A DNA stretch of 64,000 nucleotides from assembly GCF_040954835.1 (NCBI RefSeq), contig NW_027168298.1:186001-250000 (forward strand), in the 5' to 3' direction. The notes under the pieces were generated by a model. The model searched no databases and was not told where the DNA came from. It saw only the letters and a program-made list of their open reading frames with translations. The number at the start of each line of letters is the position of its first letter. The stretch's first letter is position 1. Below, in pieces: positions 1-64,000 of the stretch. This stretch comes from Lepisosteus oculatus. Lineage: Eukaryota > Chordata > Actinopteri > Semionotiformes > Lepisosteidae. The translations under genes were made by a program, and so were the position numbers.

Positions 1-336
1 GATGACTTCGCATGCACGCGTGCTTTCATGCAGTCGTGTGTGCAACCATGTCTGCTTACGTGCAAACGGGCGTGGTTTCATGTATGCAAAAAACTTTCCT
101 GGGCTCTTCTGAAGCACATAAAATTATTTGGAGATATACATTTGTCTTGTTTTCCTCTTAGGCTCTAGAATTGATAACTTTTTTTTCATTTTTGGCATTT
201 TTCATAATTTTCTAGAAAGTGGTTGCAAGCCCGATATCATGCAAAGAAACTTCAGGATTCGGGGATCAGTCAATGGATTTTCTTCAAAGTTGGATTTTTG
301 CACTCTGTGGACCAAGAGATGTTGTTCTATAATGTT

Positions 337-1330
337 TTTTTTTTTTCAAATTTAAAAATATCATTTTTTCATGGAGCTTTGAATGGGATGGATTCACCCT
401 CCTTTAGCCAGGACAGAGCTCCAGGAGCCTGCGTAGGATTCTAGCTTTCTCCCCTTGCAGGCACCTGGCACAGAAGACAATATTTTTTTCCTTAAAATCT
501 TTTTTTTTGTGTTCCTTGTTGTTCCAAACTTAATTTTAATCACTTTTAATTAGAGATTTTATTAAAAATAGTGCAATAAATGACTAATTTCACAAAAATT
601 AATGTAATATAAAACGGATGTTTTCAACTTTATTGTAGTGTTTTAGAAACTAATATGTCGTCAAAAATGGTTGTTTTTCACTCCTATGAATGAAAACTGT
701 TGTTATATGATGTTTTTTTTTTCAAATTTTAAATGATCATTTTTTCATGGAGCTTTGAAGGGGATGGATTCACCCTCCTTTAGCCAGGACAGAGCTCCAG
801 GAGCCTGGGTAGGATTCTAGCTTTCTCCCCTTGCAGGCACCTGGCACAGAAGACATCATTTTTTTCCTTAAAATCTTTTTTTTTTTGTGTTCCTTGTTGC
901 TCCAAACTTAATTCTATTCACTTTTAATTAGAGATTATATTAAAAATAGTGCAATAAATGACTAATTTCACTAAAAATACTAAAAGTAATATAAAACGGA
1001 TGTTTTTAACTTTATTGTAGTGTTTTAGAAACTAATATGTCTTCAAAAATGGTTATTTTTCACTCCTAGGAATGAAAGCTGTTGTTATATGATGTTTATT
1101 TTCAAATTTTGAAAAAGCAAAGGATTCTAGCTTTCTCCCCTTGCAGGCATCGGACACAGAGAACCTCATGGTTTTCCTAAAAATCATTTTTTATGTTCCC
1201 TGGTGTTCCAAACTTAGTTTTAATCAATTTTAATTTGTTATGTTACAAACAGGGTAATAAAGTCTTAATTGGACTATAACTAATGTCATATTGTCTGCTA
1301 CAAAACTGATATTTTCAGCTCTATTGTAGA
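337..1330. repeat. Imperfect tandem repeat of ~370 bp, AT-rich
   Basis: A unit with a T-run, a CATGGAGCTTTGAA-type stretch, CTCCAGGAGCCTG, CTTTCTCCCCTTGCAGGCA and an AT-rich tail occurs at about 337-707 and again at about 708-1080. A third, shorter and more diverged form runs from about 1110 to 1330. The block is repeated at 48370-49370 and, inverted and diverged, at about 23420-23790. No coding potential is evident. Confidence 0.75.
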
Positions 1331-1379
1331 GATTCTAGAATCAACTAATAAAGAATTGAAATAAAAAAAGGGCATAAGA

Positions 1380-1499
1380 AGACATTACCAACAACGACCA
1401 CATGATGGAGATATTGTCTAGACATTACCAACAACGACCACAAGATGGAGATATTGTCTAGACATTACCAACAACGACCACAAGATGGAGATATTTTCC
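1380..1499. repeat. Three tandem 40-bp units
   Basis: Three consecutive copies of a 40-bp unit containing AGACATTACCAACAACGACC and ending AGATGGAGATATTGTCT. The same triplet is present at about 49413-49532. Inverted forms with two units (23300-23380) and about one unit (27195-27235) occur elsewhere, so copy number varies between paralogous blocks. Confidence 0.85.
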
Positions 1500-1892
1500 A
1501 AAGAGGCAAGAGGGGCAAAGCTGCGATAAGGTAAAATCATTTTTTGAAAGAGATTGTTGTCAGAATGCACATCCGTATCCCAAACAGAATCTCTAGTAAA
1601 ATATGATCATTTGTGAAACAGGCAAATGAGTGTCAGCTACAATATGATTGCTACATATCTGCATTTGTTGGTATTTAAGGAGTAAGAGTGCAGGTTTAAA
1701 CCTGCGATCCAGTGTGTTGAAGAATTTCACAACACTACCTCTAGCACATATGGAAATAAATCCTCATAATGATTATTGCCCTGGGCATGTACCAAAAAAG
1801 CAGTGAGCATATATATATATATATCACTGGGTTGAAGCTAGAAACACAGAATAACTGCAAACACATCCTAAATACAGTGTTCCAGCACCTTT

Positions 1893-2516
1893 GACCTCAT
1901 CCAGAACGTATCATTTCTTGAAAGGGATTGCTGTCCGAATGCACATCTGAATCCCAAACAGAATCTCTAGTAAAATACGATCATTTGTGAAACAGGCAAA
2001 TGACTGTCTCAGGGGCCCATTTCTCATTGTCAGACACATGTATGCAATGCTTTCACTGTGCATTGAGCAATAGGGATCAAAAACACCGCAGGTAAGGTTA
2101 GAAGTCATGTTCTATGATCATTTCTTTCAGCATTAGGGACTAAATATACTAAACGTATGATGCTAAAATGTTATTTTTACATATATTAATGTAATAAATG
2201 ATTGCTTATGCTTTATAAACAAATCTAATTATAATAAAAGCTTAAGTTTTGTATTTATCTTGTACCATAGAACATGATTTTCTTTGTATTTCAAGCCCAC
2301 AAAGTGTCCAAATGATGCACCTTTGACCTCATCCAGAACGTATCATTTCTTGAAAGGGATTGCTGTCCGAATGCACATCTGAATCCCAAACAGAATCTCT
2401 AGTAAAATACGATCATTTGTGAAACAGGCAAATGACTGTCTCAGGGGCCCATTTCTCATTGTCAGACACATGTATGCAATGCTTTCACTGTGCATTGAGC
2501 AATAGGGATCAAAAAC
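1893..2516 (-). repeat. Two direct copies of a ~210-bp conserved module
   Basis: A ~210-bp sequence with landmarks ACGTATCATTTCTTGAAAGG and GAATCCCAAACAGAATCTCT occurs at about 1905-2115 and again at 2318-2516, separated by AT-rich sequence. It is seen at least seven more times: plus strand near 22020-22235, 23090-23265 (partial), 27050-27150 (partial), 42965-43200 and 43830-43960 (partial), and minus strand near 49920-50145 and 50351-50550. Several copies directly abut tRNA genes. No ORF is conserved; its function is unknown. Confidence 0.8.
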
Positions 2517-2539
2517 AGAATGGAAACAGACATGGAAAC

Positions 2540-2621
2540 CAACGAGGATGGGATTTGAACCCATGCGTGCAAAGCACAATGGATTAGCAATCCATCGCCT
2601 TAACCACTCGGCCACCTCGTT
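2540..2621 (-). tRNA. tRNA-Ser (GCT)
   Basis: An 82-nt serine-type tRNA with the long variable arm of class II tRNAs and anticodon GCT (reads AGC/AGU). The acceptor stem AACGAGG pairs fully with CCTCGTT and the discriminator base is G, which seryl-tRNA synthetase prefers. The T-loop is TTCAAAT. A T5 run lies about 25 nt past the 3' end and could end pol III transcription. Its duplicate is at 50572-50653. Confidence 0.93.
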
Positions 2622-2999
2622 AACAAAACTGGGCTGTCCCAACTGGGTTGGCGCGCTCCAGATGATCTTTTTCTTTTTTTTCCCTCGTACTCGAGGGTCA
2701 TTTTCCTGTTCCACATGCGATTTCAACATTTTCCTTGGGAGATGTCAAGCCAGCAAGCCACTGCTGTGGTTCAGTGGCCAGCGTGGAGTTCAGTGGCCCT
2801 GTTGTACACAGAAAGCACATTGAGCTCCTTGGACATGAAAAGTTCCAGATAAAAGCCATTTGTCATCCTTTCTCTTGGTGTCGATGTTGCTATTGTATGT
2901 AAAGGTGGCAACTTGCTCAGCGAGCAGGCGGAGCACACACCGAATGCAGATGTGTCTGAGTGGTGTGTCCAAGTGGCTGCAAAAGGACAGCACTCCCGG

Positions 3000-3073
3000 G
3001 GCGCTGTGGCTTAGTTGGTTAAAGCGCCTGTCTAGTAAACAGGAGGCCCTGGGTCTGAATCCCAGTGGATAAC
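3000..3073 (+). pseudogene. tRNA-Thr (AGT), damaged acceptor stem
   Basis: The body is a clear threonine tRNA: D arm GCTTAGTTGGTTAAAGC, a CTAGTAA anticodon loop (AGT) and a T arm. The 5' acceptor strand GGCGCTG no longer matches its 3' strand, which reads TGGATAA in place of the family's CGGTGCC, and there is no T-run after it. It is most likely dead. The same damage is present in the 51032 copy, so it predates the 48-kb duplication. Confidence 0.85.
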
Positions 3074-3850
3074 CGCCTACGGCTAGACTTAATTAAATGC
3101 AAGTATTCATTTCCTGTCTTTAACACGACTTGTTTTTCTTAAAATGGATGCAACTTGCAAAACATGAAATACAAACCTTGCTAATCAGCGCTAGCAGCTG
3201 GCAAAAAAAAAGAAGTCAGCAATGTTTTTTTTCTTTAACCTTAACCCTGCTAATGGAGAAGAGTTAAACGACCGAGTCTATGCAGCTTAAACGGTGCGCA
3301 TGTCGGGTTCTTAGCTGAAAGGGTGGTAAATCACGCTCACCCCAGTCCTTAATCTTTTAAAGAGGATACAAAATTGAACCTAGTCGCCACATCACATACA
3401 TCCTGTTCAATGATAAAAAGGTAACATCTATCCTCGCTCCAGAGTAAATCTCACGTTGAGGGCATATTTTTTTTCACTTTACCGTGAATCGGGCTCGGCT
3501 GCACAGAGGAGAGAGCAGAGCAATGAGGTCACGGGGACAGGGGAGTCACACGCTGGCTGTTTGAACACGCGGAAGATCACTGAGGGATCCACAGTATATG
3601 GACCCTCCGTGCGCAATCAGTCCGCACTCCGGACTCTGAAACCTGCCATCCGAGTTAAGATCTCGGCAGAACCTGAAGCGCAGTTCCTTCTTAAAACGTA
3701 ATCTGGTGAGCATTTCTAGAATCGTACTTGTATAGATGCAGCCTTTAATGTGTTGCTAGGTTAAAATTGATGACTTCTTGTATTTCAGTAGGCAACTGCC
3801 CTCTTGATTTTGGATTTAATTTCTTTATTACAGTGGCGCTTTTATGAAGC
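3074..3850. repeat. Thr-unit flank, no gene
   Basis: This flank accompanies Thr tRNA copies throughout the window (inverted at 14230-14920, 18290-19100 and 36290-37065; direct at 40073-40640 and 51110-51890). It contains an 81-codon open frame near 3456-3701 that lacks an ATG and changes amino acids between copies, so I do not call it a gene. Confidence 0.75.
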
Positions 3851-4812
3851 CAAGGGACCAGGGAGCTGCCCCAGTACTGGGATGGCCAGTTCGAAATCAT
3901 AGAAACTATTGTCAATTCCAGTCCCATGTCAGTGCGAGCAGGGATTTTGACATCTTGTTTTGCTATGTTCTGCACCAACAGGCAGGTGGCTCGGCCATTC
4001 CGTTCCAGTTTGGGGGTACAACAGACTGCTAGGTTCAGTCTGATAAACTGAGCTGATGGTTGGAAGAAAACCATCTCAGCGTCCATTCTCTGTCCCTTCT
4101 TTAGGACAAGGCGTACCGGAAACCCTGCTGTTGACGCAGGAACGATCAGGTCCGATTCGTTTACTACCTGGCAGGCCTGAGGAATCGTCTGACCTGACCG
4201 AATGTTCTCGGGGTCACCGCTTAGAGAGTGGGCATCTGGGTCCACCCGTTTCCACAGCACACTGTTTACTGTGTCCAGCTGGGCGCCCAGTCGAACCAAT
4301 AGGTCTGCACCAATGCAGACCGAATGGGTCAGCTGAGGTGCTACCTGGAAGTAGTGAGCAAACTTCCTTTTTCCGATGGAGATGGAAGCTACACAGCTTC
4401 CTTTGCTCCAAATGGACCTATGAGGTGGGGGTGCCCACCACAGAACCTGTGACTGCGTCACCAGGGTCACCTGACAGCTTCGCGACAGGTCCTCGAACAG
4501 ACCTTCACTGATTATGGACTTCTCAGAGCTGAGGCTAAGAATTACATCATCAACCTGCACTTCTGCCACCTGGACCCCCTCCCACCACCATGGGGTGGTA
4601 GTCCTGGACCCCCTGAGGTACCAGGGTGCACAGAAAGGACTCCCATTCATTACCGGACAGGGAGATCCACTCTTCTTCAGGGATGAAAAGGGGGTGTGCT
4701 TTACCTGGCGGGTCAAGCAGCTGCTCGGAGCACTGCTCCTGTAGTTGGGAGACCGTGGGAGTGCTGGCCTGGGCAGGACTTCCCTGTAGTTTTGGAAAGC
4801 AAGAAGAGACAT
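3850..4812 (-). pseudogene. Fossil LTR element, region after the protease
   Basis: A long open stretch continues from the protease region of the fossil towards its missing 3' part. It contains a second retropepsin-like neighbourhood (QLDTVNSV and similar), but I cannot assign a domain with confidence. The true boundary of the element is near 3850, where the tRNA-array flank stops matching its other copies. Confidence 0.5.
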
Positions 4813-5868
4813 TTATTCTCGTCCAGAGGAACCAGGAGGAACCTCCAACTCAGCTATAGTGTTCAGTGGGCACTGTGTGATCACAGTATAACCACTGAAT
4901 CCCCCTTTTTGCTGTGCAACAGGCTTAGGGTTTTTGACCTGAGCCCACAATTTTCCACGCTGGCAGTCCACCAGAGGCTCCAGCCTGTCAAGCAGGTCTT
5001 GGCCAATGAGTAGTGGCTCTCTTTTTAACCTAGAGATGTAAACAGGATGCACCATGTTCATTGGCCCGAACCTAAGTGCCACCCACACTCGGTGTGTGAT
5101 CCTGGCATGATCCTGGGTATAGCTGGAAATATCTATCTTACACGGTTCTACCTTAAGTCTGATGCCTTTTCCTTTCTCTACTCGTTTGAGCTCGCTGAGT
5201 AGATCGGCTGACATCAAACTAATTTCAGCCCCAGTGTCAATCAGTGCTTCTCTATCTAAGACGTTTTCAAGAAAAACCTTGATATAAATACGCCTTGCTT
5301 TGCCTTTCTGGCTGAGATTCCCTAAGAATTGTTGGAAGCCTGCCTTTTCTTTGACTTCAGGGGCGGGGTCAGCGCCCAACTCAGAGTCACAGCCTTCTTC
5401 CAGGCAGGAACCCTCCCACCCAATCAGATAGACTGAGGGAGGGGCTTGGGACGGATCCCCGCCTCCTCCAGTGAGAAGGGGCGTGGTCCCCCTAAGCTCA
5501 TTCACACTTCTGGCATTCGGTGCGGAAGGTTTACCCTGTCCTGATCTCTCAGGCAGGGCTTGTTCAAGCCTGGCCAGGCGGGCTGCAGTCGACTCCCTGC
5601 GTCCAGTCTTATGATAGACTCTGCCTGAGCCCTTGCCTTCCCCGTAGCGCTCACGGCGGCTCTGACGCTTAGTGCGGTCCTGCCTGCCTATTTTGTGCCG
5701 GGGCTTAGCGAGCTCAGGAACCTCAGCTGCCTCGAGCTGAGGCGAGTCGTCAACCCTGCTGGCTTTAGTGGCGAACACGGCCGTTTTAGCAGGTTTTCGC
5801 TCTGAGGAAGCAGAGACTTCAGCTCCCCAGGCTTTTTGAGCCAACCTTCTAATGTCAGCCATTTTCAT
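4813..5868 (-). pseudogene. Fossil LTR element, protease region
   Basis: The translated region contains the active-site signature of a retroviral-type aspartic protease ([14 protein letters not shown]), followed by a hydrophobic stretch with [12 protein letters not shown], typical of the C-terminal part of retropepsins. A basic, Arg-rich segment precedes it, as expected for the end of Gag. It is part of the fossil element at 3850-8164. Confidence 0.8.
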
Positions 5869-7082
5869 CGCTGTGTGTGCATCACAATCATTTTCCTGAC
5901 TGAGGGATGCAGATTAGCAATGAATAAACCTTTGAAATTCACGTTCTCTTCGCAACCCTCTTCATTCCGCCCTGCAAAATAAGTGCGCCTAAGCCTCTGA
6001 TAATAGTCGCGAGGGGCTTCAGCTTTTTCGTGCTTAATATGGTGCACAGCAGCCACGGCAGCTATGGGATCGATAAAAGCCGAAAATTCTCCGATCATTG
6101 CCTGACACAGCTCCTCAAAGCTATTACAGACTTCCGGTCCTTGTCTAGACATCCACTCGTGGATCGCTCGGCTGGTAGTTTTCCTTACTTACATAGCCTT
6201 TTCCTGTTCGGACGCTTCGGGCATAAACTGCAAAGTATATCTCAGCTCATCGATGTAGGTCTCCACATTATTCCCTGACACTGACGGGTCAAACCTTTCT
6301 ACATCTTTGGCTAACTGCCTCAGGGAGTGGAGGTTAATTTTTACGGTTTCTCCGCGGGCAGGGAGACGGCCGTGATCAGGAGCAGGGGGTCTATGCCTGA
6401 ACTGACTCGCCCTTGCGTTTCGCGCAGGACTCGGCGATCTCCCCCATGCCGATCCGACCACAGACCCTGGCCGGGAGAAACCTCCTCCCGGCGCGCTGGG
6501 TGAGCGCTCCGGGCTGCTAGGTGGGCTGGCATGCAAGTGGGATCTAGTCTATTTTGCTTCCAGTACGGCAGCATCTGACTCCTTTTGCCTTTCCTGGCTG
6601 AGCTCATTTAAACTCTCAATTTCTTTTTCTTTTTCTTTCGAGCTCCCTTCCAGGTCTCTCCTAGCTACCTCAGCCGCAGTTTCTCTAGCAGACAAGTCAT
6701 CTAATTTACCTAAAACTTCCCTGAGTCAGTCTTCACTTTCCTCATTTTTCACTCTCTTTTCTCTGATTATATCCAACAACTCGACTCGCTCCACCTTATA
6801 TCTTTCTAGCGTTCCCTGAAGCTTTTGAAACTTTGTCAGCTCGGACAAAGACAGTTCCAGCTGTTTAGCTAGATTTAAGGTGAAACTCGATAGGACCAGA
6901 ACTGCGTTCACAGACACTCCTGTGTTAAGCTGGTTCGCTACCTTAGCTACTAAATCTACTTGCAGCTTCTCAATATCATCAAAGTTCAACTTTTCGATAC
7001 CACTCCAGTAACCAGGATTGTCGTCGCTAGAAATAGTACTTATAAGCGACTCCACTTCAGACATTTTAGCAGCCATTGTCAT
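5865..7082 (-). pseudogene. Fossil LTR element, Gag-like region
   Basis: Several open stretches between the primer site and the protease look Gag-like. One (5865-6152) contains [20 protein letters not shown] and a [10 protein letters not shown] segment, resembling capsid/spacer sequence of Gypsy-type or retroviral Gag. The region is broken in more than one place, and the assignment rests on position and general character. Confidence 0.6.
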
Positions 7083-7318
7083 TACGTCAGAGAAACTTTA
7101 AGAGTATTACTTTTTTTTTTCTTTTTCCAAAATACAGTATGGAATCTAGACACCCGAGCAGATGGATTTCCAATCAGCACACGTTACACTAAACGCTAGA
7201 AAACAGGGGGATTTCTTTACGCAGTTATCAGCACACCCGGTATTCGCGTATAGAAGCCGCGGTGCTGTGCTGAACTTCAGTTATTCTGTGCGACTGATTC
7301 TCATTTCATTCTAAACTC

Positions 7319-7336
7319 GCCCACCCAGGGACGCCA
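7319..7336 (-). other. Primer binding site matching tRNA-Asn
   Basis: On the minus strand this 18-mer reads TGGCGTCCCTGGGTGGGC, the exact complement of the 3' end of tRNA-Asn(GTT) including the added CCA. It lies five bases inside the LTR edge, the standard position for a retroelement primer site. The same array carries tRNA-Asn genes at 58653 and 63175 whose 3' ends match it. Confidence 0.88.
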
Positions 7337-7341
7337 TTAAA

Positions 7342-8164
7342 TGTAATGGTTTGATGGGTTTACTGAGACAATTATTAATTGTAGCAGTAATCACAAGGTT
7401 GTTCGTTGGGGCTTTTAGAAAATCAATCGTCAGAACAACTAACAACGCACACACAGGGGTTCAATAGACTAGATACATTTATTAATATAAATTGTGCACC
7501 AAACATATACTAGTCTGCCTGGATACGAGTGGCAGACCTTACTGTGAGGGTTATCAATATACAAGGTATATAATCCCGAAGAGATGCAAACACAAAGAGA
7601 TACACAACAGAGAATATATGTCAATATATATCGTTCGGTTACCAAATCGCTAATCAGTGTTATTACCCACTGTTACTCTAAACTCGGAAGTAAATACATT
7701 ACTCATGAATTAAATTGATAACAACTTGTGTTGAGGTACAATTAAATTCTCGAGACGCAATGTAGAACATGGGGTTTACTTATCCACTGTGTATGGATTT
7801 GGAATTTCCCGGCACGAACACCAAACCAGCTGACAGGCTCTGTTGCAGCCTCTGTTCCAGCGGTTGTCCAATGGGCGTTGTCCCGGCGTCCTCTGGCTAC
7901 CGGCCAACCAGTCAAGGTGCAGCTCGGAGTAGGACGGGCGGAGGAATCTGACTGCGGCGCGCAGGGCAGTCGTTGCTCCGAGGGGATCTACCAGCAGTCC
8001 GGCTGGCTGGTAGAAAGTCTCTATGCACAGAGTGTGACCGCGAGTCCTCACAAGTCACTCTTGTGCCTGGGAAGAAGCTGGTTCGTTCCCGGTCCAGCAC
8101 TGCTTCTGAATAAGCTATTCAGGTTGTCGACGAGGGTCCAACTGTAGGGTCCAACTGTCCAACA
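7342..8164 (-). repeat. LTR of the fossil element (~823 bp)
   Basis: On the minus strand the segment begins TGTTGGACAG and ends CATTACA, giving TG...CA borders, and is followed after five bases by the primer binding site. The outer edge is where similarity to the tRNA-Gly module resumes. No partner LTR is present, so insertion age cannot be judged by comparing LTRs. Confidence 0.75.
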
Positions 8165-8946
8165 CAAACACAATCTGTGGCGTTTAGCGTGACAGTCTTG
8201 CAGGCATCGTGCTGTCTCACTGCAATACTATACCGCTGGAGGAAACAGTCCATCTGGCCATGAAACTCATTTGAACGTCTAGCTACAGCAACTAACAATA
8301 TCATGATTTATTCAGGATGTGTGGAATCAGCACGTCCCGGAGACAGCTTCCGAAATCGTGAGCATTCTCTGGTGGTGTCCTGCAGGGCACCTGTGGGCGT
8401 GCGTTGGTGGTATAGTGGTGAGCATACCTGCCTTCCAAGCAGTTAACCCGGGTTCGATTCCCGGCCAACGCACTGGCGATTGGTTTCAAATGCTGTCATG
8501 AGCCTTGGATTGTGACTAGCAAAGCGCAGCCTTTTGAAAAACGGAATGCAAAACAGAATTGAAGGAGAATCTTACAGGGGATTCTGAGCGGTGTCTGCAT
8601 ACACGCAGTCCGATACGGGTGCTGAAAGCTTGAGCTACTCTCAATGTCATGCTGCCTTTCCCCGGAGTAAATCTGTTACATTGAAAGAATGCTTCTGGCA
8701 GGTTCAAAAAGGGACCCTTGTTAATTGGAGAAATCAATGATTTCGAATGAATTCTGTATGCGTTAAAAGACAGCTATACACAGAAAACATGCAGGACACT
8801 GCTCATGATGTTTCCCGAGCCGAAACACAGTGCGTTTTTCCAAGCCATCTGACAAAGCCCGCCCACTGAAAACTGCAGCAGATCGTGTAAAGACGTTCAA
8901 CTTTGTAACTACTGCACGCACAGGAAGCAGAATAAATTCCTCTTTT
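8165..8946 (-). repeat. tRNA-Gly module (inverted relative to 37.8-38.6 kb)
   Basis: This stretch is the reverse complement of about 37837-38603 and resembles 39442-40064 and 47010-47600. It carries the Gly(TCC) gene at 8401. Its ends are sharp: the LTR fossil joins at 8164 and a GC-rich insert begins at 8947, where the other copies continue with CAAACTGTCAAAGG. Confidence 0.85.
8401..8472 (+). tRNA. tRNA-Gly (TCC)
   Basis: A 72-nt glycine tRNA with anticodon TCC (GGA/GGG codons). The acceptor GCGTTGG pairs perfectly with CCAACGC, and the T arm CCGGG-TTCGATT-CCCGG is intact and forms a good B box. The only visible blemish is a C-T mismatch at the base of the anticodon stem. The nearby 3' T-run seen in sister copies (GTTTTC) is GTTTC here, so termination may be weaker. 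Confidence 0.95.
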
Positions 8947-9680
8947 CCGGTTTTATTTATGCGAACCATAAATAAACCAAATAAACCAAGTTGCAAGAGG
9001 CCCGCACCCACAGCACAAATTGCGCAGCCTAGGCCACCTCCTGCACGCCACCGCCTCCTGCTGGGCCCACTCTTTCGCACACTCACACGCCACACTAACA
9101 ATCAAAAGTGTGGGCAAAACAAGAAAACGAGCGCACCGTTTCCTACACATCTGCAGTCACCGTTGCGCATTCGCAGCATGTCCCGGGATGCAATTCGGCC
9201 TCATTTGCATAACTCCAGACCGGCAGATCGCCACGCAAGCTCGCGACGTGCGCCTGCCACACACCGAACAAACCTTTTCAGCAATTTCCAAAAAACGGGC
9301 CTGCTCGCCTGCCCACAAGGCTCCATCTCTTACCTGCTCTCCAGAGCCTGCTGCCTTCTGTGCTTTTCTCTCGGCACCGCTGCAGCGCACACAACTCCTG
9401 CAGCGGGAGGGGGGGAGAAAGTTCCCGCGCTCCGCCGCAGGGAAGGCTTGCTCCGTGCGCACACGTCCTTTCGATGCCAGTCCAACAAGTGCTCCGCATT
9501 AGCTGCGTCGGGGCTCCGGGGTGTCGCACCTCACCTCACCTCACCTCGCACTGCCCCCTCCTTGAATGTCTGCCGCTGGGCATGCCCCACTCTCCTCCGC
9601 CTTATCTTATCGCGTGTGAGCACCGACAATGGCCACAATGCCGGGGAATGGCACCTGTAAATTAATTCTCTTCTCTTGCA
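8947..9680. other. GC-rich inserted sequence, unidentified
   Basis: The composition changes abruptly to GC-rich, unlike the surrounding array. It contains four tandem CACCT-type repeats (about 9528-9552), an octamer ATTTGCAT at 9203-9210 and several open frames in different phases with no recognisable domain. It sits between a Gly module and the broken 3' side of the LINE, and could be the 3' part of that element or a separate insertion. Confidence 0.5.
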
Positions 9681-11945
9681 GCCTGAGATCATGTCCTTCT
9701 TTTGGCTCCCTCCAGTTCTGATAAAAAATCTCACTCTTAGATTTGTTAATTTTTGCGGATGAAGCCAAAGAGAAACGATCACAGCACTGCAGAGCTCTGC
9801 TAATTGAGGCATTGTCAGAGAGGAGCAGGGTCATCCATGTATAGAGATGTCTTTACCTCTCCTCCCCCACTTCCAGGCACTGGTATCCCATTAATGGCCT
9901 GATCCTGGCGCAAGGCACAGGCTAAGGGCTCCATAGCCAAAACGAATAACAAGGGGGATAATGGGCAGGCCTGCCTCACCTCTGAACAGACTTCAAAGGG
10001 GTGTGATCTATTGCCATTAACCATTACTCTGCTGTTGCTACCTGTGTACAGCAGGTTAATCCACTTTCTCATGATGGGGCAAAAATTCATGTGCTCAAGT
10101 ACCAATGTTAAGTACTGCCGGTTTAGGCGGTCAAAGGCCTTTTCTAGGTCTACACCTAAAATGCACAGAGGGAGGGAGCGATCCTCTGAGTACAGACAGA
10201 CATCCCTCAACAAGGCCAGGTTGTCGCTCATCAGGCGTCCTGCTATCCCACAAGTCTGTTCTTTCCCTACCAGTGAGGCCACTACATTTTGTAGGCGCAG
10301 GAAAAGGGCTTTGGACAGGATCTTAGTGTCCACGCCTAACAGGCTGAGGGGTCTCCAGTTCTTTATGTCATTCTTTGCTCCTTTCTTAAACAAGAGAGAG
10401 ATAGTGCCTTCTCTTAAGGAGTCAGGCAGCAATTCTGTCTTATAGCTTCCCTCGAATAGGAGCAGTAGCGGATCCTGAAGCAGATCCCAAAAGGTGCAAT
10501 AAAATTCTTTAGGGAGCCCGTCAGCACCCGGAGTTTTCCTCTTCTGTAAGCTCTCCATAGCCTGTCTCAGCTCTTCTATTGTCAAATCCCTCTCAAGTAC
10601 TTCCCTATCTTCTTCACTCAAAACGTTTTCTAGCTTTGAGGTAAAAAAATGAATTTCTTCATCCTTTACCTCTGTAGAGCTGTACAGTCTTGAGTAGAAG
10701 GCCTTGGTGCAGGAGAGGATAGCACTCGGCTCTGTTCTCTCTCGTCCCTCCTCATCAACTACACTTTCCATGACAGACTTGGAGCCTACCACTTTCCTGA
10801 AAAAGAAGCGAGTACACTTCTCATTTTCTTCCAAGAACTGCACTCTGCTTCTTAACAGCACTCCTCGACTACTTTCTTCGGCTATGCTCCGGATGTCCTT
10901 TTTTAAAAGGGTGATATCCTCGAGCACAGCGAAGCTACTGTGCAGCATCGTGTAGAGACGCTGCAGCTGCCTCTGTTTCCTGGCTAGCACTCCTCTCCGT
11001 CTGGCAGCAGCCTTCCTTCCCTCAGCCATGAAAAAGGCCTTTGTCCTCATCTTCACCTCCTCCCACCACTCTCCTACTGACCCGTACAGACACTGCAAGG
11101 ACAGCCACTGTGATAGTTTCTCCTTGTAGCAGGATACTACCCCCTCGTTCTCTAGCAGCTTAGTGTTGAGTTTCCAGAGGCCTGGGCCAAAGACAGTCCC
11201 GCCCTTGAGTTCCACTCTACACCCTAAAGCCTGATGATCTGAGAAGAAAACAGGCTGAAGAGTGACCCCAACAACTTTCACTCTCTCTGAGACAAAGCAA
11301 TAGTCAATTCTGGAGCTGCTATTCCTCCCTGACCATTTATATCCTGCTGTTGTGGGATATATACATCTATATGTGTCTGAGAGTTTAAAGTCTTGAACTA
11401 AGTTTTGCAGGGCCAGTGAGCTGGAATCCAATTTTATCAGAGAGCTAGACTGCCTGTCTGTGTGCTCTAAGATACAATTAAAATCCCCTCCCACTATCAC
11501 GTCTGTGCTACTTAACAATAGGGGAGAGAGTGCCTTGAGTAGCTCCACCCTTCCTCCCACGTCAGTAGGACAATACACATTGATTAGCCGCAGGTTAACG
11601 GTCCCCCATTCCACATCCACACAGCAACCTGCCATCTATGACCCTCTGAATACTTTTCAATTTGAAAGCCCATCCTTTGAAAAGAATGGCCACGGCAGAG
11701 GCTCTGTTGTTATTGTCCCCTGACCAAACAGAAGGCCCTTTATCCCACCTATCTTCAAAGCTTTTATACCTCTCTTGATAGGCTAAAGCACACTCCTGCA
11801 ACATCAACACATCTCCCTCTCTCTGCTGGAGGTAATCAAAGACACACTGGCATTTAACTCTGTCATTGATACCTCTGGTGTTAAGAGAAATTATGTTTAG
11901 AGCCATATTACATAAGAAAGTGGAACCAGTCTTTACAAAACACAT
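9607..11945 (-). pseudogene. LINE ORF2: endonuclease + reverse transcriptase, frameshifted and 3'-truncated
   Basis: The N-terminal part has endonuclease motifs (NIISLNTRGIND, VGGDFNCI, SRIDYCFVS, FSDHQALGC). The RT part has KTPGADGLPKEFY, LKFKKG-like FKKGAKNDIKNWRPLSLL, GVDLEKAFDRL and the catalytic YMDD near 9830. Reading frame changes near 11620 and near 9825 interrupt the protein; after the second, the palm continues briefly (NKSKSEIFYQNW) and then similarity is lost near 9680. The element is not active. The RT resembles L1/Tx1-type enzymes more than RTE or R2 types. Confidence 0.88.
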
Positions 11946-11964
11946 TTCTCTTCGGTCTCACCTG

Positions 11965-13361
11965 TTACCTTCTCTTTTTCTTTTTCTTCTTACCAATTTC
12001 CTGCCAGCCATCCTCTGAATGAGCCTTCATCAGGGTGGCAGCAGTAAAAGCGTTCACGGAGTCCATTTCAAGGAAGGGGGTAGAGGGAGGGGTGGAGGGG
12101 TTCCAGCTGTTCCCATCGCCATGCTCTCCTTCCTCCTCGCTCTGGGAGAAAACAGAGTCATTTTTCCTTTTCCTCAAGTCCAGCTCCTGGTAGCACTGAG
12201 GGGAAAGGGGTGCAGCCGATGCACCAGTCTCCTCTTCCCCCTCACCCACCAGCTATTGCAGATCCTCCGTGACGGACTGGATGGAGGAGAGGAGGGCATC
12301 TGTAGCACTTGCAGAGTCTGAGAAAAGCAGCTCCGCTGAATCCTGGGTATCGTCGCTGGACCCGCTCCACCGGTGGGGGCCCCACAATGGCCCTCGTTCT
12401 GAGGAGCAGGAGTGGGGGAGGGGTCCTCGCTGTTCTCTGGGGTTTTCAAACCCTCGTGCTTGTCTGGTGCAGTCTGCGGTTGTGGGAGCGTAGTGGATTT
12501 CTCTTCCACCGGCCCCGGAGCCACAGCAGGACTGATCCTGGCTGGAGGCTGAGACTCTTTGTTCAACAAGGGTTCTTTGTTTGACTTGTTGTTTGCTTTG
12601 GCTTTTCGGGCCGGTTTGGCTGAAACAAGCACTGCCTCATCCTTTCTCATTTTGAGTTTATTGGCGTAGGCTTGAGGGCAGTTCTTAAAAACGTGTCCTT
12701 CCGAGCCACATAAATTGCACTTTGGCAGCATTGAACAGTCAGAGGCTAAATGTCCCTGTTTGCCACAGGTCTTGCAGCATTTCACAGTGCAGGACGATGC
12801 CAGGTGTCCCACAGCACCACAGCGCCGACGCACCTTTGGTTGTCCCACATAAAAAACATAGCCATTGCAGGCGCCCAGCCGGATTGTAGAGGGCAGGTGC
12901 CTTAAGCCTCCATTTACATTGTCCGGTAGCAAGCGAACCTCGAATTTCCTTGCTCCTGTTTTTATACCGTCAACATCTCTAACCTCAGTTCCATGGTGGA
13001 CTGTGCAGTACTGCTTAAGCCAGGTGTGAATGTCCTCCGTCTTTGCCATTTCCGAGAACATAACAACATGCACCGTTTTCCTCTCTCTCTGTGTCAGAGG
13101 CTGCAAGTTGATCTTCTCAAGGGCAGGAACTTTCCCTCTTTTTGCCTCAAACACATCCACACATTGTTCAAACAGAGAATAGGTAGCAAAAACAACCTCA
13201 AATGCTTTCTGACCTGGGAGAGCGAAGATGAAATCCAAGTGCCGAGGTTCAAAGCCAAGTTCCTTCTGTAACACTTTTCTGCCTAACTGCATACGATCCA
13301 TGAAGAGGTCATCCAAAAGCTCAAAACGTACAGCATTCTTGCGGGATCCAAAGGTTGCCAT
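11965..13361 (-). pseudogene. LINE ORF1 with CCHC zinc knuckles, one frameshift
   Basis: I chose the ATG at 13361 (MATFGSRKNAVRFELL) because the second copy at 63963 is colinear from there. Two good CCHC knuckles are seen (CKTCGKQGHLASDC and CNLCGSEGHVFKNC), preceded by a degenerate one in which the first Cys is Arg (RRRCGAVGH); the 63.5-kb copy still has CRRCGVVGH. The first frame ends at 12174, while the Lys-rich tail (DGWQEIGKKKKKK) lies in another frame ending at 11965, so one frameshift lies near 12240. ORF1 proteins of this type bind the element's RNA. Confidence 0.85.
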
Positions 13362-13428
13362 CTCAAACTGCAAAACAAACACTGCTTCCAGAAAACAAGA
13401 AAACAATCCAACTACACCAACTACAGGC

Positions 13429-13457
13429 TGATCAAGGTATCTCCCCTGCCAGGTAAG
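13429..13457 (-). ncRNA. U1 snRNA 5'-end fragment
   Basis: On the minus strand this reads CTTACCTGGCAGGGGAGATA followed by CCTTGATCA. That matches vertebrate U1 from about nucleotide 4 to 30 with one mismatch, including the segment that pairs with 5' splice sites. The match stops at 13429, where sequence leading into the LINE begins, and the first three U1 bases are not recognisable. It is a fragment, not a functional U1 gene. Confidence 0.85.
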
Positions 13458-13592
13458 CCGAGAGCCGCAGGCGATGAGCCCGGAGCTGAACGGGCCCCAC
13501 TGGCTCGTTTGTAAGGCCAGGTGCATTGCCAACCACGACCGGCAGGGCAGAGGGCTTGAAGGCGGCCTGGGCTCCTGCAGCTGTCCAGCCAC
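13458..13592. other. GC-rich spacer between U1 fragment and U5 gene
   Basis: These 135 bases lie between the 5' ends of a minus-strand U1 fragment and a plus-strand U5 gene, so they could be remnants of divergent snRNA promoters. I could not recognise a convincing PSE or octamer. Confidence 0.4.
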
Positions 13593-13710
13593 GCACTCTG
13601 GTTTCTCTTCATCTCGTACAAATCTTTTGCCTTTTACTAAAGATTTCCATGGAGAGGAGCATGAATGAGTTCCATACAATTTTTGTGCTACCCTGCCTTC
13701 GGGTGGGGCG
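13593..13710 (+). ncRNA. U5 snRNA gene (variant)
   Basis: The sequence matches U5 through stem-loop I, with ACTCTGGTTTCTCTTC, the invariant loop GCCTTTTACT, and AAAGATTTCC-TGGAGAGGA. It also keeps a Sm-type site (CAATTTTTG) and a 3' terminal hairpin with a TTCG loop (CCCTGCC/GGTGGGG). U5 aligns exons during both splicing steps through its loop I. All parts needed for a functional RNA are recognisable, but the promoter is unproven and the LINE lies immediately upstream on the other strand. It is one of two full-length spliceosomal RNA genes here. Confidence 0.9.
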
Positions 13711-13818
13711 CAGCTGGGCTGGTCAAAGAGAGAAAACAAAACCGCTCACAATCGCTCTTACAATGCAGTAAGTAGCACAGGCTACTTAGGGAGTAGGCTG
13801 ATGTGTTTAAAAACAACC

Positions 13819-13891
13819 AGCACCAGGCAGGAGTCAAACCTCCAAACTCCTAATCCATAGTCAGACACATTATCCATTGCACCACTGACCC
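13819..13891 (-). tRNA. tRNA-Arg-type body with ATG (His) anticodon
   Basis: The body matches tRNA-Arg(ACG) (GGGTCAGTGGTGCAATGGAT...), but the anticodon loop is CTATGGA, giving ATG instead of ACG, a C-to-T change in a CpG. The acceptor stem has one G-G mismatch and two G-T pairs, the discriminator is T and the T-loop is TTTGACT. A T5 run follows the 3' end. Arginyl-tRNA synthetase relies on C35, lost here, so arginine charging is doubtful. It is probably decaying. Confidence 0.8.
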
Positions 13892-14923
13892 TGGTGTGAC
13901 ATTGCAGGACTGTAACCCAGAGAGCTTAGCACTGCAACTAGTAAAATATTACCCCCGGTCCATTCTTTTCCAAAAGTGAGAAACACCTGTTTTCTACATT
14001 TTGTCTGTTTTAAAATCATATCTCTTTAAACCAAACCAAGAGTTTGTCTTTTGCACTGATATTCTGATTCATTTCGATTTCCAAAGCATCATAAAATTGT
14101 CCCTTCCTCCAGACTCTACTTCTCTCTTGTAGTAGTACAGCAGACCTTTCCAGGTGAGCAGATCACAGAGTCCGAAATGAGCTTCCTCCATCAAGCAAAG
14201 TACCTGAACATGACTCTGTCATCATAAAAGCGCCCCTGTAATAAAGAAATTAAATCCGAAATCAAGAGGGCAGTTGCCTACTGAAGTTCAAGAAGTCATA
14301 AATTTTAACCTAGCAACACATTAAAGGCTGCATCTATACAAGTACGATTCTAGAAATGCTCACCAGATTACGTTTTAAGAAAGAACTGCGCCTCAGGTTC
14401 CGCCGAGATCTTAACTCGGATGGCAGGATTCAGAGTCTGGAGTGTGGAATGATGGCGCACGGAGGGTCCACATACTGTGGATCCCTCAGTGATCTTCCGC
14501 GTGTTCAAACCGCCAGCGTGTGACTCCCCTGTCCCCGTGACCTCATTGCTCTGCTCTCGCCTCTGTGCAGCTGTGCCCGACTCATGGTAAAGTGGAAAAA
14601 AATATGCCCTCAACGTGAGATTTACACTGGAGTGAGGATAGTTGTTACCTTCTTATCGTTGAAACGGATGTATGTGATATGGCGACTAGGTTCTTCTCCA
14701 TTAGCAGGCTTAAGGTTAAAGAAAAAAACATTGCTGACTTCTTTTTTTTTTGCCAGCCGCGAGCGCTGATTAGCGAGGGTTGTATTTCATATTTTGCAAG
14801 TTGCATCCATTTTAAGAAAAACAAGTCGTTCAAGACAGGAAATGAATACTTGCATTTAATTAAGTCTAGACGTATGCGGTTGTCCATAATGACCAGTTCT
14901 GTTCGAGAACACAGAACAAAAAA

Positions 14924-14997
14924 AGGCACCACTGGGATTCAGACCCAGGATCTCTTGTTTACTAAACAGGCGCTTTAACCAACTAAGCCACGGCGCC
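14924..14997 (-). tRNA. tRNA-Thr (AGT)
   Basis: A 74-nt threonine tRNA with anticodon AGT, normally edited to inosine at A34. The acceptor GGCGCCG pairs with TGGTGCC with one wobble (G-T at the inner end) and discriminator T. One C-A mismatch lies in the anticodon stem. A T7 run begins right at the 3' end, an excellent pol III terminator. The T-loop is TCTGAAT, one base from the usual TTCGAAT. Confidence 0.88.
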
Positions 14998-15376
14998 CTG
15001 GGAGTGCTGTCTTTTTGCAGCCACTTGGACACAACACTCAAACACATCTGCATTCGGTGTGTGCTCCGCCTGCTCGCTGAGCAAGTTGCCACCTTTACAT
15101 ACAATAGCAACATCGACACCAAGAGAAAGGATGACAAATGGCTTTTATCTGGAACTTTTGATGTCCAAGGAGCTCAATGTGCTTTCTGTGTACAGCAGGG
15201 CCACTGAACTCCACACTGGCCACTGAACCACAGTAGTGGCTTGCTGGCTTGACATCTCCCAAGGAAAATGTTGAAATCGCATGTGGAACAGGAAAATGAC
15301 CCTCGAGTATGAGGGAAAAAAAAGAAAAAGATCAACTGGAGTGCGCCAACCCATGTGAGGACAGCCCAGTTTTGTT

Positions 15377-15458
15377 GACGAGGTGGCCGAGTGGTTAAGG
15401 CGATGGACTGCTAATCCATTGTGCTCTGTACACATGGGGTCGAGTCCCATCCTTGTCG
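15377..15458 (+). tRNA. tRNA-Ser (GCT)
   Basis: An 82-nt class II tRNA with anticodon GCT, long variable arm and G discriminator. The acceptor GACGAGG/CCTTGTC pairs completely with one G-T wobble. The T arm has TGGGG where sister genes have TGGGT, so the B box is slightly off. No T4 run follows until about 70 nt downstream. Confidence 0.92.
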
Positions 15459-15537
15459 CTCTCCTTGTCTGACACTTGTGCCCGTTCGGTGTTGGCCCTC
15501 CTGTTCTTTGCTCCGGTACTAGAGCCGTACATTTTCT

Positions 15538-15701
15538 AGCGGTGGCTGAACATGGTATAGTAGCCTAACGTCGGTATCGAGCAGTGACAGTAACAGTATT
15601 TACATGCCGGTGCTGCCAAGTGGCTCTGGGTTGATACCGCGTTTTCACTTACTTGCAACGCAAACGGAGAAAGCGATTTTTGACAGTCTCTCGAGAGACT
15701 G
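15538..15701 (+). ncRNA. U4 snRNA-derived sequence, diverged
   Basis: The 3' domain is clearly U4: a Sm-like GCGATTTTTGACAG followed by a perfect terminal hairpin CAGTCTC-TCGA-GAGACTG, as in the U4 gene at 39025 (GCAATTTTTGACAG). A 3'-box-like GTTTAGGGATAGA follows. The 5' two thirds align only loosely (GGTATAGTAGCC versus AGTATCGTAGCC), and the U6-pairing regions are not preserved, so this is probably a pseudogene or a strongly modified variant. Confidence 0.72.
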
Positions 15702-16822
15702 CACTAGGTGTTTAGGGATAGACTTTGTCAGTTCCCCCTGGGATGATGGCCTCTCAAATAGTTTGTGATTCCTCTAGACGTTTATACAGTAGAAGCCTGC
15801 TTCGTGGCTTAAATCCAAGCTAATGTAACGAGTTAGAGGTCTGATGCAGAACTGCGAATTCAATGAACGGGAACAGTACAGTACATTGCACTGTATGTGT
15901 GAGGAAAGCTGCCCCCTTCTGTCCTTGTCGACCGAACAGAGGACTGTAAAGGATACCGCCAAGAAACTTTAGGATGCTGGTTGGAATACAGCTCCAAAGA
16001 AGCCCCTTTGGGTGTTATGTCATCAAAAAGTAAGAACAGCGACTCTCCCTTTGATCAAATGCGCAACAGAGCTGTTTTCCGTGGAGCAGGTTTCAGACCC
16101 GTAGACCTGTTTTATTTGTAGGGCAGGGCGCATTCCCAAATGCAAATCTCCTGTTTTAGAAATGCTTTGGGCGGCGTGAAGTGAAAATAAGAAATGGACT
16201 CCAGATGCACATGGAAGCAATCAAGTGTTTCATCCGAGCTGTTTCAAAGACTGCTCAAGAGCTTTCCTTTCACAGAGGCACAACGATTAATGATGGGGGT
16301 GCACCCTTCAATGCGCCTTACGACTCTAGGGAGTGATTGAGACGATTCGTAGCGTGTGCTAATTTCCCTCTATTCCCCGTGTTGCAGTGGTAGGATGACG
16401 TAAATTCCTGCTTCGACACGTAATGGCATTATAATCAAGTGCAAGAGCTGAGGGCTTTAGTTTTGTTTCGTTTTCCATGGCGTTTGTAAGCACGCAAATC
16501 AAAGGCAATTCCTGTGTCTAACAGGAATGTAAATGCTTTTGAAAGTGCAGTGTGGTGCAGCTTGTAAAATCCTTATCCACATTTGTGGTTTGTTGCTGTT
16601 TTTTTTGTCTGCCAAAACTGCATTTTGACATCCGGACGGGGAGACTTTATCATTTGAACGTGAAGCCAGCCTTAAACCCTCTGAGGCGTGTCTGTCTGCC
16701 GGCACGTATTTTGTCAAAGGTATTTATTTTTTTTTAACGGAGAGCGACTTTGAAAAGGTTTCCGCAGCCACGTCGCACTCCGTGTAAGATTAAAGGAGGA
16801 ATGCGGCGATGGCGAACTCGCT
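15702..16822. other. Array spacer, no gene seen
   Basis: Spacer between the U4-like sequence and Ser(CGA), repeated with small differences at 19872-20992. It includes the ~700-bp 5' flank that accompanies all Ser(AGA/CGA/TGA) genes (GAGCTTTCCTTTCACAGA and TGCACCC landmarks). The open frames found here are short, in changing phases and unrelated to known proteins. Confidence 0.7.
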
Positions 16823-16904
16823 GTAGTCGTGGCCGAGTGGTTAAGGCGATGGACTCGAAATCCGTTGGGGACTCCCCGCGCAGGTTTGAATCCTGCCGAC
16901 TATG
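16823..16904 (+). tRNA. tRNA-Ser (CGA)
   Basis: An 82-nt class II tRNA with anticodon CGA (UCG codons) on a body closest to Ser(AGA/TGA): GTAGTCGTGGCCGAGTGG with variable arm around GGGGACTCCCC. The acceptor GTAGTCG/CGACTAT pairs with one terminal G-T. The anticodon stem has one mismatch and the T-loop is TTTGAAT. No T4 run is near. Probably a near-functional gene with mild decay. Confidence 0.88.
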
Positions 16905-17862
16905 GCGTCTGCCGCACGTCTCCTTATGCCTGCGCGGCAAAGGCGAAGTGCCGCTTCTCCTTTCCTGGTACTATAAAAACGCTAAATCGCTTGGCCCCGC
17001 TGCCATGGAAATGAGTTCTTCAGATAACCACACATCTTGCGTTCGCACCTCTGGTGTTGTACTTATGCCTTTGAAAACCTAATGAATAAAACTGAAAGAA
17101 CCGACACAATATATAGGTGCTCGTAAAGCACGCATTAAAGAACTGTTAACAGCAAGGGTTTCAGTGGGTTAACTGAGGAGAAGGCGTGATCGCTAATTGT
17201 TGACATTGTATTTGGTGTTAGAAACATTCTTACTGTGCATGACGTGGAACAAATGTAGCCACAGAAATTGCATCACGCTTTCATGTATGCTATTGCAGAC
17301 ACCAACGTTGCCTAGATAGAAAACCGAAATAGCCGTGGGTTTGCTTGCTGGTCTGAAGGATCTCTCTTCGAATCTCTATCATTTGTCAATGGAAGTAAAA
17401 GGCGCTGCAATCTCATACGTTCAGAATTAAACCCGCAGCTGTTGTTCGACTTTATTTCTTGACTAATTACAACTTAGTGTCGCAAGAGCAGTTACATAAA
17501 CTTGTCTGGTATATTTGAACACAAATGCCGTTCTTCAATTAAAACTAACAGTACATTGTCAGGGACATTCAGTTCTATACAAACAAGAGACAGACAAGGG
17601 AATATTTCTACCTTTCATGTGGACTACGTGTTGACTTAATGATCGGAATAATTGAAAAGTTCGGGTTCATAGCCGATGCAGTGCGTGCTAATTAGAACAA
17701 CAGCAACGCTGAGCTCTTAGCACCGTACTGAGCCCAGGTGATTTCCTAAAGCTGTCAGGTGCAGTTCATTTACATGAAGGAAATCTCTTACTGAGTACGA
17801 TTACAATGCAGTAAGTAGCACAGACTACTTAGGGGAGTAGCCCGATGCATTTAAAAACGACC

Positions 17863-17935
17863 CGAGCCAGGCAGGAGTCAAACTTACAATCTCCTGATTC
17901 GTAGTCAAACGCGTTATCTATTGCGCCACTGGCCG
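17863..17935 (-). tRNA. tRNA-Arg (ACG), decaying
   Basis: Arg(ACG) body with anticodon loop CTACGAA. The first acceptor pair is C-C instead of G-C, the T stem has an A-C mismatch (GTAAG/CCTGC) and the T-loop is TTTGACT. A T5 run follows. The anticodon is intact, unlike the 13819 and 35837 copies, but the body is damaged, so function is doubtful. Confidence 0.8.
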
Positions 17936-19107
17936 TCGTGTGACATTGCAGGACTGCAACCCGGTGAGCTCAGCACTGCAACTAGTAAACTATTACCCCC
18001 GGTCCATTCTTTTCCAAAAGTGAGAAACACCTGTTTTCTACATTTTGTCTGTTTTAAAACCATATTTCTTTAAACCAAACCAAGAGTTTGTCTTTTGCAC
18101 TGATATTCTGATTCATTTCGATTTCAAAGAAAAAAAAACCTACCTTCCAAAGCATTATAAAATTGTCCCTTCTTCCAGACTCTACTTCTCTCTTTTAGTA
18201 GTACAGCAGACCTTTCCAGGTGAGCAGATCACAGAGTCCGAAATGAGCTTCCTCCATCAAGCAAAGTACCTGAACATGACTCTGTCTTCATAAAAGCGCC
18301 CCTGTAATAAAGAAATTGAATCTGAAATCAAGAGGGCAGTTACCTACTGAAATACAAGAAGTCATCAATTTTAACCTAGCAACACATTAAAGGCTGCATC
18401 TATACAAGTACGATTCTAGAAATGCTCACCAGATTACGTTTTAAGAAGGAACTGCGCCTCAGGTTCCGCCGAGATCTTAACTCGGATGGCAGGATTCAGA
18501 GTCCGGAGTGCGGACTGATGGCGCACGGAGGGTCCATATACTGTGGATCCCTCAGTGATCTTCCGCGTATTCAAACCGCCAGCATGTGACTCCCCTGTCC
18601 CCGTGACCTCATTGCTCTGCTCTCTCCTCTGTGCAGCTGAGCCCGATTCACGGTAAAGTGAAAAAAAAGATGCCCTCAACGTGAGATTTACTCTGGAGCA
18701 AGGATAGATGTTACCTTTTTATCATTGAACAGGATGTATGTGATGTGGCGACTAGGTTCAATTTTGTATCCTCTTTAAAAGATTAAGAACTGGGGTGAGC
18801 GTGATTTACCACCCTTTCAGCTAAGAACCCGACGTGCGCACCGTTTAAGCTGCATAGACTCGGTTGTTTAACTCTTCTCCATTAGCAGGGTTAAGGTTAA
18901 AGAAAAAAAACATTGCTGACTTCTTTTTTTTTTTGCCAGCCGCTAGCACTGATTAGCAAGGTTTGTATTTCATGTTTTGCAAGTTGCATCCATTTTAAGA
19001 AAAACAAGTCGTGTTAAAGACAGGAAATGAATACTTGCATTTAATTAGGTCTAGCTGTAGGCGGTTGTCCATAATGACCAGTTCTGTTCGAGAACACAGA
19101 ACAAAAA

Positions 19108-19181
19108 AGGCACTGCTGGGATTCGTACCCAGGATCTCCTGTTTACTAGACAGGCGCTTTAACCAACTAAGCCACGGCGCC
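19108..19181 (-). tRNA. tRNA-Thr (AGT)
   Basis: The best-preserved Thr gene in the window: acceptor GGCGCCG/CAGTGCC nearly complete, D arm intact, anticodon stem CCTGT/ACAGG perfect around CTAGTAA, and a T6 run immediately after the gene. The T-loop TACGAAT carries one change from TTCGAAT. Confidence 0.93.
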
Positions 19182-19555
19182 CTGGGAGTGCTGTCGTTTT
19201 GCAGCCACTTGGACACACCACTCAGACACATCTGCATTCGGTGTGTGCTCCGCCTGTTCGCTGAGCAAGTTGCCACCTTTACATACAATAGCAACATCGA
19301 CACCAAGAGAAAGGATGACAAATGGCTTTTATCTGGAACTTTTCATGTCCAAGGAGCTCAATGTGCATTCTGTGTACAACAGGGCCACTGAACTCCACAA
19401 TGGCCACTGAACCAGTGGCTTGCTGGCTTGACATCTCCCAAGGAAAATGTTGAAATCGCATGTGGAACAGGAAAATGACCCTCGAGTACGAGGGAAAAAA
19501 AAGAAAAAGATCATCTGGAGCGCTGCAACCCATGTCTGGACAGCCCAGTTTCCTA

Positions 19556-19637
19556 GACGAGGTGGCCGAGTGGTTAAGGCGATGGACTGCTAATCCATTG
19601 TACTCTGCACGCATGGGTTCGAGTCCCATTCTCGTCA
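19556..19637 (+). tRNA. tRNA-Ser (GCT)
   Basis: Anticodon GCT, long variable arm and intact T arm (TGGGTTCGAGTCCCA). The acceptor GACGAGG pairs with TCTCGTC with a G-T at the inner end. The discriminator is A rather than G, which should weaken recognition by seryl-tRNA synthetase. No T4 run lies within 70 nt. Confidence 0.9.
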
Positions 19638-19707
19638 CTCTCCATGTGTGCCCGTGTGCCTTTGGCCCTCCTGTTGTTTGCTCCAGTACTAGAGCCGTAC
19701 ATTTCCT

Positions 19708-19871
19708 AGCGGTGGCTGAACATGGTATAGTAGGCTAACGTCAGTATCGAGCAGTGACAGTAACAGTATTTACGTGCCGCTGCTGCCAAGTGGCTCTGGT
19801 TTGAGACCGCGTTTTCACTTACTTGCAACGCAAACGGAGAAAGCGATTTTTGACAGTCTCTCGAGAGATTG
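19708..19871 (+). ncRNA. U4 snRNA-derived sequence, diverged
   Basis: Tandem counterpart of 15538-15701, with GCGATTTTTGACAGTCTC and a terminal hairpin whose 3' arm now has one mismatch (GAGATTG). The following GTTTAGGGATAGA resembles a 3' box. As in its partner, only the 3' domain is securely U4. Confidence 0.7.
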
Positions 19872-20992
19872 CGCTAGGTGTTTAGGGATAGACTTTGTCA
19901 GTTCCCCTGGGATGATGGCCTCTCAAATAGTTTGTGATTTCTCTAGACGTTTATAGACTAGAAGCCTGCTTCATGGCTTAAATCCAAGCTAAGGAAACGA
20001 GTTAGAGGTCTGATGCAGAACTGCGAATTCAATGAACGGGAACACTACAGTACATTGCACTGTGTGTGTGAGGAAAGCTGCCCCCTTCTGTCCCTTGTCG
20101 ACCGAACAGAGGACTGTAAAGGATACCGCCAAGAAACTTTAGGATGCTGGTTGGAATCCAGCTCCAAAGAAGCCCCTTTGGGTGTTATGTCATCAAAAAG
20201 TAAGAACAGCGAATCTCCCTTTGATCAAAAGCGCAACAGAACTGTTTTCCGTGGAGCAGGTTTCAGACCCGTAGACCTGTTTTATTCGTAGGGCAGGGCG
20301 CATTCCCAAACACGAATCTCCTGTTTTAGAAATGCTTTGGGCGGCGTGAAGTGAAAATAAGAAATGGGCTCCAGATGCACATGGAAGCAATCAAGTGTTT
20401 CATCCGAGCTGTTTCAAAGACTGCTCAAGAGCTTTCCTTTCACAGAGGCGCAACGATTAATGATCGGTGTGCACCCTTCAATGCGCCTTACGACTCTAGG
20501 GAGTGATTGAGACATACGTAGCGTGTGCTCATTTCCCTCTATTCCCCGTATTGCAGTGGTAGGATGACATAAATTCCTGCTTCGACACGTAACGGCATTA
20601 TAATCAAGTGCAGGAGCTGAGGGCTTTAGTTTTGTTTCGTTTTCCATGGCGTTCGTAAGCGCGCAAATCAAAGGCAATTCCTGCGTCTAACAGGAATGTA
20701 AATGCTTTGGAAAGTGCAGTGTGGTGCAGCTTGTAAAATCCTTGTCCACATTTGTGGTTTGTTGATGTTTTTTCTGTCTGCCAAAGTTCCATTTTGACAT
20801 CCGGACGGGGAGACTTTATCATTTGAACGTGAAGCCAGCCTTAAACCCTCTGAGGCATGTCTGTCTGCCGGCACGTATTTTGTCAAAGGTATTTATTTAT
20901 TTTTTAACGGAGAGCGACTTTGAAAAAGTTTCTGCAGCCACCTCGCACTCTGTGTTAGATTATAGGAGGAATGCGGCGGGGGTGAGCTTGCT

Positions 20993-21074
20993 GTAGTCGT
21001 GGCCGTGTGTTTAAGGCGATGGACTTGAAATCCGTTGCGAACTCCCTGCACAGGTTTGAATCCTGCCGACTATG
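20993..21074 (+). pseudogene. tRNA-Ser, TGA anticodon, decaying
   Basis: Counterpart of the Ser(CGA) gene at 16823. The anticodon is TGA, still serine, from a CpG transition. The D loop has lost conserved bases (GGCCGTGTGTTTAAGG versus GGCCGAGTGGTTAAGG), the variable arm no longer pairs well (GCGAACTCCCTGC), and the T-loop is TTTGAAT. Likely nonfunctional. Confidence 0.8.
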
Positions 21075-21600
21075 GCGTCTGCCACACGTATCCTTGTGCC
21101 TCCCCGGCAAAGGCGAAGTGCCGCTTCTCCATTCCTGGTACTATAAATACGCTGAATCACTTGGCCCTGCTGCCATGGAAATGAGTTCTTCAGATAACCA
21201 CACATCTTACGTTCGCGCCTCTGGTGCTCTACTTATGCCTTTGAAAACCTAATGAATAAAGCTGAAAGAACTGACACATTATGTAGGTGTTCTTAAAGCA
21301 CGCAGTAAAGAACTGTTAACAGCAAGGGTTTCAGTGGGTTAACTGAGGAGAAGGCGTGATCGCTAATTGTTGACTTTTTATTTGGTGTTAGAAACACTCT
21401 TACTGTGCATGACGTGCAACAAATGTAGCCACAGAAATTGCATCACGCTTTCATGTATGCTATTGCAGACACCAACGTTGCCTAGATAGAAAACCGAAAT
21501 AGCCGTGGGTTTGCTTGCTGGTCTGAAGGATCTCTCTTCGAATCTCTATCATTTGTCAATGGAAGTAAAAGGCGCTGCACAGAGAGGACCACTGTCGTGA

Positions 21601-21674
21601 GGCCGGTTAGCTCAGTTGGTTAGAGCATGGTGCTAATAACGTCAAAGTCGTGGGTTCGAGCCCCTTACTGGCCA
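21601..21674 (+). tRNA. tRNA-Ile (AAT)
   Basis: A 74-nt isoleucine tRNA with anticodon AAT (inosine after editing). The acceptor GGCCGGT pairs with ACTGGCC and the A box (TAGCTCAGTTGG) is canonical. The T stem has some wobble (CGTGG/CCCCTTA region), so the B box is slightly off. A T4 run follows at about 5 nt. Sister genes are at 43983 and 46245. Confidence 0.92.
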
Positions 21675-23800
21675 GGTCCTTTTCTCCTCTCTTACCAAAG
21701 CTGTTAGGTTCCTTTCCGTGGTGAGATGGGTTGTCATGCAACGCTGCCACATAGTGCCGACAGACAATTAAATGACAAAAATGAAGAGAGTTAAAGCAGC
21801 TGGAGAGGTTCTCTTACAACTTTTGAGCTGACACAGTTTTGGAAAATGTTTCCTTCACGCTGCACTGTACCATATAGGCAGCCAAGTGTCTCCAAAACAA
21901 AACAGAATTGACAGTCATATAATGTCCATTAACCCCGGTTTTAAACGCAGCATCATGTCTGCCATCATAAGAATATGAGTCCAATATTTTAGAATATAGT
22001 CAGAATGAATTCTAACCTTACCTGTGGTGTCTTTGATCCCTTTTGCTCAATGCATGGTGTACGTACTGCATACATGTGTCTTGAGAATGAGGAATGGGCC
22101 CCTGAGACAGTCATTTGCCTGTTTCACAAATGATCGTATATTACTAGAGATTCTGTTTGGGATTCAGATGTGCATTCAGACAGCAATCCCTTTCAAGAAA
22201 TGATACGTTCTGGATGAGGTCAAAGGTGCTGGAACACTGTATTTAGGATGTGTTTGCAGTGATTGTGTGTCTCCTGCTTCAACGCAGTGATATATAGATG
22301 TGCTCCTGTAATTTATTGGTACAAGCCCAGGGCAGTAAGCAGTCTGAGGATTTATTTCCAGACGGCATAGAACAGTGAAGCAGTGAAGTAGTGCAACACA
22401 CTGGATCATTATATTATTAGAATCTATTCTACTTAAATTATTACATTATACACAACTTGAGTTCATTTTAAAAATTAAAAGGTAATGAAAGGAATGCATT
22501 TTCATGAGAAAGATAATACCGATTTTTCATGTGATAATCTTCCTTATATCATGTTATGCATCATTTGGACACTTTGTGGGCTTGAAATACAAAGAAAATC
22601 ATGTTCTATGGTACAAGACAAATACAAAACTTAAGTTTTTATTTTAATTAGATTTGTTTATTAAGCATAAGCAATCATTTATTACATTAATATATGTGAA
22701 AATGACATTTTAGCACCATAATATTACATACAGGTCTCTAGCTTCAACACAGTGATATATGCTCAGTGATTTATTGGTACATGCCCAGGGCAATAATCAG
22801 AATTAGTATTTATTTCCATACGGGCTACAGGTAGTGTTGTGAAATACTTCAACACACTGGATCGCAGATTTAGACCCCCTGCACTCTTACTCCTTAAAAA
22901 CCAAAGAAATGAAGATATGTAGCAATCACATTGTAACAGGGGTGACAGTGACTTAATGCTTATACTAGTGGACTTCTGGTACCTTTAGGGTACGGTGTTC
23001 CCTGAAGGGCTCTCAAACCCCGCATTTCAGATGCCTAGCTGTATCGCTGATGTGTTGCACCTCAGAATCACTTTTAAACCTTACCTCTGGTATCTTTAAT
23101 CCCTATTGCTCAACGCATGGTGAAAGTATTGCATAAATGTGTCTGAAAATGAGCAATGGGCACCTGAGAAACTCATTTGCCTGTTTCACAAATGATCATA
23201 TTTGACTAGAGATTCTGTTTGGGATTCAGTTGTGCATTCTGACAGCAATCTCTTTCAAAAAATGATTTTACCTTATCGCAGCTTTGCCCTTCTTGCCTCT
23301 TTGGACAATATCTCCATCTTGTGGTCGTTGTTGGTAATGTCTAGACAATATCTCCATCTTGTGGTCGTTGTTGGTAATGTTTTCTTATGCCCTTTTTTAT
23401 TTCAATTCTCTATTAGTTGATTCTAGAATCTCTACAATAGAGTTGAAAACATCAGTTTTATAGCAGACAATATGACATTATTTATAGTCCAATTAGAAAT
23501 TTATTACCCTGTTTTTAACATAATAACAAATTAAAATTGATTAAAACTAAGTTTGGAACACCAGGGAACATAAAAAATGATTTTTAGGAAAACCATGAGG
23601 TTCTCTGTGTCCGATGCCTGAAAGGGGAGAAAGCTAGAATCCTTTGATTTTTCAAAATTTGAAAATAAACATTATATAACAACAGCTTTCATTCCTAGGA
23701 GTGAAAAACAACCATTTTTGAAGACATATTAGTTTCTAAAACACTACAATAAAGTTAAAAACATCCATTTTATATCACATTATTTTTTGTGAAATAATTA
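21675..23800 (-). repeat. Ile flank and inverted AT-rich block
   Basis: About 21675-22000 is flank shared in inverse with the Ile locus at 46245 (45780-46240). From about 22010 to 23800 the sequence is an inverted, diverged copy of 1-2130, including the ~210-bp module and two 40-bp units (23300-23380). No gene is seen. Confidence 0.75.
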
Positions 23801-26800
23801 AATTGGCTTATTTCTCTCGCATTAAATTGGCTACAAATGCAAGAATTCAACCAGATATTCTTGTAAAATGTATAGTGTTGCATTGCAGTTAGTTAATGTA
23901 GTTAGTCCATAGTCAGCAATCTAAACTTTATTGGTAAGCTTTAATGATTGATGTTGTACCAGTAACCTTTAGAAATACTATAGTACTTCACAAATGCTTT
24001 GTGTGTTTGGAAATCTTTTGAGTAAAAGCCTTATAAAAATAGGTTTAGTTTTTACAGGATATCACAAAGAAGTAGGATGGTATAATTCTTATAATTGCTT
24101 AGTGATTGTATTTGGAAGATTATGCACTAAACAGACTTCAGGGATGCCAGTGGATCATTGTGCTATTTGGAATTATTCCAAAAATCAAGTGACCTATTTG
24201 CTGAAGTATTTTTAGTATTATTTATTTAGTATTAATAAAGAATAGATTTATTAAAGTCATGCGATGTGCAAGCGGGATATGTAAAATAATTGAAAATAAA
24301 GTTTTTTATTATTGTTATAGAGAAACATGATCAGATTTTCCCTGGTTCAGAAAAAAGACGATTAAAATCTGTAATCTTTCCACTTGTATGTCATCAGACA
24401 TTAACGAGTACAACCCCCCTCTCTGCCGGAGTGCTGGCTGTGACGAATTAAACCAATTTCACAGGTATTTTCAAAGTAGGAAGTACAGTGTTAACTAGTA
24501 GATGGCCTCCTCAATGAAATCGCTTCAACATGCTAATGCGTTGGTGTAACAGTCCGGGCGTGGCAAGCTTCCAATGTCAACTCGACTCGATTGGAAGACA
24601 ATGAACGTATTTTAGCCCTAAATGAATTAATAGCAAACATGGTTTACATAAAAGACATTTTTCCAAGAAAGTTCATAATAATACGATCTATAGTTGAAAT
24701 CTGAGCCTAAATATAAAGAAAAAAACATTTTCAGAGAGCAATCACGCTGTGTTTATGTAGAAAAAGCGATTAGGTTTATGAGCAATCTAATTACCTATTC
24801 GCTTAAAACGCTATATAAAATAAAGTTTATTTAAAGATGAATGATAAGTGTCGCAGTTTAAATAATTTTCATAGTAGGGCTAGGATAGATTCCAAGTGCA
24901 TTTTTGCAATTTACGTTGCATTGTCCAATGTGATGTTGTAATACAGTTTAGAATACAGTAAGTCTAAACTGTATCAGCTTTATTTATGGGTTGCAATTTA
25001 GAAAAAGTCAAAAACCGCACTCAAAATGCAATTTAGAGCTTTCTGGCAAGAGGAGACACCCAAATTATAATGTAACATGCCACTGTTTGTGCATGAACAA
25101 AGTTATACTGCAATTTTCCTTAGATACGCGATTAAAAAAAATATTTTTTTTGAATCCCCGGCCGAACACATTCCATAAGAATCAGCGCTTTTATACAGTA
25201 TATCGCCTTTAAACACATATATTTAAACACGCGTTTACGATTTAAATCAAAACGCAATTCAAATCAATATAAATGTTTATTTTGTAACGCATAGGTGACT
25301 ATTCATTGTTATTAAAAAGACGTAAATTCGATCATGTTGTGATATTTAGAAATATAAATTTGTTTTGATGCGAGTGAGGTTTTATTTAATCTCTGACCAA
25401 GGGAAATGTTTCATTTTTTCAAAGAAATGTTTGTTAAAAATTAAAGTCATAGTTCCATGAGATTCAACCACAGACCATGTGACATAGGAGTCAGGAACCT
25501 AACCCACAGCACCACCAGCGCAGACACATGCTGAGGGCTGAAAAAGCACTACAGAAACATTATCGACTATAAAATAATGTAATTAGGCACAGAAGAAGTT
25601 TACAGCACAGTACAATAATAAATGCTGACCATGACTTTAGAAGCATAAATTACCTTACACTCAATTTAAACACAAGCTGTCTTTAGCCCTCTAAGCTGGT
25701 TCATACAGAAATGTAGAGAACCAGGCTCCGAAAAACACAGCTTCATTAGCGAATACATATGCAGAACAACTAGAGAAGATGTTTTACAGAGGATGGATTT
25801 TTAGAAACATCCCATCAGTGACATCACTGAAGTCAACTCCTAGGTAACTGTCGTGTGGATAGTTTCACAAGAATCAGACAAAGGTTTAAGCATCGCTTAT
25901 TTTAGATAAAACTGCAAAAAAACAACAACAACCCATAATGTACTTCTTTGCGGCTCTGTTTGCCCAAATCATATATTCACAACGTGAAATTAGAAAATAA
26001 TATTACGTAACCAAAAACCGCAATATGGAAACAGAACCTGTGTAATTGTTGACAGATGATGTACTCGTAACATTTTTACAAGACGAACTACAACATTTAA
26101 AAAATGACTTGTATGTACTTGATATCTCTAATCAATCCACTGCACTGCATTAAAACAAAACGAAAACTAAAACGCCCTGGGCATACCGTTTCGCGCTTCT
26201 TATCAGTTGCTCAAAAGCAATTTGACCGTATGAAATGCATAATATAAACCTAGAAACATATACGTGAGGAGTATTTACGTAGTATCGGTGTCAAGACATA
26301 CCTCTCAAATACTGTAAATCAAGTTAAAAATATCTCAAGACCGATTCTGGTCATAATGAAACCATGTTTCGTGTATGTTTTCTTTAAAGTACCGAGACCA
26401 GCCATATACTGTATGTTTATGTTCCAAAATTAATATCGTTTATGGCCTTCACACGTGTTCCAGTATGCTCCTATTCTTTTTATGCTCAGGCACTAAGATT
26501 TCCCTTCAGTGGTAAAATTCCATATAAATATTCAATACTTAAACGGGCACAGTTAAGACATTAAATATACATATACATATACATATACAAACTGTATACA
26601 GTACAGTTTGCATACGGTAATATGTTTATGTTCCTAAATCAACCTCTTTTATGAGCATGTGAAAGGCATGGTGAATCGATTCTCAAAAATTACTGTACTT
26701 TGCATGATTGGAAAAAAATGCGTGATTGCGAAATGCTGTGGTGTTACTTTTACAAAGACGGGCAATGAAAAAAATAATGTGGACCAGGGCAATACTTTGA

Positions 26801-27045
26801 GTTTACAGCTTGTCCAAGTTCATTTATTATTAATACTATTAGTAATATCTTCATTAAAGACTTTGATGGCTACAGCTCAAACATGAGAAGTTGAGCTTTA
26901 TTAGCTCCACCTTGCGGAAATTCCGGATACTATTATTTTGCTAGCGGTATTTACCGGTAACTCGCGGTATTTACCGGTAACTTGTGGTAGACTGCGTACA
27001 GCGTACGCCCGCGCATTTTGAATGGCTGCATCTGTAGCAATCATA
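23800..27045. other. AT-rich intergenic DNA, no gene recognised
   Basis: This stretch shows no tRNA, snRNA, recognisable transposon ORF or spliced-exon pattern, and only short open frames. It is apparently single-copy within the window, unlike nearly everything around it. It contains a TATACA-type microsatellite (about 26563-26588) and a perfect 20-bp tandem pair (26944-26983). Confidence 0.65.
26944..26983. repeat. Two tandem 20-bp units
   Basis: The unit GCGGTATTTACCGGTAACTC is repeated head to tail with one change in the last base. Each unit contains the palindromic-like core TTACCGGTAA. Confidence 0.85.
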
Positions 27046-27231
27046 TTGTAGCAGACACTCAATTGCCTGTTTCACAAATGATCATATTTTACTAGAGATT
27101 CTGTTTGGGATACGGATGTGCATTCTGACAGCAATCTCTTACAAAAAATGATTTTACCTTATCGCGGCTTTGCCCTTCTTGCCTATTTGGACAATATCTC
27201 CATCTTGTGGTCGTTGTTGGTAATGTCTTCT

Positions 27232-27300
27232 TATAGATAGATACTTTATTGATCCCGTGAGGGAAATTGCAGTGCAACAGCAGCTTAACACACACAACAC
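27232..27300. mobile_element. Short retroposon-tail-like fragment
   Basis: Contains ATAGATACTTTATTGATCCC followed by GTGAGGGAAATTGCAGTG, a stretch I associate with 3' ends of fish non-LTR retroposons. The family is not assigned. It lies just outside the left edge of the large inverted repeat and is absent from the right arm. Confidence 0.4.
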
Positions 27301-28128
27301 AGCCACAGTGTAACAATTATATAATAATAGTACAATACTGTATATATACTGTATATATATATGAAACAGAAATAGAAACAGAAACAGGAATCGCTTACTA
27401 CCTGGAGAATCTCTGTAGGAATATCTAGCATTTATCAATGGAAATAAAAGCTGCTTTAATACAGTGCATGTTCAAACTCAAACCCTCAGCTGCTGTTCTT
27501 GTTTGTTTTGGGACAAATTGCAACTGAGCATCGCATGAGCCGTTACGTACCCTTATCTGTTAGGGAATTTCAAGGGAGGAGTTAGGTCAGAATGGGTAGG
27601 CTGCAAAACAACAAGTAAAGATTTATTCCGAGATGAAACGTTGTGGCGGTTTTCTTATCTTTTCAACATGGACTAAACTTTTACGTGTTCCTTATATGCT
27701 ATATATGTATATATTAGCACCAATGTCGTTCTTAAAAACTAACATGAAATTGTCAGGGACATTCACCTATATACAAAGACGAGACAGACAAAGTAATAAT
27801 TCTATATTAACGTGGCCTACATATTGACGCAATGATCGAACTAACTGACGTGTTCTGATTCAGATCCCCTGCAGTTCATGCCAATTAGAACAATAGCAAT
27901 GCTGAGTCCTCCCCACCCTACTGAGCACAAATTCAGCTGCTCTCCAGTTCTGTTCTGCATGTTTTTTCATTGCAATTGAGCTCGGAGCTGGAGATGATCT
28001 CCATACAGTTCTGTGTTAACTAGCCCGCACTTGCGTGCTAATTTACGGGTTGTGGCAGATGCTTTTCTATAGTTCATATACATGACGGCAACCTGTTACC
28101 GAGGAACCTGAGAGGTTTAAAAGCCTCA

Positions 28129-28201
28129 CGAACCAGGCAGGACTCGAACCTACAATCTTCTGATCCGAAGTCAGACGCGTAATTCATTACGCCACTGGCC
28201 C
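28129..28201 (-). tRNA. tRNA-Arg (TCG)
   Basis: Arginine tRNA with loop CTTCGGA (anticodon TCG). The acceptor GGGCCAG pairs with CTGGTTC through two G-T wobbles, and the T arm GTAGG-TTCGAGT-CCTGC is sound. The D loop has lost one of the GG pair (TGAATTA instead of TGGATAA). A T4 run follows about 8 nt after the gene. Its inverted-repeat partner at 59918 has a TTG anticodon. Confidence 0.88.
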
Positions 28202-29077
28202 ATAGAACATGTGTTTGCATTCCACCACAGAGAGCTCTACACTGCTACCAGTAGTACACTTCCCCATCTAAATTTTCACAGCAAGAAACTTGTGTTTCCT
28301 ACTATTTTTATCAGGTTTAAAATATCATCTCCTTAAAACAGAAAAAGTGTTGGTGTGTCATGCTGAAATTCTGATTGATTTTGAATTCAAAGAAAAAAGG
28401 TTTTCTTCCAAAACACCGTGAAATTGTCACATCTTGCAGACAATAGGTGTATTCCATGTTGAAAAGAGAAGAAAGAAAACCATGGAGCCTTTTACAGGTG
28501 TGAGGCTTCTTCAGGTGTGAGAAGACCTCACGGCCGAAACGCTGTGTTTCCGTTCTTCTCTTTTCAGCATGCAATAAACCTATTACTTGTTCCTTTGCAG
28601 CCGAGGCATGCTGACGTAGCTACCCAGCTGAACATCTTGCAGACTCTACAGTACTTCTCTCCTGTAGAAGTAAAGCAGGGCTTGCTGGGTGAGCTTTTGC
28701 TCCGGTAAATTAGGTCACGTGTCATGTTAAATCACTTCTTCTAAACACAACATTTGCTGGTGCTAGCTTTCCCCATGAAAAGAGACATTTCCCTTACAGT
28801 ACATGACATATCGTTTTTATTCTATCAATAAGTATAGAAATTAAACAAAAGAAAAAATGGTGTCGCCAAAGAATGCACAGCTCTGTCGCCTTGGGGAGGT
28901 GTCAAGGGCATTGAGCTCCTTGGACATGAGAAGTGCCCGATAAATGCCATTTCTCATCATTTCTCTTGGCGTCAGTTCTGCTATTAAATGGGACGGAGGC
29001 AACGGGCTCAGAGAGCAGATTAAGTGCACACCGAACGCAGATGTGTCCAAGTGTCTGTAAAAGCACGGTGCTCTGCT
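28202..29077. other. Array spacer, no gene seen
   Basis: Spacer between Arg and Thr in the left arm, matching 59044-59917 in reverse. It contains short repeats with GAAGAAAGAAAACCATGG and GCATGCTGACG landmarks. The open frames differ between arms. Confidence 0.65.
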
Positions 29078-29151
29078 GGCGCTGTTCCCTAGTGGCTTAA
29101 AGTGCCTGCCTAGTAAGCAGGCGATCCTGGGTCTGAATACCAGCGGTGCCT
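29078..29151 (+). tRNA. tRNA-Thr-like (AGT), altered D arm
   Basis: A 74-nt tRNA with anticodon AGT, perfect anticodon stem CCTGC/GCAGG and acceptor GGCGCTG/CGGTGCC with one weak pair. The D arm is unusual (TTCCCTAGTGGCTTAAAGTG) and lacks the GG pair of a normal D loop. The T-loop region reads GGGTCTGAATACC and there is no T-run after it. Compared with its partner at 58970 the only difference in 74 nt is A versus G at anticodon position 34. Confidence 0.8.
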
Positions 29152-29394
29152 CTCTCCGTGTCTTGTTGTGCCGCATATCTCATTTCAGACAAACATGTAC
29201 AGCTTGGTTCAGTTTAATGCAAGAATTCATTTCCTTTCTGGAATAACTTGTTTTTGAAGAAATCCATACAGCTTGTGAAAGATGAAATCCATTTCTTGGT
29301 TGTCAGTGGAAAAAGATTGCCGGCTGCAAGAAGTGCAAGTGATTGTTTTCTTTGACCATAAACCTGCAAATGTAGGGCGCACAAAAGACTGTCA

Positions 29395-29442
29395 GACTCT
29401 GTGGTGCTGAAAAGTTGGTGGTTCAAGCCCCTCCAGTATGCG
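29395..29442 (+). pseudogene. tRNA-Asn remnant (internal deletion)
   Basis: The ends match the Asn gene of the other arm (58653-58726): GACTCTGTGG at the 5' side and GTTGGTGGTTCAAGCCC near the 3' side. About 25 nt of D arm and the whole anticodon arm are gone. The gene is therefore lost in the left arm only. Confidence 0.82.
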
Positions 29443-30790
29443 TGTCTCAGTTTTTCCAATGTAAACATCATCACCATTGCTAAAGAAGATGGCGCAGAAG
29501 GCTCCACAGCCGAAACGTTGTGCTTCTTTTCTTCTCTTTTCAGCATGGAGTAAACCTTTGCTTTATCCTTTGCAGCCTAAGCATGCTGACGCAGCTACCT
29601 TTCTCTTAACACGCCTCAATCATTATTCACCAAAACGATCAGCAGAATAAGTCGCCTTTGTGGTGATGTCACTCCTCTGCTTCACAAATGTCCTTAGTGA
29701 CGGGCCATTTCTTTCTGCCATTTTTCCGGAGCGGTTATTGATTGCTCCATCATTTCCCTCTTACTTTCCATCACTAGATTGAAAAAAAAAACAGAAACAG
29801 GCTGACAGGACGACAATCAAATTGCAAAAACTCATCAAAGCACTCGATAGAGTATTTGAATCCACAAGTAGCTACGAGCAACTTTGTCCTGGCTTGCATG
29901 AAAGTCGGAAAATGTCAAAAAGAAAAAGATGGTGGCTTTTTCATATTCGTTCTTTTATTTTTAGTTCGTTGCTTCTTCTGTCCATTGTCCTCCTGCCTGG
30001 CTCTTAACCTGTGACTGTTTGAACGCACACAGTAGACTTTCATGCAGGGGATTTGTCCTGAGCCTCTGTGAAAGACCCACCCACCCCCATAAATAACTGC
30101 TCTAGAAACACATGAATGCAAAACTAAACCACAGCTTAAAGAGGAGCTTGTCATGACCGCCAGGCAGTTAAGACCAACTCTTAAGCAATCTAAACAGCAC
30201 CAGCAGCGGGTGATTATTAACAAACGCCGCCGCATGAGTTAACCCACCTGCACACACTCCACCGTGCGGTACGCAGTGCTATTTTTACCATCTTTACCTG
30301 CTTCCCGCTGGTATTGAGTCTACTCCTTGAGAGCTCTACCTGGCGTTTTTTCCATTACCTCGTTTATTCTGGATATTGGACTCCCCTTCTGCCTTTTCGA
30401 CTTTGGACCTCGCCTCTCACCTCGGACTGTTTGCCACCAGTGTTCTCCCTGGATTACGACTTACCTTACGCCTCTTGACCAAGAAACAAAGCAAAGCAGA
30501 GCAAAACAAAATGAACAAACGAAAACCCTCACGTCCCGCACTTGCATATAACGCCGTTACGTGCCCAAGCGGTATTTTACGTCATCCTAGCACTGCACCC
30601 CGGGGCGTACGGTATATGGGAACGAGCACACGGCATGAATCGTCTCGAATCACTCCCTACAGCTGTAAGGCACCTTGAAGCATGCACCCCCAACATTCTT
30701 CTTTGCGCATCTGTGAAAGGTAAACTCTTGAGCAAACTCTGAACCAGCTCTAAGGAAACTAATCCGATTAGACGTTACTTTGACTCATCT
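29443..30790. repeat. Asn-module flank and Ser-flank fragment
   Basis: About 29443-30235 is the reverse of 57861-58652, and its inner part also matches the second Asn module at 62466-63174. 30480-30790 is near-identical to 45310-45620 (direct) and inverse to 47650-47960 and 57345-57650; it is the Ser-gene 5' flank without its tRNA. No gene is seen. Confidence 0.7.
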
Positions 30791-31200
30791 TTTAAGGGAC
30801 CCTTGTTAATTGGAGAAATCAATGATTTCGAATGAATTCTGTATGCGTTAAAAGACAGCTATACACAGAAAACATGCAGGACACTTCTCATGATGTTTCC
30901 CGAGCCGAAACACAGTGCGTTTTTCCAAGCCATCTGACAAAGCCCGCCCACTGAAAACTGCAGCAAATCGTGTAAAGACGTTCAACTTTGTAACTACTGC
31001 ACGCACAGGAAGCAGAATAAATTCCTCTTTTCAAACTGTCAAAGGTTTGCTTTGCGAACACTGCAGGGCATCGCACAATCTCTTTTGAACGGGGACAAAC
31101 GATTTCTTATGGGGCACAGTAAGTACAGACGTTTAAAAAGCTCCACTCATGCCGACGATGCAGCATGAAGAAGCGCAACCTAACGTTTGCATTCCTAGCA
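30790..31200 (-). repeat. Gly-module flank fragment without tRNA
   Basis: Matches the outer part of the Gly module (8725-8945, and inverse 37785-38060, 39440-39765) and the right arm at 56950-57345. The Gly tRNA itself is missing. Confidence 0.75.
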
Positions 31201-31269
31201 AATTCCTTTTATTTTTTGATAAATAAAGACAGTCTTGTTTAACAAACAACACACACAACATTTTACATT

Positions 31270-32282
31270 GTCAATTCAATTCAAATCAATGTATTTCTAT
31301 ATAGCGCCTTTCACAACAAGGTTGTCCCAAGGCACTTAACAATGCAAGTTGTTAAGAGCCTTGTGTCTAATATGCCGCCTAGGTAACGTGCTGTCTCTTT
31401 GAGGCAAATGTTTAAATCCTCTGAGTTAAGTGCTGAAGTTATAGTAGTCCTATCAGTATTGTTGCCTCCGATCAACAGATCCTCAGTTTTCTCAGAGTTG
31501 AGTAACAAAAAGTTTTCACACATCCAAGTATTTCCTTCCTTAATGCATTTAACTAAACTGATAATAGAAGAGTTGTCGTTTGGTGTAAACAAAATGTTTA
31601 TTTGAGTGTCATCAGCATATGAATGAAAGTTCATATTATTTTTTCATATTATCCTACCTATCAGCAGCATGTAGAGAGAGAGAGCAATATTGGTCCCAGC
31701 ACTGATCTTCTGGTACCCCAAATTGAACTGGTGACATTGATGAAGCAGTACAATTATTAGATATTTGAACATAATGAAAACGATGAGTAAAATGTGAAGT
31801 AAACCACTGAAGGACGGTTCCAGATAAGCCAACCTCAAACTCAAGCCTGTGTAACAAAACAGAGAGGTCAACCGTGTCAAAGGCAGCTCTAAGATCTAAA
31901 AGCACAAGCACTGTTGCATTCCCCGCATCAGTAGCTAAGAGAATATCATTTACGACTCTTGTTAATGCAGTTTCAGAAACCAGACTGAAATTTCTCAAGT
32001 ATATTATTTGAATCCAGATACGATTGACGTTGGGCAACAACTATTCTCCCAAGACTTTTAGATTGAAATGGGACCTTTGAGACAGGCCTGTAGTTGTTAA
32101 GAACTTGTGGATCCAAATTTGACTTCTTAAGGAGCGGTCTAACAACCGCTACCTTAAATTGATCAGGTACAACGCCTGACGCAAGCGATGCATTCATCAT
32201 ACTAATTATAGGTCCTGCCAGTCCTCCGAGGGAATCTTTGACTAGCTGAGTGGGGATGGGATCTAGCGAACAGGTGGTTGAC
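31270..32282 (-). mobile_element. L2-type LINE fragment (reverse transcriptase)
   Basis: The minus strand encodes pieces of an L2/CR1-group reverse transcriptase in more than one frame: LVKDSL-GLAGPIISMMNASL, VVRPLLKKSNLDPQVLNNYRPVS, VLLDLRAAFDTVDLSVLL and the catalytic SYADDTQI. The 3' end has CTATATAGAAATACATTGAT, a typical fish L2 tail, then an ATTGAATTG repeat. It is 5'-truncated at the Tc1 boundary and frameshifted, so dead. Same insertion in the right arm: 55852-56870. Confidence 0.9.
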
Positions 32283-33216
32283 TTTGTCTTACGTCTGTGT
32301 CCATGAATCCACCATAAGAAGAAATCTGAACAGGAGTGGTGATCATGCGAGGTCACCATGGAGGAAACCACTGCTCTCCCCCCAAAAAAAAACACCACTG
32401 CCCCTCTCAAGTTTGTTAAAGACCACATGGATGTTCCACAGCAACTCCTGGAACAATGTTCTGTGGACAGACGTGACAAAAGTTGAACTTGTTGGTAAAT
32501 GTGCACAGCGTTATGTTTTGAGATAACAAAACACTGCATACCAACTCCAAAACCTCATCCCACCTGGGAAGCATGGCGGAGGCTGTACGGCTTGCAATCA
32601 TCGAGGGACCGATGAATTCCAAGATGTATCAGGAAATTCTACAGCAGAATGTCAGGGTGTCTGCCTGTGATCTAAAACTTGAAAGACGCTGGGTCATGCA
32701 GCATTACAAAAACAAAGGATTACATCAACAACAGAGTGGCTGAAACAGAAGAAATTCCGTATTTTGGGATGGCCAAGTAAGAGTCCTGACCCCAATCCCA
32801 TTGAAGTGCTGTGGCGTGATCTGAAGCAGGTCGTTCAGCGCAAGACATCCCAAAAATATACATGAACTGAAACAGTTTTGCATAGAGGAATAGGCCAAAA
32901 TACCTCCTAACCGCTGCTCAGGTCTGACCAGCCGCTACAGAAAGTGGGGGTTGAGGTTTTTGTCATAAAGGAGGTTCCACTAGCTCCTTAATATAAGGGT
33001 TCACGTACTTTTTCCATCAATGACCTTGATTGTTTAAACCATTTGGTCAATAAAGAAACAGCAATGTCAAATGTTGGGCGTGTGTTGTTTGTGAAATCAG
33101 ACTCTCTTTATTAATTATTATGACTTAGATAAAGATAAGATCACATGTTAGGAGCCATTCATGCAGAAATCCACATCATTCCGAAGGGCTGTTTACAAAA
33201 GTTTTTCTCCCAACTG
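32283..33216 (+). mobile_element. Tc1-like DNA transposon fragment
   Basis: The plus strand shows degenerate Tc1 transposase: a CVHESTIRRNLNRSG segment, WTDVTKVEL (catalytic Asp region) and a SPDPNPIE-like segment further on. The 3' end terminates in a CAACTG terminus next to TA (33217), the Tc1/mariner target dinucleotide. The 5' part is missing, and the fragment meets the L2 fragment directly at about 32283. Right-arm counterpart: 54920-55851. Confidence 0.88.
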
Positions 33217-33310
33217 TATGTGAGAGAAAAGCAGAGACGCTCACTGAGTAAGGTGGGGTTGCAGCTTTGCAAATCACAAGGACATTTGTACGCTCAAAAT
33301 GGGACAGGAG

Positions 33311-33383
33311 CACCCCAGATGGGACTCGAACCCACAATCCCTGGCTTAGAAGGCCAGTGCCTTATCCATTAGGCCACTGGGAC
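33311..33383 (-). tRNA. tRNA-Arg (TCT; body of the CCT type)
   Basis: The body is that of tRNA-Arg(CCT), but loop CTTCTAA gives anticodon TCT, so it stays an arginine tRNA (AGA/AGG). The acceptor GTCCCAG/CTGGGGT pairs with two wobbles at the end. D arm, anticodon stem ACTGGC/GCCAGG and the T arm are intact. A T4 run lies about 13 nt downstream. Its partner at 54753 has CCT. Confidence 0.92.
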
Positions 33384-34800
33384 ACACTGGGTTGGGTCGA
33401 TCACGCTGATGAAGAGCCAGTTTTTTTTTTTCCTTTGCTTTTTCAAAGGGATCCCCAAAATTAGGAAAGTTAGGCAGCAGAAGGTTTACTGTGACCTGAG
33501 AAGGACCGGCATCCAATCACGGTGGTGCACACACACACGCTCTCACTCATCTGAGCTACACGGCTACCAAGATGATCTCAGGTGCGCCGAGCTGGTACGG
33601 AACATATTGAACTGATTGACGGCGAATTGTTTCTCAGACAGGCTTTTCACCTCTGAGCTCCCTGACTGACAGTAATCCGCTAGGTAGTGAAACAGTCAGC
33701 TGCTTCTAAGCCTTAAACAGCTGCATCTCGGCGCTTCCACAGAGAGATGATTTGAAAGCCAAACATCGCCCATTGGGAACACCTTACTATCACTAGTTTA
33801 AGAGACTCTTAAGGTCTTGCAGAGGTGCCTGTCTAATAGCATGCGCTTTGCAAGCTATAGGTGTTTGGACTAAGGCAGAATGCCTGTTAACAAAATGTTT
33901 TTCTAAAGGGGCCTCGCACTCTTTTCCAAGCAATGGTCACCATCCCCACCGAGTGTCACAATGTAGTCATGTCATAGGACATCACCTGTTAGTCTCCATT
34001 TGTCTGCCACCAACACTTTAGGTTACGGGGTCACAACCGCACCCCGGAGACCAGAGGAGCCGTTGGCGTTCTGGCGGCGCAGATTGGGCTGAAGGTGGGG
34101 CGCTTGAATCTCGCTGTTGGAGGCCGTCTGAAACTGACCCAAGCCTTTCCCTTGAATTAAATGTAAATAAGAAATGAACCCCAGATGCACATGGAATCAA
34201 TCACGTGTTTCCTTTGAGCCGTTTCAGAGACTGCTCCAGAGTTTACCTTGCACAGATGCGCAAAGATTAATGATGGGGGTGCACGCTTCCAGGCGTCTTA
34301 CTACTGTAGGGAGTGATTGAGACAATTCGTAGCTTGTGCTCATTTCCCTCTATTCCCCGTGTTACAGTGGTAGGATGACGTAAATTCCTGCTTCGACACG
34401 TAACGGGACTATAATCAAGTGCAGGAGCTGAGGGCTTTAGTTTTGTTTCGTTTTCCATGGCGTTCGTAAGCGCGCAAATCAAAGGCAATTCCTGCGTCTA
34501 ACACGAATGTAAATGCTTTTGAAAGTGCAGTGTGGTGCAGCTTGTAAAATCCTTGTCCACATTTTTGGTTTGTTGATGTTTTTTTCTGTCTGCCAAAGTT
34601 GCGTTTTGACATCCGGACTGGGGGACTTTATCATTTGAACGTGAAGCCAGCCTTAAACCCTCTGAGGCGTGTCTGTCTGCCGGCACGAATCTTGTGAAAG
34701 GTATTTTTTTTTTAACGGAGAGCAACTTTAAAAAGGTTTCCGCAGCCACCTCGCAGTCCGTGTTTGATTATAGGAGGAATACGGCGGCGGCGAGTTCGCA
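33384..34800. other. Array spacer, no gene seen
   Basis: Spacer between Arg(TCT) and Ser(CGA) matching 53337-54752 in reverse. 34200-34800 is the Ser-gene 5' flank found at 16250, 20430, 45000 and 61640. Short open frames only. Confidence 0.7.
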
Positions 34801-34882
34801 TTTGTCGTGCTCGAGTGGTTAAGGCGATGGGCTCGAAATGCGTTGGGGCTTCCCCGCGCAGGTTCGAAACCTGCCGACTCCG
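34801..34882 (+). tRNA. tRNA-Ser (CGA), weakened
   Basis: Ser body with loop CTCGAAA (anticodon CGA), long variable arm GGGGCTTCCCC and intact B box (GGTTCGAAACC). The outer acceptor pairs are lost (TTTGTCG versus CGACTCC) and one anticodon-stem pair is G-G. The partner at 53255 shares the altered acceptor. Function is doubtful. Confidence 0.8.
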
Positions 34883-35836
34883 GCGTCTGCCGCACGTCGC
34901 CTTGTGCCTGCACGGCAGAGGCGAAGTGCCGCTTCTCCTTTCCTGGTACTATAACAACGCGAAATCGCTTGGACCCGCTGCCATTGAAATCAATTCTTCA
35001 GATAACCACACATTTTGCGTTCGCACCTCTGGTGCTCTACTTATACCTTTGAAAACCTAATGAATAAAGCTGAAAGAACCGACACGATATGTAGGTGCTG
35101 GTAAAGCACGCAGTAAAGAACTGTTAACAGCAAGGGTTTCAGTGGGTTAACTGAGGAGAAGGCGTGATCGCTAATTGTTGACTTTTTATTTGGTGTTAGA
35201 AACACTCTTACTGTGCATGACGTGCAACAAATGTAGCCACAGAAATTGCATCACGCTTTCATGTATGCTATTGCAGACACCAACGTTGCCTAGATAGAAA
35301 ACCGAAATAGCCGTGGGTTTGCTTGCTGGTCTGAAGGATCTCTCTTCGAATCTCTATCATTTGTCAATGGAAGTAAAAGGCGCTGCAATCTCATACGTTC
35401 AGAATCAAACCCGCAGCTGTTGTTCGACTTTATTTCTTGACTAATTACAACTGAGTGTCGCATGAGCAGTTACATAAACTTGTCTGGTATATTTGAACAC
35501 AAATGCCGTTCTTCAATTAAAACTAACAGAACATTGTCAGGGACATTCAGTTCTATACAAACAAGAGACAGACAAGAGAATATTTCTACCGTTCATGTGG
35601 ACTACGTGTTGACTTACTGATCGGAATAATTGAAAGGTTCGGGCTCATAGCCGATGCAGTGCGTGCTAATTAGAACAGCAACGCTGAGCTCTCAGCACCG
35701 TACTGAGCCCAGGTGTTTTTCTAAAGCTGTCAGGTGCAGTTCATTTACATGAAGGAAATCTCTTACCGGGTACGATTACAATGCAGTAAGTAGCACAGAC
35801 TACTTAGGGAGTAGCCAGATGCGTTTAAAAACGACC
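34883..35836. repeat. Array spacer of the tandem unit
   Basis: Spacer between Ser(CGA) and Arg, matching 16905-17862 closely and 52301-53254 in reverse. Nothing gene-like was recognised. Confidence 0.7.
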
Positions 35837-35909
35837 CGAGCCAGGCAGGAGTCGAACCTGCAATCTCTTGATCCATAGTCAGACGCGTTATCCATTGCGC
35901 CACTGGCCC
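35837..35909 (-). tRNA. tRNA-Arg-type body with ATG (His) anticodon, otherwise intact
   Basis: The body is Arg(ACG): acceptor GGGCCAG/CTGGCTC with G discriminator, T arm GCAGG-TTCGACT-CCTGC perfect, D arm complete, and a T5 run after the gene. The anticodon loop is CTATGGA, so the anticodon is ATG, which would read histidine CAU (and CAC if A34 is edited). One C-A mismatch lies in the anticodon stem. It lacks the extra 5' G that histidyl-tRNA needs and the C35 that arginyl-tRNA synthetase needs. Its right-arm partner (52228) keeps ACG. Confidence 0.88.
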
Positions 35910-37069
35910 CGGTGTGACACTGCAGGACTGTAACCCAGTGAGATCAGCACTGCAACTAGTAAAATATTACCCCCGGTCCATTCTTTACCAAAAGTGAGAA
36001 AGACCTGTTTTCTACATTTTGTCTGTTTTAAAACCATATCTCAAACCAAACCAAGAGTCTGTCTTTTGCACTGATATTCTGATTCATTTCGATTTCAAAG
36101 AAAAAAAAACATTATCTTCCAAAGCATCATAAAATTGTCCCTTCTTCCAGACTACTTCTCTCTTGTAGTAGTACAGCAGACCTTTCCAGGTGAGCAGATC
36201 ACAGAGTCCGAAATATGCTTCCTCCATCAAGAAAAGTACCTGAACATGACTCTGTCTTCATAAAAGCGCCCCTGTAATAAAGAAATTAAATCCGAAATCA
36301 AGAGGGCAGTTGCCTACTGAAGTTCAAGAAGTCATCAATTTTAACCTAGCAACACATTAAAGGCTGCATCTATACAAGTACGATTCTAGAAATGCTCACC
36401 AGATTACGTTTTAAGAAGGAACTGCGCCTCAGGTTCCGCCGAGATCTTAACTTGGATGGCAGGATTCAGAGTCCGGAGTGCGGACTGATGGCGCACGGAG
36501 GGTCCACATACTGTGGATCCCTCAGTTTTCTTCCGCGTGTTTAAACCGCCAGCGTGTGACTCCCCTGTCCCCGTGACCTCATTGCTCTGCTCTCGCCTCT
36601 GTGCAGCTGAGCCCGACTCATGGTAAAGTGGAAAAAAGTATGCCCTCAACGTGGGATTTACTCTGGATCGAGGATAGATGTCACTTTTTTATCATTGAAC
36701 AGGATGTATGTGATGTGGCGACTAGTTTCAATTTTGTATCCTCTTTAAAAGATTAAGGACTGGGGTGAGCGTGATTTACCACCCTTTCAGCTAAGAACCC
36801 GACATGCGGACCGTTTAAGCTGCATAGACTCGGTTGTTTAACTCGTCTCCGTTAGCAGGGTTAAGGTTAAAGAAAAAAAACATTGCTGACTTCTTTTTTT
36901 TTTTGCCAGCCGCCAGCGCTGATTAGCAAGGTTTGTATTTCATGTTTTGCAAGTTGCATCCATTTTAAGAAAAACAAGTCGCGTTAAAGACAGGAAATGA
37001 ATACTTGCAAGTCTAGCCGTAGGCGGTTGTCTGTAAGGACCAGTTCTGTTTGAGAAAACAGAACAAAGA

Positions 37070-37143
37070 AGGCACCGCTGGGATTTGAACCCAGGATCTC
37101 CTATTTACCAGGCAGGCGCTTTAACCAACTAAGCCCCGGCGCC
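37070..37143 (-). tRNA. tRNA-Thr with GGT anticodon
   Basis: The Thr body is well kept (acceptor GGCGCCG/CGGTGCC, B box GGTTCAAATCC). The loop is CTGGTAA, giving GGT instead of AGT. The anticodon stem has a weak inner end (CCTGC/ATAGG). Position 8 is changed (GGGG instead of GTGG). The terminal T-run of sister genes is broken here (CTTCTTTG). Eukaryotes rarely use a G34 form of this tRNA. Confidence 0.85.
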
Positions 37144-37522
37144 CCAGGAGCATTATCCTTTTGCAGCCACTTGGACACACCACTCAGACACATCTGCATT
37201 CGGTGTGTGCTCCGCCTGCTCGCTGAGCAAGTTGCCACCTTTACATACAATAGCAATATCAACACCAAGAGAAAGGGTGACAAATGGCTTTTATCTGGAA
37301 CTTTTGATGTCCAAGGAGCTCAATTTGCTTTCTGTGTACAACAGGGCCACTGAACTCCACACTGGCCACTGAACCACAGCAGTGGCTTGCTGGCTTGACA
37401 TCTCCTAAGGAAAATGTTGAAATTGCATGTGGAACAGGAAAATGACCCTCGAGTACGAGGGAAAAAAAAGAAAAAGATCATCTGGAGCGCGCCAACCCAT
37501 GTCCGGACAGCCCAGTTTCATT

Positions 37523-37604
37523 GACAAGGTGGCTGAGTGGTTAAGGCGATGGACTGGTAATCCATTGTGCTCTGCAGACATGGGTTTGAATCCCATTCTC
37601 ATCG
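37523..37604 (+). pseudogene. tRNA-Ser-type body with GGT (Thr) anticodon
   Basis: A Ser(GCT) body with the long variable arm, but loop CTGGTAA gives GGT, a threonine anticodon. The anticodon stem ATGGA/TCCAT is perfect and the discriminator is G. Two acceptor pairs are mismatched (GACAAGG/TCTCATC), so it may be dead. If it were made and charged, seryl-tRNA synthetase does not read the anticodon, and it could place Ser at Thr codons. Confidence 0.82.
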
Positions 37605-37675
37605 CTCTCCATGTCTTACACGTTTGACGTTGGCCCTCCTGTTGTTTGCTCTGGTGCTAGAGCTGTACATTTTCT

Positions 37676-37740
37676 AGCGGTGGCTGAACATGGTATAGTG
37701 GGCCAACGTCGGTATCGAGCAGTGACAGTAACAGTACTTA
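37676..37740 (+). pseudogene. Truncated U4-derived sequence
   Basis: Matches the first ~65 bases of the U4-like loci at 15538 and 19708, then switches at GTACTTACTGCGCC into the Gly module (compare 39442). The U4 3' domain is gone. This marks a recombination junction between modules. Confidence 0.75.
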
Positions 37741-38603
37741 CTGCGCCCCATAAGAAATCGTTTGTCCCTGTTCAAAAGAGATTGTGCGATGTCCTGCAGC
37801 GTTCGGAAAGCAAACCTTTGACAGTTTGAAAAGAGGAATTTATTCTGCTTCCCGTGCCTGCAGTAGTTACAAAGTTGAACGTCTTTACACGATCTGCTGC
37901 AGTTTTCAGTGGGTGGGCTTTGTCAAATGGCTTGAAAAAATGCACTGTGTTTCGGCTCGGGAAACATCATTCATGAGCAGTGTCCTGCATGTTTTCTGTG
38001 TATAGCTGTCTTTTAACGCATACAGAATTCATTCGAAATCATTGATTTCTCCAATTAACAATGGTCCCTTTTTGAACCTGCGAGAAGCATTCTTTCCATG
38101 TAACAGATTTACTCCGGGGAAAGGCAGCATGACATTGAGAGTAGCTCAAGCTTTCAGCACCCGTATCGGACTGCATGTATGCAGACACCGCTCAGAATCC
38201 CCTGTAAGATTCTCCTTCAATTCCGTTTTGCAGTGCTTTAGCTCTTTCAAAAGGCTTCGCTTTGCTAGTCACAGTCCAAGGCTCATGACAGCATTTGAAA
38301 CCAATCCCCACTGCGTTGGCCAGGAAATGAACCATGGAAAGCAGCTATGGTCACCACTATACCACCAACGCATGCCCACAGGTGCCCTGCAGGACACCAC
38401 CAGAGAATGCTCACGATTTCGGAAGCTGTCTCCGGGACGTGCTGATTCCACACATCCTGAATAAATCATGATATTGTTAGTTGCTGTAGCTAGACGTTCA
38501 AATGAGTTTCATGGCCAGATGGACTGTTTCCTCCAGCGGTATAGTATTGCAGTGAGACAGCACAATGCCTGCAAGACTATGTCACGCTAAACGCCACAGA
38601 TTG
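37741..38603 (+). repeat. tRNA-Gly module
   Basis: Same module as 8165-8946 (inverse), 39442-40064 and 47010-47600 (direct). It carries an internally deleted Gly tRNA at 38312 and continues into the sequence leading to U4. Confidence 0.85.
38312..38371 (-). pseudogene. tRNA-Gly (TCC) with internal deletion
   Basis: Both acceptor strands (GCGTTGG and CCAACGC) and the D arm are retained, but about 12 nt of the anticodon 3' strand and variable/T region are lost and the T-loop is altered (TTCATTTCC). Only 60 nt instead of 72, so nonfunctional. Confidence 0.88.
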
Positions 38604-39024
38604 TGTTTGTCCGTTCGTGTCAGTCGTCCCGCAGCCACGGGAAGTGGGACACAAACATGCTGCAATGGTTTCAAGACGTTAGGATTTGTTTGTGCAACAT
38701 CCAAGAAGAGTACTTGTGGCTTGAATGTGAACTGTACGTGCCCGCCCCCTTTCCTCTGTAGTGCATGAGTTCCTCCCGGCATGCCCTTCGTCATTGTTCT
38801 GTCATCTTGTATTTAAAGGGTTGTATTTCTGCTGCTGAAAATAAGCAACGGTTTTCTCACAACGCCCTTTGTTCCCAACGGAGCCCTTGTCTGTCATGAA
38901 ATTCTTCAAAACCTCAAGCTAGAAGAAGAAGAAGACGACAAATATGAAGCGTTATAGCAACGACATGCCATGAGACGATCGATAACGATTTCCATAGGAT
39001 CCCCGCGGTTGCCTGGCAACCGTC

Positions 39025-39170
39025 AGCTTTGCGCAGTGGCAGTATCGTAGCCTGTGAGGTTTAGCCGAGGCGCGATTATTGCTAGTTGAAAACTTTTCCC
39101 AATACCCCGCTTCCGCCGGTTTGCAATACAATCGGCGAAAGCAATTTTTGACAGTCTCGTCAGAGACTGA
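39025..39170 (+). ncRNA. U4 snRNA gene
   Basis: Nearly the full U4 consensus: AGCTTTGCGCAGTGGCAGTA at the 5' end (stem II and U6 pairing), GAGGTTTAGCCGAGGCGCGA, the 5' stem-loop/kink-turn region, CCCAATACCCCGC, the central stem, Sm site AATTTTTG and terminal hairpin CAGTCTC-GTCA-GAGACTG. U4 pairs with U6 in the tri-snRNP and keeps U6 inactive until spliceosome activation. A 3' box follows at once (39177-39189), supporting transcription as an snRNA gene. It appears intact. Confidence 0.95.
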
Positions 39171-39176
39171 GCAAGG

Positions 39177-39189
39177 TGTTTAAAGACAG
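39177..39189 (+). promoter_or_regulatory. snRNA 3' box of U4
   Basis: GTTTAAAGACAGA fits the vertebrate snRNA 3'-box consensus (GTTT-N-AAARNNAGA) and lies 7 nt beyond the U4 RNA. This element directs 3'-end formation of pol II snRNA transcripts. A copy persists at 47577 without an upstream U4. Confidence 0.85.
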
Positions 39190-39441
39190 ATTTTGTCATG
39201 GTAACATCATGGTAGAAAGAAACAAGCTTGTTACGTCTCAACAGAAACGCTCTTTAGCTCTTTCAGCGTTATGCAGAGAACAGCGTCTGTCGAGATCACT
39301 TTTGAGTCAGCGCGAAACGCCGTGTGCTGTCAGTTTGATTTCATATTGCTCGTAGCGGCGCCCGGCTTTTGTCTGTCAAACGTTAGGTTGCGCTTCTTCA
39401 TGCTGCATCGTCGGCATGAGTGGAGCTTTTTAAACGTCTGT

Positions 39442-40064
39442 ACTTACTGCGCCCCATAATAAATCGTTTGTCCCCATTCAAAAGAGATTGTGCGATGTCC
39501 TGCAGCGTTCGCAAAGCAAACATTTGACAGTTTGAAAAGAGGAATTTATTCTGCTTCCTGTGCGTGCAGTAGTTACAAAGTTGAACGTCTTTACACGATC
39601 TGCTGCAGTTTTCAGTGGGTGGGCTTTGTCAAATGGCTTGGAAAAACGCACTGTGTTTCGGCTCGGGAAACATCATGAGCAGTGTCCTGCATGTTTTCTG
39701 TGTATAGCTGTCTTTTAACGCATACAGAATTCATTCGAAATCATTGATTTCTCCAATTAACAAGGGTCCCTTTTTGAACCTGCCAGAAGCATTTTTTCAA
39801 TGTAACAGATTTACTCCGGGGATGGGCAGCATGACATTGAGAGTAGCTCAAGCTTTCAGCACCTTTATCTGACTGCATGTATGCAGACACTGCTCAGAAT
39901 CCCCTGTAAGATTCTCCTTCAATTCCGTTTTGCAGTGCTTTAGCTCTTTCAAAAGGCTTCGCTTTGCTAGTCACAATCCAAGGCTCATGACAGCATTTGA
40001 AAACATTCGCAACTGCGTTGGCCGGGAATCGAACCTGGGTTAACTGCTTTGAAGGCAGCTATGC
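39442..40064 (+). repeat. tRNA-Gly module, third copy
   Basis: Direct repeat of 37741-38340, ending inside the Gly tRNA at about 40064, where ten filler bases lead into a Thr-unit flank (40073-40640). Confidence 0.85.
40014..40064 (-). pseudogene. tRNA-Gly remnant with TCA anticodon, 5' half missing
   Basis: The 3' half of a Gly(TCC) gene with T-loop TTCGATT and acceptor strand CCAACGC. The loop is CTTCAAA, giving TCA, complementary to the UGA stop codon. Sequence breaks off before the D arm, so there is no complete A box and no acceptor partner strand. Confidence 0.85.
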
Positions 40065-40072
40065 GCAACACT

Positions 40073-40640
40073 GGCTCGCTCCAGAATAAATCTCACGTCG
40101 AGGGCATATTTTTTTCCATTTTACCGTGAGTCGGGCTCAGCTGCACAGAGGAGAGAGCAGAGCAATGAGGTCACGGGGACAGGGGAGTCACACGCTGGCG
40201 GTTTGAATATGCGGAAGATCACTGAGGGATCCACAGTATATGGACCCTCCGTGCGCCATCAGTCCGCACTCCGGACTCTGAATCCTGCCATCCGAGTTAA
40301 GATCTCGGCGGAACCTGAGGCGCAGTTCCTTCTTAAAACGTCATCTGGTGAGCATTTCTAGAATCGTACTTGTATAGATGCAGCCTTTAATGTGTTGCTA
40401 GGTTAAAATTGATGACTTCTTGTATTTCAGTAGGCAACTGCCCTCTTGATTTCGGATTTAATTTCTTTATTACAGGGGCGCTTTTATGAAGACAGAGTCA
40501 TGTTCAGGTACTTTGCTTGATGGAGGAAGCTCATTTCGGACTCTGTGATCTGCTCACCTGGAAAGGTCTGCTATACTACTACAAGAGAGAAGTAGAGTCT
40601 GGAAGAAGGGACAATTTTATGATGCTTTGGAAGATAATGT
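40073..40640 (+). repeat. Thr-unit flank fragment without tRNA
   Basis: Matches 3439-3850 and 51470-52020. Nothing gene-like was found apart from the non-ATG open frame also seen elsewhere, which is broken here. Confidence 0.8.
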
Positions 40641-40788
40641 TTTTTTTTCTTATACTGAAAATGAAAGGTAGTTGTTTCTATATGGACTCAGTCTTTGGAA
40701 TTTGTATATATATATTTCAGTGATCCCTCAGCCATTCCTTCTGTATTGTAATTCAATTTCTCTTTTAAAATTCCTTCCCCACTTCTAG

Positions 40789-41769
40789 GACCTGCAGTTG
40801 CTGAACTCCACAATGGCTTCTATTGGAAAGTCTGTGACTGAGACCAAGTAAGTGTTCACTTTTTTATGAAACCATTATTTATTTAGGAGCAATGAGCAAT
40901 TCTTTTATAAATGCAATAAAATCATTATGCTCAAACTATGAGAGAGAAAATTAAGGATAATTTAAGAAATCAGTCTTAGCTTGTTTCTATACACAGATGG
41001 TATTATTTATTTTCAAAGGAAACCCGCGAGGATTCCCCTGGTGTGCAAGATGTACCTGAATACTCTTGATCAGCTTCCTGCTCACTTGAAGAGGGCGTGT
41101 ATGAAGCACGCCACGGCAGAAGAGATCAGGATGGCCTCTCAACAGGCGAGGGAGGACATGATGAATCACCTGAAAAACGGGGTCATCGTGGATTACCACA
41201 GAATAGAGATCGTGTCTGGTGAGGCAAACAGGATAGTGGTTGTAAGACTGCTAGAGTCCTTGGGCCTTTTTGTACATGGGAAGCCTGAAGACACATTGGC
41301 AAGGTGAGATATTTTTAATCTGTAAGGCTTCTGTAGTTTCTTTTTGAAATCATTGTTACAACATATTATGTAAAAGCATGTTGAAAAGAATCTACCTGCA
41401 TTCCAGCGGCCCTGAGCAAGAGGCCGCTGTCCAGGAGGAAGAGATGCCAGAGGCTGCTCTAGAAACTGAAACAGAAGCGGATAAGGAAGGGGAAGATGTG
41501 AGCTCTGAAGAACTCTATCAGCAGTAAGACTTTTTATTTTTCAGATGTATCTATTTTTTACTAAAATTCTAATTTGTCTTATAGGTATAAAATGTTTAAA
41601 CCGGTGTTTTATATCCTTACAGGCCCTGAGTAGTTAAAAAGTATCAGCAGGCCGGAAGAGAGTGGCCCAAGCTTTACTCTATAGAAAGCACTCCCTGGAT
41701 GCTCCTCTCCTGATTGGATTCAAACAGTACCTTACCAAGGATCTGGGAGTGGCAAATTATTCTCAGGAG
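40789..41769 (+). pseudogene. Incomplete multi-exon gene, unrecognised protein
   Basis: Four exon-like blocks with GT-AG borders: 40789-40847 (ATG at 40813, MASIGKSVTETK), 41019-41303, 41407-41523 and about 41623-41769. Frames join cleanly across the first three. The second exon encodes VCKMYLNTLDQLPAHLKRAC and a segment ending LLESLGLFVHGKPED; the third is acidic (ETETEADKEGEDVSSEE). The last block has an open frame (YRKHSLDAPLLIGFKQYL) but no splice phase joins it without a stop, and the gene then runs into AT-rich repeat near 41890. I do not recognise the family; a link to tyrosine-recombinase-like domains is a weak guess. It is the only plausible host or transposon-derived coding gene here. 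Confidence 0.6.
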
Positions 41770-41889
41770 GTATTTATTTTTTAAAGGCATTTAAAATTAA
41801 GTAATGGTATCTTCATTGTAAATGTTTTTATTTCTTAGCTTAAAATTCACCCATGTGAAATGATGTCAGCCATAAACATCATGACTCTA

Positions 41890-43980
41890 TATTTCCTACC
41901 TGAATCTATTCTACTTAAATTATTACATTATACACAATTTGAGTTCATTTTAAAAAGTAAAAGGTAATGAAAGGAATGCATTTTCATAAGAAAGATAATA
42001 CCGATATGCATGTGATAATCTTCCTTATATCATGTAGTGCATCATTTGGACACTTTGTGGGCTTCAAATACAAAGAAAATCATGTTCTATGGTACAAGAT
42101 AAATACAAAACTTAAGCTTTTATTTTAATTAGATTTCTTTATAAAGCATAAGCAATCATTTATTACATCGCTTCTTGAATTAAATCTTTTAACAAGAGGT
42201 AAGACTTCTGTTACATTTAAACCCATGTTTAGCTGTGTTTTTTAGATTTAACTGAACCAATTTCTGTGTGTGATAATGTCCTTGAATTCTGACAACATCA
42301 CACTAAATTACATGATATAAAACAGCTAATGTTTCTAGAGATAAAGTTTCTGAGATGCTTCTAATTACTTTTTATTACCAGGGACCGTTTAATTCACCTT
42401 GTACAGTACTGTAAGACCAAGATGCTTTTTTTAAAAGTTATTTAACATTTTATAGAACTTTGTCTACTATGGCAACATGATGTGCTTGGTGAAACTTGGA
42501 AAAATACTGCTTGGCCACTTATCTTAAGATAAAGATAGGATAAAAGTTTATCTTTTGCACCTACCTGACCCCCAGGGAAGGCCAATGCTTTCTAAGTTGA
42601 TGGTTCCCTACAGTAGACTGTACTTTAATTTCAAAGGTAATGTATATTGACCCAAATCAGTTTTGGAATCCAATCTACTGACGAGATGGAGCACATCCTT
42701 TTTTCAGGATTTTAGCATCATACGTTTGGTATATTTAGTCCCTAATGCTGAAAGAAATGATCATAGAACATTTGGACACTTTGTGGGCTTGAAATACAAA
42801 GCAAATCATGTTCTATGGTACAAGATAAATACAAAACTTAAGCTTTTATTTTAATTAGATTTGTTTATAAAGCATAAGCAATCATTTATTACATTAATAT
42901 ATGTGAAAATAACATTTTAGCATCATACGTTTAGTATATTTAGTCCCTAATGCTGAAAGAAATGATCATAGAACATGACATCTAACCTTACCTGCGGTGT
43001 TTTTAATCCCTATTGCTCAATGCACAGTGAAAGCATTCCATACATGTGTCTGACAATGAGGAATGGGCCCCTGAGACAGTCATTTGCCTGTTTCACAAAT
43101 GATCGTATTTTACTAGAGGTTCTGTTTGGGATTCAGATGTGCATTCGGACAGCAATCCCTTTCAAGAAATGATACGTTCTGGATGAGGTCAAAGGTGCTG
43201 GAACACTGTATCTAGGATGTGTTTGCAGAGACTGTGTGTCTCCTGCTTCAACGCAGTGATAAACAGATGTGCTCCTTTAATTTATTGGTACATGCCCAGG
43301 GCAGTAAGCAGTCTGAGGATTTATTTCCAGATGGCATAGAGCAGTGAAGCAGTGAAGTAGTGCAAAACACTGGATCATTATATTATTAGAATCTATTCTA
43401 CTTAAATTATTACATTATACTCAATTTGAGTTCATTTTAAAAAGTAAAAGGTAATGAAAGGAATGCATTTTCATAAGAAAGATAATACCGATATGCATGT
43501 GATAATCTTCCTTATATCATGTAGTGCCTCATTTGGACACTTTGTGGGCTTGAAATACAAAGAAAATCATGTTCTATGGTACAAGATAAATACAAAACTT
43601 AAGCTTTTATTTTAATTAGATTTGTTTATAAAGCATAAGCAATCATTTATTACATTAATATATGTGAAAATAACATTTTAGCATCATATGTTTAGTATAT
43701 TTAGTCCCTAATGCCGAAAGAAATGATCATTTGTTTAACATGCACGGGTCTGTCTCAAAGGATGCAGTACTCCTGAAGGGCCTCAAACCCTACATTTCGG
43801 ATGCCTAGCTGTATCCCTCACATGTGGCACCTCAGAATGACTTCTAACCTTACCTGTGGTGTATTCAGTCCCTATTGCTCAATGCACGGTGTACATACTG
43901 CATACATGTGTCTTGAGAATGAGGAATGGGCCCCTGAGACAGTCATTTGCCTGTTTCATAAACAGGGACCTGGACCTAGA
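41890..43980 (+). repeat. AT-rich block with several copies of the ~210-bp module
   Basis: Contains direct repeats of a segment with ATTCTACTTAAATTATTACA and AAATACAAAGAAAATCATGT (about 41905-42170, 42770-42960 and 43390-43730), inverse to 2140-2310 and direct to 22430-22720. The 210-bp module occurs at 42965-43200 and, truncated, at 43830-43960, where it joins the Ile tRNA flank. A roughly 500-bp AT-rich stretch (42180-42660) is unlike the rest. No gene is seen. Confidence 0.75.
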
Positions 43981-43982
43981 CC

Positions 43983-44056
43983 TGGCCCGTACAGGGCTCA
44001 AACCCGCGACCTTGGCGTTATTAGCACCACGCTCTAACCAACTGAGCTAACCGGCC
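43983..44056 (-). tRNA. tRNA-Ile (AAT)
   Basis: All stems are good (GGCCGGT/ACGGGCC, with the single mismatch also present in mammalian Ile genes), with anticodon AAT in CTAATAA. The T-loop is TTTGAGC rather than TTCGAGC, so the B box is slightly weakened, and the usual downstream T4 run is replaced by AGGTCTAGGTCC. Confidence 0.9.
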
Positions 44057-44606
44057 TCATGACAGTGCTCCTCTCTGTGCTGCAAAAAATCAAACTCAGG
44101 GAATTTCTTTTGTCCTCCTTTGAATAGAAAGCCGTGTAATCAGTGTACGGGCTTTCTCGTGCAGTTTCATGGTTCTTGTAACCCAAATCCTACACTGGCC
44201 TGAAGTGCCCCCCCATTTCACAGCATTTTTCAGCTGATTTAAAATGTACCTAAAGGAGAAGCATTATTGAAGACCATCAATTACCAAGAGCTTTTGTCAA
44301 AGGTTTTGGTGGTCATTTTGAATGACCACAGAGCGCTGTGACCTCGGTTTTATCCAAAAAGACAGCGCCCTTTTACAACACAGCATCTCCGTCACTATAC
44401 TGGGGCATTGGGACCCGCACAGACCTCAGGGTGAGCGCCCCCCCGCCGGCACCATTAACACCGCTTCCAGCTGGAAGCTTTGTTTTTCCCTGTAGCTCAC
44501 CCTCATCCGGATTCTGACCTGGCTCACACCTGCTTAGCTTCAGTGGGTTTTCAGTTGCGAGTTGCAAGGGGATGCAAGTGATGGAGCTGCTCGCTGCAAA
44601 AGCCAC

Positions 44607-44677
44607 TGCATTGGCCGGGAATCGAACCCGAGCCTCCCGCGTGGCAGGCGAGAATTCTACCACTGAACCACCAATGC
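44607..44677 (-). tRNA. tRNA-Gly (GCC)
   Basis: 71 nt, essentially the vertebrate consensus: GCATTGGTGGTTCAGTGGTA, anticodon GCC, T arm CTCGGGTTCGATTCCCGG. A T4 run lies about 9 nt past the 3' end. It looks fully functional and is the best-preserved tRNA in this part of the array. Confidence 0.96.
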
Positions 44678-44890
44678 TCAATGCCTGTCCCTTCAAAAAA
44701 GACGCTTTTTTGGTGCTCTGTGCAAAACGCGTCGACATCTGCTTCCAGCTGCAAAATGCCATTTGCGGACGCTGAAGAACTTATTTCCAAGGCAGCGGGT
44801 ACAAGCGATTGGGCGTTTTAAAACCACCAGGAACAGCAAAGAGGCACGCTTCTTTGCTTGTGCCGAAACACACCGACTGAAGGCGGACAA

Positions 44891-44972
44891 CGTAGTCGGC
44901 AAGATTGGAACCTGTGCGGGGAGACCCCAATGGATTTCTAGTCCATCGCCTTAACCACTCAGCCACGACTAC
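44891..44972 (-). tRNA. tRNA-Ser (AGA)
   Basis: An 82-nt class II tRNA with acceptor GTAGTCG/CGACTAC perfect, anticodon AGA, variable arm GGGGTCTCCCC and G discriminator. The T-loop is TTCCAAT (G57 changed) with one T-stem mismatch, so the B box is weakened. No near T4 run. The only AGA member; sister genes carry CGA or TGA. Confidence 0.9.
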
Positions 44973-46240
44973 AGCAAGCCCCACCGCCGCTGCGTTCTTG
45001 CTACAATCTTACCTGGATCGCGAGGCGCCAGCGGAAGCCTATTTCAAAGTCGTTCTCCGTTTCAAAAAAACATTTCCAAAATACAAGCCTTGCAGACAGA
45101 CACGCCTCAGAGGACTTAAGGGTGGCTTCATGTCGGAATGATAAAGTCTCCCCGTCCGGACATGAAAATGCCACTTTGTTACACACAAAAAAAGAATCAA
45201 CAACAGAGAAATGCCCACAAGCATTTGAAAAGCCGCACCACGTCGCACTTGAAATAGCTCTTACATTAGTGGTAGACACAGGAATCGCCTTTTTATTTAC
45301 GCTCTTACCAACGCGATGGAAAGCAAAACAAAGCAAAGCAGAGCAAAACAAAACGAACAAACGAAAACCCTCACGTCCCGCACTTGCATATAACGCCGTT
45401 ACGTGCCCAAGCGGTATTGTACGTCATCCTAGCACTGCACCCCGGGGCGTAAGGTATATGGGAACGAGCACACGCCACGAATCGTCTCGAATCACTCCCT
45501 ACAGCTGTAAGGCGCCTTGAAGCCTGCACCCCCAACATTCTTCTTTGCGCATCTGTGAAAGGTAAACTCTTGAGCAAACTCTGAACCAGCTCTAAGGAAA
45601 CTAATCCGATTAGACGTTACTTTGACTCATCTTTTTACTCTCAGTGCTGGATTGCTCAAACTCCTGCTAGGGTTAGGGTTAGCATTCACACGCTACTTAG
45701 ACACTTTGTTTACGCTCAGTGCTGGATTTTGGGAACTTCAGGACGAGTGGGAATTTTCTCCTATCTGTCAATTCTGTTTTGTTTTGGAGACTCTTGGCTG
45801 CCTATATTGTACAGTGCAGCGTGAAGGAAACATTTTCCAAAACTGTGTCAGCTCAAAAGTTGTAAGAAAACCTCTCCAGCTGCTTTACCTCTCTTCATTT
45901 TTGTCATTTAATGTGACAATCGATGTATAACTGGAGCCTCACATATGCAAATGGTGAGGCTCCAGTTCGACACCACTTTACAGTATATGACAAAAGCATG
46001 GCAGACTGTGCCGGACCAGCTGGTAACTTCCGCTTATTTTGACCATATTAAACATTGGAAATCTTCCCACTTGCATTTGTGACACTTGATTTTGGCTCCA
46101 CCTAAGACACTCTTAAATCTTCAAACACTTTTCTCTTCTCCCGCAACACTCTTGTCTGTCGGCACTGTGTGGCAGCGTTGCAGGACAACCCATCTCACCA
46201 CGGAAAGGAACCTAACAGCTTTGGTAAGAGAGGAGAAAAG
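44973..46240. other. Ser flank and Ile flank, no gene seen
   Basis: 45000-45620 is the Ser-gene 5' flank, like 61640-62200. 45640-46240 includes a short telomere-like GGGTTAGGGTTAG and the Ile flank inverse to 21675-22000. No gene is seen. Confidence 0.7.
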
Positions 46241-46244
46241 GACA

Positions 46245-46318
46245 TGGCCCGTACGGGGCTCGAACCCGCGACCTTGGCGTTATTAGCACCACGCTCTAAC
46301 CAACTGAGCTAACCGGCC
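46245..46318 (-). tRNA. tRNA-Ile (AAT)
   Basis: Matches the Ile(AAT) consensus with a perfect B box (GGTTCGAGCCC), canonical A box, and a T4 run about 7 nt downstream. The best-kept of the three Ile genes. It duplicates 43983 at an offset of 2262 bp. Confidence 0.95.
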
Positions 46319-46835
46319 TAATGACAGTGCCCCTCTCTGTGCTGCAAAAAATCGAACTCAGGGAATTTCTTTTGTCCTCCTTTGAATAGAAAGCCGTGTA
46401 ATTCAGTGTACGGGCTTTCTCATGCAGTTTCATGGTTTCACAGCATTATTCAGCTGATTTTAAATGTACCTAAAGGAGAAACATTATTGAAGACCATCAA
46501 TTACCAAGAGCTTTTGTCAAAGGTTTTGGTGGTCATTTTTAATGACCACAGAGCACTATGACCTCGGTTTTACATCTCATCCAAAAGACAGCGCCCTTTT
46601 ACAACAGAGCTTCTCCGTCACTATATTGGGAGATTGGGACCCGCACAGACCTCAGGGTGAGCGCCTCCCCGCTGGCCCCATTAACACCACTTCCAGCTGG
46701 AAGCTTTGTTTTTCCCTGTAGCTCACCCTCATCCAGGTACTGACCTGGCTCACACCTGCTTAGCTTCAGTGGGTTTTCAGTTGCGAGTTGCAAAAGTTGG
46801 GATGCAAGTGATGGAGCCGTTCGCTGCAAAAGCCA

Positions 46836-46902
46836 CTGGCCAGGAATCGAAACCAAGCCTCCTGCGTGGCAGGCGAGAGTTCTAACAATGAACCACCAAT
46901 GC
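46836..46902 (-). pseudogene. tRNA-Gly (GCC), 3' acceptor partly deleted
   Basis: Counterpart of 44607. The GCC anticodon arm is kept, but five bases of the 3' acceptor strand are deleted (GGCCAGTGG instead of GGCCAATGCAGTGG), the D loop is altered (TTCATTGTTAG) and the T stem is mismatched (CTTGGTTTCG). Not functional. Confidence 0.87.
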
Positions 46903-47143
46903 TCAATGCCTGTACCTTCAAAAAAGACGCTTTTTTGGTGCTGTGTGCAAAAAGCGTCGACATCTACTTCCAGCTGCAAAATGCCATCCGCGGACGCTGT
47001 GAATTTATTTATTTAGACACCGCTCAGAATCCCCTGTAAGATTCTCCTTCAATTCCGTTTTGCAGTGCTTTAGCTCTTTCAAAAGGCTTCGCTTTGCTAG
47101 TCACAATCCAAGGCTTGTGACAGCATTTGAAAACACTTGCCAC

Positions 47144-47215
47144 TGCGTTGGCCAGGAATCAAATCCGGGTCAACTGCTTGGAAGGTAGCTATGCTCACCA
47201 CTATACCACCAACAC
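47144..47215 (-). tRNA. tRNA-Gly (TCC)
   Basis: 72 nt with anticodon TCC. The acceptor GTGTTGG/CCAACGC pairs with one T-G wobble, and the A box is canonical. The anticodon stem has a C-A mismatch (GCTAC/GCAGT) and the T-loop is TTTGATT. A T4 run follows at about 12 nt. Possibly functional. Confidence 0.88.
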
Positions 47216-47570
47216 ATGCCCGGGGGAGCCCTCCAGGACACCACCAGAGAATGCTCACGATTTCAGAAGCTGTCTCCGGGACGTGCTGATTCCACACATC
47301 CTGAATAAATCATGTTATTGTTAGTTGCTGTAGCTAGACGTTCAAATGAGTTTCATGGCCAGATGGACTGTTTCCTCAAGTGGTATAGTATTGCAGTAAG
47401 ACAGCACGATGCCTGCAAGACTATGTCACGCTAAACGCCACAGATTGTGTTTGTCCGTTCGTGTCAGTCGTCCTGCAGCCACGGGAAGTGGGACACAAAC
47501 ATGCTGCAATGCTTTCAAGACATTAGGATTTGTTTGTGCAACATCCGAGAAGAGTACTTGTGGCTTGAAT

Positions 47571-47597
47571 GTGACTGAGCAAGGTGTTTAAAGACAG
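47571..47597 (+). pseudogene. U4 3' end and 3' box fragment
   Basis: GACTGAGCAAGG followed by GTTTAAAGACAGA matches the end and 3' box of U4 at 39165-39189. The rest of U4 is absent, having been replaced by Gly-module sequence upstream. Confidence 0.8.
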
Positions 47598-50571
47598 AGA
47601 CTGAAAACTGTTAAAGGATGAGTCAAAGTAACGTCTAATCGGATTAGTTTCCTTAGAGCTGGTTCAGAGTTTGCTCAAGAGTTTACCTTTCACAGATGCG
47701 CAAAGAAGAATGTTGGGGGTGCACGCTTCAAGGCGCCTTACAGCTGTAGGGAGTGATTTCAGACGATTCGTGGCGTGTGCTCATTCCCATATACCGTACG
47801 CCCCGGGGTGCAGTGCTAGGATGACGTACAATACCGCTTGGGCACGTAACGGCGTTATATGCAAGTGCGGGACGTGAGGGTTTTGCGTTTGTTCGTTTTG
47901 TTTTGCTCTGCTTTGCTTTGTTTTGCTTTCCATCGCGTTGGTAAGAGCGTAAATAAAAAGGCGATTCCTGTGTCGACCACTAATGTAAGAGCTATTTCAA
48001 GTGCGCCGTGGTGCGGCTTTTCAAATGCTTAACAGGATGATTTTGCATGCACGCGTGCTTTCATGCAGTCGTGTGTGCAACCATGTCTGCTTACGTGCAA
48101 ACGGGCGTGGTTTCATGTATGCAAAAAACTTTCCTGGGCTCTTCTGAAGCACATAAAATTATTTGGAGATATACATTTGTCTTATTTTCCTCTTAGGCTC
48201 TAGAATTGATAACTTTTTTTTCATTTTTGGCATTTTTCATCATTTTCCAGAAAGTGGTTGCAAGCCCAATATCATGCGAAGAAACTTCAGGATTCGGGGA
48301 TCAGTCAATGGATTTTCTTCAAAGTTGGATTTTTGCACTCTGTGGACCAAGAGATGTTGTTCTATAATGTTTTTTTTTTTCAAATTTAAAAATATCATTT
48401 TTTCATGGAGCTTTGAATGGGATGGATTCACCCTCCTTTAGCCAGGACAGAGCTCCAGGAGCCTGGGTAGGATTCTAGCTTTCTCCCCTTGCAGGCACCT
48501 GGCACAGAAGACAATATTTTTTTCCTTAAAATCTTTTTTTTTGTGTTCCTTGTTGTTCCAAACTTAATTTTAATCACTTTTAATTAGAGATTTTATCAAA
48601 AATAGTGCAATAAATGACTAATTTCACAAAAATTAATGTAATATAAAACGGATGTTTTCAACTTTATTGTAGTGTTTTAGAAACTAATATGTCTTCAAAA
48701 ATGGTTGTTTTTCACTCCTATGAATGAAAACTGTTGTTATATGATGTTTTTTTTTTCAAATTTTAAATGATCATTTTTTCATGGAGCTTTGAAGGGGATG
48801 GATTCACCCTCCTTTAGCCAGGACAGAGCTCCAGGAGCCTGGGTAGGATTCTAGCTTTCTCCCCTTGCAGGCACCTGGCACAGAAGACATCATTTTTTTC
48901 CTTAAAATCTTTTTTTTTGTGTTCCTTGTTGCTCCAAACTTAATTCTATTCACTTTTAATTAGAGATTATATTAAAAATAGTGCAAGAAATGACTAATTT
49001 CACTAAAAATACTAAAAGTAATATAAAACTGATGTTTTTAACTTTATTGTAGTGTTTTAGAAACTAAAATGTCTTCAAAAATGGTTATTTTTCACTCCTA
49101 GGAATGAAAGCTGTTGTTATATGATGTTTATTTTCAAATTTTGAAAAAGCAAAGAATTCTAGCTTTCTCCCCTTGCAGGCATCGGACACAGAGAACCTCA
49201 TGGTTTTCCTAAAAATCATTTTTTATGTTCCCTGGTGTTCCAAACTTAGTTTTAATCAATTTTAATTTGTTATGTTACAAACAGGGTAATAAAGTCTTAA
49301 TTGGACTATAACTAATGTCATATTGTCTGCTACAAAACTGATATTTTCAGCTCTATTGTAGAGATTCTAGAATCAACTAATAAAGAATTGAAATAAAAAA
49401 AGGGCATAAGAAGACATTACCAACAACGACCACATGATGGAGATATTGTCTAGACATTACCAACAACGACCACAAGATGGAGATATTGTCTAGACATTAC
49501 CAACAACGACCACAAGATGGAGATATTTTCCAAAGAGGCAAGAGGGGCAAAGCTGCGATAAGGTAAAATCATTTTTTGAAAGAGATTGTTGTCAGAATGC
49601 ACATCCGTATCCCAAACAGAATCTCTAGTAAAATATGATCATTTGTGAAACAGGCAAATGAGTGTCAGCTACAATATGATTGCTACATATCTGCATTTGT
49701 TGGTATTTAAGGAGTAAGAGTGCAGGTTTAAACCTGCGATCCAGTGTGTTGAAGAATTTCACAACACTACCTCTAGCACATATGGAAATAAATCCTCATA
49801 ATGATTATTGCCCTGGGCATGTACCAAAAAATCAGTGAGCATATATATATATATATCACTGGGTTGAAGCTAGAAACACAGAATAACTGCAAACACATCC
49901 TAAATACAGTGTTCCAGCACCTTTGACCTCATCCAGAACGTATCATTTCTTGAAAGGGATTGCTGTCCGAATGCACATCTGAATCCCAAACAGAATCTCT
50001 AGTAAAATACGATCATTTGTGAAACAGGCAAATGACTGTCTCAGGGGCCCATTTCTCATTGTCAGACACATGTATGCAATGCTTTCACTGTGCATTGAGC
50101 AATAGGGATCAAAAACACCGCAGGTAAGGTTAGAAGTCATGTTCTATGATCATTTCTTTCAGCATTAGAGACTAAATATACTAAACGTATGATGCTAAAA
50201 TGTTATTTTTACATATATTAATGTAATAAATGATTGCTTATGCTTTATAAACAAATCTAATTATAATAAAAGCTTAAGTTTTGTATTTATCTTGTACCAT
50301 AGAACATGATTTTCTTTGTATTTCAAGCCCACAAAGTGTCCAAATGATGCACCTTTGACCTCATCCAGAACGTATCATTTCTTGAAAGGGATTGCTGTCC
50401 GAATGCACATCTGAATCCCAAACAGAATCTCTAGTAAAATACGATCATTTGTGAAACAGGCAAATGACTGTCTCAGGGGCCCATTTCTCATTGTCAGACA
50501 CATGTATGCAATGCTTTCACTGTGCATTGAGCAATAGGGATCAAAAACAGAATGGAAACAGACATGGAAAC

Positions 50572-50653
50572 CAACAAGGATGGGATTTGAACCCATGCGT
50601 GCAAAGCACAATGGATTAGCAATCCATCGCCTTAACCACTCGGCCACCTCGTT
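50572..50653 (-). tRNA. tRNA-Ser (GCT)
   Basis: Near-identical to 2540-2621. The acceptor AACGAGG/CCTTGTT pairs fully with one wobble; anticodon GCT; G discriminator. It is the inverted-repeat partner of the GGT-bearing gene at 37523. Confidence 0.92.
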
Positions 50654-51031
50654 AACAAAACTGGGCTGTCCCAACTGGGTTGGCGCGCTCCAGATGATCT
50701 TTTTCTTTTTTTTCCCTCGTACTCGAGGGTCATTTTCCTGTTCCACATGCGATTTCAACATTTTCCTTGGGAGATGTCAAGCCAGCAAGCCACTGCTGTG
50801 GTTCAGTGGCCAGCGTGGAGTTCAGTGGCCCTGTTGTACACAGAAAGCACATTGAGCTCCTTGGACATGAAAAGTTCCAGATAAAAGCCATTTGTCATCC
50901 TTTCTCTTGGTGTCGATGTTGCTATTGTATGTAAAGGTGGCAACTTGCTCAGCGAGCAGGCAGAGCACACACCGAATGCAGATGTGTCTGAGTGGTGTGT
51001 CCAAGTGGCTGCAAAAGGACAGCACTCCCGG

Positions 51032-51105
51032 GGCGCTGTGGCTTAGTTGGTTAAAGCGCCTGTCTAGTAAACAGGAGGCCCTGGGTCTGAATCCCAGTGG
51101 ATAAC
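51032..51105 (+). pseudogene. tRNA-Thr (AGT), damaged acceptor stem
   Basis: Same defect as 3000-3073: 3' strand TGGATAA does not pair with GGCGCTG. Anticodon AGT retained. Partner of the GGT gene at 37070. Confidence 0.85.
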
Positions 51106-52227
51106 CGCCTACGGCTAGACTTAATTAAATGCAAGTATTCATTTCCTGTCTTTAACACGACTTGTTTTTCTTAAAATGGATGCAACTTGCAAAACATGAA
51201 ATACAAACCTTGCTAATCAGCGCTAGCAGCTGGCAAAAAAAAAGAAGTCAGCAATGTTTTTTTTCTTTAACCTTAACCCTGCTAATGGAGAAGAGTTAAA
51301 CGACCGAGTCTATGCAGCTTAAACGGTGCGCACGTCGGGATCTTAGCTGAAAGGGTGGTAAATCACGCTCACCCCAGTCCTTAATCTTTTAAAGAGGATA
51401 CAAAATTGAACCTAGTCGCCACATCACATACATCCTGTTCAATGATAAAAAGGTAACATCTATCCTCGCTCCAGAGTAAATCTCACGTTGAGGGCATATT
51501 TTTTTTCACTTTACCGTGAATCGGGCTCGGCTGCACAGAGGAGAGAGCAGAGCAATGAGGTCATGGGGACAGGGGAGTCACACGCTGGCTGTTTGAACAC
51601 GCGGAAGATCACTGAGGGATCCACAGTATATGGACCCTCCGTGCGCAATCAGTCCGCACTCCGGACTCTGAATCCTGCCATCCGAGTTAAGATCTCGGCA
51701 GAACCTGAAGCGCAGTTCCTTCTTAAAACGTAATCTGGTGAGCATTTCTAGAATCGTACTTGTATAGATGCAGCCTTTAATGTGTTGCTAGGTTAAAATT
51801 GATGACTTCTTGTATTTCAGTAGGCAACTGCCCTCTTGATTTCAGATTGAATTTCTTTATTACAGGGGCGCTTTTATGATGACAGAGTCATGTTCAGGTA
51901 CTTTGCTTGATGGAGGAAGCTCATTTCGGACTCTGTGATCTGCTCACCTGGAAAGGTCTGCTGTACTACTACAAGAGAGAAGTAGAGTCTGGAAGAAGGG
52001 ACAATTTTATGATGCTTTGGAAGGTAGTTTTTTTTTTCTTTGAAATCGAAATGAATCAGAATATCAGAGCAAAAGACAAACTCTTGGTTTGGTTTAAAGA
52101 GATATGGTTTTAAAACAGACAAAATGTAGAAAACAGGTGTTTCTCACTTCTGGAAAAGAATGGACCGGGGTATTTTACTAGTTGCAGTGCTGAGCTCACC
52201 GGGTTGCAGTCCTGCAGTGTTGCACCA

Positions 52228-52300
52228 GGGTCAGTGGTGCAATGGATAACACGTTTGACTACGGATCAGGAGATTGTAGGTTCGACTTCTGCCTGCCTCG
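52228..52300 (+). tRNA. tRNA-Arg (ACG)
   Basis: Anticodon ACG in CTACGGA. The acceptor GGGTCAG/CTGCCTC has one T-C mismatch; the T arm GTAGG-TTCGACT-TCTGC pairs with wobble; a T5 run follows about 6 nt downstream. Partner of the ATG gene at 35837, with which it differs at about nine positions, many at CpG. Confidence 0.87.
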
Positions 52301-53254
52301 GGTCGTTTTTAAACGCATCGGGCTACTCCCTAAGTAGCCTGTGCTACTTACTGTATTGTAATCGTACCCAGTAAGAGATTTCCTTCATGTAAATGAACTG
52401 CACTTGACAGCTTTAGAAAAACACCTGGGCTCAGTACGGTGCTGAGAGCTAATCGTTGCTGTTGTTCTAATTAGCACGCACTGCATCGGCTATGAACCCG
52501 AACTTTTCAATTATTCCGATCAGTAAGTCAACACGTAGTCCACATGAAAGGTAGAAATATTCTCTTGTCTGTCTCTTGTTTGTATAGAACTGAATGTCCC
52601 TGACAATGTACTGTTAGTTTTAATTGAAGAACGGCATTTGTGTTCAAATATACCAGACAAGTTTACGTAACTGCTCATGCGACACTCAGTTGTAATTAGT
52701 CAAGAAATAAAGTCGAACAACAGCTGCGGGTTTGATTCTGAACGTATGAAATTGCAGCGTCTTTTACTTCCATTGACAAATGATAGAGATTCGAAGAGAG
52801 ATCCTTCAGACCAGCAAGCAAACCCACGGCTATTTCGGTTTTCTATCTAGGCAACGTTGGTGTCTGCAATAGCATACATGAAAGCGTGATGCAATTTCTG
52901 TGGCTACATTTGTTGCACGTCATGCACAGTAAGAGTGTTTCTAACACCAAATAAAAAGTCAACAATTAGCGATCACGCCTTCTCAGTTAACCCACTGAAA
53001 CCCTTGCTGTTAACAGTTCTTTAATGCGTGCTTTACGAGCACCTACATATCGTGTCGGTTCTTTCAGCTTTATTCATTAGGTTTTCAAAGGCATAAGTAG
53101 AGCACCAGAGGTGCGAACGCAGAACGTATGGTAATCTGAAGAATTGCTTTCCATGGCAGCGGGTCCAAGCGATTTAACGTTTTTATAGTACCGGGAAAGG
53201 AGAAGCGGCACTTTGCCTTTGCCGCGCAGGCACAAGGCGACGTGCGGCAGACGC
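52301..53254. repeat. Array spacer, no gene seen
   Basis: Reverse of 34883-35836. No recognisable gene. Confidence 0.7.
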
Positions 53255-53336
53255 AGGAGTCGGCAAGTTCCGAACCTGCGCGGGGAGTCCCTAACGCATT
53301 TCGAATCCGTCGCCTTAACCACTCGGCCATGACAAA
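53255..53336 (-). tRNA. tRNA-Ser (CGA), weakened
   Basis: Partner of 34801. Loop TTCGAAA with anticodon CGA, D arm GGCCGAGTGGTTAAGGC intact, variable arm GGGACTCCCC. The outer acceptor pairs are mismatched and the T-loop is TTCGGAA, so function is doubtful. The only aligned arm pair in which the anticodon is unchanged. Confidence 0.8.
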
Positions 53337-54752
53337 AGCGAGCTCGCTGCCGCCGCATTCCTCCTAAAATCTAACACGGAGTGCGAGGTGGCTGCGGAAA
53401 CCTTTTTAAAGTCGCTCTCCGTTAAAAAAAAAAAAAACCTTTCACAAGATTCGTGCCGGCAGACAGACACGCCTCAGGGTTTAAGGCTGGCTTCACGTTC
53501 AAATGATAAAGTCCCCCAGTCCGGATGTCAAAATGCAACTTTGGCAGACAGAAAAAACAGCAACAAACCACAAATGTGGAAAAGGATTTTACAAGCTGCA
53601 CCACACTGCACTTTCAAAAGCATTTACATTCGTGTTAGACGCAGGAATTGCCTTTGATTTGCGCGCTTACGAACGCCATGGAAAACGAAACAAAACTAAA
53701 GCCCTCAGCTCCTGCACTTGATTATAATGCCGTTACGTGTCGAAGCAGGAATTTACGTCATCCTACCACTGCAACACGGGGAATAGAGGGAAATGAGCAC
53801 AATCTACGAATTGTCTCTAAACAGTCCCTACAGTTGTAAGACGCCTGGAAGCGTGCACCCCCATCATTAATCTTTGCGCATCTGTGCAAGGTAAACTCTG
53901 GAGCAGTCTCTGAAACGGCTCAAAGGAAACACGTGATTGATTCCATGTGCATCTGGGGTTCATTTCTTATTTACATTTAATTCAAGGGAAAGGCTTGGGT
54001 CAGTTTCAGACGGCCTCCAACAGCGAGATTCAAGCGCCCCACCTTCAGCCCAATCTGCGCCGCCAGAACGCCAACGGCTCCTCTGGTCTCTGGGGTGCGG
54101 TTGTGACCCTGTAACCTAAAGTGTTGGTGGCAGACAAATGGAGACTAACAGGTGATGTCCTAGGACATGACTACATTGTGACACTCGGTGGGGATGGTGA
54201 CCATTGCTTGGAAAAGAGTGCGAGGCCCCTTTAGAAAAACATTTTGTTAACAGGCATTCTGCCTCAGCCTAAACACCTATAGCTTGCAAAGCGCATGCTA
54301 TTAGACAGGCACCTCTGAAAGACCTTAAGAGTCTCTTAAACTAGTGATAGTAAGGTGTTCCCAATGGGCGATGTTTGGCTTTCAAATCATCTGTCTGTGG
54401 AAGCGCCGAGATGCAGCTGTTTAAGGCTTAGAAGCAGCTGACTGTTTCACTAGCTAGCTGATTACTGTCAGTCAGGGAGCTCAGAGGTGAAAAGCCTGTC
54501 TGAGAGACAATTCGCCGTTGTTCAGTTCAATATGTTCCGTACCAGCTCGGCGCACCTGAGATCATCTTGGTAGCCGTGTAGCTCAGATGAGTGAGAGCGT
54601 GTCTGTGTGTACCACCGTGATTGGATGCCGGTCCTTCTCAGGTCACAGTAAACCTTCTGCTGCCTAACTTTCCTAATTTTGGGGATCCCTTTGTAAAAGC
54701 AAAGGAAAAAAAAAACTGGCTCTTCATCAGCATGATCGACCCAACCCAGTGT
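53337..54752. other. Array spacer, no gene seen
   Basis: Reverse of 33384-34800: Ser-gene 5' flank, then spacer. Nothing gene-like was recognised. Confidence 0.7.
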
Positions 54753-54825
54753 GCCCCAGTGGCCTAATGGATAAGGCACTGGCCTCCTAAGCCAGGGTTT
54801 GTGGGTTTGAGTCCCATCTGGGGTG
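54753..54825 (+). tRNA. tRNA-Arg (CCT)
   Basis: 73 nt with anticodon CCT (AGG). The acceptor GCCCCAG/CTGGGGT pairs throughout (one terminal G-T), with canonical A box GTGGCCTAATGG. The T-loop is TTTGAGT. A T4 run lies about 13 nt downstream. Partner of the TCT gene at 33311. Confidence 0.93.
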
Positions 54826-54919
54826 CTCCTGTCCCATTTTGAGCGTACAAATGTCCTTGTGATTTGCAAAGCTGCAACCCCACCTTACTCAGTGAGCGTC
54901 TCTGCTTTTCTCTCACATA

Positions 54920-55851
54920 CAGTTGGGAGAAAAACTTTTGTAAACAGCCCTTCGGAATGATGTGGATTTCTGCATGAATGGCTCCTAACATGTGATCTTA
55001 TCTTTATCTAAGTCATAATAATTAATAAAGAGAGTCTGATTTAACAAACAACACATGCCCAACATTTGACATTGCTGTTTCTTTATTGACCAAATGGTTT
55101 AAAAAATCAAGGTCATTGATGGAAAAAGTACGTGAACCCTTATATTAAGGAGCTAGTGGAACCTCCTTTATGACAAAAACCTCAACCCCCACTTTCTGTA
55201 GCGGCTGGTCAGACCTGAGCAGCGGTTAGGAGGTATTTTGGCCTATTCCTCTATGAAAAACTGTTTCAGTTCATGTATATTTTTGGGATGTCTTGCACTG
55301 AACGGCCTGCTTCAGATCACGCCACAGCACTTCAATGGGATTGGGGTCAGGACTCTTACTTGGCCATCCCAAAATACGGAATTTCTTTTGTTTCAGCCAC
55401 TCTGTTGTTGATGTACTCCTTTGTTTTTGTCATGCTGCATGACCCAGCGTCTTTCGAGTTTTAGATCACAGGCAGACACCCTGACATTCTGCTGTAGATT
55501 TTCCTGATACATCTTGGAATTCATCGGTCCCTCGATGATTGCAAGCCGTACAGCCTCCGCCATCCTTCCCAGGTGGGATGAGGTTTTGGAGTTGGTATGC
55601 AGTGTTTTGTTATCTCCAAACATAACGCTGTGCACATTTACCAACAAGTTCAACTTTTGTCACGTCTGTCCACAGAACATTGTTCCAGGAGTTGCTGTGG
55701 AACATCCATGTGGTCTTTAGCAAACTTGAGAGGGGCAGTGGTGGTTTTTTTTGGGGGGAGAGCAGTGGTTTCCTCCATGGTGACCTCGCATGATCACCAC
55801 TCCTGTTCAGATTTCTTCTTATGGTGGACTCATGAACACAGACGTAAGACA
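54920..55851 (-). mobile_element. Tc1-like DNA transposon fragment
   Basis: Inverted-repeat counterpart of 32283-33216. The terminus reads CAGTTGGGAG immediately after TA (54918-54919), the expected edge of a Tc1/mariner element. The transposase region is frameshifted. It meets the L2 fragment near 55852. Confidence 0.88.
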
Positions 55852-56870
55852 AAGTCAACCACCTGTTCGCTAGATCCCATCCCCACTCAGCTAGTCAAAG
55901 ATTCCCTCGAAGGACTGGCAGGACCTATAATTAGTATGATGAATGCATCGCTTGCGTCAGGCGTTGTACCTGATCAATTTAAGGTAGCGGTTGTTAGACC
56001 ACTCCTTAAGAAGTCAAATTTGGATCCACAAGTTCTTAACAACTACAGGCCTGTCTCAAAGGTCCCATTTCAATCTAAAAGTCTTGGGAGAATAGTTGTT
56101 GCCCAACGTCAATCGTATCTGGATTCAAATAATATACTTGAGAAATTTCAGTCTGGTTTCTGAAACTGCATTAACAAGAGTCGTAAATGATATTCTCTTA
56201 GCTACTGATGCGGGGAATGCAACAGTGCTTGTGCTTCTAGATCTTAGAGCTGCCTTTGACATGGTTGACCTCTCTGTTTTGTTACACAGGCTTGAGTTTG
56301 AGGTTGGCTTATCTGGAACCGTCCTTCAGTGGTTTACTTCACATTTTACTCATCGTTTTCATTATGTTCAAATATCTAATAATTGTACTGCTTCATCAAT
56401 GTCACCAGTTCAATTTGGGGTACCAGAAGATCAGTGCTGAGACCAATATTGCTCTCTCTCTCAACATGCTGCTGCTAGGTAGGATAATATGAAAAAATAA
56501 TATGAACTTTCATTCATATGCTGATGACACTCAAATAAACATTTTGTTTACACCAAACGACAACTCTTCTATTATCAGTTTAGTTAAATGCATTAAGGAA
56601 GGAAATACTTGGATGTGTGAAAACTTTTTGTTACTCAACTCTGAGAAAAATGAGGATCTGTTGATCGGAGGCAACAATACTGATAGGACTACTATAACTT
56701 CAGCACTTAACTCAGAGGATTTAAACATTTGCCTCAAAGAGACAGCACGTAACCTAGGCGGCATATTAAACACAAGGCTCTTAACAACTTGCATTGTTAA
56801 GTGCCTTGGGACAACCTTGTTGTGAAAGGCGCTATATAGAAATACATTGATTTGAATTGAATTCACAATG
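55852..56870 (+). mobile_element. L2-type LINE fragment (reverse transcriptase)
   Basis: Counterpart of 31270-32282: LVKDSL-GLAGPIISMMNASL, VLLDLRAAFDMVDLSVLL and SYADDTQI in shifting frames, ending in CTATATAGAAATACATTGAT and an ATTGAATTC tail. Dead fragment. Confidence 0.9.
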
Positions 56871-56949
56871 TAAAATGTTGTGTGTGTTGTTTGTTAAACA
56901 AGACTGTCTTTATTTATCAAAAAATAAAAGGAATTTGCTAGGAATGCAA

Positions 56950-57945
56950 ACGTTAGGTTGCGCTTCTTCATGCTGCATCGTCGGCATGAGTGGAGCTTTT
57001 TAAACGTCTGTACTTACTGTGCCCCATAAGAAATCGTTTGTCCCCGTTCAAAAGAGATTGTGCGATGTCCTGCAGTGTTCGCAAAGCAAACCTTTGACAG
57101 TTTGAAAAGAGGAATTTATTCTGCTTCCTGTGCGTGCAGTAATTACAAAGTTGAACGTCTTTACACGATTTGCTGCAGTTTTCAGTGGGCGGGCTTTGTC
57201 AGATGGCTTGGAAAAACGCACTGTGTTTCAGCTCGGGAAACATCATGAGAAGTGTCCTGCATGTTTTCTTTGTATAGCTGTCTTTTATCGCATACAGAAT
57301 TCATTCGAAATCATTGATTTCTCCAATTAACAAGGGTCCCTTAAAAGATTAGTCAAAGTAACGTCTAATCGGATTAGTTTCCTTAGAGCTGGTTCAGAGT
57401 TTGCTCAAGAGTTTACCTTTCACAGATGCGCAAAGAAGAATGTTGGGGGTGCATGCTTCAAGGTGCCTTATAGCTGTAGGGAGTGATTCGAGACGATTCG
57501 TGGCGTGTGCTCGTTCCCATATACCGTACGCCCCGGGGTGCAGTGCTAGGATGACGTAAAATACCGCTTGGGCACGTAACGGCGTTATATGCAAGTGCGG
57601 GACTTGAGGGTTTTCGTTTGTTCATTTTGTTTTGCTCTGCTTTGCTTTGTTTCGTGGTCAAGAGGCGTAAGGTAAGTCGTAATCCAGGGAGAACACTGGT
57701 GGCAAACAGTCCGAGGTGAGAGGCGAGGTCCAAAGTCGAAAAGGCAGAAACGCCAGGTAGAGCTCTCAAGGAGTAGACTCAATACCAGCGGGAAGCAGGT
57801 AAAGATGGTAAAAATAGCACTGCGTACCGCACGGTGGAGTGTGTGCAGGTGGGTTAACTTGTGTGGCGGCGTTTGTTAATAATCACCCGCTGCTGGTGCT
57901 GTTTAGATTGCTTAAGAGTTGGTCTTAACTGCCTGGCGGTCATGA
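56950..57945. repeat. Gly-module and Ser-flank fragments without tRNAs
   Basis: 56950-57345 matches the outer Gly module (39380-39765). 57345-57650 is the Ser-gene 5' flank. About 57655-57945 is absent from the second Asn module (62.47 kb) but present in the left arm (30190-30480), so it was inserted before the inverted duplication. No gene is seen. Confidence 0.7.
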
Positions 57946-57948
57946 CAA

Positions 57949-58659
57949 GCTCCTCTTTAAGCTGTGGTTTAGTTTTGCATTCATGTGTTTCTAGAGCAGT
58001 TATTTATGGGGGTGGGTGGGTCTTTCACAGAGGCTCAGGACAAATCCCCCGCCTGAAAGTCTAATGTGTGCGTTCAGAGAGTCACAGGTCAAGAGCCAGG
58101 CAGGAGGACAATGGACAGAAGAGCCAACGAACTAAAAATAAAAGAACAGATATGAAAAAGCCACCATCTTTTTCTTTTTGACATTTTCCGACTTTCACGC
58201 AAGCCAGGACAAAGTTGCTTGTAGCTACTTGTGGATTCAAATACTCTATCGAGTGCTTTGATGAGTTTTTGCAATTTGATTGTCGTCCTGTCAGCCTGTT
58301 TCTGTTTTTTTTTTCAATCTAGGGATGGAAAGTATGAGGGAAATGATGGAGCAATCAATAACCGCTCCGGAAAAATGGCAGAAAGAAATGGTCCGTCACT
58401 AAGGACATTTGTGAAGCAGAGGACTGACATCACCACAAAGGCGACACATTCTGCTGATGGTTTTGGTGAATAATGATTGAGGCGCGTTAAGAGAAAGGTA
58501 GCTGTGTCAGCATGCGTAGGCTGCAAAGGATCAAGCAAAGGTTTACTCCATGCTGAAAAGAGAAGAAAAGAAGCACAACGTTTCGACTGTGGAGCCTTCT
58601 GCGCCATCTTCTTTAGCGGTGATGATGTTTACATTGGAAAAACAGAGACATGCGTCCCT

Positions 58660-58720
<61 letters not shown>

Positions 58721-58853
58721 AGAGACTGACAGCCGCTTGTGCTCCCTACATTTGCAGGTTTATGGTCAAAGAAAATAATCACTTGCGCTTCTTGCAGCCG
58801 GCAATCTTTTTCCACTGACAACCAAGAAATGGATTTCATCTTTCACAAGCTGT
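57949..58853. repeat. Asn module, copy 1
   Basis: Direct repeat of 62466-63380 (offset about 4.52 kb), nearly identical by eye. Carries the Asn gene at 58653. Confidence 0.88.
58653..58726 (-). tRNA. tRNA-Asn (GTT)
   Basis: 74 nt matching the vertebrate Asn consensus, with anticodon GTT in CTGTTAA, acceptor GTCTCTG/CAGGGAC and G discriminator. Only the T-loop is changed (TTCAAGC). A T5 run lies about 12 nt downstream. Its 3' end is the complement of the fossil LTR element's primer site at 7319. The left-arm partner is deleted. Confidence 0.95.
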
Positions 58854-58969
58854 ATGGATTTCTTCAAAAACAAGTTATTCCAGAAAGGAAATGAATTCTT
58901 GCATTAAACTGAACCAAGCTGTACATGTTTGTCTGAAATGAGACATTCGGCACAACAAGACACGGAGAG

Positions 58970-59043
58970 AGGCACCGCTGGTATTCAGACCCAGGATCGC
59001 CTGCTTACCAGGCAGGCACTTTAAGCCACTAGGGAACAGCGCC
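58970..59043 (-). tRNA. tRNA-Thr-like with GGT anticodon
   Basis: Identical to its left-arm partner (29078) except for G at anticodon position 34, giving GGT. Acceptor and anticodon stems pair, but the D arm is atypical (TTCCCTAGTGGC) and no T-run follows. This is a second, independent appearance of a GGT Thr anticodon beside 37070. Confidence 0.82.
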
Positions 59044-59917
59044 AGCGGAGCACCGCGCTTTTACAGACACTTGGACACATCTGCATTCGGTGTGCACTTA
59101 ACCTGCTCTCTGAGCCCGTTGCCTCCGTCCCATTTAATAGCAGAACTGACGCCAAGAGAAATGATGAGAAATGGCATTTATCTGGCACTTCTCATGTCCA
59201 AGGAGCTCAATGCCCTTGACACCTCCCCAAGGCGACAGAGCTGTGCATTCTTTGGCGACAACATTTTTTCTTTTGTTTTATTTCTATAGTTATTGATAGA
59301 ATAAAAACGATATGTCATGTACTGTAAGGGAAATGTCTCTTTTCATGGGGAAAGCTAGCACCAGCAAATGTTGTGTTTAGAAGAAGTGATTTAACATGAC
59401 ACGTGACCTAATTTACCGGAGCAAAAGCTCACCCAGCAAGCCCTGCTTTACTTCTACAGGAGAGAAGTACTGTAGAGTCTGCAAGATGTTCAGCTGGGTA
59501 CCTACGTCAGCATGCCTCGGCTGCAAAGGAACAAGTAATAGGTTTATTGCATGCTGAAAAGAGAAAAACGGAAACAGCGTTTCGACTGTGGGGTCTTCTC
59601 ACACCTGAAGAAGCCTCACACCTGTAAAAGGCTCCATGGTTTTCTTTCTTCTCTTTTCAACATGGAATACACCTATTGTCTGCAAGATGTGACAATTTCA
59701 TGGTGTTTTGGAAGAAAACCTTTTTTCTTTGAATTCAAAATCAATCGGAATTTCAGCACGACACATCAACACTTTTTCTGTTTTAAGGAGATGATATTTT
59801 AAACCTGATAAAAATAGTAGGAAACACAAGTTTCTTGCTGTGAAAATTTAGATGGGGAAGTGTACTACTAGTAGCAGTGTAGAGCTCTCTGTGGTGGAGT
59901 GCAAGCACGTGTTCTAT
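59044..59917. other. Array spacer, no gene seen
   Basis: Reverse of 28202-29077. No recognisable gene. Confidence 0.65.
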
Positions 59918-59990
59918 GGGCCAGTGGCGTAATGGATAACGCTTCTGACTTTGGATCAGAAGATTGTAAGTTCGAGTCCTGCCTGGCTCG
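59918..59990 (+). tRNA. tRNA-Arg-type body with TTG (Gln) anticodon
   Basis: The body matches Arg(TCG): acceptor GGGCCAG/CTGGCTC with G discriminator, complete D arm, anticodon stem TCTGA/TCAGA perfect. The loop is CTTTGGA, so the anticodon is TTG (glutamine CAA), a CpG transition from TCG. One A-C mismatch lies in the T stem (GTAAG/CCTGC). A T4 run follows about 8 nt downstream. Its partner at 28129 keeps TCG. Confidence 0.88.
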
Positions 59991-61546
59991 TGAGGCTTTT
60001 AAACCTCTCAGGTTCCTCGGTAACAGGTTGCCGTCATGTATATGAACTATAGAAAAGCATTTGCCACAACCCGTAAATTAGCACGCAAGTGCGGGCTGGT
60101 GAACACAGAACTGTATGGAGATCATCTCCAGCTCCGAGCTCAATTGCAATGAAAAAACATGCAGAAAAGAACTGGAGAGCAGATGAATTTGTGCTCAGTA
60201 GGGTGGGGAGGACTCAGCATTGCTATTGTTCTAATTGGCATGAACTGCAGGGGATCTGAATCAGAACATGTCAGATAGTTCGATCATTGCGTCAATATGT
60301 AGGCCACGTTAATACAGAATTATTACTTTGTCTGTCTCGTCTTTGTATATAGCTGAATGTCCCTGACAATTTCATGTTAGTTTTTAAGAACGACATTGGT
60401 GCTAATATATACATATATAGCATATAAGGAACACGTAAATGTTTAGTCCATGCTGAAAAGATAAGAAAACCGCCACAACGTTTCATCTTGGAATAAATCT
60501 TTACTTGTTGTTTTGCAGCCTACCCATTCTGACCTAACTCCTCCCTTGAAATTCCCTAACAGATAAGGGTACGTAACGGCTCATGCGATGCTCAGTTGCA
60601 ATTTGTCCCAAAACAAACAAGAACAGCAGCTGAGGGTTTGAGTTTGAACATGCACTGTATTAAAGCAGCTTTTATTTCCATTGATAAATGCTAGATATTC
60701 CTACAGAGATTCTCCAGGTGAGTAAGCGATTCCTGTTTCTGTTTCTATTTCTGTTTCATATATATACATTATATATATATATGTTACATGTGTCTCTGCA
60801 ATAGTATAAATGTGTTATACACTATCAGGGGCTGCTTTTTTGTGCACCTCATCTACAACAAGGGTTTTTTTTTCATTTATGTTTGTGGACCTTCACCATT
60901 TGAGGAAGTGAGTTAGATAAGAAAGTTACAGGTATGGTGAGCAATGACTGACAAAGGCACGTACTGCGTATTCCTTACAGAAGTGTAAGCAATTTGTTCT
61001 AAAAAACACCGGCTAAAGTCCAACATCGTTAGCAATCTTATTACTTAAACAGAATTAACATCAATAAACTGTAAGGTGCTGGTACATGCGAGTAGATTTG
61101 ATCTTCTATTAAACAAAAATGCAATTACAGCTCTAAAAAGGTCAACCTAGACTTCTGTAACAGATCTGTTCAGGTCATCGCTGTTTCTCTGACCTTGTGA
61201 GTCTTTGGAATTTTAAAAGTGTATTTTGCTTGCCTTTCATGTGGTCTGTGTACAAGTCACTGTGGCGTATGCGGTCCTACACAGCCTTGCTATAGACGTG
61301 ACGAGCCTCCGCTATGTTGCAATGGAGAACAGGTTCAGTACGGAGCTGCCGAGAAAATTCAGCTGGAAAGCTCGTTGCAGAAAAGCATTGTTATCTGTGT
61401 CCAGCGGCAAAGCGTCCTTCGTGGGTGCTGAAGAATCGATTTCACAGGCTGCGGGTCCAGGCGATTTAGAGTGTTAAAGGTCCCAGCGAAAACGAAACGG
61501 CGCTGGTCCTTTTACACGCACGCACGCAACCAAATGCAAAGGACGC
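59991..61546. other. Spacer, no gene seen
   Basis: To about 60770 this is inverted-repeat sequence (reverse of 27340-28128). Beyond that is AT-rich DNA with a TA microsatellite (60765-60783) and then a GC-richer Ser 3' flank. Short open frames only. Confidence 0.65.
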
Positions 61547-61628
61547 CGTAGTCGGCAGGATTTGAACCTGCGCGGGGAGACCCCAACAGATTTCAAGTCC
61601 GTCACCTTAACCACTCGGCCACGAGTAC
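61547..61628 (-). tRNA. tRNA-Ser (TGA)
   Basis: 82 nt with anticodon TGA in CTTGAAA, variable arm GGGGTCTCCCC, G discriminator and T-loop TTCAAAT. The acceptor GTACTCG/CGACTAC has one C-C mismatch and the D arm is AAGGTGACGG at its 3' side. The anticodon stem (ACGGA/TCTGT) pairs with one mismatch. Probably functional or recently impaired. Confidence 0.88.
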
Positions 61629-62465
61629 AGCGAGCGCCGCGGCCGCTGCCTTCTTGCTACAATGGAACAGGGAGTGCGAGGCGGCGGCAGCAGCGGAGGC
61701 AACTTTTTTCAAGTTCGCTCTCCGTTTAAGAAACCTTTTACGCCATACGTGCAAGCACACACACACACACACACACACCTCAGAGGACTTAAGGGTGGCT
61801 TCAAGTTGGAATGATAAAGTCTCCCCGTTCGGACATGAAAACAGAACATTCTTAGACAGAAAGCAATCAACAACGGAGACATGTGGACGACGATTTTAGT
61901 CACTGCACTTTGAATAGCATTTTTACTCCAGTTACAGGAGATGCACCAATGGCCCTTGACCTACGCTCTTACCAATGCCTTGAACATTCAAACAAAACAG
62001 CCCTCAAGTCCTGCGGTTTAATATAACGCTGTTACGTGTCGAGGCAGTATTTGACTCTGTCCTACCGTTGAGACACGGGGCGTATATGGAAACGAACACA
62101 TGCTACGGATCGTCTCTAATCGGTCCCTACAGTTGGAAGGCTCCTTGAAGCGTGCACCCCCATCATTCATCTTTGCGCATCTGTGAAAGGTAGACTCTTG
62201 AGCAATGTTTGAGCCAGCTCTAAGGCAACTAGTGCTATTGGACAGACACCTCTGGAAGATCCTAAGAGTCTCTTAACACCACTTCCAGCAGCAAGCTTAA
62301 TTGTTCGCTGGAGGTCTCCCACCCAGGTACTGACCAGGCAAAGAATCACCAGTACATTGAATGAGGAAGTTAATCCTGAAATCCAATTACATATCTCAAG
62401 GTAAGACAAATCCATAAGAACATGTCTTAGTATTACTTCGTTTACATTAGTATGGCACTGAGTTG
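61629..62465. other. Ser 5' flank, no gene seen
   Basis: Ser-gene flank as at 45000-45620, with an (AC)n microsatellite (61756-61778), then unique sequence to the second Asn module. Confidence 0.7.
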
Positions 62466-63181
62466 GAGCTCCTCTTTAAGCTGTGGTTTAGGTTTGCATT
62501 CATGTGTTTCTAGAGCAGTTATTTATGGGGGTGGGTGGGTCTTTCACAGAGGCTCAGGACAAATCCCCCGCCTGAAAGTCTAATGTGTGCGTTCAGACAG
62601 TCACAGGTCAAGAGCCAGGCAGGAGGACAATGGACAGAAGAGCCAACGAACTAAAAATAAAAGAACAGATATGAAAAAGCCACCATCTTTTTCTTTTTGA
62701 CATTTTCCGACTTTCATGCAAGCCAGGACAAAGTTGCTCGTAGCTACTTGTGGATTCAAATACTCTATCGAGTGCTTTGATGAGTTTTTGCAATTTGATT
62801 GTCGTCCTGTCAGCCTGTTTCTGTTTTTTTTTTTTTCAATCTAGGGATGGAAAGTATGAGGGAAATGATGGAGCAATCAATAACCGCTCCGGAAAAATGG
62901 CAGAAAGAAATGGTCCGTCACTAAGGACATTTGTGAAGCAGAGGAGTGACATCACCACAAAGGCGACACATTCTGCTGATGGTTTTGGTGAATAATGATT
63001 GAGGCGCGTTAAGAGAAAGGTAGCTGTGTCAGCATGCGTAGGCTGCAAAGGATCAAGCAAAGGTTTACTCCATGCTGAAAAGAGAAGAAAAGAAGCACAA
63101 CGTTTCGACTGTGGAGCCTTCTGCGCCATCTTCTTTAGCGGTGATGATGTTTACATTGGAAAAACTGAGACATGCGTCCCT

Positions 63182-63242
<61 letters not shown>

Positions 63243-63380
63243 AGAGACTGACGGCCGCTTGTGCTCCCTACATTTGCAGGTTTATGGTCAAAGAAAACAA
63301 TCACTTGCGCTTCTTGCAGCCGGCAATCTTTTTCCACTGACAACCAAGAAATGGATTTCATCTTTCACAAGCTGTATGGA
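62466..63380. repeat. Asn module, copy 2
   Basis: Direct repeat of 57949-58853. It ends abruptly near 63380 inside the sequence CTGTATGGATTT, where the LINE ORF1 fragment begins. Confidence 0.88.
63175..63248 (-). tRNA. tRNA-Asn (GTT)
   Basis: Identical in the tRNA to 58653-58726, including T-loop TTCAAGC and the T5 run downstream. Appears functional. Confidence 0.95.
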
Positions 63381-63385
63381 TTTTG

Positions 63386-64000
63386 AAATGTATGGACGAT
63401 GCCAGGTGTCCCACAACACCACAGCGCCGACACACCTTTGGTTGTCCCACATAAAAAACATAGCCATTGCAGGCGCCCAGCCGGATTGTAGAGGGCAGGT
63501 GCCTTAAGCCTCCATTTACATTGTCCGGTAGCAAGCGAACCTCGAATTTCCTTGCTCCTGTTTTTATACCGTCAACATCTCTAACCTCAGTTCCATGGTG
63601 GACGGTGCAGTACTGCTTAAGCCAGGTGTGAATGTCCTCCGTCTTTGCCAGTTCCGAGAACATAACAACATGCACCGTTTTCCTCTCTCTCTGTGTCAGA
63701 GGCTGCAAGTTGATCTTCTCAAGGGCAGGAACTTTCCCTCTTTTTGCCTCAAACACATCCACACATTGTTCAAACAGAGAATAGGTAGCAAAAACAACCT
63801 CAAATGCTTTCTGACCTGGGAGAGCGAAGATGAAATCCAAGTGCCGAGGTTCAAAGCCACGTTCCTTCTGTAACACTTTTCTGCTGAACTGCATACGATC
63901 CATGAAGAGGTCATCCAAAAGCTCAAAACGTACAGCATTCTTGCGGGATCCAAAGGTTGCCATCTCAAACTGCAAAACAAACACTGCTTCCACAAAACAA
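63386..64000 (-). mobile_element. LINE ORF1 fragment (second copy), running off the window
   Basis: The minus strand encodes the N-terminal 190 or so residues of the same ORF1 as 13361-11965, with the ATG at 63963 and the first zinc knuckle preserved (CRRCGVVGH). It stops within the knuckle region at about 63386 and joins the Asn module. The 3' part of the LINE is therefore missing here too. The 5' side continues beyond 64000. Confidence 0.9.

Follow-up and report, generated by a model that had tools for sequence, protein, structure and literature searches.

Anticodon differences between inverted-repeat arms in a Lepisosteus oculatus tRNA array probably reflect a substitution hotspot at whole tRNA genes

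The window (the whole stretch of DNA analysed, 64,000 nucleotides of Lepisosteus oculatus contig NW_027168298.1, positions 186,001 to 250,000) carries an inverted repeat in which tRNA genes have partner copies across the arms, and in six of seven such pairs the flanks are homologous and the anticodon is altered. This raises the question of whether anticodons here are switched by a process of their own or change as the rest of the tRNA gene does. We consider it probable (roughly 0.75) that the six differences arose by ordinary point substitution in surplus copies of a vertebrate array, within a hotspot spanning the entire tRNA gene plus some 20 nt upstream of it, with transcription-associated mutagenesis and relaxed selection as its probable background. 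The arms and their tRNA genes are as follows.

27341..37616, no strand: left arm of the inverted repeat (blastn against the right arm, minus strand, 91.7-97.3%)
50560..60777, no strand: right arm of the inverted repeat (blastn; a paralogue mosaic)
28129..28201, minus strand: tRNA-Arg body, anticodon TCG (ancestral; TCG in 4/5 copies on the 264-kb contig stretch)
59918..59990, plus strand: partner of 28129, Arg body with Gln anticodon TTG (derived, CpG site); 20/21 stem pairs
29078..29151, plus strand: degenerate tRNA-Thr, AGT (ancestral); Rfam 31.2 bits, 18/21 stem pairs, T loop TCTGA
58970..59043, minus strand: partner of 29078, degenerate tRNA-Thr, GGT (derived; AGT in 4/5 copies); Rfam 33.5 bits, 18/21 stem pairs
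33311..33383, minus strand: tRNA-Arg, TCT (derived from CCT; CCT in 2/3 copies); 21/21 stem pairs, T loop TTCGA, TTTT at +12
54753..54825, plus strand: partner of 33311, tRNA-Arg, CCT; T loop TTTGA
34801..34882, plus strand: degenerate tRNA-Ser, CGA; 15/20 stem pairs
53255..53336, minus strand: partner of 34801, degenerate tRNA-Ser, CGA; its 12 differences all lie outside the anticodon
35837..35909, minus strand: tRNA-Arg body, ATG (derived, CpG site; ACG in 7/10 copies); 19/21 stem pairs
52228..52300, plus strand: partner of 35837, tRNA-Arg, ACG
37070..37143, minus strand: tRNA-Thr, GGT (derived; AGT in 8/10 copies); 20/21 stem pairs
51032..51105, plus strand: partner of 37070, tRNA-Thr, AGT, 3' acceptor strand lost (final 5 nt unaligned, 4 acceptor pairs broken)
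37523..37604, plus strand: tRNA-Ser body, GGT (derived, C to G at position 35; GCT in 9/10 copies with letters there); 18/20 stem pairs
50572..50653, minus strand: partner of 37523, tRNA-Ser, GCT
58653..58726, minus strand: right-arm tRNA-Asn, GTT, an eighth position, whose left-arm partner near 29395 has lost 27 nt, the anticodon among them

Homology of the arms was recovered by blastn in four pieces, namely 27341-29407/58714-60777 (97.3%), 29409-30348/57748-58685 (96.0%), 30387-37009/51130-57749 (96.9%) and 37078-37616/50560-51097 (91.7%). The seven pairs align with the anticodons TCG/TTG, AGT/GGT, TCT/CCT, CGA/CGA, ATG/ACG, GGT/AGT and GGT/GCT, exactly as in the original prediction, and the anticodon base is indeed the sole difference in the 74 nt of 29078/58970. 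Likewise, the estimate that about one in ten tRNA positions differ agrees with the 57 differences at 526 aligned sites, and two of the six anticodon changes lie at CpG, as had been proposed. Broken stems are present in both the 29078/58970 and the 34801/53255 pair; the two Thr copies score above the Rfam cut-off of 29 bits, and neither Ser copy is listed at that cut-off. The stem-pair counts given above rest, like the parsimony runs described below, on cloverleaf positions assigned by hand, in which the D stem of tRNA-Gly-TCC appears out of register. The intact TCT copy at 33311 is the best candidate among the arm tRNAs for a working isoacceptor shift.

A modest excess of change at the anticodon had been claimed for these pairs, and within the arms it was borne out, since 6 of 21 anticodon sites differ as compared to 51 of 505 other tRNA sites (stratified P=0.017, and P=0.031 with CpG sites removed), and the finding that six of seven pairs are hit has P=0.0013, all of these values coming from a test made after the pattern had been noticed. 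Elsewhere on the contig, however, the excess was not seen. Nine other pairs of the window, hand-picked from the pair table to be non-overlapping and omitting the near-identical 2540/50572 and 3000/51032 and the tRNA-Ile at 21601, had 3 differences at 27 anticodon sites (P=0.49; the 44607/46832 pair was compared ungapped, at 10/71, where local alignment gives 7/66). When the analysis was repeated over 264 kb of contig with the arm copies removed (62 copies in 10 families, omitting family Rc, in which one copy was left, and the anticodon columns of family N, which contain gaps), 7 anticodon changes at 27 sites were counted against 8.4 expected (P=0.70), and 4 against 3.5 at non-CpG anticodon sites (P=0.45). 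Only with the question-raising arm copies included, across all 79 copies, did the non-CpG anticodon sites reach 9 changes against 4.6 expected (P=0.05). An early parsimony run gave 15 anticodon changes against 10.6 expected (P=0.14), with flank rates inflated by flanks of up to 400 nt that were non-homologous in several families; it was superseded by a run with clean flank ranges picked by eye per family. In addition, positions 54-58 of the T loop vary about as much as the anticodon (13/80 as compared to 9/48 in 16 pairs).

A distinct anticodon-switching process is therefore not supported, as the excess is missing in copies beyond the arms, and anticodon-specific enrichment was rejected as an explanation. 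The notion that substitutions were favoured because they recruit array copies to other codons draws on the arm excess, on the structurally intact 33311 copy and on the marginal non-CpG result of the full set, but it is very improbable in view of the null results in the nine pairs and in the arm-free set, and of the broken stems in the derived copies 58970 and 37523. Furthermore, an Arg body with TTG or ATG, or a Ser body with GGT, would if active presumably be poorly charged or mistranslating according to identity rules, which also counts against switching. Of the three causes that had been put forward for the anticodon changes at non-CpG sites, chance combined with relaxed selection fits the replication, and it is the anticodon-specific one that finds no support.

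The stronger signal, which did recur, concerns the tRNA gene as a whole. Across 79 copies in 11 families on 264 kb of contig, substitution relative to nearby flank was raised 3.7-fold in the tRNA body and 5.4-fold in the 20 nt upstream (changes per site: clean flank 409/4763, body 260/822, upstream 102/220), and with CpG columns removed the increases were still 3.0-fold and 4.8-fold. Body rates lay above those of clean flank in all but one of the 11 families, the exception being the degenerate Thr family (T), and upstream rates likewise in all but one, the exception being Rc. One example of the upstream segment is the following.

28202..28221, minus strand: upstream hotspot, the 20 nt that precede the tRNA of 28129-28201

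In the arms themselves, flank rates taken separately for each CpG class predict 20.1 body differences, and 57 were found (Poisson P=1e-11); the 20 nt upstream of the seven pairs had 21 differences at 140 sites against 6.1 expected (P=2e-6), and the 20 nt downstream had 3 against 4.6. The five inner tRNAs together have 32 differences, a count attained by five random 75-column arm windows with P=1e-5 in a comparison that is not CpG-matched. Among the nine other window pairs the upstream excess was again evident (26 against 13.6, P=0.002), while the CpG-corrected body count (62 against 51.8, P=0.09) was not significant. One of these pairs has a flank divergence of 24%, and with that pair left out the body count was 52, where the individual flanks of the pairs predict 26.8 without CpG correction, the body exceeding the flank in six of the remaining eight. 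The initial downstream nucleotides were also raised beyond the arms (24 against 11.6 in the window pairs, and 33/110 in the families). Because the entire body and the 20 nt upstream outpace the flank several-fold, the original prediction's yardstick of anticodon rate against flank rate would be misleading.

The substitutions in the hotspot are rich in transitions, with a ratio of transitions to transversions of 189/71 in the body as compared to 232/177 in the flank (P=3e-5). On the coding strand, C to T exceeded G to A over the whole body (84/206 as compared to 65/275, P=0.001); this excess is contributed by the stems, where C to T retains a G-U pair. In loops and upstream sequence together the comparison gave 57/116 and 60/170 (P=0.07), in upstream sequence alone P=0.26, and in clean flank 72/1003 and 78/1076 (P=1.0). 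A first test of strand asymmetry on four families had revealed no significant effect, and in 11 families asymmetry reached significance solely at sites where stem pairing is a confounder. Stem differences kept pairing in 38 of 63 cases, where a proportion of 0.447 was expected, indicating that some selection on structure persists or persisted.

The history of the arms bears on how such differences could have arisen. Both arms are mosaics of paralogues: among 200-bp segments for which the window contains a third copy, 12 of 23 in the left arm and 13 of 25 in the right arm are nearer to that third copy than to the partner arm, and one left-arm segment without a 150-nt partner match is counted besides the 12/23. 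An inverted duplication gave rise to the two arms, whose flanks now diverge by about 3%, and exchange among paralogues would have followed, as the mosaic suggests. Ectopic gene conversion among tRNA paralogues, shuffling short tracts with their anticodons, accords with this mosaic structure, with the presence of both alleles in other family copies for 17 of 53 arm differences, and with stronger homoplasy in the body (CI 0.80) than in clean flank (CI 0.94) across nine families of at least five copies. Nevertheless, it is unlikely to be the main cause, and as such it was set aside, being weakened by private alleles and by the upstream peak: of the 53 arm differences for which an outgroup exists, 36 occur in a single copy when donors on the 264-kb stretch are considered, and the 20 nt upstream, which lie beyond the tRNA homology, diverge at least as much as the body and are about as homoplastic (non-CpG CI 0.90 as compared to 0.88).

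Decay of methylated CpG in silent tRNA genes makes a contribution, as differences in the arm tRNAs are more frequent at CpG sites (16/72) than elsewhere (41/454) and two of the six anticodon changes fall on CpG sites; near-complete CpG methylation of zebrafish array tRNA genes in early embryos is described in the available portion of PMC11574265. As the sole source of the excess it is contradicted, and highly improbable, given that four of the six anticodon changes lie off CpG and that non-CpG columns retain a 3.0-fold excess in the body and a 4.8-fold one upstream. Error in assembly or base calling might be considered in a stretch of 264 kb with 358 N; none of these lies in the window, and the hotspot recurs in most of the 11 families and also, on another contig, in a further array. 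Since a random error process would not produce such recurrence together with transition richness, this explanation is scarcely credible.

The reading that we prefer starts from the observation that bodies and the 20 nt upstream of them outpace the flanks several-fold, mostly by transitions and at non-CpG sites too. Transcription-associated mutagenesis would account for the excess, with germ-line Pol III transcription or promoter complexes as its source and with CpG decay in addition. Purifying selection on the body, and with it on the anticodon, is here probably relaxed to a large extent. The six hits in seven arm pairs would then be mostly chance on top of the hotspot and relaxed selection. 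The argument for relaxation comes from an intact tandem tRNA-Cys array of 32 copies on another contig, in which every anticodon is GCA (32/32). In an alignment of 30 of these copies, with two at the array ends left out, 7 of 20 sites at -19..0 were variable as compared to 39 of 980 in all other flank bins pooled, and the body, at 4 of 72, varied at about the flank level and not below it. This array is hot upstream with a flank-level body, whereas the present array is hot in both, which suggests that purifying selection in the latter is largely relaxed. For tRNA-Lys, in a set picked by tRNA score, the body value was 0.059. In the degenerate Thr family selection should be absent, so relaxed selection alone fails to predict its unraised body (2/74, with upstream raised at 4/20); a dead internal promoter might explain that body, but the upstream signal would then be odd.

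Transcription-associated mutagenesis at tRNA genes was reportedly described by Thornlow et al. in 2018 in PNAS. Like it, the present array and the tRNA-Cys array both show raised substitution directly beside the tRNA genes. In contrast to the human case, the tRNA body is here also hot, its rate being roughly two thirds of that upstream; human tRNA bodies have very low variation and are under strong purifying selection according to the accessible part of PMC8113476. Under relaxed selection the normally hidden substitution spectrum of the body may become directly visible and open to comparison with Pol III activity in the germ line.

The anticodon shifts treated by Rogers and Griffiths-Jones in 2014 (PMC3923123, available portion) resemble ours in substitutions at positions 34 and 35 and in copies with homologous flanks, and differ in that our copies are paralogues in one array, some of them degenerate, with no excess of anticodon rate beyond the arms. 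Large tRNAomes that disregard G34/A34 anticodon-sparing, with zebrafish and cow named and the significance called unknown in the portion of PMC5372738 available, find a likeness in the non-canonical Thr-GGT, Arg body with ATG and Asn-ATT of the present large tRNA set; here, unlike in that account, parallel copies mark the non-canonical anticodons as derived substitutions. The clustered, repetitive and mixed arrangement recalls teleost tRNA arrays such as that on zebrafish chromosome 4, as far as the available portions of PMC11574265, PMC11417395 and PMC2888827 describe them. In a protein search with a reverse-transcriptase ORF, poeciliid fishes and a newt were among the named relatives. Caution is warranted against reading the anticodon diversity of large tRNA arrays as decoding innovation, because beyond the arms the anticodon evolves at no higher rate than the remainder of the gene. 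A bolder and rather doubtful extension is that such arrays act as a hypermutating nursery, in which unguarded, Pol III-engaged copies would reveal, in the tRNA body, the unfiltered spectrum of mutations caused by transcription and keep yielding variants of intact structure that carry new anticodons (Arg TCT from CCT, Arg body with TTG, Thr GGT, Thr body with CTT), some maybe made in eggs.

A link of the Thr A34 to G change with inosine editing was considered and dropped as too thin. The change itself was seen twice, at 58970 and at 37070.

The anticodon differences between the arms of the inverted repeat are real and their explanation is ordinary: the tRNA genes of the mixed array on the contig carrying the window (C679) are substitution hotspots, a clearer and more general pattern on which the anticodon differences rest. 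ARAGORN and Rfam analysis of the window identified this array together with U4 and U5 snRNA matches, located within it at 39025-39166 and 13593-13707. The arms were detected by a repeat search; once 50420-60770 had been reverse-complemented and aligned to 27340-37760, identity came to 96.3% over 10,281 ungapped columns. The original prediction that six of seven tRNA pairs across the arms differ at the anticodon, one of them by that single base, was confirmed in coordinates and anticodons by the arm alignment, in which 57 of 526 aligned tRNA sites differ.

tRNA pairs across the arms (left/right copy; anticodons; differences; majority anticodon among copies)
28129/59918; Arg TCG/TTG; 6; TCG, 4/5
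29078/58970; Thr AGT/GGT; 1; AGT, 4/5
33311/54753; Arg TCT/CCT; 4; CCT, 2/3
34801/53255; Ser CGA/CGA; 12
35837/52228; Arg ATG/ACG; 9; ACG, 7/10
37070/51032; Thr GGT/AGT; 11, plus five gap columns; AGT, 8/10
37523/50572; Ser GGT/GCT; 14; GCT, 9/10 with letters there

The 3′ acceptor strand is missing from the copy at 51032. Broken stems and weak scores characterize those at 29078, 58970, 34801 and 53255. Direction was read from further copies of the same modules in the 200 kb flanking the window; judged by these sequences, the ancestral anticodons are TCG, AGT, CCT, ACG, AGT and GCT, and since other contig copies carry them the derived copies are 59918, 58970, 33311, 35837, 37070 and 37523. The six changes comprise three C>T, two A>G and one C>G, and the two attributed to CpG sites are indeed both among the C>T changes.

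The claimed anticodon excess held within the arms, where 6/21 anticodon sites differ against 51/505 other tRNA sites (2.25 expected, P=0.017), and also upon the proposed removal of CpG sites (4/15 versus 37/439, P=0.031), but not outside them. Nine other window pairs, picked by hand, displayed no excess (3/27 versus 62/657, P=0.49), and all sixteen pairs together gave P=0.043, or 0.13 without CpG sites. T-loop positions 54-58, which are part of the internal promoter, vary about as much as the anticodon (13/80 versus 9/48). Parsimony on trees built from clean flanks, covering 11 families and 79 copies on 264 kb, counted 14 anticodon changes where 10.3 were expected (P=0.18; non-CpG, 9 against 4.6, P=0.05), and without the arm copies (10 families, 62 copies; anticodon in 9 families) 7 against 8.4 (P=0.70; non-CpG, 4 against 3.5, P=0.45). 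The excess is limited to the copies that prompted the question.

Against flank rates by CpG class, the arms carry 57 differences in tRNA bodies (20.1 expected), 21 in the 20 nt upstream (6.1 expected) and 3 in the 20 nt downstream (4.6 expected). In the nine other pairs the excess was upstream (26 versus 13.6) and downstream (24 versus 11.6), that of the body not being significant (62 versus 51.8, P=0.09); once the one pair with 24% flank divergence was omitted, the body had 52 differences where the flank of each pair, uncorrected for CpG, predicted 26.8, and it exceeded flank in 6/8. Across the 11 families clean flank showed 0.086 changes per site, compared with 0.46 for the 20 nt upstream, 0.32 for the body and 0.30 for the first 10 nt downstream. 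Mean pairwise divergence at -20 to -35 was at most 5.1% in 8/11 families, the others being Ra (15.1%), S2 (9.5%) and S1 (8.5%). Body and upstream substitutions are rich in transitions, and the private arm differences include 21 that are C>T or G>A, compared with 6 in the opposite direction.

Relaxed selection alone is unable to push divergence past that of neutral flank, and therefore a locally raised mutation rate is the simplest requirement. Transcription-associated mutagenesis at tRNA genes, the known process with such a footprint, is probably its source, and germ-line transcription of the array is plausible. Unfavourable or ambiguous for this reading are the strand asymmetry, not significant outside stems, and the degenerate Thr family described below. 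PMC8113476 (citing Thornlow et al. 2018) describes elevated mutation rates in the immediate flanks of tRNA genes, with very low variation in the body. Exchange among tRNA paralogues is suggested by the mosaic nature of the arms, but it leaves unexplained the upstream peak and 36/53 private differences. CpG decay contributes, yet a non-CpG excess of 3.0-fold to 4.8-fold persists. Genuine anticodon shifts have been documented (PMC3923123), as have large tRNAomes showing G34 and A34 exceptions (PMC5372738); the leading candidate for such a shift here is the copy at 33311, with anticodon TCT.

The upstream hotspot recurs in all three places sampled. On contig C7, 32 tRNA-Cys genes stand in tandem (28500565-28534169; unit approximately 1.08 kb; all GCA). 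Per site, the 30 aligned copies are by far the most variable at -19 to 0, with 7/20 variable sites versus 0/81 at -20 to -100 and 39/980 over all flank bins other than -19 to 0; the body (4/72) is at about flank level. Copies of tRNA-Lys-TTT with homologous flanks are dispersed over the 60-Mb contig C14 (3.8 to 58.7 Mb), with pairwise divergence of 0.199 at -10 to -19, 0.076 at -9 to 0, 0.168 at +1 to +10, approximately 0.04 at -20 to -100 and approximately 0.08 farther upstream. Their body divergence is 0.059, conserved partly by sampling as the set was drawn from best-scoring tRNA matches, and the 17 distinct copies of 20 show no anticodon change. The C679 array is set apart by its hot tRNA bodies, which seem no longer well guarded. 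A degenerate Thr family there combines an upstream signal (4/20) with a cool body (2/74), a profile like that of the intact tRNA-Cys array, and a cool body is therefore no proof of selection.

Four copies, at approximately 29395 (left arm) and window-relative 78754, 69386 and -59251, have internal deletions that span the anticodon and start in the D arm. Both tRNA-Asn copies (29395 and -59251) lack positions 13-39 (27 nt), possibly through a single event, while one tRNA-Ser copy lacks positions 24-38 (15 nt) and another 25-56 (32 nt). A tRNA-Thr body at window-relative -51730 bears the Lys anticodon CTT, which differs from AGT at two neighbouring positions. Same-orientation blocks at 2568-3767 and 50600-51799, containing the truncated tRNA-Thr and a tRNA-Ser, are 99-100% identical by 200-bp segments and more alike than the two arms. 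A LINE-like endonuclease/reverse transcriptase ORF lies at 9815-11635 on the minus strand, its named poeciliid relatives sharing 47-52% identity over 54-58% of the ORF.
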